The notes under the pieces were generated by a model. It had not been told where the DNA came from, ran no database searches, and was given only the letters and a program-made list of their open reading frames with translations. From Periconia sp. R9002 (taxonomy: Eukaryota > Ascomycota > Dothideomycetes > Pleosporales > Periconiaceae), in assembly GCA_023627715.1 (NCBI GenBank), contig JAMAHW010000012.1, positions 248,001 through 312,000 of the forward strand: a stretch of DNA of 64,000 nt, in the 5' to 3' direction. The translations under genes and the position numbers were made by a program. Shown in pieces: positions 1 through 64,000 of the stretch (positions within the stretch are counted from its first letter, which is position 1; each line of letters opens with the position of its first letter).

Positions 1-198
1 TATTCGAAAGACAGAAAATTATAGCCAATAATGATAATTTTCGCAAGATATATTATCCTGTGATTAATTACCGCGCTGCCCGTCTCCCACTGTGCCACTA
101 CAATTCTGATGTTTCACCGCCGCTGATCGTCCCGGCGACCGTACGGTTCTCGGAAACCAACCAAGTGCTGCGATTCTTCTGAATGACCCGAATGTCGT

Positions 199-2077
199 TC
201 ACAACTTCTCAGCCTCAACTACGACACCATCTTCCGTGAACGCGACCTTCTTAACCGCCAGCGACTCCTTCACAGGATTCTTAGCGGCAAAAACAACGTC
301 CAATTCCTCTAGAGTTCTCTTCTTCGTCTCCGGGAGCAAGAAGTAGAAAACGAGCCACTGAATCGCATCCCAGACAGTGAAAACGATGTATGTTCGCCAT
401 CCGATCTTCTCGAGCGAAATAGGCCACGCAAATTGGTTTAGAAGACCTCCGACATTGACTGCTAGGGCGGAGAAGGCCATACCTTTGGCGCGCATCTCGA
501 AGGAAAGGACTTCGACGGGGTAGAGAGCTTGGAGAGGCGTAATGCCAACCGAGAATACCATACCAAAAATAAATATCATAGCGACGGTAGCCTTGGCAGC
601 TGCGGTATTTGTATCGTCGCTCTGTGGTTTGTTAGCGCTGATTGAGTTGATGAGGTGGAGCATAATTGCTTACTGCCGCGAACTGGGAAGACGCGATAGT
701 CATGCCAACCCACACAACGGAGCAGGCTGCCATCGAGGAGAGCATCATTGGTCGTCGACCAATCTGAAATCAATTAGCAAAACTGATCGCATTTCCAAAG
801 ATGGAGTAGCTCCTTACCCTTTCCACAAAAGCAGCACCAATCAAAGCGAAGGCGAATTGAAAGCATGCATAGGCTAGATTGATATCTGCTTGCTCGACGT
901 CTTTCTTGTATCCGGAGGTTTTTAGGACGGCGGGCATAAAGTAGGTCAGTACACCATTGCCGGCCCACTGAGCAAAGATGGAGAAGACAACGTTGCAAGC
1001 AATCCTATACCTACTCGATGGCGTTCGGAAGAGCGCGCTATAATCCCACCAGCGCTTATCGGCTCCGTCGAGTTCCAGGAATTCTTCGTATTCGGAAAGC
1101 TGAAGTTTGACCCACGCGGACTCTGGATTGCCGTAACCGTGCCATTTCGTGAGGACGGAACGAGCTTCTTCAGTCTTTCCGTGCACGTAGAGCCACCGCG
1201 GAGACTCTGGAGCGAACCAAATGAAAAGAACGATCGATCCAGGGAAAACCATTTGGAGCCAGATAGGCAAAGCCCAGGAAACGTTTCCAGTTAGGTTGAG
1301 GGCGCCTCGGACGGCTCCACTGGCGAGAATAGATCCGACGAACCAAAATGTATTGCCTTTATTTTAGGTTAGTTTGTTCTCTAAAAAAGCTTCCATGGTG
1401 TATCAAACTGACAGTAAGCGGTGATGACAGATCTTAGAGCCGGATGAGCCGTCTCAACAACATAAATAGGACCTGCTGCCGATACGATGGTTACACCAAA
1501 ACCCAAAACGAAACGACCACCCTTGAGCTGGGGGTTACTGCCATTTGCCATGGTGAGCCCGTTTATTATTGTACCGATGCATATAAGGAGAGCTCCGGTC
1601 ATCATTCCAATGCGACGACCAAAGGAATCGATGATTGGACCAGCGAAGGGTAGAGCAACGACCGCACCGATCTGGTACATGGCGGATGTCATTGCTGCCC
1701 ACACACCGTCACTGGTTCCATGGAAGAAATCAAGGAACGTTGTATTGGCTGAACTCGAGGTTAGAAGACGCGATAGACAAAGATGGACCGAAGTTGTACA
1801 CACCCGTAAGGCCTCCAAACAAACTACCGTCGAAACCGTTCACGGTTTGGCAGAAAAATCCCAGGAGCAGACATCCGCACAAGGCAATTGTTGTAGGGTC
1901 GAATTTCCTCAAAGGTTCCATCCGCAGCGCCTCGTGAAAGGCCTCGCTACCTTTTAGCTGCTTCACCTCTACCACCTCGGTCTATCTCAACATGATTAGT
2001 TTGCGTTTATGGTGACCCTCGAGGAATAATCGCACCTTGTGCTCCACCTCCCCCATTGAATCCTTCTTAATCGACAT
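199..2077 (-). CDS. MFS sugar transporter (lactose permease/hexose type)
   Basis: Predicted plasma-membrane sugar:proton symporter of the major facilitator superfamily. I read at least five exons. The first is only 42 bases (ATG at 2077), followed by an intron at 1982-2035 with a CTAATC branch site; the next exon opens TEVVEVKQLKGSEAF, as in fungal lactose-permease-like proteins. Further exons carry NGFDGSLFGGL (TM1), a GRRIGM loop motif after TM2, PESPRWLY in the central loop, and a C-terminal PETKKRTLEELD, all hallmarks of the sugar-porter family. Total length is about 530 residues, normal for the family. The reading frame just upstream of the VEVKQLKG stretch is closed by a stop, so the short first exon is needed. 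No partner gene adjoins it and the substrate cannot be told from sequence. Confidence 0.88.
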
Positions 2078-3919
2078 TGTTTTTGCGCGTGGGAGATAGA
2101 CGTGTGTTGCAATCGGGTCCACAAGAGCAAGGTCTTGGGAAACAAATTTTCGAGATGGGTCGGCATGAACTTCTTTTGTACCTACATATAATATATTCTA
2201 TGTACATGGATGAACAATTCCGATGTGGAAGCGGGGGCCGTTCATCCGCACTAGATAGAGCCCTCATTGGGTTAGAGAAGCAGGGTGCAGCCATCAAACT
2301 TCTGCGAGCCCGAATTTTTGAAATGCGGCCCAGAGATGCTGCGATCCGCGGCTGCACGCAATTTGGGTCGAGTCATTTGTGCGAAACACCAATGAATGTT
2401 GTTTGGACAGTGTTGGTAAGGTGTGCAGATACATGGTGATTGGCGCGCTTCTCAGCCAATCGGGCCTGTGTACATTTATGTACCATTGTACTGTTGGCAA
2501 TTCAATCTGGAAGACGAGTAGACATTCCGAATTTGCATGCTAGCCGCTGGCAGAGGCAGGTCGAGGCCAACTGTTTCTAGGCCGGCGTAGCAGAGTACAT
2601 ACGTCCTGCAGCAAAGAGCGAGGCGAGACGGGCCAACAGCATGAAGGAACGAACAATGAAGCAGATGCGCTCAACGGTTGACCACCTGATTTGGATTGGC
2701 GGTTAGCTACCGTTTGTAAACTCTTGTCCAACCTGGGTGGTGGTAAGACATATGTATCCAAGATGACAAGCGCCGGCGACTAGGCCCTGGCTAGGACGGA
2801 GTTGCTCTCCCCGCGTCCCATTATGGAAGGGTGTTTCTAGTAACCCCTGCAACTAAGCATTTGGCCCTAATTCCGATGCAAACTTGGCTTCCGGAAAACG
2901 AAAGCTTCTAGAAGGTGGCATAGATGAATATGAACGTTTATTTTGGAAAGGGGTTTGCTCCCCTCTCCTGGCTCTTCAAAATTAAAGTCACCCCAATGAT
3001 CACACCATGGCGTTGTGGGGAGATAATATCGAACCATAAGCCGCCTACTGCGATTGTTCAGGGTGATGATGAGGCATATTCTGCCGAATCACTTTATCTG
3101 TCGGCCAGTGATATTTATCCAATTTATTGGTTGAGATCGTCGGAATTCGCGCAATGACTTTGCTGATTGTTTTTCTTCTCACCAGATTTCTCGATACTAG
3201 CGTGACATATTCACGCCGAACGCATGTTCTGTTTGTTGACTTTAACCAGTGGCCTGCCCAGATGAACGTATACCGACCTACAATTAATTGAACTCTTCTT
3301 AGGTCAATCATAAGCATTATTCAATATTCCGTGGAAATCTTTGCAAATTTACCACATACCTAAGTCAAGGTTAGCCTCTCTGCGACAATTTTGATAACGA
3401 TCATTTATCGCGAAACTAATGCAGGGATAACCGCATGGTGCACGAAATCAAACAACTGAACGCATGTACAATTGCACTCAGCTGAACTTGAACTTGTAAT
3501 ATAACATATTTTGTGGGGGATGAGTTGAGGTGAACTATTACCTTATGAATCTAGAACGGCGTTCGATCTCACAAGACGTAAGGATGTCGGCAGGTCGCGT
3601 TCGACGTCAGGCATCAGTGAGTATAAACGTTTCTAAGAACCCTATGCAGACGGACAGAAAGTCAATAAGATTGCAAACCCATTGGCCTTTGTAAAGTCGG
3701 TAGGCCTTTCATATTATTTACTCACATTATGAGTACATCACAGCAGTACCTTGGAAAGCTCCTGGACCGAGGTCGGTATACATTGATTAATCCAGTAAAC
3801 AGGGTATTACAAAGACGCATTCCAGATTGAACTCTACCCAAACTTCCATTGTGAAAGCCGTCATAAACCGAGCCCTGACCACAGTGGCATCTTCATATTG
3901 AATGAAGCGCTTTCCGTCA
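2078..3919. other. Intergenic, no gene recognised
   Basis: About 1.8 kb with only short, alternative-start open frames that show no protein-family features. It holds the promoter of the MFS transporter on its left side and the 3' flank of the BTB gene on its right. No RNA gene, transposon end or tandem repeat was seen. Confidence 0.5.
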
Positions 3920-4641
3920 TTACTCTTCCTCGAGGTACTCCGAAAGTGGCAAAGTGAAGTCTGATCCTCTTCTACGATGCCATAGTCGTATCATTGCCTT
4001 CATCGCATCTCTCAAAGCCTCCCTTGGACATTCGTCAAAGTATTCGACCCAGCTCTCATCTTCCACAGCCGCGCATGCAATTGTATCAGCAAACCAACGT
4101 CGAAGGGGAGATCCGGATGGTGTGCCTTCGTACACGGCCTTCACAGTCCATGATGCCACCACTTCCTCGTACTTCTGATCAACCTTCACTATGGCCTATA
4201 TCGTCGCATTTTTATATTTGATGTCGATAATTTTTTCCCCATACACGTATGCCCTCACAAGTGAATCGAATAATATGTCCCCTTCCTCGGTACTGTTTTC
4301 TTCTGGGAGTTCTGCCGACAGGGGCGGTTCGATTAAGAGATTATCGGAGTAGAGCCATCGGACGTATTCCGTTACTGTTCTCACATCTTCGTCGACAAGC
4401 TCGATGACATTGACTTTTTTGCACTGCTGCATCCACTCCGGCTTCAAAGCGCTCCGAAAAAAGCCCGAGCTTTTGCCAAGGATCCCGCGATGGACGTTAA
4501 GGACTCCCGCTTCCTCATTGTTGTTTTTGATGACTAACTGGATGATGTCGTCGCTCGGGCTAAAGCTGTCAGTATATACTACCTGCCGGAACTGGTACAC
4601 ACATACTTCAAATTTTGTGCTTTTGCTGTGCTTGCCTCCAT
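3920..4641 (-). pseudogene. BTB/POZ domain protein with in-frame TAG
   Basis: Fungal BTB/POZ-domain protein, normally a protein-interaction module often used as a Cullin-3 adaptor. The proposed start is the ATG at 4641; a 41-base intron joins it to an exon with the BTB signatures VHRGILGKSSGFFRSAL, a central EYVRWLYSD and VYGEKIIDIKYKNATI. A single TAG at 4196-4198 then interrupts the frame. The same frame continues beyond it with a typical tail including EGTPSGSPLRRWFAD, so both halves belong to one ancestral gene. The stop falls in the helix that follows the BTB core. It could be a true nonsense mutation, a sequencing error or, less likely, part of an intron (GT at about 4244, AG at 4196-4197) whose removal would delete conserved residues. 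The family assignment is firm; its functional state is uncertain. Confidence 0.6.
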
Positions 4642-5702
4642 CAGGTGCGCCTCGTGTGGTAAATACTCGTGGAAGTAGTTACTAGCCGTACTACTTGTTA
4701 AACGGAGGGATCGTGCGTACGCAGGTGGTATTGTGTTGTCGGTGTTATGGAGTAGCTATTTCAAGCTGGTGGGACATGCCTAAGCCTGCCTGACGTTGGT
4801 CTGTGCACAAATTCTGGGAGCAAACATTCGTAGTGAGTGAGTGAGCAAACGCGGAGTCACGTGACACGAATTCACATTACCTACATAATAACTGTCGACT
4901 AATGACATCTAATGCACATTGGAACCAACCATTCAGATCTCAAATTTCTGAGGCAGCGGAAATATATGCAATAAGGATAGTGCCATACGCAAATCATATG
5001 CATCTGCAACTGTCGCATTTAGGAGCGAACGTCAGGTTCGTCAATGGTTTTCTAGCTTGTGTATCTATGTTGAAGTCTTTCCGGCTCGCATTCATTTCAA
5101 CAACAACTAAACTGTTGTGATTTTCACATGCTGGGTGTGCTGATAAATAGTTTGCTATATGCCGCTTGGTGAAATTAATGCCATTAGGTATACAATCGTG
5201 CTCCGTATTGGAAAACACACGTCTCTCAGATCTTCAATATTGCGCTTAATCTCGCGGTGGTGTAAACAAGCGTCTCCTGCAATGCCTTCGGCATGAGGGT
5301 ACTGCCGAGTAATCCGCGCCTACTCGTTGTGTTATTAACCTCCACCCCGCCCTTTCAGCCCCCCTCATAAGAGAGAAAACCATGTGGTTGGTCAAGTTTG
5401 CTCGGCGGTATAGCTTTTCGCCAAGTTCAGTGAGACCAGCACAAAGCCTTTGTTTACCAAAATGGGTCGAATTTCGTTTTCATGGAACTGGACTTGCCAG
5501 CAAATGTTTGAATTTCAAATTTCAGACTTTAAACTGTAAATATGCAAATACATTCATTCCTCGCTCCTTTCGCGAACACGCCTGTATCGAACTGAGGAAG
5601 AAAGTTTAAAATAACACGCGACATTTGTGCGTTGAAGTAGGTAGTATAAATATAAATTCATGATCGCCAATATCATACAGGTACATGATAAAACTAACAT
5701 AA
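4642..5702. other. Intergenic, no gene recognised
   Basis: About 1.06 kb upstream of the BTB gene and downstream of the amino-acid transporter. Contains a short GTGA/GAGT run near 4835 and AT-rich stretches. I see no coding or RNA feature. Confidence 0.5.
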
Positions 5703-7251
5703 TCAAACGGAATTAGAGTTGTCGGCACAACTCCAAGCCGCAGATCCCCCACTCGCCTTGTAACTATCAATGATTCCGACAATCGAGCCGTAGGTACCGG
5801 CTACCATCAAGAAAGTGCCAATCACGATGACAAATACGGCCCAGCAAACCATCAGCAACCATCTCACCCTGCTTCCCCGAATAGTGCCCTTATGCCAATT
5901 GTCATACAGCCACATGCATCCCATCGGCTGGAATGAAGTGAATGTAGCGAAAAGAGCGCCAATGAGGGATATGAGACCTCCAAAGACGGGAATGGCAGAG
6001 GCGATAATGTAGCCGATGATCGAGACTCCGAAGGTACAGCCAAGCCATGTCGCCCAATGAACCGTTGTATTCGCAGCGAGATGGCGTGTATTGCGGAGTG
6101 CACGGACGAAGATGTATTTGGATGGATAGTGAGTAAGCAACATGGTGGATGCCATGAGACCGGGCAGGGCGACTGCGTAGGATGCCTTCTTTACAGCAGG
6201 ACCAGCGGAGCCCAAAGCGGGTGATGCGACGTAGGAGCCGCAGAAATAGTACACGATAATTCCGATGACGATGTATAGCGTGGTCATACTGATTTGTGAG
6301 ACAATTAAGGCCCGAGTGTAGTGCCGGGGTTCTCGCATCTCGGAGACAATGGAGAAAAAGGCGGGAGTGGCGCCATAGGCGAATACGAGGGATGAGAGAG
6401 CTGCCGAAGCGGTCGCGAAGTCAGGGCTGGCAAACAGCTTATAGTCCGAAATCCAGACTCCATCCTGGGGGGCAGCGTAGGGGCGATCCTGTAATCCTAC
6501 GGCAATGGTGACCGTGAAAATGGCGACGATTATGCAGACAAGTCCGACCCATGCAAGCGCGGAAACGCGACTGAGAGTTCGAATACTACCGCATCCAAAT
6601 GCAATGACCCAACCTACAGCCACAAAAACGGCGGTGCAGACAGCGTGCGTCGATATTGCGTTCAGTGAGATTGAGATACTCAGCATTCCAGACGCGGAAC
6701 AAAATACCATCACTGTATTGCACACTTAGCAAAATGTTCCTGACATGCACAGGAGCTGATGCGATAACTTACAGAGAACAAAGGCAGCAGCAAAGCATTC
6801 GCGACCAATGGGACCAAAAAGCTTCAATCCGACGTCACTGATATCATAGACTTCCGGATGCTTAAGCTTGAAGACGCCTATGCTGTGGCACGACCAAGTA
6901 TTGATGGAAGCAATTACGATGAGGCATATGATTCCGGGTATCATTCCAAGAGCATCGAAAACTGCTGGGATGGACAGAACACCGAGGCCGACTTGTGTCT
7001 TCATCATAAGCGCGACTGTACCAAGGAAGCCGACCTGTTTAAACCATCAGTTCACATTCTTGCGATGGAGATTTGACGAAACTGACATCGCGATAATTAG
7101 GGCCACCTTCAGTGATTTCACCAAAAACTGCATCTTGCGTTGCGTTGTCTCTGGCAGCTGCGACACAGAATTCGCACTCGCTAGAGCTCTCATCACTTCC
7201 ATGCTTGGGGCATTTCTCAGCCCGCGGGACCGAGTGGGCTTCGACGTCCAT
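5703..7251 (-). CDS. Amino-acid transporter, AAAP family (Aa_trans, Mtr-like)
   Basis: Predicted plasma-membrane amino-acid permease of the AAAP family (neutral amino-acid transporters such as Neurospora Mtr). Starts at the ATG at 7251 with a hydrophilic cytosolic N-terminus (MDVEAHSVPRAEKCPKHG). A short intron ending near 7037 leads into VGFLGTVALMMKTQVGLGVLSIPAVF, the conserved first transmembrane segment with the small-residue unwinding motif of this family. A second intron near 6715-6772 joins the large C-terminal exon, which holds about nine more hydrophobic segments. Total is roughly 480 residues and 10-11 membrane spans, the normal size. No neighbouring gene suggests a pathway link. 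Family call strong; substrate unknown. Confidence 0.88.
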
Positions 7252-9365
7252 GGGAGAATCTTTCGCTGTTGCTGAGATGGAATACGGTGTGGGTGGAGAG
7301 ACAGAAGGAGGACGGACGGAAAGGAGTGATGATTTGCGAAGGGTGGAAGGGAGCGGCTGAGAAAAAGAGCCCTGGTTTCCGAGTCAAGGGACTCTCCACT
7401 CAAGGATGTCCGAGAACAAGGCAATTGGTGAGGGAATTCGTGCAGCTGATCAAGATTGCGGGGAGACGTTGTATTTGATCCACGGTAGCACATACAGTAA
7501 AAGGAAGAGCTTAGCGTATATCGTGACGAAACATGCCGAAGATCGGACTCTTGCCACTGCCACATTGGTAATTTGTGGGGAGAAAATTTATGTTTCGGAG
7601 GGCTATCCCGGTCCGAGGGAGGCATTATGAATCTTCACCCTGCCAAGAAATTTCAATAGGGTGATGATCTAGAAGAATGAGAATGGGGATAATCCTCTTC
7701 CCGGTTGTTCCAGCAGGCATTTTCAACAAGTTGTCGCGATGGTCATATCAATATGCTTGAAGTTCGACAGGGTACTCCGTTTGTTTGAGTGATCAAAAGT
7801 TGGGGTATTCGAGACCATTGCATGTATCCATTAATGTTCTTCGGGGTCAGGGCGAATGACTTGGTGAAGATGAAAACAGAATCAGGTACCGAGGACTAGT
7901 CTGCGGAGACCCACATGTGCGCATCATAGGATCTCCATGCGACCACGGCCCGAAGCTACCTGGTAGCCGTTAGGTAATAGTTGCAACCCCGTGCCTATCA
8001 CATCCTACCTTTATATAATACAACGTGAAGGTGGCGAGATCATTGAGGTGACAGAGAGATTTCAATTGATGAGTGCTAGGTATCTCTGCATCCAAATTTC
8101 TAAATCTATAACAATTGATGTGAATATATGGAGCATGCAAAACTTTGCCGAGGATACCGATGTCATGGTCAAGCTCAGGGCTAGTTCGGCCACATCTAAC
8201 GGCGCGACCGCGGATGTTCTGGAAAAAATTTGTTAGCGAGTGCCGGTCACGTGCAGCCCATTGGTTGCCTACGCCTGGGTATGTAGCGTCCAAGTCCGGT
8301 AACGGCAAGTCCGGACGACAAAGTAGTTGATTGATATAAGGGATTAAACAAATCTAGATGTGGCTATCGCCTTAAAGAGATAAGAACTACCAATCCCCAT
8401 AATTTGAGTGGCGAAGTTGTAAAGTTCTGCCCCGAGCTTCTTCAAGTAGTGGCGAGGACAATATGCCTTTTTTCTACTGTGTAGCCACTCAATCTCTCAA
8501 TTGGGATTGCGAAATACCACCTTCATTCAATATTTTCTGGAATTCGCTAACACAGCCACGAAAGGCACATGGGAATTCCAAGCAAGTCTATAGGAAAATG
8601 TACAGCTCTTGTACTTAGAGTATATGCGCCGCAGAGTCCATTTTGAATCACGAACTCAGAATGTGTAACTAAATTATCCCTAACAACATAAAAATGCTCT
8701 CAGTTCGACTAACCAACTAGTTGCTAGCACAAACTGTCGCCGTATTCAATGCAAGAGTTTCTAAGAGATGGAGATCAGCTTGCAGTGCGATTGAACGGGA
8801 CTGTTCGCATAAATCTGTGATAGATTTTGCGCAGTTTGAGTAGCAAATTGGAAAACCAGATTGGCTGATCAAACGCGCCGCATGGGTCCTGTTCGCGACG
8901 ACAGTGTTCATGATGTCAGCTAACGGCTTCTGCCAACCTCCACATACTTCAAATTGAGTAATTCAAATATCCTTTACATAAACGACGGATTTGGACTGAA
9001 TAAAGAAGATGCCATCGATGCACGATGATGTATGTATCTCCGTCTTACCATTCGCTGTCGGGCAATCGGGATTCCCTTGTCATGCGACGGGGTTTTTGTT
9101 AATGAATTGGCATTACGGTCTCAACCCACATCTCCTATACAATGACTTTGCTTGGAGCGCTTGAGTCCATAAACCATTTGGACATGCAGCTGTTGTCGAA
9201 AACACAAATGCTGAACAGGCACATTTAATAACCTCGGGCGAGTTCGGTTAGTTAGGCCGAAGCTACCTATCTCGTTCAGACAGATAGCGATAAGAACTTC
9301 GAGGACAACAACGACGCATTGAGGTTATACAGAACACATTTTCATTCTCCTGAACTAAGGAAATC
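7252..9365. other. Intergenic, no gene recognised
   Basis: About 2.1 kb between divergently transcribed genes (amino-acid transporter leftwards, Zn2Cys6 regulator rightwards). A 64-codon ATG frame on the minus strand (8717-8911) has no recognisable domain and may be chance or a relic. The right end is the promoter of the Zn2Cys6 gene. Confidence 0.45.
9235..9251 (+). promoter_or_regulatory. Candidate Zn2Cys6 site, CGGGCGAGTTCGG
   Basis: CGGGCGAGTTCGG about 120 bases upstream of the Zn2Cys6 gene start. A 12/13 match, CGGGTGAGTTCGG, lies in the promoter of the converging MFS gene at 13261, and an inverted related copy at 13363-13380. CGG-containing words are the usual half-sites of this regulator class. 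Binding is inference. Confidence 0.4.
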
Positions 9366-11214
9366 ATGAATGATCCGCTCCGGACCACACAGCGTGCGCC
9401 TCGCAGCTGCATTATGTGCTCCAGGCGCAAGGTGAAATGCGACAAAGTGGTCCCGTGCACCAACTGTATTCGACGAAAACAGCCCGATGCATGTGTGCGC
9501 GAGACAGTATTGGTTCGGGGCCAAGAGACCACGTATTCTCATGACATGCGAATTCCAACCTATCGTCAGCTGAGCTCAGAAAATCAGTGCCTGCGGAACG
9601 AGCTGGATGTTTTGCGGGCCCAGGTGACTACGAAGACTGCCACCTCAGCAGAGGAGTCATTTTATACGTTGCCGGCCAGGCCCGAAAAGAGAATATTGCT
9701 GGGAACCACCCAAGGAACTCTCGAAAAGAGGCTCTGGGATGGTTGTGCCTCTTCTGCACACGGATCTAGTGTCGCGACATGGGATAATATTATTCTTCCA
9801 AGTCGTCAAATCAGCGAACACCTGGTTTGTTACGACCAAAAATGGAATTCATGGGTTCATTACGCAGTAGAGTATCCTCAAATGTCGGATGAATGTAACG
9901 AGTTCGTAGACTCGTTGGAGAGAGGCACTCAAGTTCATCACGCTGATCCAGCGTGGTTGGCTGTTTACTTTAGCATATTGAGCGTACGTAACTCATAGTT
10001 TCTCAGGACTGTGTCAAAACCGTGGCTAAATGGAAGACCGAAACAGTGCGCAGCTCTCATGATCAATGACACAGACTCTCTGAGGATTCTTCCTGACGTG
10101 AAAAGGCTCAGCCGGAACTGGTATGATGCTGCCATTTTCTGCTTACATCGCGCAGACTTTATGAGAGTACCGAACATACGCACAGTTCAAGCCATCGCGA
10201 TTTTGGGTATGTCGTTCAATAACTGGGGCGACCTGAATCTTGGCCAAAACATGTGGGGCTGTGCTTTGCGCATCGCTCAGCAACTTAGTCTCAATACAAT
10301 GTACTCGGAGCAAGCGGAAACTTGCTTGAGTGTGGAGGGACAGCACCGACTATGGTGGACTTTGGTCATCTGCGATTGGTAATGCGAGGATGCTTCAAGA
10401 ACGCCATGTAACCAAGCTAATGTGGCTCTCGATCGCAGGATAAACCTTCTGAATCGCCCGTTAGGGATTGACGACATCGACTTCAACGTCCCATATCCTG
10501 CGCCAGACGCTATCGACGGCAACCCATCAGACAGTGAACATCCTGTTCATTATCACGCGTTCATGGCTCGTTCGGCGACCGTTATTTACAATTTCCGCAA
10601 AAGGGCCCGCTCAGGTCTCGCTACGCTTGCTGAGAAGGTACAAATTGTACGCAGTGCAGACGAGGAATTAGCCAAGGTCATCGAAACATTACCTACTCAT
10701 TTGCAACCCGACAGTGACTCAAAGGAACACGAAGAGTGGCTAAATCAGCTCGAACGTGGCAAGCCATGGATAAAATGGCAGCGTTTTGATCTCACGTTGG
10801 TGCTATTCCATCTACGACTTCTCATCAACCGTACATTGTCCGATCTTTGGACGACACCTAGTGGTGAGACTATGCTTGGGTGGGCAAGAATAGTCTGTGT
10901 GCGATCTGCGCTAAGCGCAATCTGGATCAACAAGAATTGGGATGAGCCGGCATCGTCGCGTAAACAATGGTGTGTATGCCAATTATTCTTTATCGACAAT
11001 CGCTGAACACAGTTAAAGGGCCCTTTCGTATCACGTATTTACCGCGGCAATCTTCCTTCTTGGTGAATGTGAAGGTGATATGGACCACATCCCAGCGGAA
11101 TACTTAGACGCGATTCGAACCGCTCTTCAGCTCTTGGAAGAGGTCAGCTGTCAAAATGCGGTTGCTCATCATGCTTCACTGATAATACGCGAGAACCTGC
11201 AGTTGCTGGAGTGA
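9366..11214 (+). CDS. Zn2Cys6 transcription factor with fungal-specific TF domain
   Basis: Nuclear DNA-binding regulator. The N-terminus has the binuclear zinc cluster CIMCSRRKVKCDKVVPCTNC followed by a sixth cysteine (C-x2-C-x6-C-x5-C-x2-C-x8-C, residues about 15-43), then a coiled-coil-like stretch (ENQCLRNELDVLRAQV). The middle matches the fungal_trans homology domain, with IAQQLSLN and EGQHRLWWTLVICDW. Four exons: the first intron is best placed at 9984-10046 (GTACGT..ACAG, phase 0, joining FSILS to CAALM), the second removes about 10380-10435, the third about 10975-11025. The last exon ends at a TGA at 11212-11214, giving roughly 570 residues. It converges on an MFS sugar transporter 128 bases away, and both promoters share a CGGGYGAGTTCGG word, so it probably controls that transporter and itself. 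Confidence 0.85.
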
Positions 11215-11341
11215 GGTTTTATAATGTGTTATCCACTTTTAACAAAATGCAGCACGGGCACTCGCGAGTGAAGAAAATGAATAGAAAAATTAGATATTGC
11301 GTGTGGTAGACTTCCACCCATGATTTGCACGAATCGATTTC

Positions 11342-13083
11342 TTAGAGCTCATGCGTTTTGACTTGAACGTTGTTCGTTTTCCGCGTCTCTTGCTCGGTGT
11401 CAGGCGGTGAATCATCCGGTTCTAAGCCATCCATAACCTCAGCTTCTCCAAGCCCTTCAAATTTCGTTCTGATTTCCTCCAAAGTGAGACCTTTCGTCTC
11501 CACATACGTGAAATACGCGAGAACGAGAAAGCAAAGGTCCCAAGCGGCATTAATGAGATAAAACTTCCAGCCCAAGTCCGCCATTGCGAATGCCATCGTG
11601 AAGGAGGCAAGAAGTCCAAAGCTAGAGTCTAGAAGGTGGAAAATAGCGAAACCGGTTGCGCGCAACTTAAACGGGGATATCTCGCTTGGATATAAAGACG
11701 TCATGGGTGTAATGGAAAAGGCGTAGAATCCTTGGAAGAGGAAAATCACCGCTATGGTTCCGTAGATGCCTGAGACATCAGTGCTCGACCCGTAGTCTAT
11801 TTCCGCAGTGTAAGTAGCTCATAAACGAGATATGACGGCGCGTAATATCTACTCACGTTTGATAAGACCTCCAATCATCAGTAGCGTGGCCGTCATGCCA
11901 CCAACTCCGATGAACAACTGTTTCCTGCGACCGAGAATATCAAGCATAAAGCTGCCACACACTGCAAGGGCAAAAGACCAGCAGTTAATTATGACCTGAA
12001 CCTGTGTCTGCGTCTTTGTACTTGTGATACCTGCTTGGGTGAGTATCTTTCCGAGGTAAAATCTGTTGATCATTAACATAAGTTCAAATAAAAACTCGCC
12101 CTAAACCGTTATACTTACGAGATGATAAAGTTTCCGAACATTTCGATCATGGGACCGAAAGAACACAGTATCAATAACCTTCGACGATTGGCTTTAGTGG
12201 AGACGATTTCTCGCCACGGACTCCTTGCAAACTCTTTGGCCTCACGTGAGATTGTCTCCCGTATCGTGTCAAGTTGTTCCCTCCCCTTTGCCACATCGGG
12301 ATTGAGGCCTTGACCTTGCATGATGAGTAACACCTCCAAAGCCTCCTCGTTTCGATCCCGCGAGATCAGCCATCTTGGGCTCTCCGGAATGAGTGGTACA
12401 ATGACCACGGCGAGTGCGCTAGGAATGATTTGTAGCATACTAGGTAGTCGCCAGGCCCACGTGCTTGCGATGTTTTGACTGCCGTAGTTGACAATGGCGC
12501 TGGTCAAACTACCTACAAAGAAACAGGAGAAGAACAGCCCCAGAACGCGCGCCCTCTTTCTAGGCGGTAGCAACTCCCCGAGTAGTGTAGGTGCAGCAGT
12601 GTTGCTAATGGCAGTACCCATTCCCACAATCATGCGCGCGATGACGAACATAGGTATGTTTTGCGCCGCAGCTTGTAGGATGATTCCTGCCGCTGTAATG
12701 ATTGACGCTACATATATAGCACGGCGGCGTCCGAAGTAGTCGGGTATGGGTTGCATGAGAAATCCTCCAAGGATGGAGCCCATCCACGATGCAGCATTGT
12801 TGAGGCCCTCGGTTGCAGGGGTGAGGTGAAAGTATTGGGAGTAGGAGGGTAGAATCAGGAGCCCGTTCATCACAGAGGTGTCGTATCCAAGCGTCTGCGA
12901 ACAATGTCAATGAACAAATAGATGGTTTTGGATTGTAGATGAAATTTGAGGTAGTCGAGTGTAATAGTGACTTACTGCTGAATTGACGATTGCTACTGTT
13001 AACAGCAAAGGCATGAGCAATCTTGAGTCTTTCGGCACCAGTCTGGAGACATGTTTGAATGAATATGGCACTGACGAAGTCAT
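11342..13083 (-). CDS. MFS sugar transporter
   Basis: Second predicted sugar-porter-family symporter. ATG at 13083; the first exon encodes a short cytosolic tail and half of TM1 (LLMPLLLTVAIVNSA) and splices to TLGYDTSVMNGLLILP, the usual TM1-TM2 junction. Later parts carry FGRRRAIYV after TM2, PESPRWLISRDR in the central loop, GRRKQLF in the second half and VETKGLTLEEI before the C-terminal tail. At least four exons, about 510 residues, a normal size. Tail-to-tail with the Zn2Cys6 regulator at 9366-11214 and sharing a promoter word with it, which suggests uptake of the sugar or sugar-like inducer sensed by that regulator. Substrate cannot be inferred. Confidence 0.87.
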
Positions 13084-14734
13084 TCTGACTGAACGTCGTT
13101 TGCTGAAGACTGTAGAAATCTACAGTACAAATCTGTTGAACGAAGTTCAAATATCAGGCTGTGCCAATCAACCCATTTTATCATACATGCTCGATGATCA
13201 TGTTTGAGTGATGCCCCCATCTATTGTTGCCAATGTTATCGTTCTGCATGATCGCGAATGCGGGTGAGTTCGGGGAAGTTCTGGATAACTGTACCCAGGA
13301 CTCGCACTCTATCGGATGAGGCTACGTGATTGGTCGCTATTTGTATAGAACTTACTATCGCGACTCGCCCGAACTCGGCCGGCCTGCCGATCAAACCGAG
13401 GCTATCCTTGTTGAGCACTCGCTAGCTATAAACCGTATCCTTTCCCCGTACCCTTGTACCGTATGAAAGATTATGGACACATGCTTTGTTGCTGCTGCGC
13501 GAATACTCGCATCCTGTTATCAGCTTATCAGACTCTGGAGATATATGCTCGGTGACCTAGAAACGCAGTACAAGTCTAAACTCGCTGACGGCTGGGATCG
13601 TGAACTTCTGCTTGGGCCGCGCATCGTGGTCGAAACTCTCCATCCCCGCGCTTTCGGCTAGTCTACGATGCAGTCTTTGTAGAGGCTTTTGATTTTTGGA
13701 ATGGAGTAACTGCAGCGCTTAGCATAGGTTTCTACGCATGGCGCACGCAATGCAAACGAGATGCTGTAGTTTGAGGTGTATTCAAGTATATCCTTGACGC
13801 CTACATACCCTACTGACCGGTATAGGTGCGACGCACTTTGGATACTACAACTTAAATAAATGCTGCCGAAGAAATCAAAAGATATAAATGTGACTAAGTA
13901 ACCAAGGGTACCGGATTCATCGAACTTCACTTCGATCTAGGGGATTGTGATGAGCGCATAGCGAAAAAAAGCTCCGCTCTGCAATGTTACAGATGGCTCT
14001 GGAAGATAATCCCGTCCGAGAATCAACGCTCCATGAAGTTTTGTGGAAGGCTGAGACCCCATAATACTTGGTCCGTCGTTTCGTCCCTATGCAAAATACC
14101 GATTCGCTTAATGTTCAAAGCGTAGCGGCTACAAAGAGGGGATGTTGGGGGCTGAATTTCTTTTTAGACGCTAGGTCTACATTCACATTATTAATCATTG
14201 TAGGATAGGAAACTATGTAGAATGCTCACTAATCCATCCAGCATTATCACGGACAAGCCACAGCGCCACCCTGTCAGTGCGGGGCTTTCATCGGATTCGT
14301 CAACGACGCTAGATATAATAGGTGTTATGAACTGGTTTGCACCAGCCACATAACCAGTCGAATCCTTGCTCCTTGTACGTATTATGTTCCTGCTGGACGT
14401 CCATTCGCACACAAATTCAAACCAGATAGTGTAACTTTGTGCGCGAAGTAGTAGCTTTCAAGAAAATTGCGAGCTTTAGCGCCCGAATGCACGTGCTTTT
14501 ACCACCCACAATTCTATCGCCAGCTTGCTTCCACAAGGAAAAACAGTCTCACAGCATACACAAAAGATACATTGAGAGGTGGATATGACTAATTAAAAAC
14601 TATGGCTGAGGAATATAAACAATCACTTCAAGACAGCCAGACAAATGTCAGTATCACAGCCCACCACATTATTCTTACGAGTGGAACTGTTCGACATTCT
14701 TCTTTGAATTCCGCCAGGACACGTATCTTGCAAA
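13084..14734. other. Intergenic, no gene recognised
   Basis: About 1.65 kb between the divergent MFS and epoxide-hydrolase-like genes. Apart from the paired elements at 13261-13380 I see only short frames (for example 62 codons at 13473-13661 on the plus strand) with no recognisable features. Confidence 0.45.
13261..13380. promoter_or_regulatory. Paired CGAGTTCGGG elements upstream of MFS gene
   Basis: CGGGTGAGTTCGGGG at 13261-13275 and, about 100 bases further on, an inverted copy CGACTCGCCCGAACTCGG at 13361-13378, which contains both GAGTTCGGG and CGGGCGAGT on the minus strand. They lie 180-300 bases upstream of the MFS start. The same word occurs upstream of the neighbouring Zn2Cys6 gene at 9235. 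Confidence 0.4.
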
Positions 14735-16155
14735 ATGTTGTCTCCATTGCCATCAATGTCACTATCACTCCTCTCGCTGCTAGTTGCAGGTGTACATTCA
14801 GCACCTGCAAACAACCACAACAATGACCAAGTTGGTCAAGCGCGACCCTACAAAATCGATGTGGACCCGAAATTCATGCAGCAAACTCTGCGAAAAGTTT
14901 CGGATTTCCGCCCCTCCATTGAATTATCGGGCCCAGAATGGGCAGACGGTGCGCCTCAAAGCGACATCCTCGAGGTTCAGAAATACTGGACAGACACATA
15001 CAATTGGACATCTGTTCAAGACAAGATGAATTCCGAATTTTCTCACTACATGACTACACTGCCCTCTCCCGGGGGGCGATACACTCTTCCCCTTGACATC
15101 TACTTCAGACATGAACGTAGCAGCAGGGCTGATGCTATCCCATTACTGGTATGTGACTCTCAGGTACAATGTGGCATCCTAAGACTGCAGAAACCCATTG
15201 AAATCTTGATTCATGCTCATTATTGCTGGTTAGATGCTCCACGGTTGGCCAAGTACCAGCGTCGAATTCGAAAAGGTTATCCCAGAACTGGTGAACCCGG
15301 ACGCCAGCAAACCTGCTTTTCACGTTGTCGCACCCGATTTCCCTGGATTTGGGTTCTCGCCTGCTCCGAAGACGGCTGGCATGGGTGCTGAAGAGCACAG
15401 CAAACTTCTCGCTTCTCTAATGGCACAGCTGGGCTACGATCAGTACGCAATTTACAGCACTGATATGGGATTTCTGATTGCTCAAGACATGGTTGTGAGA
15501 TATGAAGCAAATCTCATCAAGCATATCACGGATTTCTACGTCGTATTCCCAAGCACCACGGACACGGCGCGTTATGCTTCGAACCAAACCACACAGGAGG
15601 AGACCGTATACCTGAATTCGCTGAACGCATTCTTAACGGATCATACAGGTTACTCGGCTATCCAGTCAACATTTCCCCTTGCTATCGCGTACGCATTCAA
15701 TGATAGCCCGCTAGGGTTCTTCGGATGGTTCTATTCCCTTTACTCCACAGTGAACGACAATACATACAAGTACACACTCTCCGAGATTATTACGCAAGCC
15801 CTTTTGCTTTACATCCCCGGTGTGTACGGCAACATCAGAGCCTACAAGGAATTGTACAGCCCGGAACTTTTTATCGCCAAGAAGAAGTCATCGGTCCCTA
15901 CAAGCGTGCTTCAATTTGGCGGTACAGCGCGCTATCCAGCCCTCGCCAACTGGAACTTCGTTGTGAGTTACACCCACCCGATTTTAACCTACGGAACTCT
16001 ACTAATTGTTATATTAGCCCCGTGAATGGGTTGAACGAAATGCCAATGTAACATTCTTTGCTCGTCATGAGAAGGGAGGCCATTTTCCTGCGGTTGCGCA
16101 ACCGGATTTGGTGGTAGAGGACATTCGAGCAAGTTTTGCCCAACCCGGATACTGA
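14735..16155 (+). CDS. Secreted epoxide-hydrolase-like alpha/beta hydrolase
   Basis: Alpha/beta-hydrolase of the microsomal epoxide hydrolase group, predicted to add water to an epoxide via an Asp-ester intermediate. Three exons: introns near 15150-15230 and 15967-16017; stop at 16153-16155, about 435 residues. An N-terminal hydrophobic segment (LSLLSLLVAGVHSAPA, about residues 9-24) looks like a cleavable signal peptide, unusual for this mostly intracellular class. The EHN-type N-terminal domain follows (FRPSIELSGPEW). The second exon opens with LHGWPST (oxyanion loop HGWP); the nucleophile elbow reads STDMG with Asp as nucleophile; the catalytic His is in KGGHFPAVAQPD. Both catalytic landmarks are present, so it is probably active. 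No clear pathway link to its neighbours. Confidence 0.82.
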
Positions 16156-16982
16156 TTTCAAGTATTGGCGTGGACCCAGGAGATTTTTTGCGCAGAGAAG
16201 TGGCTCTGTGGTTTGACTGGTTGTAGTAATATAGATAGGGACATCATTTGTATACAGGTTAACTTTTCATAATAGATATTTCTGCGTAGCTCACTCTGGG
16301 ACATTTTAGGACAATTGTGTAAGTTCCATTGACAGTGTAGTGTATGCCTTCTATCAACCCTCGAGTGCTCGTCTAGGTTACGAGGCTTTGTGATAGTAAT
16401 TTTTCACGAATGCAACGCAATGAAGGCAATTTCTTGATATTGGTCGTTCTCATCCGGCGAATACTTGCAAATATTGTGTTTGGGCCTTGCGCATTTGTTT
16501 TGAATGTTGTGCGAAGGGGCGGCGCGCAGGACGTGATGACGTATACAGTGGGCTCTTGCCCAGCGGGGAAAAGGTACACCTGTATGTGATTGGCGATCGA
16601 TGTGGGGATGAGAAGCTCGCGTCGCGTCGTTTTTTGAGGGTATTCGGGGGTCCGGAAGACAGGTTTGGATTACATCAATTCCCGCTGATCTGTGAGGCCC
16701 CTGTCCCTAAAGAAAAATTCCAACGAAATGTATGAGTGCTACCTGTTGATATCTGCGAATACCCGCGCACCTTGCCTATCCACCGGGTACTCGCTATTCG
16801 GCACGGACTTAAGAGACCCATCGGCGCCTGTTACATCTAACACCGTGTACAAGGGACGATCACGAACACATTTAGGCATTAAATTGTAGGTATAACATAA
16901 AGATATTTTGACGCGCAACATATCACCGCGGCTGTTTCAAAGTAAATCCCCCAAAATAAACATTGATATCACATATACCCCA
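16156..16982. other. Intergenic, no gene recognised
   Basis: About 0.83 kb between two plus-strand genes. Contains the promoter of the methyltransferase. No open frame with recognisable protein features. Confidence 0.5.
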
Positions 16983-17837
16983 ATGTCACAATCGTACGTC
17001 CAAGGCTATTCTTCCTCCACACTATCCAACCACCAGACTCGTACAGCGCAATCAGACGCCGCTTTTCTCCTTCCCCATATCAAGCACACTGATAATATCC
17101 TCGATGTTGGCTGCGGTCCAGGCTCCATTACTGTGGGCTTTGCTCAGTATGCCAATCAAGGAACCATAATCGGCGTCGACATCTCCGACGCGGTTTTGCA
17201 AAAGGCAAAAGCATTGGCCGCAGACGCCAATGTACCAGTGGAAGGACCTGGCTCTGTAATCTTTGAGCAAGGTGACATTCTGCAGGGTCTCTCATACCCC
17301 GACAACCATTTCGACATTGTATACGCCTCTCATGTCTTCGGTCACCTGCTGCCATCACCTGAACTGCCCCTCCGGGCTCTAGCTGAGATTCGAAGAGTGC
17401 TCAAACCGGGAGGCATTGTGGCTACCCGTGATGCGGCAGATCAGCATTTTTACCCGCGAAACCTGAACATCGATCAGTTGTGGGTGCGAAATCTAGGCCG
17501 TGCGGTGCGTAAAGGAGCTCCCGAAAACCCAGACGGACCAGATGCTCCAGGAGCAGGAATGCCGGCGATTTTCCGCGCTGCTGGCTTTGACGTGGATGGT
17601 GGCAAAGTGCATGTTGGCGCTGGAACAACTGTGTATGCGGGAAGTACTGCGCGAAGGTGGATCGCTTCGCGAGGTGTCGGTCAACTGCAGCAGGGCGATG
17701 CTTTTCGCCAGAGCTGGCTGGATGCGGGAATCACGGAAGAGGAAATTGGAGCGACGGTGGCAGCAGTGCAGAAATGGGCGGAAACGGACGATGCTTGGTT
17801 GGCGATTCTGCAGTGTGAGATGCTGGCATGGAAGTAA
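16983..17837 (+). CDS. SAM-dependent methyltransferase (UbiE-like)
   Basis: Class I S-adenosylmethionine methyltransferase, cytosolic, 284 residues, intronless. The start chosen is the ATG at 16983 (MSQSYVQGY); the frame is open further upstream but only from a non-ATG codon. Motif I is ILDVGCGPGSIT (about residues 39-50), followed by IIGVDIS (motif post-I), GDILQGLSYPDNHFDIVYASHVFGH (motif II) and VLKPGGIVATRD (motif III). The pattern matches UbiE/COQ5-like and small-molecule methyltransferases; the acceptor is unknown. It is isolated from other enzyme genes, the nearest being the epoxide-hydrolase-like gene 0.8 kb upstream on the same strand. Confidence 0.88.
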   Translation: MSQSYVQGYSSSTLSNHQTRTAQSDAAFLLPHIKHTDNILDVGCGPGSITVGFAQYANQGTIIGVDISDAVLQKAKALAADANVPVEGPGSVIFEQGDILQGLSYPDNHFDIVYASHVFGHLLPSPELPLRALAEIRRVLKPGGIVATRDAADQHFYPRNLNIDQLWVRNLGRAVRKGAPENPDGPDAPGAGMPAIFRAAGFDVDGGKVHVGAGTTVYAGSTARRWIASRGVGQLQQGDAFRQSWLDAGITEEEIGATVAAVQKWAETDDAWLAILQCEMLAWK

Positions 17838-18716
17838 GGTTGCAAACCACCGTGGGTTTATCGGCGAGTAGATTTCGTATATGTGCATTAGCATACCGGT
17901 ACAACTATGGTTGTACTGCTACTATGAATATGTCCTGTTCGTCCACATGATCCATGCTTTTTCTATTGAATGGCACAACGGTGCCAGATATCGAAAATGG
18001 AATCATCTTCTTTAACCTTCCGCAAGCCGTGATTGATGCGCCTTGCGTTCTTCTCTGGCTGCCGTCGCACTTTGTTCTGCACCTCTGCTGAGACATACGC
18101 CGATGAATAGGTGGTGTGCAGTTCCATCGCCTTCTCGGCTTCCAACTCGTGTATTGGGGCTTGCGATTCGAATGGGTGTGGTCTACCATGTCTGCGGCGA
18201 TAATATAAGTGGACGGAGGAATGAATGATTGACGATATGCATGGTATTGAGGCTGGCTGCACTGGTTTTTCAGCTCTCAGTTTTTGCGCACCTCTTCCGC
18301 CACTATCGCAGTTTCCCCGCAATCATAACTTCCCCTCAACGAGGCTTGCTGAGAAATATTGCTCAAGGCTCAACACCCCAATAGTTGTTATCTGGTGGTG
18401 TGCACTAGCATAGAACAATTATAGGAAGGGGGACCACAGTCATAGACAACACTACGTGTCTGCCCTTAGCTGGTCGATGCAAGCTCAAAATACGATATCA
18501 ATCCCAAGCATTCAGCTCTTGGGTGCTTGCATTCAGGTGTGTATGTGTCCACTCTCAGCTTGCCAAAACAAACCTTTTATACGAAAGCACACTGCACGCA
18601 TCAGCTCTTATACCAGCTCTTGAGTGTAAGCGTGTATAAGAAGTTTGCATTACTCGCAAATTCCCTGGATCTTTACCTTCAACGTTCTCATTCTCATCAC
18701 AACCATTCCTAACACC
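17838..18716. other. Intergenic, no gene recognised
   Basis: About 0.88 kb. Only short frames that overlap on both strands. It includes the promoter of the unknown gene at 18717, with a run of TATAC/TATA-like words near 18575-18640. Confidence 0.5.
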
Positions 18717-19341
18717 ATGGATCCTAACGACAACGCGGATGCCATTCAGCCAGACTCAAGCAACCCTGACGAGTATGTCAGGCCCAAATGCCAGGCGATC
18801 CTTAACGGTCTTATTCGATCTTACAAAGCTCCTACCAAAGCCGAGTTCTTCAGCTTCACGAACGCAGATCCCGCAATTGATCCTGGCAATGGCAAATCTG
18901 AAACCGACCACTTTTTCGAGATCCAACACGTGATCAAGATGCTCTTCGATGATGGCGGACCATTCTCGGAAGCTAATGGTGGCGAAGCTGCAGCTTTGGA
19001 AGAAGACTTGGGATCGTGGGTTACGCTCTCAGTTTGGCTCAACGACTGCCAGAACCTATACCCAGTGAAGCCCGCGTTTAACCAGGAGAAGAAAAAACTA
19101 TTCCTTGACAGCTATTGGAAATGGGAGCAAAATGGTAACATGCTCAAAAAATACATGGAGGCGAGAGTGAAAAGCACCACAAAGGGGGAGGTGACAGTGA
19201 AGAAGAATATCAGAGATTGGTCACAGAGTATGGCAATGTACGGTAACGCTCCAGATCATTATGTAAGTGCCTATGCCTGAGTAGCGATTCTAGAAAGTTT
19301 GCTTACAGCTACCCTTGAATAGACCAGCCACCGTCTTGTAG
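18717..19341 (+). CDS. Hypothetical protein, about 192 residues
   Basis: I do not recognise this gene. The start is the ATG at 18717 in a good context (ACACCATGG). One intron is supported at 19263-19308 (GTAAGT..TTACAG, phase 0), after which 11 codons end at a TAG at 19339-19341. The protein is hydrophilic, with an acidic N-terminus rich in Asp and Asn, a tryptophan-containing middle (EDLGSWVTLSVWLNDCQNLY) and a basic, lysine-rich later part (KKYMEARVKSTTKGEVTVKK). No signal peptide, membrane segment or catalytic motif is visible. Splice signals and codon pattern argue for a real gene. Confidence 0.6.
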
Positions 19342-20391
19342 CGTTTGTTGGTGCCAAAATCTGCGATCGCATGGGCTGGTCTTTTCCAAGGCAGCCGAGT
19401 TTTAGGGATCCATCGAAACCGTGGAAGCGATTTCCGTATAGAGGAATAGTATGATATATGTACCTCGCGGCTGAAGACATTGTTTCAAATTGTTTCCTGT
19501 GTCAGAGTCAACATAGCGAAGAATAGGAATAGTATGCGATGATACGACTATCCTTTGAATTATTGACCAAATGCCTTGACTCTACTGCAAATGACTTCAG
19601 AATATACTTAATCGCACAAGTAGGCCCCCTTGATTTGGCTATAAGAATGACAGAATGTAGGTTTAGTGAGGAAAGCTACAAAGGTACCCCGAAGAAAACC
19701 TCCACGTGGTAACTACAAGGGGAGTGCAAAACAGCATTCTGCTTGGCCATACCGTTCAAATCCTTATTTGTCCGGATAGGGTAGCCTAGGCAGTACCTCG
19801 GTACTATTTCCTTTTCCAAGATAGCAATCTTGCTTGCCCATTAAATCAGGGGTCATCAATGCCTTAGGTAGGGTTCACCTATTTTCCGGCGAACCGTGCG
19901 TGTTACGTGCGAGAGACCATTTATTAACTCCCTTTGTAGTTCTGCCTCTCAATGCGCTGCTACGATGGTGTGCTTCCAGAACGTGGAGAGGTACAGATAG
20001 TATACAATTAGTTAGTTTATTTTATGTTTAAATATTGATGGAAGACCTACTTCTTTCCCGTCTGTCTGATGTTACTGTGGTAGCTAGTGTCGACTGCCGC
20101 AAATCCGTGTCGGATGAAAAATGTCCGAGTCTCGTCCTTCGCAGTGTTCTTGGTTTTGAGCGCTGCCGACGATATAGGGCGCTTGTGCCTGTTTGATGTT
20201 TTGGGGGCCGTCTCTTGAACGAATAGCATGAGGGCATTTGCTATCGCAGGAGCAAGGTCGCGCAAAACAGCAAATGCTACAAAATATTCACCTCGCTTAA
20301 ATGAGACTGAAAAATTACAGAACATCATTGCAGCTCTTCTCTGATCAGTTGCGACTTTCCGTTCCACGCTCTCTCTTTGCAGCCTCCAATC
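19342..20391. other. Intergenic, no gene recognised
   Basis: About 1.05 kb. A minus-strand frame at 20047-20367 has no ATG start and no known features; I consider it chance. The right end holds the promoter of the membrane-protein gene. Confidence 0.5.
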
Positions 20392-22502
20392 ATGCCGTCA
20401 ACACACCCGCAGTACGATGAGTTGTCGCGAGGAGACCAGATAGCCAACCAGCGGTTACCAGGACGTCTCAATGCAGAATCACCAGATTTATCGAAAGAGC
20501 TTAAATATGATCTAACGGCCAAGCCTCAGCCATCGTACACGCTGTTATCTGATGACGGTGACTCTGATGGCCAGCAGGAGCGTGCAACACGAAAGATACA
20601 CTGGTTTTCGCCAACTTTGATGATAATCTCACTCTTATGCGGGGTGGGACTGGCAGTCGGACACCATGTCTATTACAACGAATTGAACGACGAGGAAGTT
20701 GGGTCAAGCGACAGACAGCAATGGTCTCTCCGATTTGGCAACGCTTTTGCTGTGGGGGCGAGCCTTTGCCTGAGGACAGCGGTCGGTACCGCTTATCTAC
20801 AAGTCCTTTGGAGACGTCTGAGCAAAAGCGACACTTCCGTACGCACCATTGATTCATCCCTCAGTGTCGTGGACAACATCCTTCATTTTTCCAATTTCGA
20901 ACTTTGGAGAAAGTTGCGGTTCGGTATCGCGCTAGCGCTTCTTTTATGGTAGGCACATGTTCATGAATATGGAATTGTCAGATTAACAAAGGATATGTAC
21001 AGGTGTCTTCCTATTCCAACGCTACTCGCCCCAGCTACGTTGTCAGTTCGTCAGAAACCAGTTTTTAGCTCTCATATTCTTCCAGTTCTCAACCTAGATA
21101 TTAGTGCCCCCCAACAATTCCTGTCTGCGCAAGGTGGGGCGTCGGGATACGAGGTGACTGCAACACCCCAACTCAAGAGACTCGCGGCAATGGTAGCAAA
21201 CAGCGGAAACATTTTATCTTTCAATTCACCTTCTTCCGCACCAAACTCATCGTACGAGGTGGCTTCCGTTGCGCCTTTAATCCGGTGCCGAGCCGCCAAC
21301 GAAACAGAACAGTCTAGGTTGCTGAAGGGCGCGACTGACATGGAAATTGCACCTCCACTGACAACCAACCATAGCGCAAAATGGTCATCTGCTGGTTATT
21401 TCAACAGCGGTGAGATTGGTTACCTAGCGGTATATGATGATCATGACAATGTGACTATGGGAGAGACACGCCCGTATCTTGTCGAAGATGGGCCAGACTC
21501 TGGCCACCTCAAATACCCAATCTACGATAGTCTCCTCGTAGCACTACAACGTGGAAACAGTACGTCGAAGTATCAATCAGATACTGACTACATTAGTTGT
21601 CACTTATGGAACAGTACGATCAAGTTTTCCGTCAACATCGTGTCCGGATTATCGAGAGTGGAGAATATCAGAATCACATGGGAAAATCAGGTCAATGCCA
21701 GTTTCCTGTACGATCTCGCCTTCAACTTCAGTGCTTCCGACTCCTCAGCATCCGGCCCCCTATCGTACATATCATACTTCACAGCAGTATCAAACTACAT
21801 CATTGGGAAAGGGGTATATACGACCTCAAACTACAGTGATACCTCTGACAACTTCGCGATGACCGGAGACGTGTTTGGATCCACGTTGTCGCTCAATTCA
21901 CAGTTCCGCGCTATGACCATGGACATACGCAGCCACCTCGATAGTGCGATCAACTTGCGACTCACCGATAGCGAAAAGCTTCGCAACACGAGTTTCAGCG
22001 AGGATTTGGAACAGCTTGCGCTCAACACTACCATCAGTCTCTACACGGATCCGCAATTCTGGTGAGATTCCACCCTAATATTCTTCCACACGTTGAGTTT
22101 TGTCTGGCTGGCTAATCTTTCGTCGTAGCAAATACAACTCCACCAACGTGACTTCTCAAACGTCACTCACGGTTTATAGCTACGAATCCCGCAATCTGTT
22201 TCTGGCGTATGGCCTTGCTATACTGTTTTCAGCTCTCTCTGTCATACTTGGTTTGTACTCGATGCACCGCAACGGCGCCAGCTACGACGCAAGTTTCTCC
22301 AGCATTAGCGCTGCTATGCAAAACGAAAAGGTCAGTCGTCAGTCGTTGTGATATACGTCGCTGAGTTAGTGATTGACGTGAGCAGGTCATCAAGTTGTTT
22401 CAACAAGCCAACGCCACTATGGCGCAGCCGCTAAGCAGGCAAGCGGGTAACATCAAACTCCGATTTCGCCCTCAGCATGGTTTTGTCGCCAAAGACCCAT
22501 AG
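20392..22502 (+). CDS. Uncharacterised fungal membrane protein with glycosylated ectodomain
   Basis: Four exons (ATG at 20392, TAG at 22500-22502), about 645 residues. The layout is a cytosolic N-terminus, a transmembrane segment (FSPTLMIISLLCGVGLAVGHHVYY), two further hydrophobic stretches around WSLRFGNAFAVGASLCL and FGIALALLLWCLPIPTLLAP, then a large region of about 330 residues with many N-x-S/T sequons (for example NSS, NET, NHS, NST, NAS, NTT), and finally a C-terminal transmembrane segment (LFLAYGLAILFSALSVILGLY) and a short tail ending in IKLRFRPQHGFVAKDP. This architecture recurs in a lineage-expanded Pezizomycotina family sometimes labelled formylmethionine deformylase-like; there is no sequence sign of deformylase activity, and I treat the function as unknown. 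Confidence 0.78.
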
Positions 22503-22980
22503 CGTTAGGTTTCGGGTGTTTGTTTGGAGGGTTCGGACATAACCTCGTTTGTTCATGTTCTTGTCCGCGGTTTTGAAGACAGGACCAATATGTTCCAGTG
22601 GAGAGAAAGTGATATTTAGGCATGCACCCGCAAATTGTTCAAGGGTGCTTCGAGTGGAATTTACCATAACGTTTGAAGCGATCTGAACTGTGGATCCACT
22701 AGCACATCTAGTTGTGGTCCCATCGACAGGTCACATAGACGCGCAGCTAAAACCTGAAGACAGAACTTAGTTTAACTGGTACAATAGCCACCTCCGGGCA
22801 GCACTATATTGGTAGCATCTATTCTATAATTTTGTTTATAAGACGAGTCGCAAGGTAGCTGGCATATTGCTTTATTGATAAAAATAGCCAACGAACAATG
22901 ATTGTCATAAATTGTTGCGCTTCATACCATCGGGGCACCAACTCGGACGACGACTGTGAATTCTCAGTGCCCAAGCTTAT
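22503..22980. other. Short convergent intergenic region
   Basis: About 0.48 kb between the 3' ends of the membrane-protein gene and the P450. No gene seen. It separates the accessory left part from the metabolite cluster. Confidence 0.5.
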
Positions 22981-24652
22981 TCAGCTGATCTTCTCTACTC
23001 TTCTTAAAGCAACCTTGGCGCCATTACGAGACTTCGTCACCAGTGATATCTGCTCCCTCCAAGCTGGCTCGGGGTCCCGATTCTCTATGCTAGAAAACTC
23101 CTGCATCAACCGTACCAAGACGTAGCTGGCTTCAGTAATTGCATATTGTTGACCAAGACAGATCCGTGGTCCCCCATTGAAGGGAATATATCCCCAACCA
23201 GGACGAAGAGAAGGATCATCCCATCGTTCAGGACGGAACAGCTCAGCGTCAGGGCCAAAGATATCGGTAGACCGATGCATGCAATAAACATGATAATCGA
23301 CTTGCTGACCTTTCTCCACCATGATTGGTAATTGACCATCGGGGCCACCGCCACGAGGAAGTACGGTGTCTTTTGTAGCAGTGCGGGCATTGAATGGAAC
23401 AGGTGGGTATAGCCGCAGGCCTATTACACGCGTCAGCCACAACTATCGGGAAATCATTGACTGTGGCATACTCACATTCGTTCAAAAGATTACGTAGCTG
23501 CTTCATATTGCGAAGGCTCTCATAGTCTGGAATCCGACCTGCAAATGTACCCTCGACTTCTGCACGTACCCGCGACCATAAATCGGGACGACGTGCAAGA
23601 ACGAAAAAGGTATTCGTGAGGAGGGCGGCAGTAGTATCTCTTCCAGCCATCAGAACGTTAAGAATCTCGTATCTCAGTTCCAATGGATCGCGTGTTGCTT
23701 TGACCATCTCGTCCAGAAAGACGTAAGTACAGCCGTCTTCGATCCTTTTGACCGGGCGTCTTAGATAGTCCAGAAGTTTAGAGTCTATGACTGATTGCAC
23801 TGTCTCGCAAGCCTCGTCAAACTTGTCTTTCTTAGTACCTTTGTACAGAGAGTACGCTAGGCCGAATGGGCGTCCCCATCCTCGGTCGATGATATTTCTG
23901 AGATGGATCCTTTTTTGGATGAAGTCGAAAGCGTCCATGAAACGCATTGATTCAGACCCTGGAGTATCGAGCTGCGAGTGGAAGGCCATGTCGGCACCAA
24001 GTAATATTTCGGATGCGGAATCAAGAGTCATGCGGAAAAACAGGGGCATGAGATTGACTTCAACCAAACCAGAGCGCATATCAGGCTCGGGTAGCGCCTT
24101 AAGTAGGTCCCGCACATGAGACTCAAGATTTGACAAGTCCGATACTATCGTCTTTGTGAAGTTTGGCCGGATGAGTGTCTGTACCCAGTGTTAGATACGT
24201 GCATGTTGCCGTCATTGCTTATATGTATGCGTAAATACCCTGGAATGTTTCCACGCAGCGCCATCATTGGAGAAAATCCCTGGCCCAGTAACGGGGCCCA
24301 TCAAGGTTCTCCTTCGCTGCCCCAACTCAAAGCTTTCAAAATCAGAGGCGAGAATGGTTTTGATATTCTCCGGCTCTATAGTGAAGATGATTTGATCAAT
24401 GCTCATTGTAGCGCTTGAGAATGTCTTGCCAATCTTCGCGTACCGACTGATCCACATTTCTAAATAGGTATGCGATTTGATAGCTTTAACTTGTTCAATA
24501 AGATTTTGTAACCGCGAGAATTGAGGCATTGCATGGCAACCATTTGCTGCCTTGAACGTGCGGCGTCGGTGCCATGCTTGCAAGCGTTTGGCACTGTGCA
24601 CAAAAAGGGGAAGCCCGATGATAATGAGTGTAAAGTAACTTAAGGATACCAT
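22981..24652 (-). CDS. Cytochrome P450 (CYP52-like)
   Basis: Haem-thiolate mono-oxygenase anchored in the ER membrane by an N-terminal helix ([15 protein letters not shown]). Three exons: ATG at 24652; the introns fall after WKHSR and inside the ExxR codon run. Landmarks are [10 protein letters not shown] in helix I (oxygen activation), E-C-L-R across the second splice junction (ExxR), PERW, and the haem loop [12 protein letters not shown] with the Cys ligand. About 520 residues, normal. The helix-I and haem-loop wording resembles CYP52-type alkane/fatty-acid hydroxylases. It has a TGGCTGAC element about 150 bases upstream (24799) and another inside its second intron (23432), tying it to the metabolite cluster, where it probably oxidises the polyketide chain. 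Confidence 0.9.
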
Positions 24653-24798
24653 GATCTTTTGCGAAACGCTAAATCTGCACAGGGAATAAAACGTTTCAGT
24701 ATTCAGTCCTCAAGTACTTTTATCTAGCAAACGACACCGATGAGGTCGTGTCAAGAGCGAATGTGTTGGTTCTGGCTTACTCTGCGCTGACCTCAAGC

Positions 24799-24806
24799 TG
24801 GCTGAC
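24799..24806 (+). promoter_or_regulatory. TGGCTGAC element, P450 promoter
   Basis: Exact TGGCTGAC 147 bases upstream of the P450 start, with a weaker GCGCTGAC 15 bases before it. One of the intergenic copies that mark the cluster. The rest of 24653-25404 holds no gene I can recognise. Confidence 0.6.
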
Positions 24807-25404
24807 AGGACTGTGCCCCTGTTGACAGATACGTCATAGTCTGAATTTCGCATCATGATGTTTTTTGGGTAATTCGACAGAAGGCGGGGTTTTCACGGTA
24901 AACCGGTGTGTTGATTCACCACATAGGTACATCAATTGATACTTATTTGGGGGATTGTAGGTACTGAACCTTCAAGCTCCCGATCACGTGACACTCATTT
25001 ACCTTCATCCACATGTGTACATCCACTGGTAGACAGGGACGCTCCACTTGACTTATTCATGTTGAAATACTGTGAAAGATTGATATCAATCACTTTTTTG
25101 CGTTTGATATGTATCTTGGATGAGGATCAATAATCGAAATTAAATTCCTCGCGAGGTTTTTCGACGCGTCGTAGCGCAAATGTATCTGTAGACTGATAGA
25201 AGTAGTGGAAAAAGTCAAGCACGGGGTTCAGAATGAAACCCTTTTTATCTCAAAATGGCCGTGAATTTCTCTGAAAATAGAGCACTGATATGGTATATGG
25301 CAGGGTAGAAAGTGCATACATATTTGTGACAGCAAGTGGCTAAAAACAATCCTGACTAGCGGCGGAGGCGAACAACGTGAATAACAAAGGCGAACTTCAA
25401 CATC

Positions 25405-26814
25405 CTATTTTACAACCCGCATATTGTATAGCTTCTCCATCAGTTCTTCCATATCCTTTCGAGTTTTTCCGCCCACTAGCAATCCACAGGCGCTCCATGT
25501 AAACAACGCTCCAGGTCCGCTTTTCCCTCGACACCACGAAGCAATTACTATCGTACCATCTTGGATTTCTGTTGAAAACTTCTGCTCAAAATCTTCGCGA
25601 GTTCCGAGTATTCCCAGTGGAATCAGAACACCAGCGAACGGTAGATTGCGTTGCTCGTAAAAATGCTTCTTCATTAGGCCTAAGGTGTAGCTTCCTGTTT
25701 GACGTACATTCATATCCACAATGAGCTGTTGACCGTTCTTGTTCGTCATAACGTCTACTCCCATGGGTCCATAGTAACCGCGTGAAAAAACGTACGCAGC
25801 CACCTTGTCTATTATGTCTCTGTATTTTTCGCCTAGGGCAGTCTGACGGGTGTAATCCATGTACCCGCCGGACCATTGGCCGCGGCCATCTAGGATTTGT
25901 TCCGATGTGCTGATATAGTATGGGCGGCCCGCTTTCGTAATAAAGATGGAGACTCCGTCCGATGGTCCGTCCACCAGGTCCTGCAGCAGTAGGCTGACAG
26001 GGGTCTTGGCTTCGTTCATGGGTGTCAGCGCCTGAAACATGGCTGGTAATTCTTCACGGAGTGTCACTAGACAACTCTGACGCTGCTCCTCATTTTTGAC
26101 AACGAACACTGCATGCCCTCCCATTCCCAGCGGCAGCTTGACAACGAAGGGTAATGGAATCGAAGCGATAGGTTCTAGCATCCGATCAATTTCGTTTTGC
26201 AGCGCCACCTCATCATCTTTATCAGCAGCGCGGAGGATAGTGTCGATAACTTGAGTAGGTGGGCTCGGAAGATCTGAAAGTGCTAGTGTGCGTTTGCTCA
26301 GTAAATCCCAGTGCGCCTCTTGATCCACCAAGGGGCCATGTCCATCGAGGAAGTCCATGGGTGTGATGACGGCTTTCCGCTTTTCTAACACAGCAAGTTC
26401 ATCTGAGTGGTCGATGAATCTCAATCTGGGCTGCTGAGATGGCTTCAAGCTCTGGAGTACAGTCCGCGCATCGGATTGGTGCCAGGGCTCCGGCTTGCTC
26501 CAGCTGAACGTTTCAGCTAGCTTCTCCATTTTAGTCTTGTCGAGATTGAAGAGGTACAGGTCCATTTGTCCAGCAACAAAGCCATAATATTGTGCTAGAC
26601 AACTAAGTGTTATTCGGGCCAGCGTATCAGGCGCCCATTTATGGGTTCGAGGTCCTTGATATGCGTATTTGCGGGATACAGGCAGTGAACCTGCGACTCG
26701 TGTCGGGTTGGGAAAAGCATATGCGAGGGCGACATCGTCGCTATTTCCTCCATCCAAAGAGTAGAGGTCCGCAAGGGTCGTGGGAAGTTCAATCGCAGGT
26801 GCAGTCAATTTCAT
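25405..26814 (-). CDS. ATP-grasp domain ligase (paralogue A)
   Basis: Predicted ATP-dependent carboxylate-amine/thiol ligase of the ATP-grasp fold, of the type annotated in fungi as solid-state-culture-specific ATP-grasp protein. Single exon, 469 residues, ATG at 26814. Landmarks: PFVVKLPLGMGGHAVFVVK (ATP lysine K226 and glycine loop 230-233), QDLVDG after the hinge, GPMGVDVM (D354) and the metal-binding VDMNVRQTG (D367, N369, R371). It is a clear paralogue of the gene at 43044-44459: same length, the motif residues offset by one position, and shared opening DLYSLDGG. It faces the ABC exporter across a 443-base promoter with two TGGCTGAC elements. A likely job is joining an amino acid or amine to the cluster product; that is inference. 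Confidence 0.85.
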   Translation of the reverse strand: MKLTAPAIELPTTLADLYSLDGGNSDDVALAYAFPNPTRVAGSLPVSRKYAYQGPRTHKWAPDTLARITLSCLAQYYGFVAGQMDLYLFNLDKTKMEKLAETFSWSKPEPWHQSDARTVLQSLKPSQQPRLRFIDHSDELAVLEKRKAVITPMDFLDGHGPLVDQEAHWDLLSKRTLALSDLPSPPTQVIDTILRAADKDDEVALQNEIDRMLEPIASIPLPFVVKLPLGMGGHAVFVVKNEEQRQSCLVTLREELPAMFQALTPMNEAKTPVSLLLQDLVDGPSDGVSIFITKAGRPYYISTSEQILDGRGQWSGGYMDYTRQTALGEKYRDIIDKVAAYVFSRGYYGPMGVDVMTNKNGQQLIVDMNVRQTGSYTLGLMKKHFYEQRNLPFAGVLIPLGILGTREDFEQKFSTEIQDGTIVIASWCRGKSGPGALFTWSACGLLVGGKTRKDMEELMEKLYNMRVVK

Positions 26815-27027
26815 AGTGTGGGTGATTGGCGAATTTTGGAGGAACTAGAAACGGGGTGTTCGTTGACGATTTCAGTATTTTGGTTCCATGTAAGCATTGA
26901 GAGAAAAGAATTGAAACTGCTGTTCTCTACATTTGTAATGAACCTATAACCTATGAAAGCTCCAGCAATTGTCTGATTTGTTACATATGCCAGCTAGTAA
27001 CAGGTCGCGAGACACGTGGGATCGACA

Positions 27028-27106
27028 TGGCTGACAACAAAATCCGATGATCTTAGCGAAACAATGGCCGGCCTCATACGTAATTGCGGCTATGCTACTG
27101 GCTGAC
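27028..27106 (+). promoter_or_regulatory. Two TGGCTGAC elements, ATP-grasp A / ABC exporter
   Basis: Exact copies at 27028-27035 and 27099-27106 in the 443-base divergent promoter; 214-285 bases from the ATP-grasp start and 152-223 from the ABC start. One shared region could drive both genes. No other gene in this gap. Confidence 0.6.
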
Positions 27107-27257
27107 CTTCTAAGCCGTATTCACAACCACTGACGACAGTTGCATGGCCCTGAACAAAAAGGCATAATATTTTCGGCCAAGATAGCAGTTTGTACTATTA
27201 ATCGGCAACCCTGTCGAAACGAATACCGCTTGCTCCTTGACTTCGTCTTTTGACACA

Positions 27258-30200
27258 ATGCAACGTAACGATACCGCGACAACAGACCTAAGTGTTAATA
27301 CAGGCCTCAGTTTCCAATGCATTGGGGCCCAGAATGATGCCACCGTACCGGAATCCGGTCCAGATTCGGTATGGTCAAAAACGCTGGCGAATTCTTCTGT
27401 AGGGAGCCACACACGAAACACATCAGAGTCAAGTTTTTGCAAAAAGAGTCTCAATTCACAACCGGCATCGCCAACTACACGGGATACAGACACCACATTC
27501 CACAAGGATCAACAACATCCCAGGAAACAAACCGCAGAGGTGGATGCAAACTGGTTTAGTAAGCTCATCTTCGAATGGACATCAGGGCTACTGCGGGTGA
27601 GCTTGGTAGAATCAGCGATATTTTAACATACGAACTGACAACCGCTAGAAAGGGTACAGAAAGCCACTCGAGTTACACGAACTACCCCTCGTACACCCAG
27701 AGCGCCGTGCGCAGCCTTTGGTAGATGTCGTGCATGGTGCCTTCGATAGGAACTTTCGGGCAGGACATACACACGCATTGTTCTGGGCATTATATGAGTG
27801 TTTTAAAAAAGAATTTTGGATTGGCGGAATTTGCAGAGGTCTGGCCGACATCCTACAGGTCATCACGCCCTATACATTGCGATACCTGATTCAGTTTTCT
27901 GTGGACACTTACGTATCGCATCTCTCAAATAGGCCGGGACCACCGTTATGGCATGGTATCGCCTACTTATGTGGGATCATCAGCATGCTCGTGATACAGA
28001 GTCTTACTCACAATCACTACATGTATTTACTGGGTGTTATTGGAGGACAATCGCGCGCGATTTTGACATCGGCTATCTTCGAAAAGTCAGTGAAAGTTCT
28101 GGGTAAGGGTCAAATCTCAGATCAAGACGTATTCCCCGAAGATAGTGGTCAGAAGAGTCAAAAGGCGACGCATGAAGATTCTACGACCAGTCAGGTGATA
28201 GGCTTCTTATCTTTTGATTGCGCCCGGATAGCTCAGACAGCTAGCGCACTTCACGTCCTCTGGACTGCTCCTTTATCACTGGTGACTGCCCTCTCTCTAT
28301 GTGAGTCTTGCAATTCCTCGTGTAAGCAGCAGCAGTACTGACATGCATCAGTGATCGTCAATTTACGAGTGAACGCACTCGCCGGTTTTGGTGTACTCGT
28401 TTTGGGGTTTACTGCGCTCGTTCTGGGGGTCGGTATTCTCTTCCGGCAGAGAAAGAGTACGGAAAAAAGTGCAGAATCGCGTGTCTTCCTTACACATGAG
28501 GTACTGAACGCTATCCGCCCAGTCAAATTCTTTGGTTGGGAAGAAGGGTTTGCGCAGCAGATCAGGGACATCCGCGCTATAGAGAATCGCAAACTCAACT
28601 CGTACACTGCAGTCAAGAGTGCGGTAGGAGCGCTCTCCCAAGGGCTGCCGGTCTTAGTCGCCATGATCTCTTTCATCACGTACGCACTGACCCATTCTGG
28701 CCTCTCTCCGGCTATTGTATTTTCATCCACCGCCCTCTTCACAAGTTTGCGCATGCCGCTTATCTACCTTCCTCTTTGCATTCAAGCATGCAAGGATAGC
28801 GGTGCGTCCATGTCGCGGATTCAGGAATTTTTGAGCACCCCTGAGATCAAGGAAAACGAAGTCGATCCAGCACTTGACGCCGCTATTGAAGTGCATCACG
28901 CTGAATTTGTATGGGAAGATGCGAGGGAATCTAACACATCAGTCGAAGCTAGTAAGGATAAGGGATCCATCGCTGTCGCATTGCCTACGGAAAACGTAAC
29001 CAAAACACCATTCTGTCTTCGGGATATTGACCTGACAATCGAACGCGGAGAGCTCCTGGCTGTGATAGGAAGTATTGGGTCGGGCAAAACATCATTTTTG
29101 TCAGCACTCGCTGGCGACATGGCCAGGATATCTGGCACAGTGCGATGGGGCGCCTCACACGCTCTTTGCCCGGAGCAACCGTGGATGCTCAACGGCACGG
29201 TTCGCGATAACATTCTGTTCGGACATCCATTCGAGCGACAATGGTACAGTGCCGTCCTGAAAGCTTGTTCACTGTCCAGGGATCTTGATTCGCTTCCCCA
29301 CGGTGATCAGACAGTTGTCGGAGAGCGCGGCGTCGTCCTCTCTGGCGGTCAAAAACAACGCATCAGTCTAGCCCGCGCAATGTACTCAGAGAAAGATGTT
29401 ATCCTCCTTGATGACCCCATCAGCGCTGTAGACGCCAAAGTTGGGCGTGCTATCATGGATGACGCTATCTGTGGCGACATCTTGTGTAGAAAGACCCGCA
29501 TCCTATGCACGCACGACATGAGCGTCCTCCATAGGTGTGATCGTATCTTGTGGTTGGAAAACGGAATGATACGATTTCTGGGTAATTTTTCAGATCTTTT
29601 GCAAAACAATCCCGAGTTCACTAGTGTCAGTTGTGCGCCGAATGGCGATCAACACTCTGATCCCCTCAAAGTTTCGGGCGGCAGTGAAGAGGGTCCGGAC
29701 CTCCACGATAACGTAGACGCAGATGCGGCCGACACTTTAATTCAGGATGAAGATCAAGAGAGTAGATCGGTATCGTGGAGAGTTTACGGATCGCTGTTCG
29801 TAGCTCCAGGCAGCGCTTTCTTTGCCATTGCGGGCTTCCCTTTGCTTCTTGTGGGGTCTGGATGTATGGTCCTGGCACAGCTTTGGCTCGCGTGGTGGAG
29901 CTCCGGCCGCTTTGACATCCACAGAAACATCTACATATGCATCTATGTGGCGCTTGGCTGCGGCCAAATTCTCTTTCTCTATTTGTTCGGGGTTTTGACA
30001 GCATTTTGCTGCACGCGCGCCAGCCAAGTATTGCTCAACAAAGCAGTAGCACGCGTCTTCCACGCCCCCACCCACTTCTTCGACTCGACACCTGCCGGTC
30101 GATTGACGAATCGGTTCTCGTCTGATGTCGAGGCTATGGACTACCACTTACCCGAAGCTTTGCGGATGTTCTCGATTTCCATATCGGGGCTCATTGCGCT

Positions 30201-31833
30201 ATTCGCACTCGTTATCGCTTATTTTCCTTGGTTTGGAATCGCTGTCGGCGTTCTCATCTTCATTTTGGTGTGTTTAGCCATCTATTACCGCTCCACTGCC
30301 CGTGAGGTCAAGCGGCACGAATCCACTTTCCGCTCTGTTATGTATACGCGATTTGTCGAAGGCATATCCGGTATCTCCACGCTGCGGGTCTTTGGAATGC
30401 ACCCATACTTTTCGCAAAGGCTCTGCGAGGCTGCAGACGATCTCAACAGCGCATCTTTCACTAATTTTGCTGTGCAAAGGTGGCTAAGCATTCGACAAGA
30501 TGTCGCTGCAATTCTGTTGGTCACTGCTATGGGCGTCTTGGTCTTGGTGAACCGCCAGTCGCAGGACCCTGCCATCTCTGGCCTGGTCCTTAGCTTGATG
30601 TTATCTGCAGTACAGATCATCCAGGTAGTCGTACGAGAATGGGCAGACGTGGAAAGCGCCCTCAACTCGACCGAACGCCTCTATGAATATGCTCATAATA
30701 TTCCCCAAGAACCGGACGACACTGTTGATCGTCCTGACGAAGGCTGGCCCAAGAATGGACAAGTTGAGTTTGCAGAGACACGTATGCGATACCGCCCTGG
30801 CCTTCCAGAAGCACTTAAAGGAGTCAATTTGCGTGTCAAGGGCGGCGAACACGTAGCTATTGTAGGGCGCACAGGTGCGGGAAAGTCATCCATCGTAAAT
30901 GCTCTCTTCCGATTGACGGAACTGTCCGGCGGATCTGTCTCGATTGATGGAAAAGATGTTTCTCGAGTCTCGCTCCAAGATCTACGAAAGCATGCATTAT
31001 CCATCATCCCACAAGAGAGGGCTCTGTTCGCAGGAACCATACGCAGTAATCTCGATCCGTTTGACGAGCTCCCGGACTCAGAAATCTGGGAAGCACTCAA
31101 AGGGGCCGGCCTAGACCGAACCGTTCACCCGAGTGACATTGTACAGGAAGAGGGCACGAACTTTTCCCTAGGCCAGAAGCAGTTACTTGCAGTTGCACGC
31201 GTCTTGACGAGAAAGAGTCGCATTGTGGTGTGTGATGAGGCAACTGCAGCATTAGACGCAGAGACAGACGACCAGATCCAAGCCACGATGCACCGCGCCT
31301 TTCGCAATCGCACTGTTCTCTGTATCGCACATCGGCTGCGCACGGTTCTTTGGTATGACCGTATTTGCGTGATGGAAGCAGGTCAAGTGGCAGAACTCGA
31401 CACGCCACTTCGTCTTTACCAAAAGCAGGACGGTATCTTCAGGGAGATGTGCCTGAAGGTCGGTATCACTGAGGAGCAGATTATCCATGCTGCACAGCTT
31501 TCCCGCACAAGTGTTAAGACGCCGCTCCTCGAACTACGCCTACCAGGTTCGAAGATTGAGGTTGATTGGGATAATCTCACGTCTCCAACGAGCACATACA
31601 AGAGATTTTCCGAATGCTCAGGCGACGTGGTAGCGTTTTCCCCCACGATATACGAAAAGGAGGAAGAGAGGAGGACCAAGCCGAGACCAAGACCCAGAAG
31701 TAAGCTGCCACCCAAGAGGATGAGAAGCTTGCGGAGTAGCAGTATCTATTCTGAGAGTGTTTTGAGTTGGTCTGAATTAGGTAGTGTGTTGGAGCGTGAT
31801 CGTGTTGTTAGTAGTGTCTATGAAATGATATAG
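27258..31833 (+). CDS. ABC transporter, ABCC/MRP family (Yor1-like)
   Basis: Full-size exporter (TMD-NBD-TMD-NBD), about 1,490 residues, plasma or vacuolar membrane. ATG at 27258; two introns (27597-27648 and 28301-28351), with phase-consistent junctions that restore WTSGLLRKGYRKPLELHELPL and SLVTALSLLIVNLRVNALAGFG. NBD1 has Walker A GSIGSGKTSF (about residue 570), signature LSGGQKQR and Walker B VILLDDP, where Asp replaces the catalytic Glu. NBD2 has GRTGAGKSSIV, a variant signature FSLGQKQ and IVVCDEAT with Glu. This asymmetry (one degenerate, one competent site) is usual for ABCC proteins. The C-terminus is a basic, Ser-rich tail. Shares a promoter carrying two TGGCTGAC copies with ATP-grasp A, so it probably exports the cluster product or gives self-resistance. 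Confidence 0.92.
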
Positions 31834-32285
31834 TGGGGTTGTAAAATTGAACAACTAAATGTATTTAAGAATTATAATGATGACTTTTATAATGTGTTTG
31901 ATAACTCTCGACCCACGTAGTGGGGCATACTGCATTGTAAGGATTTAATTCTCTATCCATCTCTCGATGTCTTAATGGAACGTAGACCTAATAGGACGAG
32001 CGCATTCCTGTGCTAGAATAACATAGTCAGTGTAGATATCATAGCAATGTCGAAGGGTTATGTATCTTCGAAATTAATACTTAGTCAAAGCGATCCAGAA
32101 CTTAGTGTCTTCGGCGTTGTTTGCACCATAGAAGTTCTACGTGACAGTTCATTATCTACCTAGGTATACTAGTACAACAATTTTAGGAAGGTGATGAACA
32201 GAAAAGAAACGTGTTGATACATGTGTGAATAATCTAAACGACCGATAATACAATTTTCACAATATCACAGATGTCTCCAACATAG
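31834..32285. other. AT-rich convergent intergenic region
   Basis: About 0.45 kb of AT-rich sequence between the converging ABC exporter and enoyl reductase genes. No coding signal; it probably holds both 3' ends. Confidence 0.5.
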
Positions 32286-33502
32286 CTAAGACGGAGCTGA
32301 CACTGTTTGCCTGCGATCTGCTGTCCGATAAATTAATTTCTCCCCTCTCACTTTGCCCTTTCGTAGGAGCGCCACTCCATCAAGCAATCCCTCAAATCCA
32401 TCTGGCTCGATACGGATTGGATGCGACATCAGCTCACCAGACTCAAAGATCGGATTCAAGTAAGGCCAGATGGCGCGTTTGAAGTCCGCGCACTCAGCTT
32501 TACCAGGCGTACCAAATGGCTCTGGCCAGCTGATTGGTAGGCCTCGAAGATGCGTAGCAAGTACCCAGTCAGGGCTGACAGTACGACGCGTAGCGGATTG
32601 TTCCGGGTAGGGCTCAAGACCAACGTCTGTGATTTGTCAGTGACTGACTTTCATGGTGGTTTCCACAACGTACACTTTCCACCACAACGACCTATGGCTT
32701 GATAGCATATCTTCATGGTCTCCTCTTCCGTGATACAATCGAGCGCATACTCAAGCGCGTTGTTCGTAAAAGCCCTGATATTTTCTCCACAACTAGGTTC
32801 ATGGTAGTCGAAGATTTCATCAGCGCCATACGAACGGACCAGGTCATTGCTATGAGGCGAGCAAGTGGTAATGACTCGCGCACCCATGCGCTTTAGGAGC
32901 TGTATCGCGAAAGTGCCCGTGGAAGTCGCACCGCCATACACCAGGATATCAAAAGGCTTTTCAGCAGGCTTCCTCAGCAATTCCATAGGTAGCTGGAGGG
33001 AGTAGAAAATAGCCATGGCTGATGTTGCGATGCGCAATGGCATACCGGCGCCTACCTCGAAGCTCATGTCCTCAGGCATTTTGAGCGCCATGATGCCGTC
33101 AACGGAAGTATATTCTGCAAACGCACCCGACTGTGGTCGGAGGGCCTCCATACCGTCGCATGCTCCACACACTCGATCTCCTAGTTTTATGCGGCCTTCA
33201 GACGCTATGTCTTTTCCCATGGCGACTACAGTACCGGAGCAATCAATCTAAAAACATCGGTCAGAGCCGAGATAGTTCATGCGACCACCATCTCAACTTA
33301 CACCATAGTTGGCACCAGCTCCCACAAAGGGACCAACCATCTTCGTGTCCACGGGATTTAATCCCACATATTCTGTTTTGATGATCACACAGTCATCTGC
33401 AATAGGTGGCATTGGAAAATCATCTCGGATAGAAAAGTCAAGTTCATCGTTTGCGACGACAGCGCGCTGGGTTTTCGGTAAATCGGGGATTGAGAGCGCC
33501 AT
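32286..33502 (-). CDS. Trans-acting enoyl reductase (MDR family, LovC-like)
   Basis: NADPH-dependent medium-chain reductase of the type that works in trans with highly reducing PKSs and PKS-NRPSs whose own ER is dead. ATG at 33502; three exons, with introns near 33248-33304 and 32604-32667 (the second donor read as GTACGT, joining GGK to YVGLEPYPEQ). Landmarks: N-terminal LPKTQRAVV and EYVGLNPVDTKMVGPF, IDCSGTVV, GDRVCGACDG, and the cofactor loop LVYGGATSTGTFAIQLLKRMGARVI. About 365 residues, as for LovC/TenC/ApdC-type proteins; no zinc-binding pattern is seen. The partner is presumably the PKS-NRPS at 49760-61305, where the ER region shows no cofactor motif. Three TGGCTGAC elements lie upstream. 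Confidence 0.9.
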
Positions 33503-33703
33503 TTTGGAATAATTAATGATATGTTGGTGGAAATCTGACAAATTTTAGTAAACGGTTCAAGGTGATCGTTTGTTTACCGTGGACACCTTCTTAAGAATAG
33601 CCACGCGGGTAATGATTTTAAGGATTTAGATCTTTTTAGGAGACGGTCTATGCAGGGATGGTTGACACCGACTACAACTACGTCCCATGGGCCCGCAATA
33701 TGC

Positions 33704-33827
33704 GTCAGCCACCACTCCTAATGCATACGACGGTATGGGGGCTGATCCAAGCCTCTTTGTTTCTCTTCGTCTCCTACAAAAACCATGTGTGCACCGTGCG
33801 GGATAACCTGGCTGACCTGTGGCTGAC
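33704..33827. promoter_or_regulatory. Three TGGCTGAC elements, enoyl reductase promoter
   Basis: Minus-strand copy at 33704-33711 and plus-strand copies at 33809-33816 and 33820-33827; the last two start 11 bases apart, about one helical turn. They lie 200-320 bases upstream of the enoyl reductase. The rest of 33503-34086 has no gene. Confidence 0.6.
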
Positions 33828-34086
33828 ACGCTTATCTATCACTATCTGTTCTGTCAGACAAACATTCTTCGTCAAATCATTGAAACAAGTACTCTTTTTA
33901 ATTTGATCTACATCAAAATAAACTCCTTTAGGTTACAATCTGGTTTGCATTCTTCAATCATTCTGATTGTTTTCGTTTCAGGTCAACCATTTTCAGTCAT
34001 TCCAATCATTTTTTTGTTTCAAAGCCATCAACTCTCGCGAGTGACGCAATGCACGATGCTATTCTGCTCAGACACAGCGATGCTAC

Positions 34087-34940
34087 TCAGCGTCGCATCT
34101 TCGGCCAAGTTTGTCCTTCCCCCTGCAACTCATACCTCCTATTATGTTCCTTAACGGTTCCAGGTGGGGTCATTAGAATTGCAACGCAGCAAACTGCCAC
34201 GAAAGCCATCTCGGGGAGCATCGTCATTAGCAAATATGCCGTCGGACTGCCCTTCACTGCGTTCCACATCATATCTGCAGTGATGACGAAGATCGCACTG
34301 TACAGAATGCGGACAAAGAGAAATGGCAGGCCAATCCCCACGCCTACAGCTAGTGTATAGTGTTCCCAGTCATATCGCCGACGTTGCATCCAAAAGTACA
34401 CCCATACGCTCAGGGTGTAGACGTAGATCAGAAACAGTATAGCGATGCTGGCGCGAGACCACGGCGTAGGCAGGAGTTTGTTGTGCTCTTTCTGCGTGAC
34501 GGCGACCATTCCACCGATAGAAATGCCGATATCGATCCAAGTCAATAGCTGCGGAATCCAGAAGACCCGGTCATGAACGACACGCACTGATTTGTCTCTG
34601 CTCATGCTATCAGCTTCTTGTGCTCATGCATACAAATGTGTGTCGCACGCAGCACATACATTTTGGTGAGCATTTCCAACAACGTAAAAACCAAGAGCAG
34701 CACCCCCAGGCTCTCACACACAAATACGCCAGCCCACAGTCCGCTAGAGTCGCGATTTATAGTGCCCAGCATGCACCCGGCACCCACGCATCGTATAAGC
34801 GAAAACCCACCCAGAGTGTACCAGCATATACGACGCGTCCTGCGAAAGTAGTATCCCACGAAAAATGAGACTGAAAAGAGCAAGAGCTGGACGATGGCGA
34901 TTGCGTCGCGATAGCGAATCTGGCCGTTGCCGCTACCCAT
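34087..34940 (-). CDS. DUF7702-type integral membrane protein
   Basis: Fungal multi-span membrane protein of unknown function resembling DUF7702 proteins. ATG at 34940 (MGSGNGQIRYRD); one intron near 34613-34665 with a phase-2 junction. About 265 residues with seven hydrophobic segments, for example AIVQLLLFSVSFFVGYYF, VFVCESLGVLLLVFTLLEML, IAILFLIYVYTLSVWVYFW and MAFVAVCCVAILM. The seven-span layout and opening RYRDAIAI are typical of the family. It may act in transport, sensing or protection; nothing in the sequence decides. A TGGCTGAC element lies 215 bases upstream, so it is probably co-regulated with the cluster. Confidence 0.8.
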
Positions 34941-35154
34941 CGTGAATTGTTTCAAAGAACTGAAAAAAATTGGTGTTAACTATGAAGCATGTAAAATTGT
35001 CAAGGAGAGTCATCTAACTGTTTTGAGAACAAGCAGTCCAGTTCTTCTTTCTGTGGGTAGGTGCGAAGCAAAAAGGTGCCAGCCAAACGACGTCATCGCT
35101 GGATGACTGACTGTGCCGCCTGCGCCTCAGGATCGCAGTGTTTCACTTCAACAT

Positions 35155-35162
35155 TGGCTGAC
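35155..35162 (+). promoter_or_regulatory. TGGCTGAC element, DUF7702 promoter
   Basis: Exact TGGCTGAC 215 bases upstream of the DUF7702 start. The rest of the 870-base gap 34941-35809 contains no recognisable gene; it also carries the 3' flank of the bZIP-like gene. Confidence 0.55.
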
Positions 35163-35809
35163 ATTTTTGCAAATCTGTTCCTAATGGAGATGTGCGAGCA
35201 TTGGCAACACTTGGGTTTGGGTTTAGGCTTCTCCGAGCCTATCATTGGTAGATAGTGAGGGCAGCATGAGTAAGCCAATACTCCTTAGAGTATTTAGGCC
35301 AGCTCACTGTTGGCAACGCGAACGGTGGTGCTTACATGCTGTACAGCCCCCATCTTGGCGGAAGGGCATCCCTCGGCTTGGCGCTCCTCGAGTCTCAGTT
35401 TAAACCCCGGATCCAATAGATGTGGCATATTTCACTTTGAGGCAAAGTGCAGGCTATTGGCTCCGCCTTATATTTCAGTCACTGGAGGATGAGCTCCGGT
35501 AGGCTCGACTAATCTTAGCACCCACGCTGTGCGGCTGAGCGGAGGATTGACAAGGCTGAAAGCCCAAATGACAATAATATGGTTACCCCACAACATGCTG
35601 CCTTGACCCTTTCGAAGGGGTCGGCAAACTATCTACGGCACTCAGTGCTGACCGCAGAATGCAAACAACGGATTCTCCGATTGTGTAGATCTTGATCGTC
35701 TTCCAATCAATTGCGAATTGTAGATGCACTTTATGCTGTCTTGGTAAATGTATCGCCTTAAAATTATTTACAATGAAATGAAACGTAGCACCAAAAGTGC
35801 CTGATTAAT

Positions 35810-37225
35810 CTAACTCCACTGACTCCGTCGCCCATTCATCAATAAAGCCACCACAGCATAGCTTACCTTGTCACAATACAGACTCTCTGGCCCAGCAAGC
35901 TCCGTCAGTAACGACCAAAGCTTGGGCGCCTTGTCCTGTACCACCATCTCGATCTCCTCTGGCAATGACGTCAACTGCGCCATAGCTCGATCTTTGTCTG
36001 ATTCCCCGGGATTCCTCCTGAGCTCGTGCAGAGCTGACAGATTGTCCGCATTCATTTTTTGGTCAAGGTGTCGGGTGACTTCTTGCAACTCTTCCTCGTA
36101 AACAGAATTTGCGTGCTCGGTGGCGGCCTCATCAATGCCTCGAGACTCGTGCCGGGGCCAACTCTTGCTGCTTGCGTGCAGGTGTTTCATGACACGCGGG
36201 AGACGTCGAGATCGAGAAGCGCGTTGAGCCAACTCAGGCACGCTCGACTTCTCGAGTGTGCATGTGTAGTATGTTGATGCCACGCTATCGAAATCTGCGA
36301 ATTTCGCTTCGCGACATGCAGCCAAGATTTTGGTGAAGCGAGCTGTATTTTGAGATACTAGGTCATCTGCTGTTTCCTCAGGGATTGTAGGAGATGACCG
36401 CCTGGACGATAAGCTGTTTGCAAGCGAAGATGAGTTTGGACGGTCGACAGAAGAGCTCAGTGACGGCCGGTTCGATGTTTTGGATGAGCTTGTGCTGCTC
36501 CGACGCCGATGTATTGGGCGCTTCTCGACTCTATAGCTGTGCGGGGAGGGCATTGATGTTGCCGACGAGGACTCACTCCTCTCCTGTTTTCGCAGTGGTG
36601 GTTGAGATAGCGATATCGTATCAAACATGAATGGTGAGGTGCTAGCCCGATCGATTGTAACAGCAGTAAGAGCTGGGTCGACAAGCGATGGTGCCGTCAT
36701 AGAGAATATGTCTGGTGGAGGATGGCTGACTGCATCAATTGACATCTGAAACTTTATTTCGTCTAAGTGGGTTGGACATGGACCAGTCACTGGGTTGCAG
36801 GTACAGCCCTTTGGCATCGGAAACGGGAATGGATTTGAGTCGAATTGGTAGGAGACCGATGATGATGCGTCGTCCAGCATTGGGTCCAGCGAGGTGACTG
36901 GGAATGGGTTTGAAGGTGCACTGGAGAGTGCCGCCTCCATGGAGCTTGATATCCCGTTCATAGACGCCGTACAGGTCATGGGTAGATCCAGGGCTGAGCC
37001 CTGATCTTTGGCCTGTTCGGACTTGGAGCTGTTTGACTGTTCTTTCATTCGGCGGCCTAGTAGAAGTTAGCATCTATGGAAAGGCAATCACATGGGTAGC
37101 TTACGATGCTTCTGCTGGGCGATGCGATTCTGGATTTTTCTCTTTTCTTTGGCTGCAGGACTTTGTGACCTTTGGTACTTTTTCTTTGGGCGACTTTGTT
37201 GCGACTTCTGGTTACCGCTCGACAT
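35810..37225 (-). CDS. Basic-region (bZIP-like) transcription regulator
   Basis: Likely nuclear pathway regulator. ATG at 37225; one 48-base intron (37057-37104) splits the basic region. Spliced, the N-terminus reads KEKRKIQNRIAQQKHRRRMK (about residues 27-46), fitting the N-x2-A-x2-x3-R core of fungal bZIP/AP-1-type basic regions. What follows (EQSNSSKSEQAKDQGSALDL) lacks leucine heptads, so no normal zipper is evident. The remainder is Ser/Pro-rich with a short cysteine cluster (KGCTCNPVTGPCPTH), basic patches (EKRPIHRRRSSTSSSKTS) and a helical C-terminus; I see no ankyrin repeats. About 455 residues. TTACGTAA, a known Yap-type site, lies at 37238, just upstream of the start. It is the one cluster gene without a nearby TGGCTGAC element, as might suit the regulator itself. 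Confidence 0.78.
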
Positions 37226-40068
37226 GGAAGAGTTCAATTACGTAAACATCGACGGGCGTTTTGAGGAATCTATTCGTTGTGGTGTAGTAGGTTCTTGCAT
37301 GTTTCAACCGATGATATAACAGGTCGCTCGGTGAGACTGTGGTATATATTATGTTCCGGAAGATGATGGACGGCTTCTTACGCGAGACATGACATCACAT
37401 AGTGAGAGCATAGGGTGGAGATTTGTATAATAAGATGTTGGTGCAAGAGGCGCAGCAAGCACAGATTCGGTAAGTTGCACTGGTGTGTCTTGAATGGATT
37501 CCCGAACTGCGCTAAGATACGCCTTGAAACATGCACGTCTCACAACACATATGTACTATCAAGACCCAGAAGTGACGGATTCTGCCCCCCTTCCTTTTCT
37601 ACAAGGGAGGTAACTATGTAGTGTTAAACATGGGACTTTTTGTATGAGAGCATGATGTTGTATATGAAAAGAACTAATTATACACCCTTGATGAAGATCG
37701 GTTTCAACGGGGGGAGGGGGTTGTCCGTCGCTTCTAGGTGTTGGTAGTGAAGAGTTCTTTCAGGTATGTGTAACAAGATCGTGCGAAAATGACCATGGGC
37801 CCCCACGCCAAAGGACTGCATGGGGCCGATTTTTTCGCCCCTAAGTCCTTCGCCTCCACAGTAAGGCAGCAACATCGCAGTGTATTCCCATGACCGTTCC
37901 CCACCTTTTCCTCCAGACACTATGATGCAATGCTCCATTTTTTAGACAAACGCCTGATTCACCTTATCAGATTGCAATACTAGCCCGTATCCTTTTAGAT
38001 AGTAAGTAGAGTATGGACTTGAACATGTGAACAATTTCAATAAAGAATGGAACATATAGGAGGAGTCGACCATTAATACGCTGTTAGTCAGTTCCTTTGC
38101 TATGTTGATTAGCACCTCAGGAGTAGAAAAGCGCTGAGTGTTCTTACACCCCTCACCTCCCCCCTCTCCCCCCTCTGGAGGATAAGATTACAATAGGGGT
38201 CTGACGTGATGTCGGATTTTTTCTGCGCTTTGAACTTCTGCTTTGGGTTAAAAGATACACATCGCTGCATATAAGAATGAGATGTCGCTCGCAGGAACGT
38301 TCTCGCGGTAGTAGAGATAAAAATAGGCGTGATGGCGGGGGCGCTCAACGCCTGCGGTTGTTCTTGTACGTCACTTGGACTTCACTTGGACTGAGATAGA
38401 CAACGGTGTGATGGTTTTGAGGTTGAATAACAGAGAGGGTATGCGTGGCATGATAGCGTGAATCATGTGGTAGCTTAGGTGGTCTCTTCACTCGTGCGTC
38501 CCGTTTTCAGACAGGCAAATATTTTAATTTGTGTTAGTTTGAGAAGTATATTTCATCACATATTAAACATATGATTTATATCGTCGCAAAATATTGGATT
38601 CACTTCGGATAGCACTACAGCAAGTGTTCAGGATAACGGGGGTGAGGTCCAAGGCTCATAATGTATCGTATGAGGTAGATAATCAGGAGTAGATAACTAC
38701 CTAGTGTATCCTTGCCCGGATAAAATAAAGATATTCAGCTATTTGAATATTGACGAATGGACACCTGAAATATTGAAAAGTCATACATTACGGACACTTG
38801 GCTTGAAGAGGCTTAGCGCTCACCAAATTCATATTGAATCATCCAGCCTCTTGAATATCTGGCCAAATTGCTTGCCATTTTAGTTTGGGTCCGTGCTAAT
38901 TTTTCGAGAAGGGCTTTTAGAGGATTGTTCTTTTTCAATTCGACTCGGCACCGCCGTCGCTGTCCATATCGTAAGTAATGCTTGTTAGATGGCAGTTAAC
39001 AACATCATACACACCCTTCGTCAACTCCTTCTTAGATTTTCGAAAGGTTGATAGTGTCTGTTATCTTCTTATTACGGTTCTTATAGACGCCGTTTTGTTC
39101 ATCACGATCCTTAGTGTCATCAATAATGGACATATTTACGTTTGCCATTACTTTAAGGAATTTTTTAATAGACAAATAACTGTCTAATATAGGCTTCCTT
39201 CGCCGTTCTCTTCTCCGTTTCGCCAAACTTATTGTATTCTGATGTGAACTTGTCGAGGTAGCAGTAACATGTCTGAGAACACCAATGAGATCTAGGCTCT
39301 TCTTCTTCTTGTAAAGAGTACAGCTAGCTAAAGGTAGCGAAGTGGCAGATCGAGGTGAGCGGGGAAAAAACATGGTTAGAAGCGTAAGTATGTTGCGGCC
39401 GAAGAAGGTGTTCCAAATAAGCAATACGTAAGCATAAAAATAGGGTAAACCAAAGCGGTATAAGCAAACGATGCGCTCATTAATCCGATGCCGGAAATGT
39501 GGTGAGCACCTGTGGTACAGATGTGGTGATGACAGATAGACACGTTGATGACAGTCAGCATTATCTAGATATGAACAGAAAATATTTTGCTGTGAGCTAC
39601 TCACACATTAACATCACACAGCGGAATGTCAGCCATTTGGCACAGATCATTATTGTCACTTTATGCGACGTCATATGTAAGCAGTGGCGCAGTTTGAGCA
39701 ACCATTCCCAAATCTAAACCACGAATGGAATCTAAACCCTGACAGAAACATGAACACCAGAACAACTACCCCGAATCTGTTGAAACGCGTATTCCGTATG
39801 ATTGCAAAGTGCTAAATGCCTAGCATTTGGATGACGCTCGACAAGAATCATGTCTTTCTTCTCTTCAACTTCTTAGCATTGAACCAAGCACTGAGATACC
39901 ACCTACGGAACTATATAAGATCACGGTATTCTTGCCCTGTGACTTATTCAACAACAACTATCAAACCATCTTCTCAAGCTCGCCAGCATCATTTGCATCT
40001 TCCAAAGTATCTACCTTGCCCCCTACAACTCTTTAAAATTTGCAACAAGCGAAGAAAGTCAGCTCAAC
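37226..40068. other. Long AT-rich intergenic region
   Basis: About 2.8 kb, the longest gap. An 86-codon ATG frame on the minus strand (37678-37938) has balanced codons and could encode a small protein, but has no recognisable features. A 190-codon minus frame near 39032-39604 looks like chance in AT-rich DNA. A pyrimidine-rich run sits near 38148-38172. One TGGCTGAC element lies at 39628. I see no transposase or terminal repeats. Confidence 0.4.
39628..39635 (-). promoter_or_regulatory. TGGCTGAC element upstream of ADP-ribosyltransferase-like gene
   Basis: Exact copy on the minus strand, 434 bases before the start of the small secreted protein gene at 40069. It is further from its gene than most copies, so the link is weaker. 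Confidence 0.45.
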
Positions 40069-40650
40069 ATGTTCGGACACTCTCAAATTGCGCACGTCGC
40101 TACTTTCCTTGCCCTATTATCCCCTGCGTTGGCTACCGTCTATCGCATGGACTTTCGCTCGCCCCAAGAGATCCGAGATGCCGGAGGCTTTGTGGCTCGA
40201 AATCCTGCCGGGACCGGGTCTGTTCTTGACCATGTCAGGAAGAAGTTGGGTGATGATGATCCATGGGTTTCAACCACGACCGATGAGGATGTTGCTAAAG
40301 GTAAGGATCACTGTTCAAATCCCATGTCTGAGAAATTTGCTAATCATAACTTTTCTTTTGTAGCCGCCGCCATGTCCCCAGGTGAAGTCTGGGTGTACCA
40401 CATCTCCGAAAACGGCATCAAATTTGTTGACACCAAGGACGCGTTCAAGGAAGCGGGGGAAGAACATCCTAATCCTGGAGAGAAGGAATGGTCAGTGAAG
40501 GGCCAGATTGACTGGGATAGCATTATCAAGTGGGACGTCTACAAGAGAAGCAAGAAGGTTAGCGATCAGACTCGAGACGACTTTGAGGACGGGCAATCCG
40601 ATAAGAAGCGTTCGGTCCCTTTGGTTAGTTCGGTAAAGTTCAGGGCTTAA
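40069..40650 (+). CDS. Small secreted ADP-ribosyltransferase-like protein (enterotoxin-A fold)
   Basis: Secreted protein of about 172 residues with features of the heat-labile-enterotoxin-A/pertussis-type ADP-ribosyltransferase family, which transfers ADP-ribose from NAD to proteins. ATG at 40069; a signal peptide covers about residues 1-22. Directly after it comes VYRMD with the NAD-binding Arg (R26), then RSPQEI..GGF, an STT triplet at residues 68-70, and an E-x-E (GEKEW, E117 and E119 in spliced numbering). All three catalytic landmarks are present in order. The intron 40300-40362 (GTAAGG, CTAATC branch, TTGTAG) is 63 bases with no stop, so both forms stay in frame. No B subunit is visible nearby. 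It may be an effector or a defence factor. A TGGCTGAC element lies 434 bases upstream. Family call moderate, target unknown. Confidence 0.65.
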   Translation: MFGHSQIAHVATFLALLSPALATVYRMDFRSPQEIRDAGGFVARNPAGTGSVLDHVRKKLGDDDPWVSTTTDEDVAKGKDHCSNPMSEKFANHNFSFVAAAMSPGEVWVYHISENGIKFVDTKDAFKEAGEEHPNPGEKEWSVKGQIDWDSIIKWDVYKRSKKVSDQTRDDFEDGQSDKKRSVPLVSSVKFRA

Positions 40651-41539
40651 GTCTAACTGTTCCGATGTCCTGGTAATCGCAGCACGCAACCGCCCCGACA
40701 TCCCGTCTCCCGATGCATATTCTACGACACTGTTTCCAACGTTCCTTTTTCTAAATCTTAAGTAGCTCATCCTGTCATGTACCTATAGAAACACTCTCTT
40801 TTCAAATGTAAATTCTATTTTCTGTCAAGCATATGTTCTCTGTTAAAAGTGAATGTGAAAGTGTACCATCTGGGTATAAAGTCACTTTGAACATACCTAT
40901 AATATCTAAGTGAGGTTTCAAAAGTATTTTCTTGCATACTCCTGTAAGTTGGCCAACCTGGAATGATGCCCCTAAGGGTCAGTCTGTCAGTGTCGAGACG
41001 AGAGCGTGCACTCACCACAAGTTCAGATACAGTTGCTTAGATAATCCCATCATGCGATTGGGGGCAATTATGATCGTCATGTCATCTTGGATAGTGAGAA
41101 CAGGCCATCAGAATATATGTTGTCATTGTTAAACCCTCACAAAAGCTTCCAAATGTTGGTGGCCTGCTTCGTTTTTGTAACCCAATATCAGATACTGAAT
41201 TTATGTTCATCGCGATAGACAATTTTGCGTTGATGAATTCCTAATACCAATTGCGAAGCAATGAATTTTCCAACAGTATCAACACTGTAAGGAACAATGA
41301 GGTCCCGGTGACAAGCGTTCTCACGGTAAATTAAAGAACTGTGTGGTAGAGAAGACAGGGAGTAGGTGGGAAACGAGTAATTGTCGCAAAAATAGGTTGC
41401 AGTGTATCAAGAAAGATCGGATATACTTATGTGGTATTAATTACAGGTACCGCGCAATAAGACAACAACGTGATGACGCCTTCAAGCTTGTGAGACAGTC
41501 TCATATAATTCCACACACACTCATCTTTTCGATCCTAAA
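40651..41539. other. Convergent intergenic region, no gene recognised
   Basis: About 0.89 kb between the 3' ends of the secreted-protein gene and the small unknown gene. Only short frames without features. Confidence 0.5.
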
Positions 41540-41992
41540 CTAATCCTTTGCATTCTCAAAGTCGCATTTAAGAATGACTCTAGCTAGAGTTGCAACGTTC
41601 TCTTTGGCCTTTTCAACATCGTCTTTTATACCAGGAACTTCTCCTTCCCAGGTCATGCTGTGGATCTTTGCGCTTGCGCTGATTTCATGACCTGATTTTG
41701 GTGCAATGTGAAGTATGTACTCCTCCTCGTGTACAAAGTGTCGAACGACGTGGATGTGTGTGTTGCCATTTTCCTCCTCAATTAGCCAAGCATATTTGTC
41801 GTCCTGGCTTTGGGGTCGGAAACCAGCTTTGAGCTTTTCCATATCGGTATTACTAACCGCCAGATCCCAAGGTGTTGTGAGAGGCTTCTTCATTGGCTTT
41901 ACCAATTTGGGCTCGTGTATATTTAAACGCCACCTGTTCCAGAATTCCTCATCCTCCTCCACATTGCGTTGCACGTTGCTGTTGGACGTCAT
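41540..41992 (-). CDS. Hypothetical protein, about 150 residues
   Basis: Not recognised. The ATG at 41992 (MTSNSNVQRN) is the first in frame; the frame continues a few codons upstream to a possible acceptor (TCTCACAG) that could mark an intron in the leader or an extra first exon. The protein is soluble and mixed-charge: an acidic start (NVEEDEEFWNRW), a strand-rich middle (AWLIEEENGNTHIHVVRHFV and YILHIAPKSG) and a helical end (VEKAKENVATLARVILK). No signal peptide or membrane segment. It is divergent from ATP-grasp B and shares that intergenic region, which carries two TGGCTGAC elements, so it may be a cluster member. Confidence 0.6.
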   Translation of the reverse strand: MTSNSNVQRNVEEDEEFWNRWRLNIHEPKLVKPMKKPLTTPWDLAVSNTDMEKLKAGFRPQSQDDKYAWLIEEENGNTHIHVVRHFVHEEEYILHIAPKSGHEISASAKIHSMTWEGEVPGIKDDVEKAKENVATLARVILKCDFENAKD

Positions 41993-42665
41993 TCTGAGAT
42001 CGAAATCGCGCACTATCCTCGCTGTGAGAATAATTTAAATATTGAAGATTGGAGTGAGAAGTTCGTACGTGCCGAGGTGTTTCTCTGATCGGTTTTGGGA
42101 GTCAGGTGTAAACGTGTTGTTCGACCTGAGTAATGAGTTTTGAGGTTCTGGTAGAAGAAGAAAAGAATCAAGTTCCAACTCGAGGGCGAGGCGGTGCTGA
42201 ATATATACCTAGGCTGCAGTACTACAATCTGCCTAGTACCGTTCATCAGGTGACATCATCGTCTAGATCAAATATGGTTAGCTCGATATATTTTCTGTAT
42301 GTACACTAAAGCTACTTTATATAATTTCTTATTCGTAATAATGCGATAAATATTGATAAATAAGCCATTTCTCACTTTTTATATACCGATAAAAAATATT
42401 AACAACTGCATACATTGTTGCAATCTGCTTGGGCTTTGGTCGTTGTACAAGATCGTTGTCTTACGCAGTCACGAGGAAATCCGAAAGCGTTATGCAACCG
42501 CTCGAAGCTTTAGTGACTTGCTGTTGGCATAAACCTTCGGCATAGTTTGGTCTATGCCGTAGCCCCGAGTGGAATAAGATTGACAGGTATGTGACATCAT
42601 ATTTTTTCTGCAAAACCTAAGGATCATATTGATACTTGTAGCTGGGCAGTGCGTGCGGCTCTTTT

Positions 42666-42733
42666 TGGCTGACACGCCATAAGGGCGCATTTCTCGCGCT
42701 AGTACCATAACCACAAATATCCGGATGGCTGAC
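42666..42733 (+). promoter_or_regulatory. Two TGGCTGAC elements, ATP-grasp B promoter
   Basis: Exact copies at 42666-42673 and 42726-42733, 311-371 bases upstream of ATP-grasp B, with a one-mismatch copy on the minus strand at 42834-42841. The rest of 41993-43043 has no gene; its left half is very AT-rich. Confidence 0.6.
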
Positions 42734-43043
42734 AAAGACCTCATATCCAGATTGCCGAATCCAAAACAGCGCGGGTAAGGCTCATCTTGAAACCGCCCCA
42801 TGATGATGATGTTCCTTGGCTTCGCTTCGTCTTGTCAGCCTCAAGCTTTCTACTGCAAAACGGTGATGTCAATAGGAAAAACTATAGCTATTTTGACTCT
42901 TTGTGTTCTCATATCGGCTCCATTTTCAGTCACTACCCATGGTTTCGCAACCCCAACTTCGCAGCTAATTACATTCCAAAGATTCTTTTTTCTTTCCAAT
43001 CAGAACACTCGTCATATTGTCATTCGTTCTGCTATCTATCCTT

Positions 43044-44459
43044 ATGGCTTCAAAATTTCCCCTTGTACAGGCCGATCGGACTCTGTATGATCTGTACTCA
43101 TTAGATGGCGGTGACCCTAATGAAGTCGCACATGTTATTGCGCTTTGTCCCCCGAAAGGATCAATATCCTCATCATTACCCGAAAATTTAAAATATACAT
43201 TTCAGTCCCCTCTGTCACCGAGGCTCGACAGCGAGTTCATCGCAAGAATCTGCCTTGGCAATGGTTCACAGAATCATGCCTTTGCGGCAGGCCCTCTGCA
43301 GCTGTATCTGTTCGATATTGATCCTCCTAGGGCAGACGCCCAGAACGGGGTCGCAGACACCCCATCCGCAGCACATATTGATGCTCAAAGAACCTTCAAT
43401 TCCCTCGTTCCAGCTCAGCGTCCGAATCTCTCCCTCATTCCGAACCCTGCCGGATTCAAGCCTAAACCTGGAGTAAAAATCTCACCTTACCCTCCACTTG
43501 ACTTCCTCGATAAGCATCTCACCATCGTCAACCAAGACGTACATTACGGTCTCATGTCGAAGCGTGATCTGGCTCTATCTGGTCTACCGACACCCCAAAC
43601 TCAAGTAATTGAGTCATTCCTCTCACCGGAAGATGTACTGGACGATAATGTAGTGGAGGCCGAAGCACGCCGCATTGTTGGAGTAGTACGAGATCGACAT
43701 ACTCCCTTTGTAGTCAAGTTTCCGCAATCCCTGGCCGGTCAAGGCGTTTTCGTCATTAAGACCGAAGCTAAGAAGGCGCAGCTAATGAAACTGTTCGAGG
43801 TGGAAGTTGCGCGCATGCTACGCCGTCTCACTCCAGACAATAAGCACCTACGACCTGCCAGCCTACTTATCCAGGATTACGTCCAGGGTAACACTAGGAA
43901 CCAATCAATGTTCATCACCAAATCAGGCAAAGCAGCATTCATCTGCACCGCCGAACAATTCCTTGATAAAGACGGCCTTTATCGGGCTAGTATCATTGAC
44001 TATGAGCGTCAGGCCAGATACAAGAAGGAATATGGCGATATAATCAACAAAGCCGCATCGTACTGTCATGCAAGGGGTTACTGGGGTCCCCTAGGTTGTG
44101 ACGTCATGACTGATTCTGCTGGACAGCAACATATCGTCGACCTGAATGTTCGCATTACTGGAGATTATTTCATGGGACTGTTGAAGGGTCATTTCTATGA
44201 AAAACGCGGATTCGGCTATGCTTACTTGATTAATCCCTTCGCTGTTCTCGGCACCAGAGATTCATTCGAAGAAATGTTTGAGAAGGAATTGGTAGAGGGT
44301 CGCATGGTCATAGTAGGATGGGCGAGTGGAAAAATGGGTGCACATAAATACAGTATAGGCTCAGTTCTAGTCGGAGGAACTAACCATGAGCATTGCCTAG
44401 AGCTAGCGGATCGCATTGACGCGATTGCGCTTCCAAAGCCCCAACAGGAGCAACCGTAG
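43044..44459 (+). CDS. ATP-grasp domain ligase (paralogue B)
   Basis: Second ATP-grasp ligase, 471 residues, intronless. The start chosen is the ATG at 43044 (MASKFPLVQADRTLYDLYSLDGG); the frame is open for nine codons before it, but only from a TTG. Landmarks match paralogue A: PFVVKFPQSLAGQGVFVIK (K225), QDYVQG, GPLGCDVM (D353) and VDLNVRITGDYFMGL (D366, N368, R370). The glycine loop differs (SLAGQGV against GMGGHAV), and the region before the lysine is divergent, so the two may use different substrates. Two TGGCTGAC elements upstream link it to the cluster. Predicted to activate a carboxylate as acyl phosphate for amide or ester formation; the substrate is unknown. Confidence 0.85.
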   Translation: MASKFPLVQADRTLYDLYSLDGGDPNEVAHVIALCPPKGSISSSLPENLKYTFQSPLSPRLDSEFIARICLGNGSQNHAFAAGPLQLYLFDIDPPRADAQNGVADTPSAAHIDAQRTFNSLVPAQRPNLSLIPNPAGFKPKPGVKISPYPPLDFLDKHLTIVNQDVHYGLMSKRDLALSGLPTPQTQVIESFLSPEDVLDDNVVEAEARRIVGVVRDRHTPFVVKFPQSLAGQGVFVIKTEAKKAQLMKLFEVEVARMLRRLTPDNKHLRPASLLIQDYVQGNTRNQSMFITKSGKAAFICTAEQFLDKDGLYRASIIDYERQARYKKEYGDIINKAASYCHARGYWGPLGCDVMTDSAGQQHIVDLNVRITGDYFMGLLKGHFYEKRGFGYAYLINPFAVLGTRDSFEEMFEKELVEGRMVIVGWASGKMGAHKYSIGSVLVGGTNHEHCLELADRIDAIALPKPQQEQP

Positions 44460-44820
44460 CAGCTTTTTGTCTTGTGTCTCTTTGTATTATATTTAGGTAG
44501 AACTTGGTCCTTCCGTCATGCCTAGTCTTGTTTAAATGCTATATCGATATTCATTGTACAAGACTTTCCATGTATACCACTAACCGAATTCAATGGGGAG
44601 AACACCATAGAATCAACGTATCATCATTTCATGGCAAGTCCAGTACGTTAAGACTTTCTGCCTACAGTCGGGAATGTAATCCGCCGGATCAGAGTATCAT
44701 CTGTGAAGTGAATCCTCAGATGAATTTCTGATGAAGTTATTTCACTGTGGCACATTGATTCATCTCATCAAAATTAGAAACATAATCCTAGATTACACTT
44801 TGCTCTCGAGTCCTCATGAT
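44460..44820. other. Convergent intergenic region, no gene recognised
   Basis: About 0.36 kb between the 3' ends of ATP-grasp B and the SDR gene. Nothing recognised. Confidence 0.5.
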
Positions 44821-45817
44821 TTATTGTCTTCTATCTTGTACGATCATCTCCAGCTCATGCATCCCAAACCTTCTATACATTGTGAAATCGAGGATCCACT
44901 CCCCAAAGAGCGATAGCTTGTGAAGCAATATTGACATTCCACCATAATAAAACCAGTCCGACCTTCCGAACCAATTCCTCCAAAATAGATTTACCTCTGG
45001 TCGAAGCGCATTGTCCACCAGCTTATGCGCAAATACCTCAGTCGACATAGGCTTGGAAGTACTCTTCTGTGAAAATCCCAACCGAGCTTCATACAAATGC
45101 TTCGCGCACTGGTACAAGCTGTTCTGGGGTAACTTGGCTGATGAAGCGGCGCCTATGTTGCTTTTTACTGTGCCAGCCATGACGACCTGCACCCGCACAC
45201 CGAACGGTCGAAGTTCGGTACGAAGAGTTCGTGAATATGAAACCAACGCAGCTTTGCTACTCGCATATACCGAACCAAAAACATACGGTATGAGGGCAGA
45301 GATCGAGGCTACGTTGATTATCAAGCCTTTGGCGGGAATGATGAGATCCACGAATGCGGAAACCATTCCCATAACCCCGAAAACATTGGTCTCATAGACG
45401 TCGCGTGCATCATTGAGATCTATATCAGTAGCCGGCATAGTGAGTCCACGTCCACTGTTTCAAGCAATTAGTATGCGCCCGTAGCAGTATCTGGAGACAT
45501 ACGCATTGTTGACGAGGATATCTAATCTCCCACCCACTAGATTCCCAACTTCTCGTCGACAAGACTCGATGCTTGTAGCCTCTGTTACGTCAAGGGCAAC
45601 AGCGTCCATTCCTTGTCTGCGGAATTCCTCCAAGAGTTCTGGCTTCCGAGCCGTTGCAATAACATGATATCCGCGCTGGTGAAATTCTTTGGCTACTGCA
45701 TAGCCAATGCCACCTGGAGTGCACCTATTCATCTCAGCCAAGGAAATTAGGCTCCACGCTTCTCAAATTTACTTACCCTGTGATAAGCACACTCTTTCGT
45801 CCCAGAGGCCTAGCCAT
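44821..45817 (-). CDS. Short-chain dehydrogenase/reductase (AYR1-like)
   Basis: Classical SDR using NADP(H). ATG at 45817 (MARPLGRKSVLIT); two introns, one within the cofactor loop codon run, giving ITGCTPGGIGYAVA (TGxxxGxG), and one after NNA, giving NNAGRGLTMPATD. Other landmarks are the Ser in NVASISALIPY and the active-site YASSK. The C-terminal extension with hydrophobic segments and the GCTPGGIG loop resemble 1-acyldihydroxyacetone-phosphate reductase (Ayr1) relatives, which fungi often recruit to metabolite clusters. About 300 residues. It is divergent from the 2EXR gene with a TGGCTGAC element between them. Likely role: keto or aldehyde reduction on the polyketide product; this is inference. 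Confidence 0.87.
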
Positions 45818-46033
45818 TGTAGTGAACCTGGATGCGATGGGGGAAAGCGTAAAAGCAAGTTCGAAAGAATGATGTTGCGACTTGTGTTGTTGCTGTAGAA
45901 ATTGCATCCATAATTTTATTGTTTCAACTCATCAAATTTTGGGATAATTGCATTTCTTGATTCGTACGAGTGTCATCCTGCCTGAGTGGGATCCGAGACC
46001 ACTGCGCCACCCACAGCAGCCAGCTGACCTTCT

Positions 46034-46041
46034 GTCAGCCA
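46034..46041 (-). promoter_or_regulatory. TGGCTGAC element, SDR / 2EXR promoter
   Basis: Exact copy on the minus strand, 217 bases from the SDR start and 339 from the 2EXR start, with a weaker CAGCTGAC 13 bases before it. The remainder of 45818-46379 has no gene. Confidence 0.55.
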
Positions 46042-46379
46042 AACTAAACACCACTGTCCTCTGACGTCACAGGTGCATTAATTAATGTGAGTGTGGGTAG
46101 GCTCGACTTGACAAAATTTGCTATAAGCGATACTATCTGAAATTCGCCTCTGAGAAGCGCTCACATTCGGGCTCCCAGCGTCGCTTGCACTTTCTGGCCT
46201 CAATCTTTGTCAGAACTCAACCTTAGAGTGACTGTATACATTTCATGGGTACTGCACACCCTTGTAACAATGCTCGACAAAACAAGATCATCATACGCAT
46301 TGTCACATGAGCTCCAAGAGTCACCTGGCGTTTGAGCGGTCCAGCTATTTGGCTTTACAATCTCTTTGCTTGATTCAAC

Positions 46380-47567
46380 ATGGAATCGACCAACCAACCT
46401 CATCTTGATCCCATCAACTTTGATGAGAATGTTACACACGAAACACAAGCTACTTTCACACTATTTCCAATGCTGCCAGATGAACTACGCCTCAAGATAT
46501 GGCGACATGCGCTGGAGCAACATCGCATGCTCCAATTACATATCGGTCCCCGGCCAGAAATTCTCGCGTTACGATTTCCTTACGATAAAGAACAGCCACC
46601 CAATGCGGACGCGCCATCAATAATAGAGAGCGACGAACCAAGGTTTGAGGCTCATGTATCTGGACGTCAGATACTAAGCAAGCTCTTGCGGGTGACGCGC
46701 GAATCTCGAGAAGAGACATTGCGATTCTATCGAGTTCACATTCCTTGCACATTTGTGGACGAGAAAGAAAACATACAAGAACCCCATACGCTATACTTCA
46801 ACCCAGAGTTCGATTTTCTGCAAATAACCCTCCGGCTTTTGATCCGAGAGACTCTGTTTGACTTTATTTATCGTCTCAAAACGCAGTGGGATCCACGTCA
46901 TATCGGACTTCTCAACATAGCCATTGACTTCTATAGCGTATTAAGCTCCGAAATAGACCTAATCGACCCCTCTAATCTTGAGGAAAAAATGCGAACAAGC
47001 CTTGAACATGTATTCAAAGGTCTCAACGAAGTTTTTTTTGTGTTCACAACTAGATTCGGGCGTCAACTGTTGAGTTGGAAGAGCGCAACCGGATATGAAG
47101 ACTACCTATATAATCGTTCATTTCCCATTGCTGCTCATCTGCCCACTTTCAAACGTTTTCAAAAGGATCCGCGTGCGGTTAAAGAGGATCTTACGAAGAT
47201 CGTGATCAGTGATGGCGACAAAATGCAAACTGTTCATTATTGGTACAGAATTCTTGCGAAATTTCGCATCTCCGCTCCGAAGATCAACTATAAGGTACTT
47301 TTGCAATTCGATCCAACACTTCACTTTGGCAATATTTTCGATCGACAGACAGCAGAGCGGTTGAAAGAGAATGAGATATGGAAGCTAGAATCGGATGGTC
47401 GTGATCGCAATGAGGTTCCGGAGAATTTGGTGAGGCCGGCGTTCGGTTTCTGGCTCTTCCCTATAGAAGTACTCGGCAGTCCTGTTGTAGCTACACGAAT
47501 TCCATTGACAGTTCGTATGTTGGATCTGTCGGACTATACACCTGAACTCGGGTGTGTAGAATTCTAG
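46380..47567 (+). CDS. 2EXR domain protein
   Basis: Fungal protein of unknown function with an N-terminal 2EXR domain: FTLFPMLPDELRLKIWRHAL (about residues 25-44) is the diagnostic F-box-like opening, followed by LLRVTRESREETLRFY. Single exon, 395 residues, ATG at 46380. No membrane segment. The family is large and expanded in Pezizomycotina, with no known biochemical role; a link to ubiquitin ligases through the F-box-like helix is only a guess. It shares a promoter and a TGGCTGAC element with the SDR, so co-expression with the cluster is possible, or it may be a bystander. Confidence 0.82.
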   Translation: MESTNQPHLDPINFDENVTHETQATFTLFPMLPDELRLKIWRHALEQHRMLQLHIGPRPEILALRFPYDKEQPPNADAPSIIESDEPRFEAHVSGRQILSKLLRVTRESREETLRFYRVHIPCTFVDEKENIQEPHTLYFNPEFDFLQITLRLLIRETLFDFIYRLKTQWDPRHIGLLNIAIDFYSVLSSEIDLIDPSNLEEKMRTSLEHVFKGLNEVFFVFTTRFGRQLLSWKSATGYEDYLYNRSFPIAAHLPTFKRFQKDPRAVKEDLTKIVISDGDKMQTVHYWYRILAKFRISAPKINYKVLLQFDPTLHFGNIFDRQTAERLKENEIWKLESDGRDRNEVPENLVRPAFGFWLFPIEVLGSPVVATRIPLTVRMLDLSDYTPELGCVEF

Positions 47568-47986
47568 ATATTTAAATATAATACTTTCCTATTCCTAGTG
47601 TTGCCATATTCTTTCAAAGAATCGCCTTGATCGTTCTTTAACTCAACATATGTAGTACTATTAATATAACCAGATCCTACTCCAAAAATACAAGACATCT
47701 GAAGTCCATATCAAGCGATAAGTTCAAAAACTAGATGCGTAAATAGGCAGATAAGGTCGGAACCCACACAAACAGATGCGCAATTATTGATAGCGAGCTG
47801 TGTAGACAGTATTCATCCTGCAAAAAAGGGTTTCATTTATGTTCTATTAAGTAGGAGTCTCTCTACGACTCCGGGGAGCCGACTTAGCCGTCGTGGTGCG
47901 ATGAAATATCATTGTAAATGCAACTCACAATTCTGGAAACCAAAAACAAAAACCGTTTTGGTAATGACTGAATGTGATTGCATTAA
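47568..47986. other. Convergent intergenic region, no gene recognised
   Basis: About 0.42 kb between the 3' ends of the 2EXR and FSH hydrolase genes. AT-rich, nothing recognised. Confidence 0.5.
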
Positions 47987-48766
47987 CTAATTGCGTCTAT
48001 CAAATAGAGATAACAGTTCTTCTTCATCTCGCAGCTCTCGGTAACTCTGCGCTTTGCTCGCATCATCTACTCTGGCAATCAAATTCGCCAACTTAATCAC
48101 ATCGATCCTCGATCTTGGCACGACGTGGCCGTCCCGATAATCCATCGTCTCTGTGTTTTCCTTTGCACATAATTTCCGCAACCTCTTTCCTTCATCATAC
48201 CACACGTCTTTTAACCCAGAAGCCTGAACAGTATAACCGGGGAATTTGAGGTCCTCCCTTCCCAGGGCTGATGATAACGAAGTCAACATCTGTTCCACTT
48301 GATCTAACTGTTCCGTATTGCCACTGGTGTTTGCTCCAATCGATACCACAAATCGCAGATTCGGAAAGTAAGAAAGACCCAGGAGCCTCAGAGAGAGCAT
48401 GGCTAAAGATACCATAGCGCCCTGGCTAAAACCTAGAAGAGCAACCACGTCCTCGGCCTTCACATTCTGATCATCCAATTCCGAGCAGATGTACTTTGCT
48501 ACACCTAGTAGCTCGGTGGCGCGCAACGACGAAGATAGGTTAGGTGCAAGCCACCTATAGTAATTCGGCATGTCGGCGAAGAATGGTAGTACGCCGGGTC
48601 CCGGAGCGCTTGGTATAGGTGCGTCAATTCTGACAAGGTCGTATGTCGCTGACAGGGATCTTGCGAGAGTGTGTGTTTGGATGCCGAATATGTCAGAAGA
48701 GCTGCCGGCGCCGTGCAGTAGAAGCATGACGGGCTTCTTGGTTTTTGTTTTGACGTTGCGCATCAT
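47987..48766 (-). CDS. FSH-type serine hydrolase (LovG-like)
   Basis: Alpha/beta serine hydrolase of the FSH1 family, 259 residues, intronless, ATG at 48766. Landmarks: LLLHGAGSSSDIF (oxyanion strand), nucleophile elbow LLGFSQGAM (S114), D187 in GLKDVW and H214 in RDGHVVP, completing the triad. In lovastatin and related pathways, FSH proteins release the polyketide from its carrier domain by hydrolysis. Here it is divergent from the PKS-NRPS across a 993-base promoter with TGGCTGAC elements, and that synthase lacks a built-in release domain. Off-loading the product or editing stalled chains is therefore a reasonable inference. It could instead be a tailoring esterase. Confidence 0.88.
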   Translation of the reverse strand: MMRNVKTKTKKPVMLLLHGAGSSSDIFGIQTHTLARSLSATYDLVRIDAPIPSAPGPGVLPFFADMPNYYRWLAPNLSSSLRATELLGVAKYICSELDDQNVKAEDVVALLGFSQGAMVSLAMLSLRLLGLSYFPNLRFVVSIGANTSGNTEQLDQVEQMLTSLSSALGREDLKFPGYTVQASGLKDVWYDEGKRLRKLCAKENTETMDYRDGHVVPRSRIDVIKLANLIARVDDASKAQSYRELRDEEELLSLFDRRN

Positions 48767-49169
48767 TTTCTAAGTTGTTTTTTTGTGATATGAGGGGCGA
48801 AATGAAAAACAATATAAAAATCAGTGTTGCTGTAGTTTTGCAAAATAAAGATTTTCTTTACCGTGAGGAGAATTTGATTTTGAATCACTTTTTCACCATC
48901 ACGGAAATTTTATCTGTTCCTTCTGAGTCTGTTCTTTATCCACTCCCTACCCAACGATGTTGATAGATGTCATTCACCGTCCTGGAAGGCATCAGCGCGC
49001 TCGAAGTGACATCATAAGGCACTTTTTTGATTTTCTATCATGACTGAGCTTCTTCAGCAGCGATAGCCACATAGCAAACTGCCAAAGCCATGGTACATGG
49101 CTGATCAATGTAACTGTACAACTCCGATGGGGCTATGTGCCTTCGGAATAGCAGAGTGTTTTCCTTTTT

Positions 49170-49258
49170 AGGCTGACCCAAGACGTCTGGATGGGGTAGA
49201 AAATAGGGCAAAAGTATGGTGATGGCTGACAGTATCGCTGACACGCTTTATGGCTGAC
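49170..49258 (+). promoter_or_regulatory. TGGCTGAC elements, FSH hydrolase / PKS-NRPS promoter
   Basis: Exact copies at 49223-49230 and 49251-49258, plus one-mismatch copies TCGCTGAC at 49235-49242 and AGGCTGAC at 49170-49177: four in 90 bases, all in one orientation. They lie about 500 bases before the PKS-NRPS start and 400-490 before the hydrolase. The rest of 48767-49759 holds no gene I trust. Confidence 0.65.
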
Positions 49259-49759
49259 AGGCGAGAAATCCGTGGGGGCTGTGAATCGAAAAATAGTACA
49301 GCAGGTGCTTGGCCATGTTCAGGATGGTGATTGGCTCGCTTCGCTTCTTTGTTCCTGGAACTTTATCGTTTTCCAACATGAAACAAATGCACGCACCACC
49401 GCCATCGTCATTTCCAGAGCAACACCGATATGGGAAACTCAAAAATGAGCTTGAATTACTGCCTTACGATGGAGTCAAGAGTTCAGCTGCGTTGTTGTAC
49501 CTTACGGGTGGTACTCCGTCGCCGATGTCGTCATCGCTTCACCACACCCTCAGTCGACTTATCAATCTAATGTAAAATGTCGATTCACCTTTACTCATTC
49601 TTCTAGCAAGTTCACTCTGAACACATTCTCACTCCACGAACTGTTCTGTATTATCATTTGGCGCTATTCTGTACTATACCCCTAGCTTTTCACTCAACGA
49701 AATACACATTCTTCATTCTAGCGCATATCCCATCGACTTCCAGTCTTACTCATCTCAAC

Positions 49760-52700
49760 ATGCCATACGTCAATGAGCCCATTGCCGTTGTGGGAAGTGG
49801 TTGCCGCTTCCCTGGCGACTCAACGAATCCCTCTAAACTCTGGGATTTACTCCAAGATCCGCGAGATGTTCAGAGGAACATTGACCGTTTCAGAGCAGAC
49901 AACTTTTACAACAAGGATGGACATTACCACGGCGCGAGTAACGTCCTCGCAGCCTACCTCCTCGAAGAAGACCCGAGGCTCTTTGACTTCCAATTCTTTA
50001 ATATTCCGCTTAGTGAGGCTGAGTCTATTGACCCTCAGCAGAGGTTGTTGATGGAGACTGTCTACGAATCGCTCGAGGCAGCCGGAATTAGCCTTGAAAG
50101 TCTTTCAGAATCTAACACAGCCGTCTACGTCGGCGCTATGTGCAATGATTTTGAGCAAATTGGTAAGCATACATTTTTCTGCAAGTGTTTCGTCTGTAGC
50201 TTACAAAAGTACAGTCTATGGCGATCCCGAAAATGTACCCACGTATGCATCAACTGGATCACATCGAAGCATCTTGGCGAACCGCATCTCGTACTTTTTC
50301 AACTGGCATGGCCCGTCAATGACAATTGACACTGCCTGCTCCAGTAGTTTGATTGCTGTTCATCAGGCAGTGCAGGCGCTACGAAGCGGAGAAGCTCCAG
50401 TCGCTGTCGCCGCTGGATCGAACTTGATCTTTACCCCTACCATGTTCGTTTCAGAGAGCAATTTAAACATGCTGTCCGGCACCGGCCGATCTCGCATGTG
50501 GGATGTAAGTGACCCTTGGTTCTCGCATTTAATGCTTTTCATATTCCACGCGCTTAAACGGAGCTTTTCTTTCTTATCTACTAGTGTATGCTGACATTTT
50601 CTGCTACCAGGCTGGTGCCAACGGATATGCTCGTGGTGAAGGTGTTGGATCTATCATAATGAAAACCCTCTCATCAGCATTGCGAGATGGGGACCACATT
50701 GAATACATAATCCGCGAAACTGGCGTGAACCAGGATGGTAAAACACCTGGAATTACTATGCGTATGTAACATTTCGATTTTGGATTTCTGGGCGTGCTTT
50801 ATGGGTTCTGTGGCCGCAAGAAATGCATACATGTGTTTAGACGTACCGCGCTAATCTTCTTTGTAGCAAGCTCGGAATTACAAGCGGCGTTGATCAGGGA
50901 TACGTACGCCCGGGCTGGATTGGATCCATTGAAACGCCGCGATAGATGCCAATATTTTGAGGCACATGGTACTGGAACACCAGCAGGTGATCCGCAAGAG
51001 GCTGGAGCTATCTACAAATCATTTTATGCCGATAAGAATGAGACTTCAGACAACGATGGATTTGATGACGAGGATATCCTCTACGTTGGATCCATCAAGA
51101 CTATCATCGGTCACACAGAAGGAACCGCTGGTATCGCTGGCATGATGAAGGCCGGTCTGGCAATTCAGAACAAGGCAATCCCGCCGAACATGCATTTTAC
51201 CAAGCTCAACCCGAACATCGAAAAGTTTTATGGCAATCTTCAGATTCCGGTCCAATTACGGGATTGGCCAGACATACCAATCGACGTCCCGCGGCGAGCG
51301 TCGGTGAACTCTTTCGGATTTGGAGGTGCCAATGCCCATGCAATCATCGAAAGCTATGAACCTGAAAAGGCAGCACCACGCAGAGCCATCACTTCCGGAT
51401 CGTCATCAGCTCCATATGCTTTTGTATTTTCTGGAACGTCGGAAAAATCTCTCAATGCCCAGCTCCAGACCTATCTGGTCTTCCTGGACGACAATCCTGA
51501 CTTCGATCTAGGAAAACTCTCTTGGACTCTATCCCGAAGGACAGCTCTCAGCTATCGCGTGGCATTCTCCGCCGATTCTGTGAAGTCTCTGGCGAGCAAA
51601 ATATCAGAGGCTCTAGAAAAAGTCGAAAAGAAAGAGAATTGGTGCTCTCGCGCCAATCCCAAAACGTCACAGGAGATTTTGGGTGTATTCACTGGTCAAG
51701 GTGCCCAGTGGGCGACCATGGGACGAGAGCTTATTCTAGCATCGCACTTTGCCGAATCTATCGTCGACGATCTCGAAGCATCATTGGCCGAGTTGCCAGA
51801 TGCTCCAGAATGGTCACTTAAGGCCGAGATGCTAGCCTCCAAGGAGAACTCACGTATCGCCGAGGGTGTTATCTCTCAGCCTTTGTGCCTCGCCGTTCAA
51901 GTCATGGCGGTCGAGTTACTACGACAAGCTGGAATCCGTTTTTCGGCTGTTGTTGGTCATTCTTCGGGTGAGATTGCCTGTGCGTATGCGTCTGGACTTT
52001 TGTCAGCGAAGGACGCTATACGGGTTGCGTTCTACCGTGGCAAGTACACCCCGCTCGCCAAAGGCGGTGCTATGATCGCTGCCGGGACGGATATGCAGGA
52101 TGCTATCGACCTTTGTAGCCTGCCAAAACTCAAGGGCAGAGCTCAGTTCGCGGCTAGTAATTCTTCGGCTAGCGTCACTATTAGCGGAGATGCGGATGCT
52201 ATTGATCTTGTCGAGAAAGTAATGCAGGATGAATCCAAGTTTGCTCGTAAACTCAAGGTAGATACCGCATATCACAGCTTCCATATGCGCGTTTGCTCCG
52301 AACCGTATATCGAATCCCTCGAAACATGCGGCATCAAGATCCTTGAACCAGCTCCTGATGCCTGCCCCTGGTACTCATCGGTTACGGACGGAAACAAAAG
52401 AGTTACCATGGACATGGCAGATGCCCTAAAAAGCACATACTGGCGCGATAATATGTTAAACCCTGTGCTATTCTCTCAAGCTTTACAGTCCGCACTAGCC
52501 TCCAAAGGAACTCCGGGTCTCGTCCTTGAGGTCGGCCCTCATCCAGCTCTTAAGGGTCCCGCAAGCACGACGATCGAAGAAGCCGTAGGAACATCAGTCC
52601 CTTATTTTGGCACGCTGTCCAGAGGACAAAAAGATGACCTTGCTCTCACCGACACGATTGGCTCGATTTGGACTGTTCTGGGTGCATCGGACATCAATTT

Positions 52701-55700
52701 CCAGGGCTACCACCGAGCTTTTGCCAAGAATGCCATCTTCGAGATCTCCAAGGCACTCCCTACGTATTCCTGGGACCATGAAAAAGTTGTTTGGAACGAA
52801 TCTCGTGTCTCCAAGACGCATCGACTGCGAACTGAAACCAAACATGAACTTCTTGGTGTTCGGTTGTCAGACGAAGTCGAAGGTGAAATGCGATGGAGGA
52901 ACTATTTGAAACCACAAGAGATGCCGTGGTTGACTGGCCACAACATCCAAGGTCAAATGGTTTTTCCTGCAGCAGGTTTTGCCACTATGGCCCTCGAGGC
53001 CGCGCGTAACCTTGCACCATTCGAGTCTATCCGTCTCATGGAGCTACAAAAGTTCAGCATACATAAGGGACTGTCGTTCTTTGATAAGAACAGCAGTGTT
53101 GAGATCATTTTTATCCTATCTAACATCTTGGAGCAGCACGACGTGATAACAGCTGACTTTGCCTGCAATGCCTGTCTTAACAAGGATGCTGGTGACTTCT
53201 CATCTATGGCCAGTGGTAAAGTATCGTTGACTATTGGTGAGCCATCCAAGGATGCGCTCCCTGAGAGGCCACATTGGCCCAACAATTTCATTGACACAAA
53301 CGTCGAGTACTTTTATGAGGAGTTGGCCAACCTCGGATACGGCTATCAGGACATGTTCCAGGGTATTACTGAACTATACCGAACGAACAGTGGTTCTAAA
53401 GGTATTCTTAACATTCCGCAGGACCCAGAGTCGGCAGTACAGAATTGGGTTATTCACCCAGCTACTCTGGACGTTGCTTTTCAAGCCGTTTTCGCTGCAG
53501 TCGGTGTAAGTCCACCCATCAGATGCTTCGTTTGTGAAAGCGAACTCCCCTCTCTGGATATCCATTTGCTGACAGTTTAATCGCAAATCAGGCACCTGGA
53601 GATGGTAGGCTCTGGACACTGCACGTCCCAACAATGATTAACAGCATCACTGTGAATCCCAGAGCGTTTAAAGATACCTCGGGCATCGAGACTTCTCTTC
53701 CCTTTGATGCGTGCCTTGTCGATGCTATTGATGAGGGTATTGCTGGGGATATTGATGTCTACGAAGAAGATGGAAAACAAACTGTTGTGCAGATACAAGG
53801 ACTAAACGTCACACCCCTGACGAAGCCAACTCCAGATGACGACCGAGAAACGTTCGCTGCCATAGAGTGGGAGCCGGCTCAACCCGACCTTATCACTGGC
53901 TGGACTGAGGCCAAGCCCACTGCTGATGAGGAGAAGATCGCCAACTTCGCTGAGCGATTGTCGCTTCTGGTCCTTCGTGACCTTTGCAACGAGGTCGCCA
54001 TGGATGATCTAGGCACAAATGGAACAGACAATCAGCGTGCTTTCATTTCCTGGGCTGAGCACATAATTGACACAGTCCGTGCCGGAGAACATCCGACGTG
54101 CCCTAAACAATGGCTGGCCGATACCTGGGAAGTCCTTCAGGAACCGGCAGAACGGTTTGCCCCTCTGAATTCTCGGGTACAAGCATGCCTCCAAGCCAAG
54201 GACCGCCTCGAATTATTCCTCAAAGGGAAACTATCAGTCGACGACACTGTATCCGACCACGCTTTCTTCTCCAGTATTCCCTTCTATCAGGTTTACGTCG
54301 AGCGCTTGATTGATTTGGTTAAACAGATCAGTTTCCGACACCGCAATATGAGAATACTAGAGATTGGTACTGGAAGCAGCTCTCTCGCGACAAAGATACT
54401 GAGCTCTCTCGGTGACAACTTCACATCATACACCTGCACCAACATGGATGAGGCTCATTTCGGCGAAATACGCGCTCAAATGGATGAATCTTACTCTGAA
54501 AGGTTACAGTCTATGGTCCTTGATCTCGAAGAAGATCCGATAGAGCAAGGCTTCAATAAGGGCTACTATGATTTGGTGCTCGCGGGGAATACTTTACACG
54601 ATACACGTGATCTTCATCAGTCACTGGCTCATATCCGCTCCCTTATGCGCCCTGGGGCTCATCTCGCGTTCCTTGAGCTCACTAGTAACGAATCGCTTGC
54701 TGTTGCGCTTGAGGGGTGCTTAAGGTTGAATTGGTTCGCTGGTATTGAAGAACAGCGCAAGTATTCCCCGCTTATTTCTCAACAGGTGTGGGATGACTTC
54801 CTCCGCGATGCTGGATTTTCAGGAATCGATACTTCCACACCCGAAGAGCGCAATTTCACTGTTCCGTTCTCTGTCATGTGTTCAATGGCCACAAACGAAG
54901 AGATGGACTTCATTCGAGATCCCTTGGCATTGACTGGACAAAAGAAGTTCAAAAACAACCTGCTTATCATCGGAGGAGCCACAATGCGCACTAAGCAGCT
55001 TGTTCGAGGCCTGGAGAAAACTCTAGGTCCATTCTTCCAGGACGTGTTCCTACACGAGACTATGGTGGGAGTTGATGCTCAGATAATAGAATCAGTGCCC
55101 ACCACTATCAATTTGGCTGAGCTCGACGAGCCACTTTTCAAGCCCTTCACGGAAGAGAAGTTCAAGGCGGCCGTGAAGATTTGCGATAATTTGCAGAGCA
55201 TTCTGTGGGTCACGGCAGGTAGCCGAGGAGAAGACCCATACATGAGCATGATGACAGCAGTCGGCCGTTGTTTGGAGGGGGAGATGCCCAATCTTCGGCT
55301 ACAGTTCCTCAACTTTGATGGCAACGACCGACCCACTCCTGAGACGTTGGCCTACCACTTGCTTCGGCTACACATCACACACGATTTCAATGCTCGACCG
55401 GGCATCAAGAAAGGTGGAGAACCGCTCTACACCATAGAACGTGAATTAACGATTCAAAATGGCACTTTGCTCATTCCTCGTTACATCTTCTCCGATACCA
55501 TCAACACCCGTCTCAACTCTGACAGGAGGCTTATCACCCACGATGTCAATCAAGACACCACAGCTGTGGAATTGGACACCTCCAATCCGGCTTATAAGTT
55601 ACTCGAACGCGACCTGGATGGAGATCACGAGTTATTCAAAAATTATCCAGCGGATATCCGTTCAATCAAGGTTACTGTCACCAAGGGGCTACTCAATGCA

Positions 55701-58700
55701 ATCAAGATCAACACGTCAGGCTGTTTCCACGTCGTTTTAGGTCGAACTGCAGAGGGTAGAAAGGTCATTGCCTTGTCTGAGCACAACCAATCCCTCATAT
55801 CGGTTCCCGAATCGCACGTTGTCGAAGTAGAGGTTGAAGATGATAGTGAAGAGAACTTGCTGCTGCAGGTTGCTGCCGAGCTGTTGGCTGAAAGCATTCT
55901 TTCGGATGCCGTTGGATCTGTTCTCGTCCACGAGCCTTCCCAAGCACTTTCAAACAGTCTTAGCGGACTTTGGCATACTGGTAAAGCTGTTGCAATGACG
56001 TCCACATCGTCCACTGTTCGTGGCGCAACAGTCATACACCCATCTTCCCCAGACCGCGCACTGGCTCGAGCTGTTCCTCAAGATACGAAACTCTTCGCAG
56101 ACTTCTCTAAGAGTGAATCTCGATTCAAGAACTTCCTTCCGATGGGCTGCACAACGAAAAACACAACAGATTACATCAGCCCTAGCGCCCAAGCTATCGG
56201 CGCCGTCAATGCTAATGTTCTTCCGGCCGCTGTGAAGCGCGCATATCTTTCTTACAGGCGCCGAACTGAAGAGCTAGATATCACTCTTGCCTCACAAATT
56301 TCCGAGAAACCTATCGGCTCTCTTGACTTCCAAATAGTGGACTGGACCGCCGACAAGACTTTACCGGTCGCAGTCGAGCCTGCCGATGTATCCATCCAGT
56401 TCCGTTCCGACCGGACCTATTTCATGGTTGGGATGGCCGGAGAGCTTGGTCTCCAAACAATCAAATGGATGGTGTCCCGTGGTGCGAAGTTCATTGCCCT
56501 ATCATCAAGGAACCCCAAAGTGGACGCCGGGTGGCTCGAATACATTGCTTCTCAAGGCGCCACGGTCAAGCTATACGCCATGGATGTGACAAGTCGCGAT
56601 TCTGTCCGAGCCGTCCACAAGCAGATCTGTGCAGAAATGCCACCTATTGCTGGTGTCATGAACGGAGCCATGATTCTCATTGATGCTCTATTTTCCAACA
56701 ACGACTTCGCCACATTCGACAAAGTCCTGAGACCGAAGGTCGACGGCACCGTTTACCTGGATGAAGTTTTCAACAAAAATGATCTTGACTTTTTTATTGT
56801 CACGTCGTCTCTCGCTTCAGTGTCCGGAAACATTGGACAAACCGCATACGCTGCAGCGAATGCTTTCATGTGTAGTCTTATTGCTGGTCGCCGCATGCGT
56901 GGACTTGCTGGGAGCGCTTTAAATATGCCGGGTAAGAACATCGCCTATTTCATATTGACCTCTACTAACGCAGCACATCTAGGTATCGTGGGTCTCGGCT
57001 ACTTGAACCGCGACCCTCGCAAACTTTGGCGTCTCAAGAAGATTGGTTATGTCAACATCAGCGAGTGGGAGTTCTTCCAGTTCTTCTCTGAAGCCATTGT
57101 AGCTGGCCGTCCAGACTCTGGCTTGAACCCCGAAATCACAGCAGGACTACAACGGAGCGATGTCTCGAAAGTTGAAGATCCCCCACATTGGTTTTTGACT
57201 CACCGATTCTCAACTTTGCACAAGGTCCCTGCAGATGGAGCTGCCACCGACAGCAACAAGGATGTTGCTTCTCTTCGAAACAAACTCGCCGAGCTGACCA
57301 ACGAAAAAGACGTCAATAGCACTATCTTGGAAGATTTCATCCAAATTCTGTGTATGCGACTGAACATAGACCCATCGTCTGGTCAGGTTACTCCTGATAC
57401 TTCCATTGTTGAATTGGGCGTCGATTCACTGCTTGCGGTAGATATTCGCGCGTGGTTTACAAAAGAACTGGATCTCGATATGCCTGTGCTCAAGATCCTC
57501 GGAGGTTCCACCGTACAAGAGCTGGTCGATGATGCTTTCGGCAGACTGGAATCTAATCTGGTGCCAAAGTTGGCTCGCGATGGCGAAAATTCGACCGCAT
57601 CGGGAGAGCAGCTGGCCAGTAAGGACGACTCAACTACAGATGTTGCGAAGGCTGAGAGCATTCCCGTTGAAGACAACTTCTCAGCTGAGGAGCCGGCAGA
57701 AGAAGTGCTCACTATCGCCCCTCTCGATCTTCCGACCATCGAACAAGTCGAGGAACCTTCTACGGACGCCGCTCAACCAGGCTGGAGTACTGCAAGCTAT
57801 TCACCCTCATCTCGTGGTGATGACTCCTCTGGGGATGTAGAGCCAAGCTCAGGAACGCAGACTCCTATGACTGAAGCCACAGACTCGGAGCCGAATGAAC
57901 TAAAGCATATTGAAGAGGATATGTTCCAGGAAGACGTTGCGAGAGAAAAAGATACGTCGGAACAGGGCGAAAAGCCAGCTGCTAAGCTCTTCTCCAGACT
58001 GCCCGACCGTCCCAAAGGAGAGCTCGAGTTCATCAAGAAAACACAGATGTCTCACGGCACATCACGCTTCTGGTTCTTGATGCAATACCTCCAAGACCCT
58101 ACTTCCTTCAATCTCTTGGCTCATCTCAAGTGTACAGGACACATTGATTTGAAGACTGCTGAAAAAGCCATTCGCGAACTTGGCAACCGTCATGAGATTT
58201 TGCGCACGGCTTTCTTCGCCGATGAAACGCGTGGGAACGAGCCAACAATGGGCGTCCTGAAAGAGTCACCTCTACAACTGGAACATCGTAGCCCGGTGAC
58301 TCAGGGTGACATCGACGCCGAAATCGAGGAACTTTTGAACTACGAATTCAAGCTGGAGCAAGGCGAGACGATTCGGGCGAAAATCCTGTCTCTGGACGAG
58401 AACACGCATCACGTTTTGTTTGCTTTCCACCACATTGCTATGGATGGATTCAGTTTCAATATCATGCTTGCCGAGGTCAATCAGCTTTACGACGGCCAGA
58501 AACTAGCCCCCGTTAGTTTGCAGTTCACGGACTTCGCCGAACGCCAACGGAAGCAAATTGCGGATGGTAGTTTTGATGGTGAATTCCATTTCTGGAAAGA
58601 CATGTACAGCCAGAAGTTGCCATCAGGAGAGACCATACCAGACTTCCCAGAACCACTTCCTCTATTCAACCTTGCCCAGAGCACTCGCAAGAGCCTGGAC

Positions 58701-61305
58701 AACTACGAATTTGAAGAGTCCTCGGTTGTGCTTGATTCAAGAATTCTTCGCCAAATCAAGACTCAGTGTAAGAAGTATAAAATCACTCCTTTCCACTTCT
58801 TCCTGGGAGTCTTGCGCACCTTCCTTTTCAGACAACTCGATGTCGACGATCTTGTTATTGGAATTGCTGATGCAAACCGTACCGATGACTCTGTCGCAAG
58901 CACTATCGGCTTCATGCTGAACTTGCTTCCTCTGCGCTTCAGAAAGGATGATGGCGATCAAAATGTCTCTTTCAAAGATATCGTATCTGAAGCTCGTAAA
59001 ACTGCTTATGATGGGCTGGCTCATTCTAAGCTCCCCTTCGATGCTCTATTGGAAAAGCTCAACATTCCTCGCTCAGCTACGCACAGCCCTCTGTTCCAAG
59101 TCTGGATGGATTACCGACCATTCCGACCTGACTACATGCCTACCATGTTTGGTGGCGAGGCAAGTGGTGATCAGACTGTCGGTCGCAACGGTTATGATCT
59201 CACCCTTGATATTAACGAAATCGATGGTTCTGAGACACGCGTATCATTCCGCACTCAGAAGTATCTCTATTCTGCAGATGCTACGCAGGCATTGTTTGAT
59301 AGCTACATGAGGTTGGTGAGGAGTTTTGCTAATGACTTTGAGGTGCCGATTGGTTCCGTTTCTTTGTGGGAGGAGAAGGATTTGGAGTTTGCAAAGACTC
59401 TTGGGAAAGGTGAGTAAAAAATTCCCATGACTGAAAAAAAAAGAGTGAAGCTAACTCTCTCTTCTAGGACCGGAGCTTGAACTCGAATGGCCCGACACCC
59501 TCTCTCATCGTATTGCCGACATTGCTTCCTTATGGCCAGACAAGGAAGCTGTCAAAGATGGTAACGGCAGGTCATGCAGCTATACCCAGCTCCAACACCG
59601 CGTACAAGCTATCAGCGAAGCTTTAACTCTATCCGGAGTGACGCAGGGCTCCCGAGTAGCTGTCTTCCAGCAAGCTGGAGTCGACTGGGTGTGCTCGCTA
59701 CTGGGTATCTGGCATGCCGGAGGTATTTACATCCCAATGGACCTCAAGAACTCGCTCCCTCGTTTAGCAGCCATTGCCGCAGCCGCAAAACCTGCAGCAA
59801 TCCTCTGCCATGACGAGACTGAAAACCTGGTTCCAGAACTCAATTCTTCCGCATCACACCTTGTGAACGTCTCCAGTTTGCAGCACGCGCAACCAATCAC
59901 AAAGGTGCAGGCCAAATCAAATGGTACTGCCGCCATCTTATTCACCAGCGGCTCGACTGGTACTCCAAAGGGTGTAATGCTTCGCCATTCAGCTTTCCGA
60001 AACACCATCGAAGGATTGATCCGGCAATATTCCATAGGTGCCGAAACTGTGCTTCAGCAGAGCGCCTTTACTTTTGATTTCTCGCTCGACCAGATCATGT
60101 GCGGTTTGGTGAACGGTGGAACAGTATACGTGGCAACAAAGCAAGATCGCGCAGATCCAGTTGCCATAGCAAAGATCATCGCGAGCGAGAACATCACTTA
60201 CACCCGTGCCACTCCTTCGGAATACGCTAGCTGGATTACCTATGGAGCTGAACATCTTTCCAACGCTTCCAGCTGGAAATTTGCTTGGGGAGGCGGTGAG
60301 ACGATGCCGCACTCCCTACTGGAAAGCATTGCCGGACTGGGACTTGGGGGTCTTCGTCTCTACAACTCTTACGGCCCAGCTGAAAGCATCACTTGCACTA
60401 AGACCGAAGTACCACTTCATTCGAATCCTGATATTGGCCTGAATGACACCGATGTTCCCGCTGGTTATCCTCTTCCGAATTATTCAGTATACATTGTCGA
60501 CCGCAATCTCGATCTAGTTCCACAGGGATCAACTGGCGAGATCTTGATCGGCGGTCCCAGTGTTTCCGCGGGCTATCTGAATCAAGAAAAACTGTCCGCA
60601 TCCAAGTTCATCACCAACCCCTGGGACATGGGTATCGTTTACCGAACCGGCGATATTGGATACCTCCGCTCAGATGGCGCCCTCATGTTCAAGGGACGTA
60701 TCGCCGGAGATACCCAAGTCAAGATCCGCGGAATCCGTATTGATCTCCAAGATATCGAGTCCTGCATTCTTGAGGCTTCCGACGCTGCACTACACAAAGC
60801 CATCGTGAGCGTCAGGGACGGTGGCGTGCTGGTAGCTCACGTACAGTTCGCGGACGGTCAGTACGACGACGAAGTATCCCAGAAAGCCTTCCTGAGGCAA
60901 ATGCGCTTCCTTCTCCCGCTGCCAGTCTACATGATTCCTTCTGTGTTCGTGCCAGTCGACCAGTTGCCCGTCAACAGCCACGGGAAGACGGACCGCCAAG
61001 CTGTATCATCCCTGCCACTCCCAACTGCACATGGCAACACCGAAAAGCGCTCCGAGGAGGAGCTTAGCGAGACAGAACGCAAGCTTGTTGAGATCTGGAG
61101 GGAAGCTGTGCCCGAGGAGATGAAGGGGTCCATGCTGCCAAACAGCCAGACGAGCTTCTTCGAGCTTGGAGGAAACAGCTTGTTGCTTGTTCGTCTGCAG
61201 AGAGCTGTGAAGAAGGAGTTCGGGGTTGAGCTGGGTATTATTGACTTGTTTGAGGCCAGTAGCCTGGGGGCTATGGCGGCAAAAATTGAGGTTTCCATGG
61301 AGTAG
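49760..61305 (+). CDS. Hybrid PKS-NRPS, highly reducing, no terminal release domain
   Basis: Core enzyme, 3,695 residues, making a reduced, possibly C-methylated polyketide joined to one amino acid. ATG at 49760. Seven exons give a continuous frame: 49760-50162, 50215-50504, 50611-50761, 50867-53505, 53592-56931, 56983-59409, 59468-61305. Domains: KS (DTACSSS, C176; EAHGTGT); AT (GHSSGE, S647); DH (H973 in TGHNIQG; Asp in [10 protein letters not shown]); MT near 1418 with an altered motif I, EIGTGSSS; a region with no ER cofactor motif; KR (VGMAGELG near 2106; Y2247); ACP (S2423); an acidic Ser/Thr-rich linker; C (HHIAMDG at 2757); A ([12 protein letters not shown] near 3242); PCP (S3654). 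It stops 41 residues later with no reductase or Dieckmann domain. The trans-ER and FSH hydrolase nearby would supply the missing reduction and release steps. Confidence 0.95.
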
Positions 61306-61704
61306 TTAGTCATTTCTTTCTTTTTCGTCGGTTTAGGGTCTCGTATATTGCAAATTTGTTTCTGCTCTATAGTTACTGTCGAGAATATTATTCATAGATG
61401 GAGTTCGTATATTAAATACATTTGGATTATTATAATTACTTTGTATGCCGCACAAGTACTAAGATTTACTATGGACTCTGCCAGTTGGCTATGGTTCTAG
61501 CTGCATGTCTAGGAACCTTTCGGTCAAAAGTAACAAATTTGCCCTTAACGATAATAAAAAAAAAGTTAGGTAATTAGTTGATACTTGATGTGTGGCTCAT
61601 TTTTCGTGAACCACTGGGCTTTTCGACCCGCCGAGAGGGATGCCGCATTTAATCTATCTAAAAAGATTGTACAGACTTGTGGTGATGAATTACCGCCTTC
61701 TCAT
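61306..61704. other. Convergent intergenic region, no gene recognised
   Basis: About 0.4 kb of AT-rich sequence after the PKS-NRPS stop and before the 3' end of the metallo-hydrolase. I see no reductase-domain remnant in it: frames after the stop are short and AT-rich. Confidence 0.5.
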
Positions 61705-62640
61705 CTATGCCGCTGCCCCGAAGAATGCTTCCGCCGAGTCTCGCAGAACGACAGATCCAATCCTATCCGGCCACCTTGCTTTCGCCAAAGCTTCCAACTC
61801 CTCCCATGTCTTCGCCTTCGAAACCAGTTCCCCCCAGCCCCTAACATAATCCTGTGTCTCTTGCAAGTGTTCAGGTCCAAACCCCTCTTGTTCTTGTGCG
61901 TGTGAGGGTACAACAACCTTAGGCTTAAGCGCTTTGACCTTGTCAAGGGATGCTATCCATTGGCTTCGAAGCTCTGAAGTAAGGTTTTCCACGAGCCACT
62001 GGTAGCAGTGTCCATAAACAACGTCGCCTCCAACCACAAGATCGATACTCGGGACATACATTACTGTCGAGTCTGTAGTATCACCCTCGCCAACCAGGAT
62101 CGCGCGGAACTCGAATTTTTTGTTTGACTTTCCATTGATAAAGAAGTTTTCTGAGTCAGGGAGTTGATGGACCAAGGAAAGATTGGCTTGCTGCACATTG
62201 GGAAATAAACCTTGCCAGACATGCCAGGTCGGAGGCTCATATTGTATGGGTAGATGATCAACCACTCCCTTGGTAGCGACGACCTGTGCCTTGGGAAACT
62301 TCGCCAGAATTTGCGGGAACGCGTTGAAGTGGTCGCCGTGTGCATGTGTGATATACACATACTTCAACGTCTTACCAGGTACTGTCTTGGAGATCCAGTT
62401 CGCAAGGTCGGTGGCGTCTTGAGCCACAATAGGCGCATCGATCAGCACAGCCTCGGTTGCTGAGTGGATGAGGGTAAACTTTTGCGGCGACCAGAAGAGG
62501 GAGGCGTTTTGAAATTGCACGGGTTTAGACGCTAGGTGGTAGACATCCACCTGAAGCTCGTCATTGTCGTAAACGCGGCGAGCAGCTACGTGCTGGGTAA
62601 GAAGAGAAAAAGCTTGCACGAGGATGAGGAACCACTTCAT
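61705..62640 (-). CDS. Secreted metallo-beta-lactamase-fold hydrolase
   Basis: Metal-dependent hydrolase of the metallo-beta-lactamase superfamily, 311 residues, intronless, ATG at 62640. The N-terminus (WFLILVQAFSLLTQHVAA, residues 3-20) is a signal peptide, so it is probably secreted or vacuolar. The metal motif is THAHGDHF (H99, H101, D103, H104), with a later Asp in VVGGDVVYGH and a C-terminal His in VVVPSHAQEQ. Cytosolic relatives release products of non-reducing PKSs as thioesterases; the signal peptide makes that unlikely here and favours lactone or ester cleavage outside the cell, such as product maturation or detoxification. A TGGCTGAC element lies only 74 bases upstream, placing it in the cluster regulon and at its right edge. 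Confidence 0.85.
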   Translation of the reverse strand: MKWFLILVQAFSLLTQHVAARRVYDNDELQVDVYHLASKPVQFQNASLFWSPQKFTLIHSATEAVLIDAPIVAQDATDLANWISKTVPGKTLKYVYITHAHGDHFNAFPQILAKFPKAQVVATKGVVDHLPIQYEPPTWHVWQGLFPNVQQANLSLVHQLPDSENFFINGKSNKKFEFRAILVGEGDTTDSTVMYVPSIDLVVGGDVVYGHCYQWLVENLTSELRSQWIASLDKVKALKPKVVVPSHAQEQEGFGPEHLQETQDYVRGWGELVSKAKTWEELEALAKARWPDRIGSVVLRDSAEAFFGAAA

Positions 62641-62713
62641 GTTGAGTTGATTTTGTAGTTTTTTATTGTGAGGTCGTCGTTGGGTTTATATACCGTGAAA
62701 TGGCTTTGGCGCA

Positions 62714-62721
62714 GTCAGCCA
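62714..62721 (-). promoter_or_regulatory. TGGCTGAC element, metallo-hydrolase promoter
   Basis: Exact copy on the minus strand, 74 bases upstream of the metallo-hydrolase start. It is the rightmost copy in the window. Confidence 0.55.
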
Positions 62722-63805
62722 GTATGTCGTGCTTCTCTACTATTCACCAAAAGAGGAAATTTTCAACTTCAAGAATGACTTGCGCCTTGGTAGGTAATCG
62801 AGGTTTATTAATCAGAATAGAATTACATAGAAAAAATGCCGCAATCATTCGTCCGAACAGTTTTGAGGATGCTCACTCAACAAAAAAACTCACCAATGAT
62901 TACGCACCTAGTCCCTGCTGCGAGCCCTAGTAATCAGGACTAAACTGGTGAATAGAAAGTTTGTCTTTACTCATCCAATGCACTGCCCAAACTGGTATAC
63001 CTGCATCGTTTTTCTTTGCTGTCCAAGTGTAACGTCACTTGACCTTGCATACTGTTGAGGCAAACTATAAGCTGAACTTCTATCTGTTTCCCTTCCTGTC
63101 CACTTCGCGGTTTCGCTGTCAATGCCTGTAAACTTTGTGGGCATTTGCATTTTACTAACCGGCCCATGTCAATCACACCAATCAATAATTTTTGTAGTAA
63201 TCTACTGATCGAGTAGTATCAAGTTCACCTTCTCTTTAATTCTCATTTTGTCAACAAAGACAATACTTTCGACTCCGTCTTATTCTGACAAAGCGAGCAC
63301 TTCTCCAACTCTCTTTGTCTAAGTTTTTGTCATTTTTGCATTCTGATCTCCGAAGGGCGGTGCTATCAATTCCCATGATTGGAATGAAACAATCCTACGC
63401 GATGTACTTCAGCAGGACAGCTTGGGCCTTTCTATTAACTATGGCTTCAGAGTAGTTCCGAGTCTCTCTTTCACGAATGTGATCATGATCATCAATGCAC
63501 TATGCATCCGACGTTCTGATTGACTCTCACTCAGTTGTGCGGGCAAGCGGGAGTTATATTGAATGCAGCGTGTAAATGCCGCTTCTATGATGCAGTCGTG
63601 TCCATCGTTTTGAGTATCCTAGTTATTTTGCGTACGCTTTGTATGGGATGTTTCAGTACTAAGCGACCTTCTCTAGGGCGCGGTCCTAAGTATCGTTAAA
63701 TACTAATCACTTTCGCAAGTACTTATAGATTATTCTGTGCACCCGTTCAATCAAGTTTTTCTCTCATCCATCTTTTCAAAATATATTGAAATTCTACCCA
63801 CCAAC
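62722..63805. other. Intergenic, no gene recognised
   Basis: About 1.08 kb without a gene and without further exact TGGCTGAC copies, probably outside the cluster. The right end is the promoter of the DUF3237-like gene, with a pyrimidine-rich leader before its ATG. Confidence 0.5.
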
Positions 63806-63954
63806 ATGTCTGGATTCCCATCCTTGAAGCCTGCTATGACCCTCCGTGTAAGTACTTGTATCATGTCATCCCTGTGGCTAACAGACACTAGGTAACGGCA
63901 GCTCCAGGAGTCCCAGTTGGTAGTATTTCAAAAGGAACGCCTCTTTTAGTCGTG
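63806..63954 (+). CDS. DUF3237-like protein, partial (runs off right edge)
   Basis: Start of a gene truncated by the window. The ATG at 63806 opens a 14-codon exon (MSGFPSLKPAMTLR). An intron at 63848-63891 (GTAAGT, GGCTAAC branch, CTAG) joins a 21-codon exon (VTAAPGVPVGSISKGTPLLVV) ending at a GTAAGA donor at 63955. The second intron is not closed before the end. The wording LKPAMTLRVTAAPGVPVGSISKGTPLLVV fits DUF3237 proteins, small fungal proteins of unknown function. Only 35 codons are visible, so the family call is tentative. Confidence 0.55.
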
Positions 63955-64000
63955 GTAAGAAAGTGCTTTTCTGGACAAACAAGGTAAAACTGACCGCATC

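What the first reader, a model, noticed from the sequence alone, without database searches (positions are those of the whole stretch)
24799..62721. A TGGCTGAC element marks nearly every promoter of the cluster
Reading both strands, I find 16 exact copies: 23432, 24799, 27028, 27099, 33704, 33809, 33820, 35155, 36723, 39628, 42666, 42726, 46034, 49223, 49251 and 62714 (start positions). An 8-mer is expected about twice on both strands of 64 kb (2 x 64000 / 4^8). Fourteen are intergenic, one is in a P450 intron and one in the bZIP coding sequence; none is seen before 23.4 kb. They lie upstream of the P450, both ATP-grasp genes, ABC exporter, enoyl reductase, DUF7702, SDR/2EXR, FSH hydrolase/PKS-NRPS, metallo-hydrolase and, further off, the ADP-ribosyltransferase-like gene. 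This looks like the binding site of a pathway regulator and sets cluster limits of about 23.0-62.7 kb.
Basis: partly seen in the sequence, partly recalled or inferred. Interest (0 to 1): 0.88.

Follow-up and report, generated by a model that had tools for sequence, protein, structure and literature searches.

The report
Shared promoter switch of fungal cluster
One short DNA word sits in front of every gene or gene pair of a fungal natural-product cluster, far more often than elsewhere in that genome on average, so it is very probably the docking site of the cluster's own regulator, which may also control a second cluster elsewhere in the genome.

Summary
All 16 copies of TGGCTGAC are where stated. 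The 42.9 Mb genome holds 1,424, or 2.1 per 64 kb; 15 of the 16 lie within 25.8 kb, where 0.86 are expected. Fourteen lie in promoter regions: 9 of 9 such regions carry the word, 0 of 6 regions behind gene ends do. It is strict, non-palindromic and followed by A in 10 of 14. The P450-intron copy is probably a branch point; the coding copy is at chance level. Best explanation: the in-cluster regulator (35810-37225) reads TGGCTGAC(A) and switches the cluster on. It has a bZIP basic region but no leucine zipper, like XanC, whose site AGTCAGCA shares the core GTCAGC (PMC8406171). Binding is inferred, and conservation in orthologous clusters could not be tested. A new lead: contig C194 holds a second biosynthetic locus with the word in three promoter regions, and relatives of the regulator lie with C194-type ATP-grasp genes in five other fungi. 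Known in kind, well supported, with an interesting two-locus possibility.

The parts
24799..24806 (+). TGGCTGAC(A), 146 bp upstream of P450 start codon
27028..27035 (+). TGGCTGAC(A), shared promoter ATP-grasp A / ABC exporter
27099..27106 (+). TGGCTGAC, shared promoter ATP-grasp A / ABC exporter
33704..33711 (-). TGGCTGAC, promoter of enoyl reductase
33809..33816 (+). TGGCTGAC, promoter of enoyl reductase, first of tandem pair
33820..33827 (+). TGGCTGAC(A), promoter of enoyl reductase, second of tandem pair
35155..35162 (+). TGGCTGAC(A), 214 bp upstream of DUF7702 gene
39628..39635 (-). TGGCTGAC(A), 433 bp upstream of the ADP-ribosyltransferase-like gene (2.4 kb upstream of the bZIP gene)
42666..42673 (+). 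TGGCTGAC(A), promoter of ATP-grasp B
42726..42733 (+). TGGCTGAC(A), promoter of ATP-grasp B
46034..46041 (-). TGGCTGAC(A), shared promoter SDR / 2EXR protein
49223..49230 (+). TGGCTGAC(A), shared promoter FSH hydrolase / PKS-NRPS
49251..49258 (+). TGGCTGAC(A), shared promoter FSH hydrolase / PKS-NRPS
62714..62721 (-). TGGCTGAC, 73 bp upstream of metallo-hydrolase start codon
23432..23439 (-). TGGCTGAC in P450 intron, a few bases before the AG acceptor: probable branch point, not counted as a regulatory copy
36723..36730 (+). TGGCTGAC inside bZIP coding sequence, chance level (2 copies outside promoter regions, 1.05 expected)
35810..37225 (-). in-cluster regulator, bZIP-type basic region without leucine zipper, 455 aa, one intron (37057-37104)
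22981..24652 (-). cytochrome P450
   Evidence: PF00067
25405..26814 (-). ATP-grasp enzyme A (PF02655)
27258..31833 (+). ABC transporter
32286..33502 (-). enoyl reductase type (ADH_zinc_N), separate from the PKS
34087..34940 (-). DUF7702 protein
40069..40650 (+). small ADP-ribosyltransferase-like protein (PF01375, 26 bits)
43044..44459 (+). ATP-grasp enzyme B, 39% identical to A
44821..45817 (-). short-chain dehydrogenase
46380..47567 (+). 2EXR family protein
47987..48766 (-). FSH1-type serine hydrolase
49760..61305 (+). PKS-NRPS hybrid ending in an A-T pair with no release domain seen
61705..62640 (-). metallo-beta-lactamase-fold hydrolase

Best explanation
TGGCTGAC(A) is the cis-regulatory box of this PKS-NRPS cluster. 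The cluster's own regulator, a bZIP-type protein with a basic DNA-binding helix but no leucine zipper (35810-37225), binds it in either orientation, mostly 70-530 bp upstream of the start codons. In this way it turns on the enzyme, transporter and accessory genes together. Shared divergent promoters are served by one or two boxes each, and the regulator's own near promoter has none. Shown: the word, its concentration in this cluster against the whole-genome rate, its promoter placement, and the regulator's gene and domain anatomy. Inferred: that this protein binds it, that the effect is activation, and that the regulon extends to the second locus on contig C194.
For: Present in 9 of 9 promoter regions (14 copies in 9,457 bp, 0.31 expected) and in 0 of 6 regions behind gene ends. 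With its one-base-shifted form GGCTGACA it is the most enriched 8-mer; the 9-mer TGGCTGACA occurs 10 times against 0.2 expected. 15 copies in 25.8 kb against 0.86 at the true genome rate; among the 100 places listed (C1 to part of C4, 3.5 Mb) the densest 26 kb holds 5. Bases outside the 9-mer show no shared pattern, so the copies are not duplicated promoters. The regulator gene is the only match of its family found in the genome, with its own sequence and with a distant member as query, and no other transcription-factor gene turned up among the cluster ORFs scanned (not every ORF was scanned). In the 15 rows in which a basic region could be matched (own protein and 14 of 21 homologues) no zipper is seen: at most 2 of 4 heptad positions hydrophobic. 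A non-palindromic site fits a zipperless protein. XanC, also without the typical zipper leucines, works through AGTCAGCA (reverse complement TGCTGACT, core GTCAGC); mutating it cut xanB expression by about 90%, and it is in five xan promoters but not in those of xanC and xanD (passages of PMC8406171). Apf2, also zipperless, shows the same layout with TGACGTGA, absent from its own promoter (passages of PMC4109984).
Against: No binding or expression data. The word in the wide bZIP/ART region (1 copy in 2.8 kb) is not significant by itself (P 0.09), and those of P450, DUF7702, SDR/2EXR and the metallo-hydrolase are single copies (P 0.02-0.04 each). The nine regions were drawn by me from my own gene models. 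GCTGAC is also the fungal branch-point consensus (recalled). The word differs from the XanC and Apf2 sites, and homology to XanC could not be tested.
Confidence: 0.72

Rival explanations
1. The word is a real shared promoter element of the cluster, but is bound by a different, unlinked or global factor (for example another bZIP or a stress regulator); the in-cluster protein acts elsewhere or as a partner.
For: No binding data. The regulator lacks a zipper and may need a partner. Genome-wide there are 1,424 copies, some near genes unlike this cluster (by eye: C52 upstream of an MFS-transporter-like ORF, C21 upstream of a malate-dehydrogenase-like ORF).
Against: The dense run lies in the cluster that holds the only match of this regulator family found in the genome, and the core GTCAGC is that of the XanC site, read by another protein without the typical zipper leucines.
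Confidence: 0.22
2. The copies are intron branch points (GCTGAC fits the fungal consensus RCTRAC, recalled) in 5' untranslated introns, not DNA-binding sites.
For: Copy 23432 sits just before the AG of a P450 intron.
Against: The boxes of the P450, DUF7702 and ART genes, and two of three of the ER gene, are antisense to the only gene whose start they precede. Five of the 14 have no YAG within 32 bases downstream (27099, 33809, 35155, 49251, 62714).
Confidence: 0.02
3. The copies descend from duplicated promoter segments or a mobile repeat and have no regulatory meaning.
For: Many copies in one region.
Against: No shared bases in the 8 positions on either side beyond a following A; copies lie both ways round and in promoter regions.
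Confidence: 0.02
4. Chance or a compositional effect.
For: The word has a 1.5-fold excess genome-wide over its reversed control.
Against: P 3e-14 at the actual genome rate, about 6e-10 after a rough scan correction; 14 of 16 in promoter regions.
Confidence: 0.01

Closest known systems
XanC of the xanthocillin cluster, Aspergillus fumigatus (PMC8406171; abstract, outline and passages seen)
   Same: In-cluster bZIP-type regulator without the typical zipper leucines; an 8-base site in the promoters of the regulated cluster genes but not in that of the regulator itself; core GTCAGC shared with the present word (GTCAGCCA against AGTCAGCA). Its P. expansum orthologue acts on a second cluster (citrinin).
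   Different: The site is a different word (the exact XanC word occurs once in these promoters, 39553); a different pathway (isocyanide). In P. expansum the orthologue did not switch on its own cluster, and reached citrinin through ctnA, whose promoter lacks AGTCAGCA. Sequence homology of the two regulators was not tested.
Apf2 / ToxE (bANK regulators; Api-box TGACGTGA, Tox-box ATCTCNCGNA; PMC4109984, passages seen)
   Same: Basic region without zipper, box in cluster promoters including single boxes in divergent promoters, none before the Apf2 gene itself.
   Different: They carry four ankyrin repeats; none was found here. Different words.
BIP1 of Magnaporthe oryzae (TGACTC, ACE1 PKS-NRPS cluster; PMC10833574, passages seen)
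   Same: bZIP regulator acting on genes of a PKS-NRPS cluster through short boxes.
   Different: BIP1 has a leucine zipper, its site is GCN4-like, and by its locus number it lies outside the ACE1 cluster (inference).
Fumisoquin/fumipyrrole-type loci (PMC8395729, PMC10342363, PMC12568646; passages seen)
   Same: Some relatives of the C194 ATP-grasp enzyme bear the source name fumipyrrole biosynthesis protein C.
   Different: That pathway is listed with a Zn2Cys6 regulator (FsqA/FmpR); here a bZIP-type protein is the candidate. Direct homology to FsqD was not tested.

Membership tests
cluster-specific cis element with in-cluster regulator | word enriched in cluster promoters against the genome | tested here: met
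cluster-specific cis element with in-cluster regulator | regulator gene inside the cluster | tested here: met
cluster-specific cis element with in-cluster regulator | regulator binds the word / expression depends on it | not testable with these tools
   needs EMSA, DAP-seq or gene deletion
cluster-specific cis element with in-cluster regulator | word conserved in orthologous clusters | not testable with these tools
XanC-type regulators | bZIP basic region, no typical zipper | tested here: met
   (basic region NRIAQQKHR, N-x7-R); models the P. nodorum orthologue, helix 23-50
XanC-type regulators | site AGTCAGCA in cluster promoters | tested here: not met
   one copy in the nine regions; GTCAGC core shared
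XanC-type regulators | sequence homology to XanC | not tested
bANK (ToxE/Apf2) | four ankyrin repeats | tested here: not met
   no Pfam family at E<=1
canonical bZIP (AP-1/CREB type) | leucine zipper heptads after the basic region | tested here: not met
   at most 1 of 4 heptad positions hydrophobic in the window protein
PF28575 family | match to PF28575 | tested here: inconclusive
   21 of 21 homologues carry PF28575.1; the Pfam copy used for the own protein gave no match and may lack the model
intron branch point | sense strand, shortly before an AG acceptor of a real intron | tested here: not met
   met for copy 23432 only; antisense to the gene or without a near YAG for many others

The most novel reading that the evidence does not exclude
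One zipperless bZIP-type regulator, reading an asymmetric 9-base box, runs a single pathway whose genes are split over two unlinked loci: the PKS-NRPS / dual ATP-grasp cluster on C12 and the PKS, NRPS, ATP-grasp and dioxygenase locus on C194. The regulator family travelled between these two kinds of ATP-grasp clusters during evolution, so TGGCTGACA can be used to find the missing parts of the pathway.
Probability: 0.22. Interest if true: 0.72.

Novelty: new member of a known kind. Interest (0 to 1): 0.5.

Why it matters
It gives a family of zipperless bZIP-type regulators (homologues carry PF28575; those with a name are called hypothetical or uncharacterised proteins) a concrete, testable DNA word. 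It delimits a PKS-NRPS cluster with two ATP-grasp enzymes and no release domain seen. It also points to a second locus that may belong to the same regulon. If the site of such regulators is GTCAGC-based in general, as in XanC, one could read cluster borders and split pathways directly from sequence in many fungi.

Tried and rejected
Chance (rejected on the real genome count). Branch points (rejected for most copies; kept for 23432). Duplicated promoters (no shared flanks). Relaxed one-mismatch forms (not enriched). Known fungal words TGACTCA, TTACTAA, TGACGTCA, TTACGTAA, TGACGTGA, TGCTGACT and CGGN6CCG (recalled, except the XanC and Apf2 words): at most two copies each in the nine promoter regions.

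Close pairs of the word outside the window: 7 places (same strand within 30 bp: C3, C6, C21, C194; 31-61 bp: none; 62-92 bp: C10, C124; inverted: C52; the divergent arrangement: none). C3 and C6 lie in long ORFs. C21, C52, C10 and C124 showed no biosynthetic core gene by eye in the ORF lists (not scanned against families). C10 and C124 also have three copies within 1 kb, so close copies alone are not decisive; C194 stands out by its genes and by separate promoters. The local run on C3 (7 copies in 64 kb) lies in stop-to-stop ORFs of 140 residues or more.

A tree of 33 C194-type ATP-grasp rows (the own enzyme plus 32 that I chose of the 120 listed homologues) puts the own enzyme in a fully supported subgroup of 8 with Trematosphaeria, Lindgomyces, Clathrospora, Alternaria and three unnamed rows. 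The five regulator-linked enzymes are related but not in that subgroup, so the linkage is to the wider enzyme family; this weakens the C194 argument. The structure of the regulator's P. nodorum orthologue is confident only for the basic helix, residues 23-50 (mean pLDDT 49.5), so no fold search was made. Paper searches for the word (listings only, 20, 15 and 10 rows seen of 1,721, 44 and 16 papers) showed no report of it as a fungal cluster box; this is not proof that none exists.
Full report
Observation. TGGCTGAC occurs 16 times in the window at exactly the positions given. Fifteen copies fall in 25.8 kb (0.86 expected, P 3e-14, about 6e-10 after a rough correction for scanning). In the 100 genome places that were listed (C1 to part of C4, 3.5 Mb spanned) the densest 26 kb holds 5; positions in the rest of the genome were not listed. 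The 50 kb left of the window hold 2 copies, the 60 kb right of it 1. The 9-mer TGGCTGACA has 386 copies in the genome, 10 of them in these promoters.

Position. I set gene starts from ORFs and introns judged by eye. Nine regions contain a promoter: P450; ATP-grasp A with the ABC exporter; enoyl reductase; DUF7702; bZIP with the ART-like gene; a small hypothetical gene with ATP-grasp B; SDR with 2EXR; FSH hydrolase with PKS-NRPS; metallo-hydrolase. All nine carry the word (14 copies in 9,457 bp, 0.31 expected). Six regions behind gene ends carry none, not even the core GCTGAC. The two copies left over are near chance for the remaining 31.6 kb (1.05 expected). Boxes lie 73 to 529 bp from start codons, except for the small hypothetical gene, which would share the ATP-grasp B boxes at 673 and 733 bp. 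They face either way and have no shared flanking bases beyond a following A in 10 of 14. GGCTGACA and TGGCTGAC are the two most enriched 8-mers of these promoters. The regions were defined by me after seeing the gene models; the weakest single case is the wide bZIP/ART region (P 0.09).

What it is not. GCTGAC is also the fungal branch-point consensus (recalled), so I tested this. The copy at 23432 lies just before the acceptor of a P450 intron and is most likely that intron's branch point. Boxes at the P450, DUF7702 and ART genes are antisense to the only gene that they precede, so they cannot be branch points of its leader. In the neighbouring 133 kb the word is rare in non-coding proxy DNA: 1 site in 57 kb, against 14 in 10.8 kb inside the cluster. 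In a small sample of 7 sites from contig C1, 4 were in non-coding proxy, so the word is not confined to coding DNA elsewhere.

The candidate reader of the box. The gene at 35810-37225 encodes a 455-aa protein with a bZIP basic region (AAKEKRKIQNRIAQQKHRRRMKEQ) and no heptad of leucines. I found 21 homologues, all with PF28575.1; the nearest named ones are from Ophiobolus disseminans (77%) and Parastagonospora nodorum (72%). The source fungus is therefore probably a pleosporalean (inference). In the 15 rows in which a basic region could be matched (own protein and 14 of 21 homologues; the other 7 are partial or differ there) no zipper is seen, at most 2 of 4 heptad positions being hydrophobic. 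A predicted structure of the P. nodorum orthologue is confident only for this helix, residues 23-50. No second gene of the family was found in the genome, whether searched with the own protein or with the distant member from Pleomassaria. The regulator gene has no box within 2.4 kb upstream, as reported for Apf2 and XanC.

Closest known case. XanC lacks the typical zipper leucines; its site AGTCAGCA was found in the promoters of five xan genes that it regulates, and mutating it in the xanB promoter cut xanB expression by about 90% (PMC8406171, passages). The present word read on the other strand is GTCAGCCA: the same GTCAGC core with a different end. The exact XanC word occurs once here (39553). 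I take this as support for the class of reader, not as membership. The ankyrin repeats that define the ToxE/Apf2 class were not found.

A second locus. A search for close pairs of the word led to contig C194 (19.8 kb). It carries a fungal-rhodopsin-like gene, an NRPS (A-T-C), a 2OG-Fe(II) dioxygenase, an ATP-grasp enzyme, an SDR and a highly reducing PKS cut by the contig end. The word lies once upstream of the rhodopsin-like gene, twice in the NRPS/dioxygenase promoter, once in the ATP-grasp/SDR promoter, and once in the NRPS coding sequence. Leaving out the pair that was used to find it, two copies in 1,339 bp of promoter (339 bp plus 1,000 bp that I allowed upstream of the rhodopsin-like gene) have P about 0.001. 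Against this, C194 is one of seven close-pair places outside the window, and two others also hold three copies within 1 kb.

Support for C194 from other fungi. In two others, Clohesyomyces aquaticus and Lojkania enalia, the regulator shares a contig with relatives of the window's own ATP-grasp A. For the other nine of the 16 named genomes with the regulator no such partner was listed (Ophiobolus, P. nodorum, Aaosphaeria, three Biscogniauxia, Camillea, two Apiospora); the lists were limited (120 of 132 shown, and candidates capped). In a tree the own C194 enzyme groups with Trematosphaeria and relatives, for which no regulator homologue was listed. I put co-regulation of C194 at about 0.55 and one common product at about 0.22.

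Verdict. The kind of thing is known; the word, the family of its likely reader and the second locus are new leads.

Noticed in passing
contig C194 (loci L037, L034, L036): A second biosynthetic locus (NRPS A-T-C, ATP-grasp with relatives named fumipyrrole biosynthesis protein C, 2OG-Fe dioxygenase, SDR, HR-PKS cut by the contig end) with TGGCTGAC in three promoter regions.
   Followed up: partly
49760-61305: The PKS-NRPS ends in a T domain at 61305 with no reductase, Dieckmann or thioesterase domain seen; the FSH hydrolase or the metallo-hydrolase may do the release (inference).
   Followed up: no
25405-26814 and 43044-44459: Two ATP-grasp enzymes, 39% identical; homologues also lie close together in lichen fungi (for example Puttea exsequens 005857 and 005860), so the pair may be old and conserved.
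   Followed up: partly
35810-37225: The regulator family has an invariant CxC-x6-C-x2-H motif (C125, C127, C134, H137) between basic region and C-terminal domain, possibly a metal site.
   Followed up: no
40069-40650: Small protein with a modest match to PF01375 (ADP-ribosyltransferase fold, 26 bits) inside the cluster, with the box 433 bp upstream.
   Followed up: no
whole window: TTTGCAAAA, close to a palindrome, occurs 9 times in the window, the second most frequent 9-mer.
   Followed up: no
C52:57674-57706 (L038): Inverted pair of the word, ending in TGGCTGAGTCAGCCA, upstream of an ORF that looks by eye like an MFS transporter.
   Followed up: partly
9354-11006: A Zn2Cys6 regulator gene between ORFs that look by eye like sugar transporters, left of the cluster and without the word.
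   Followed up: no
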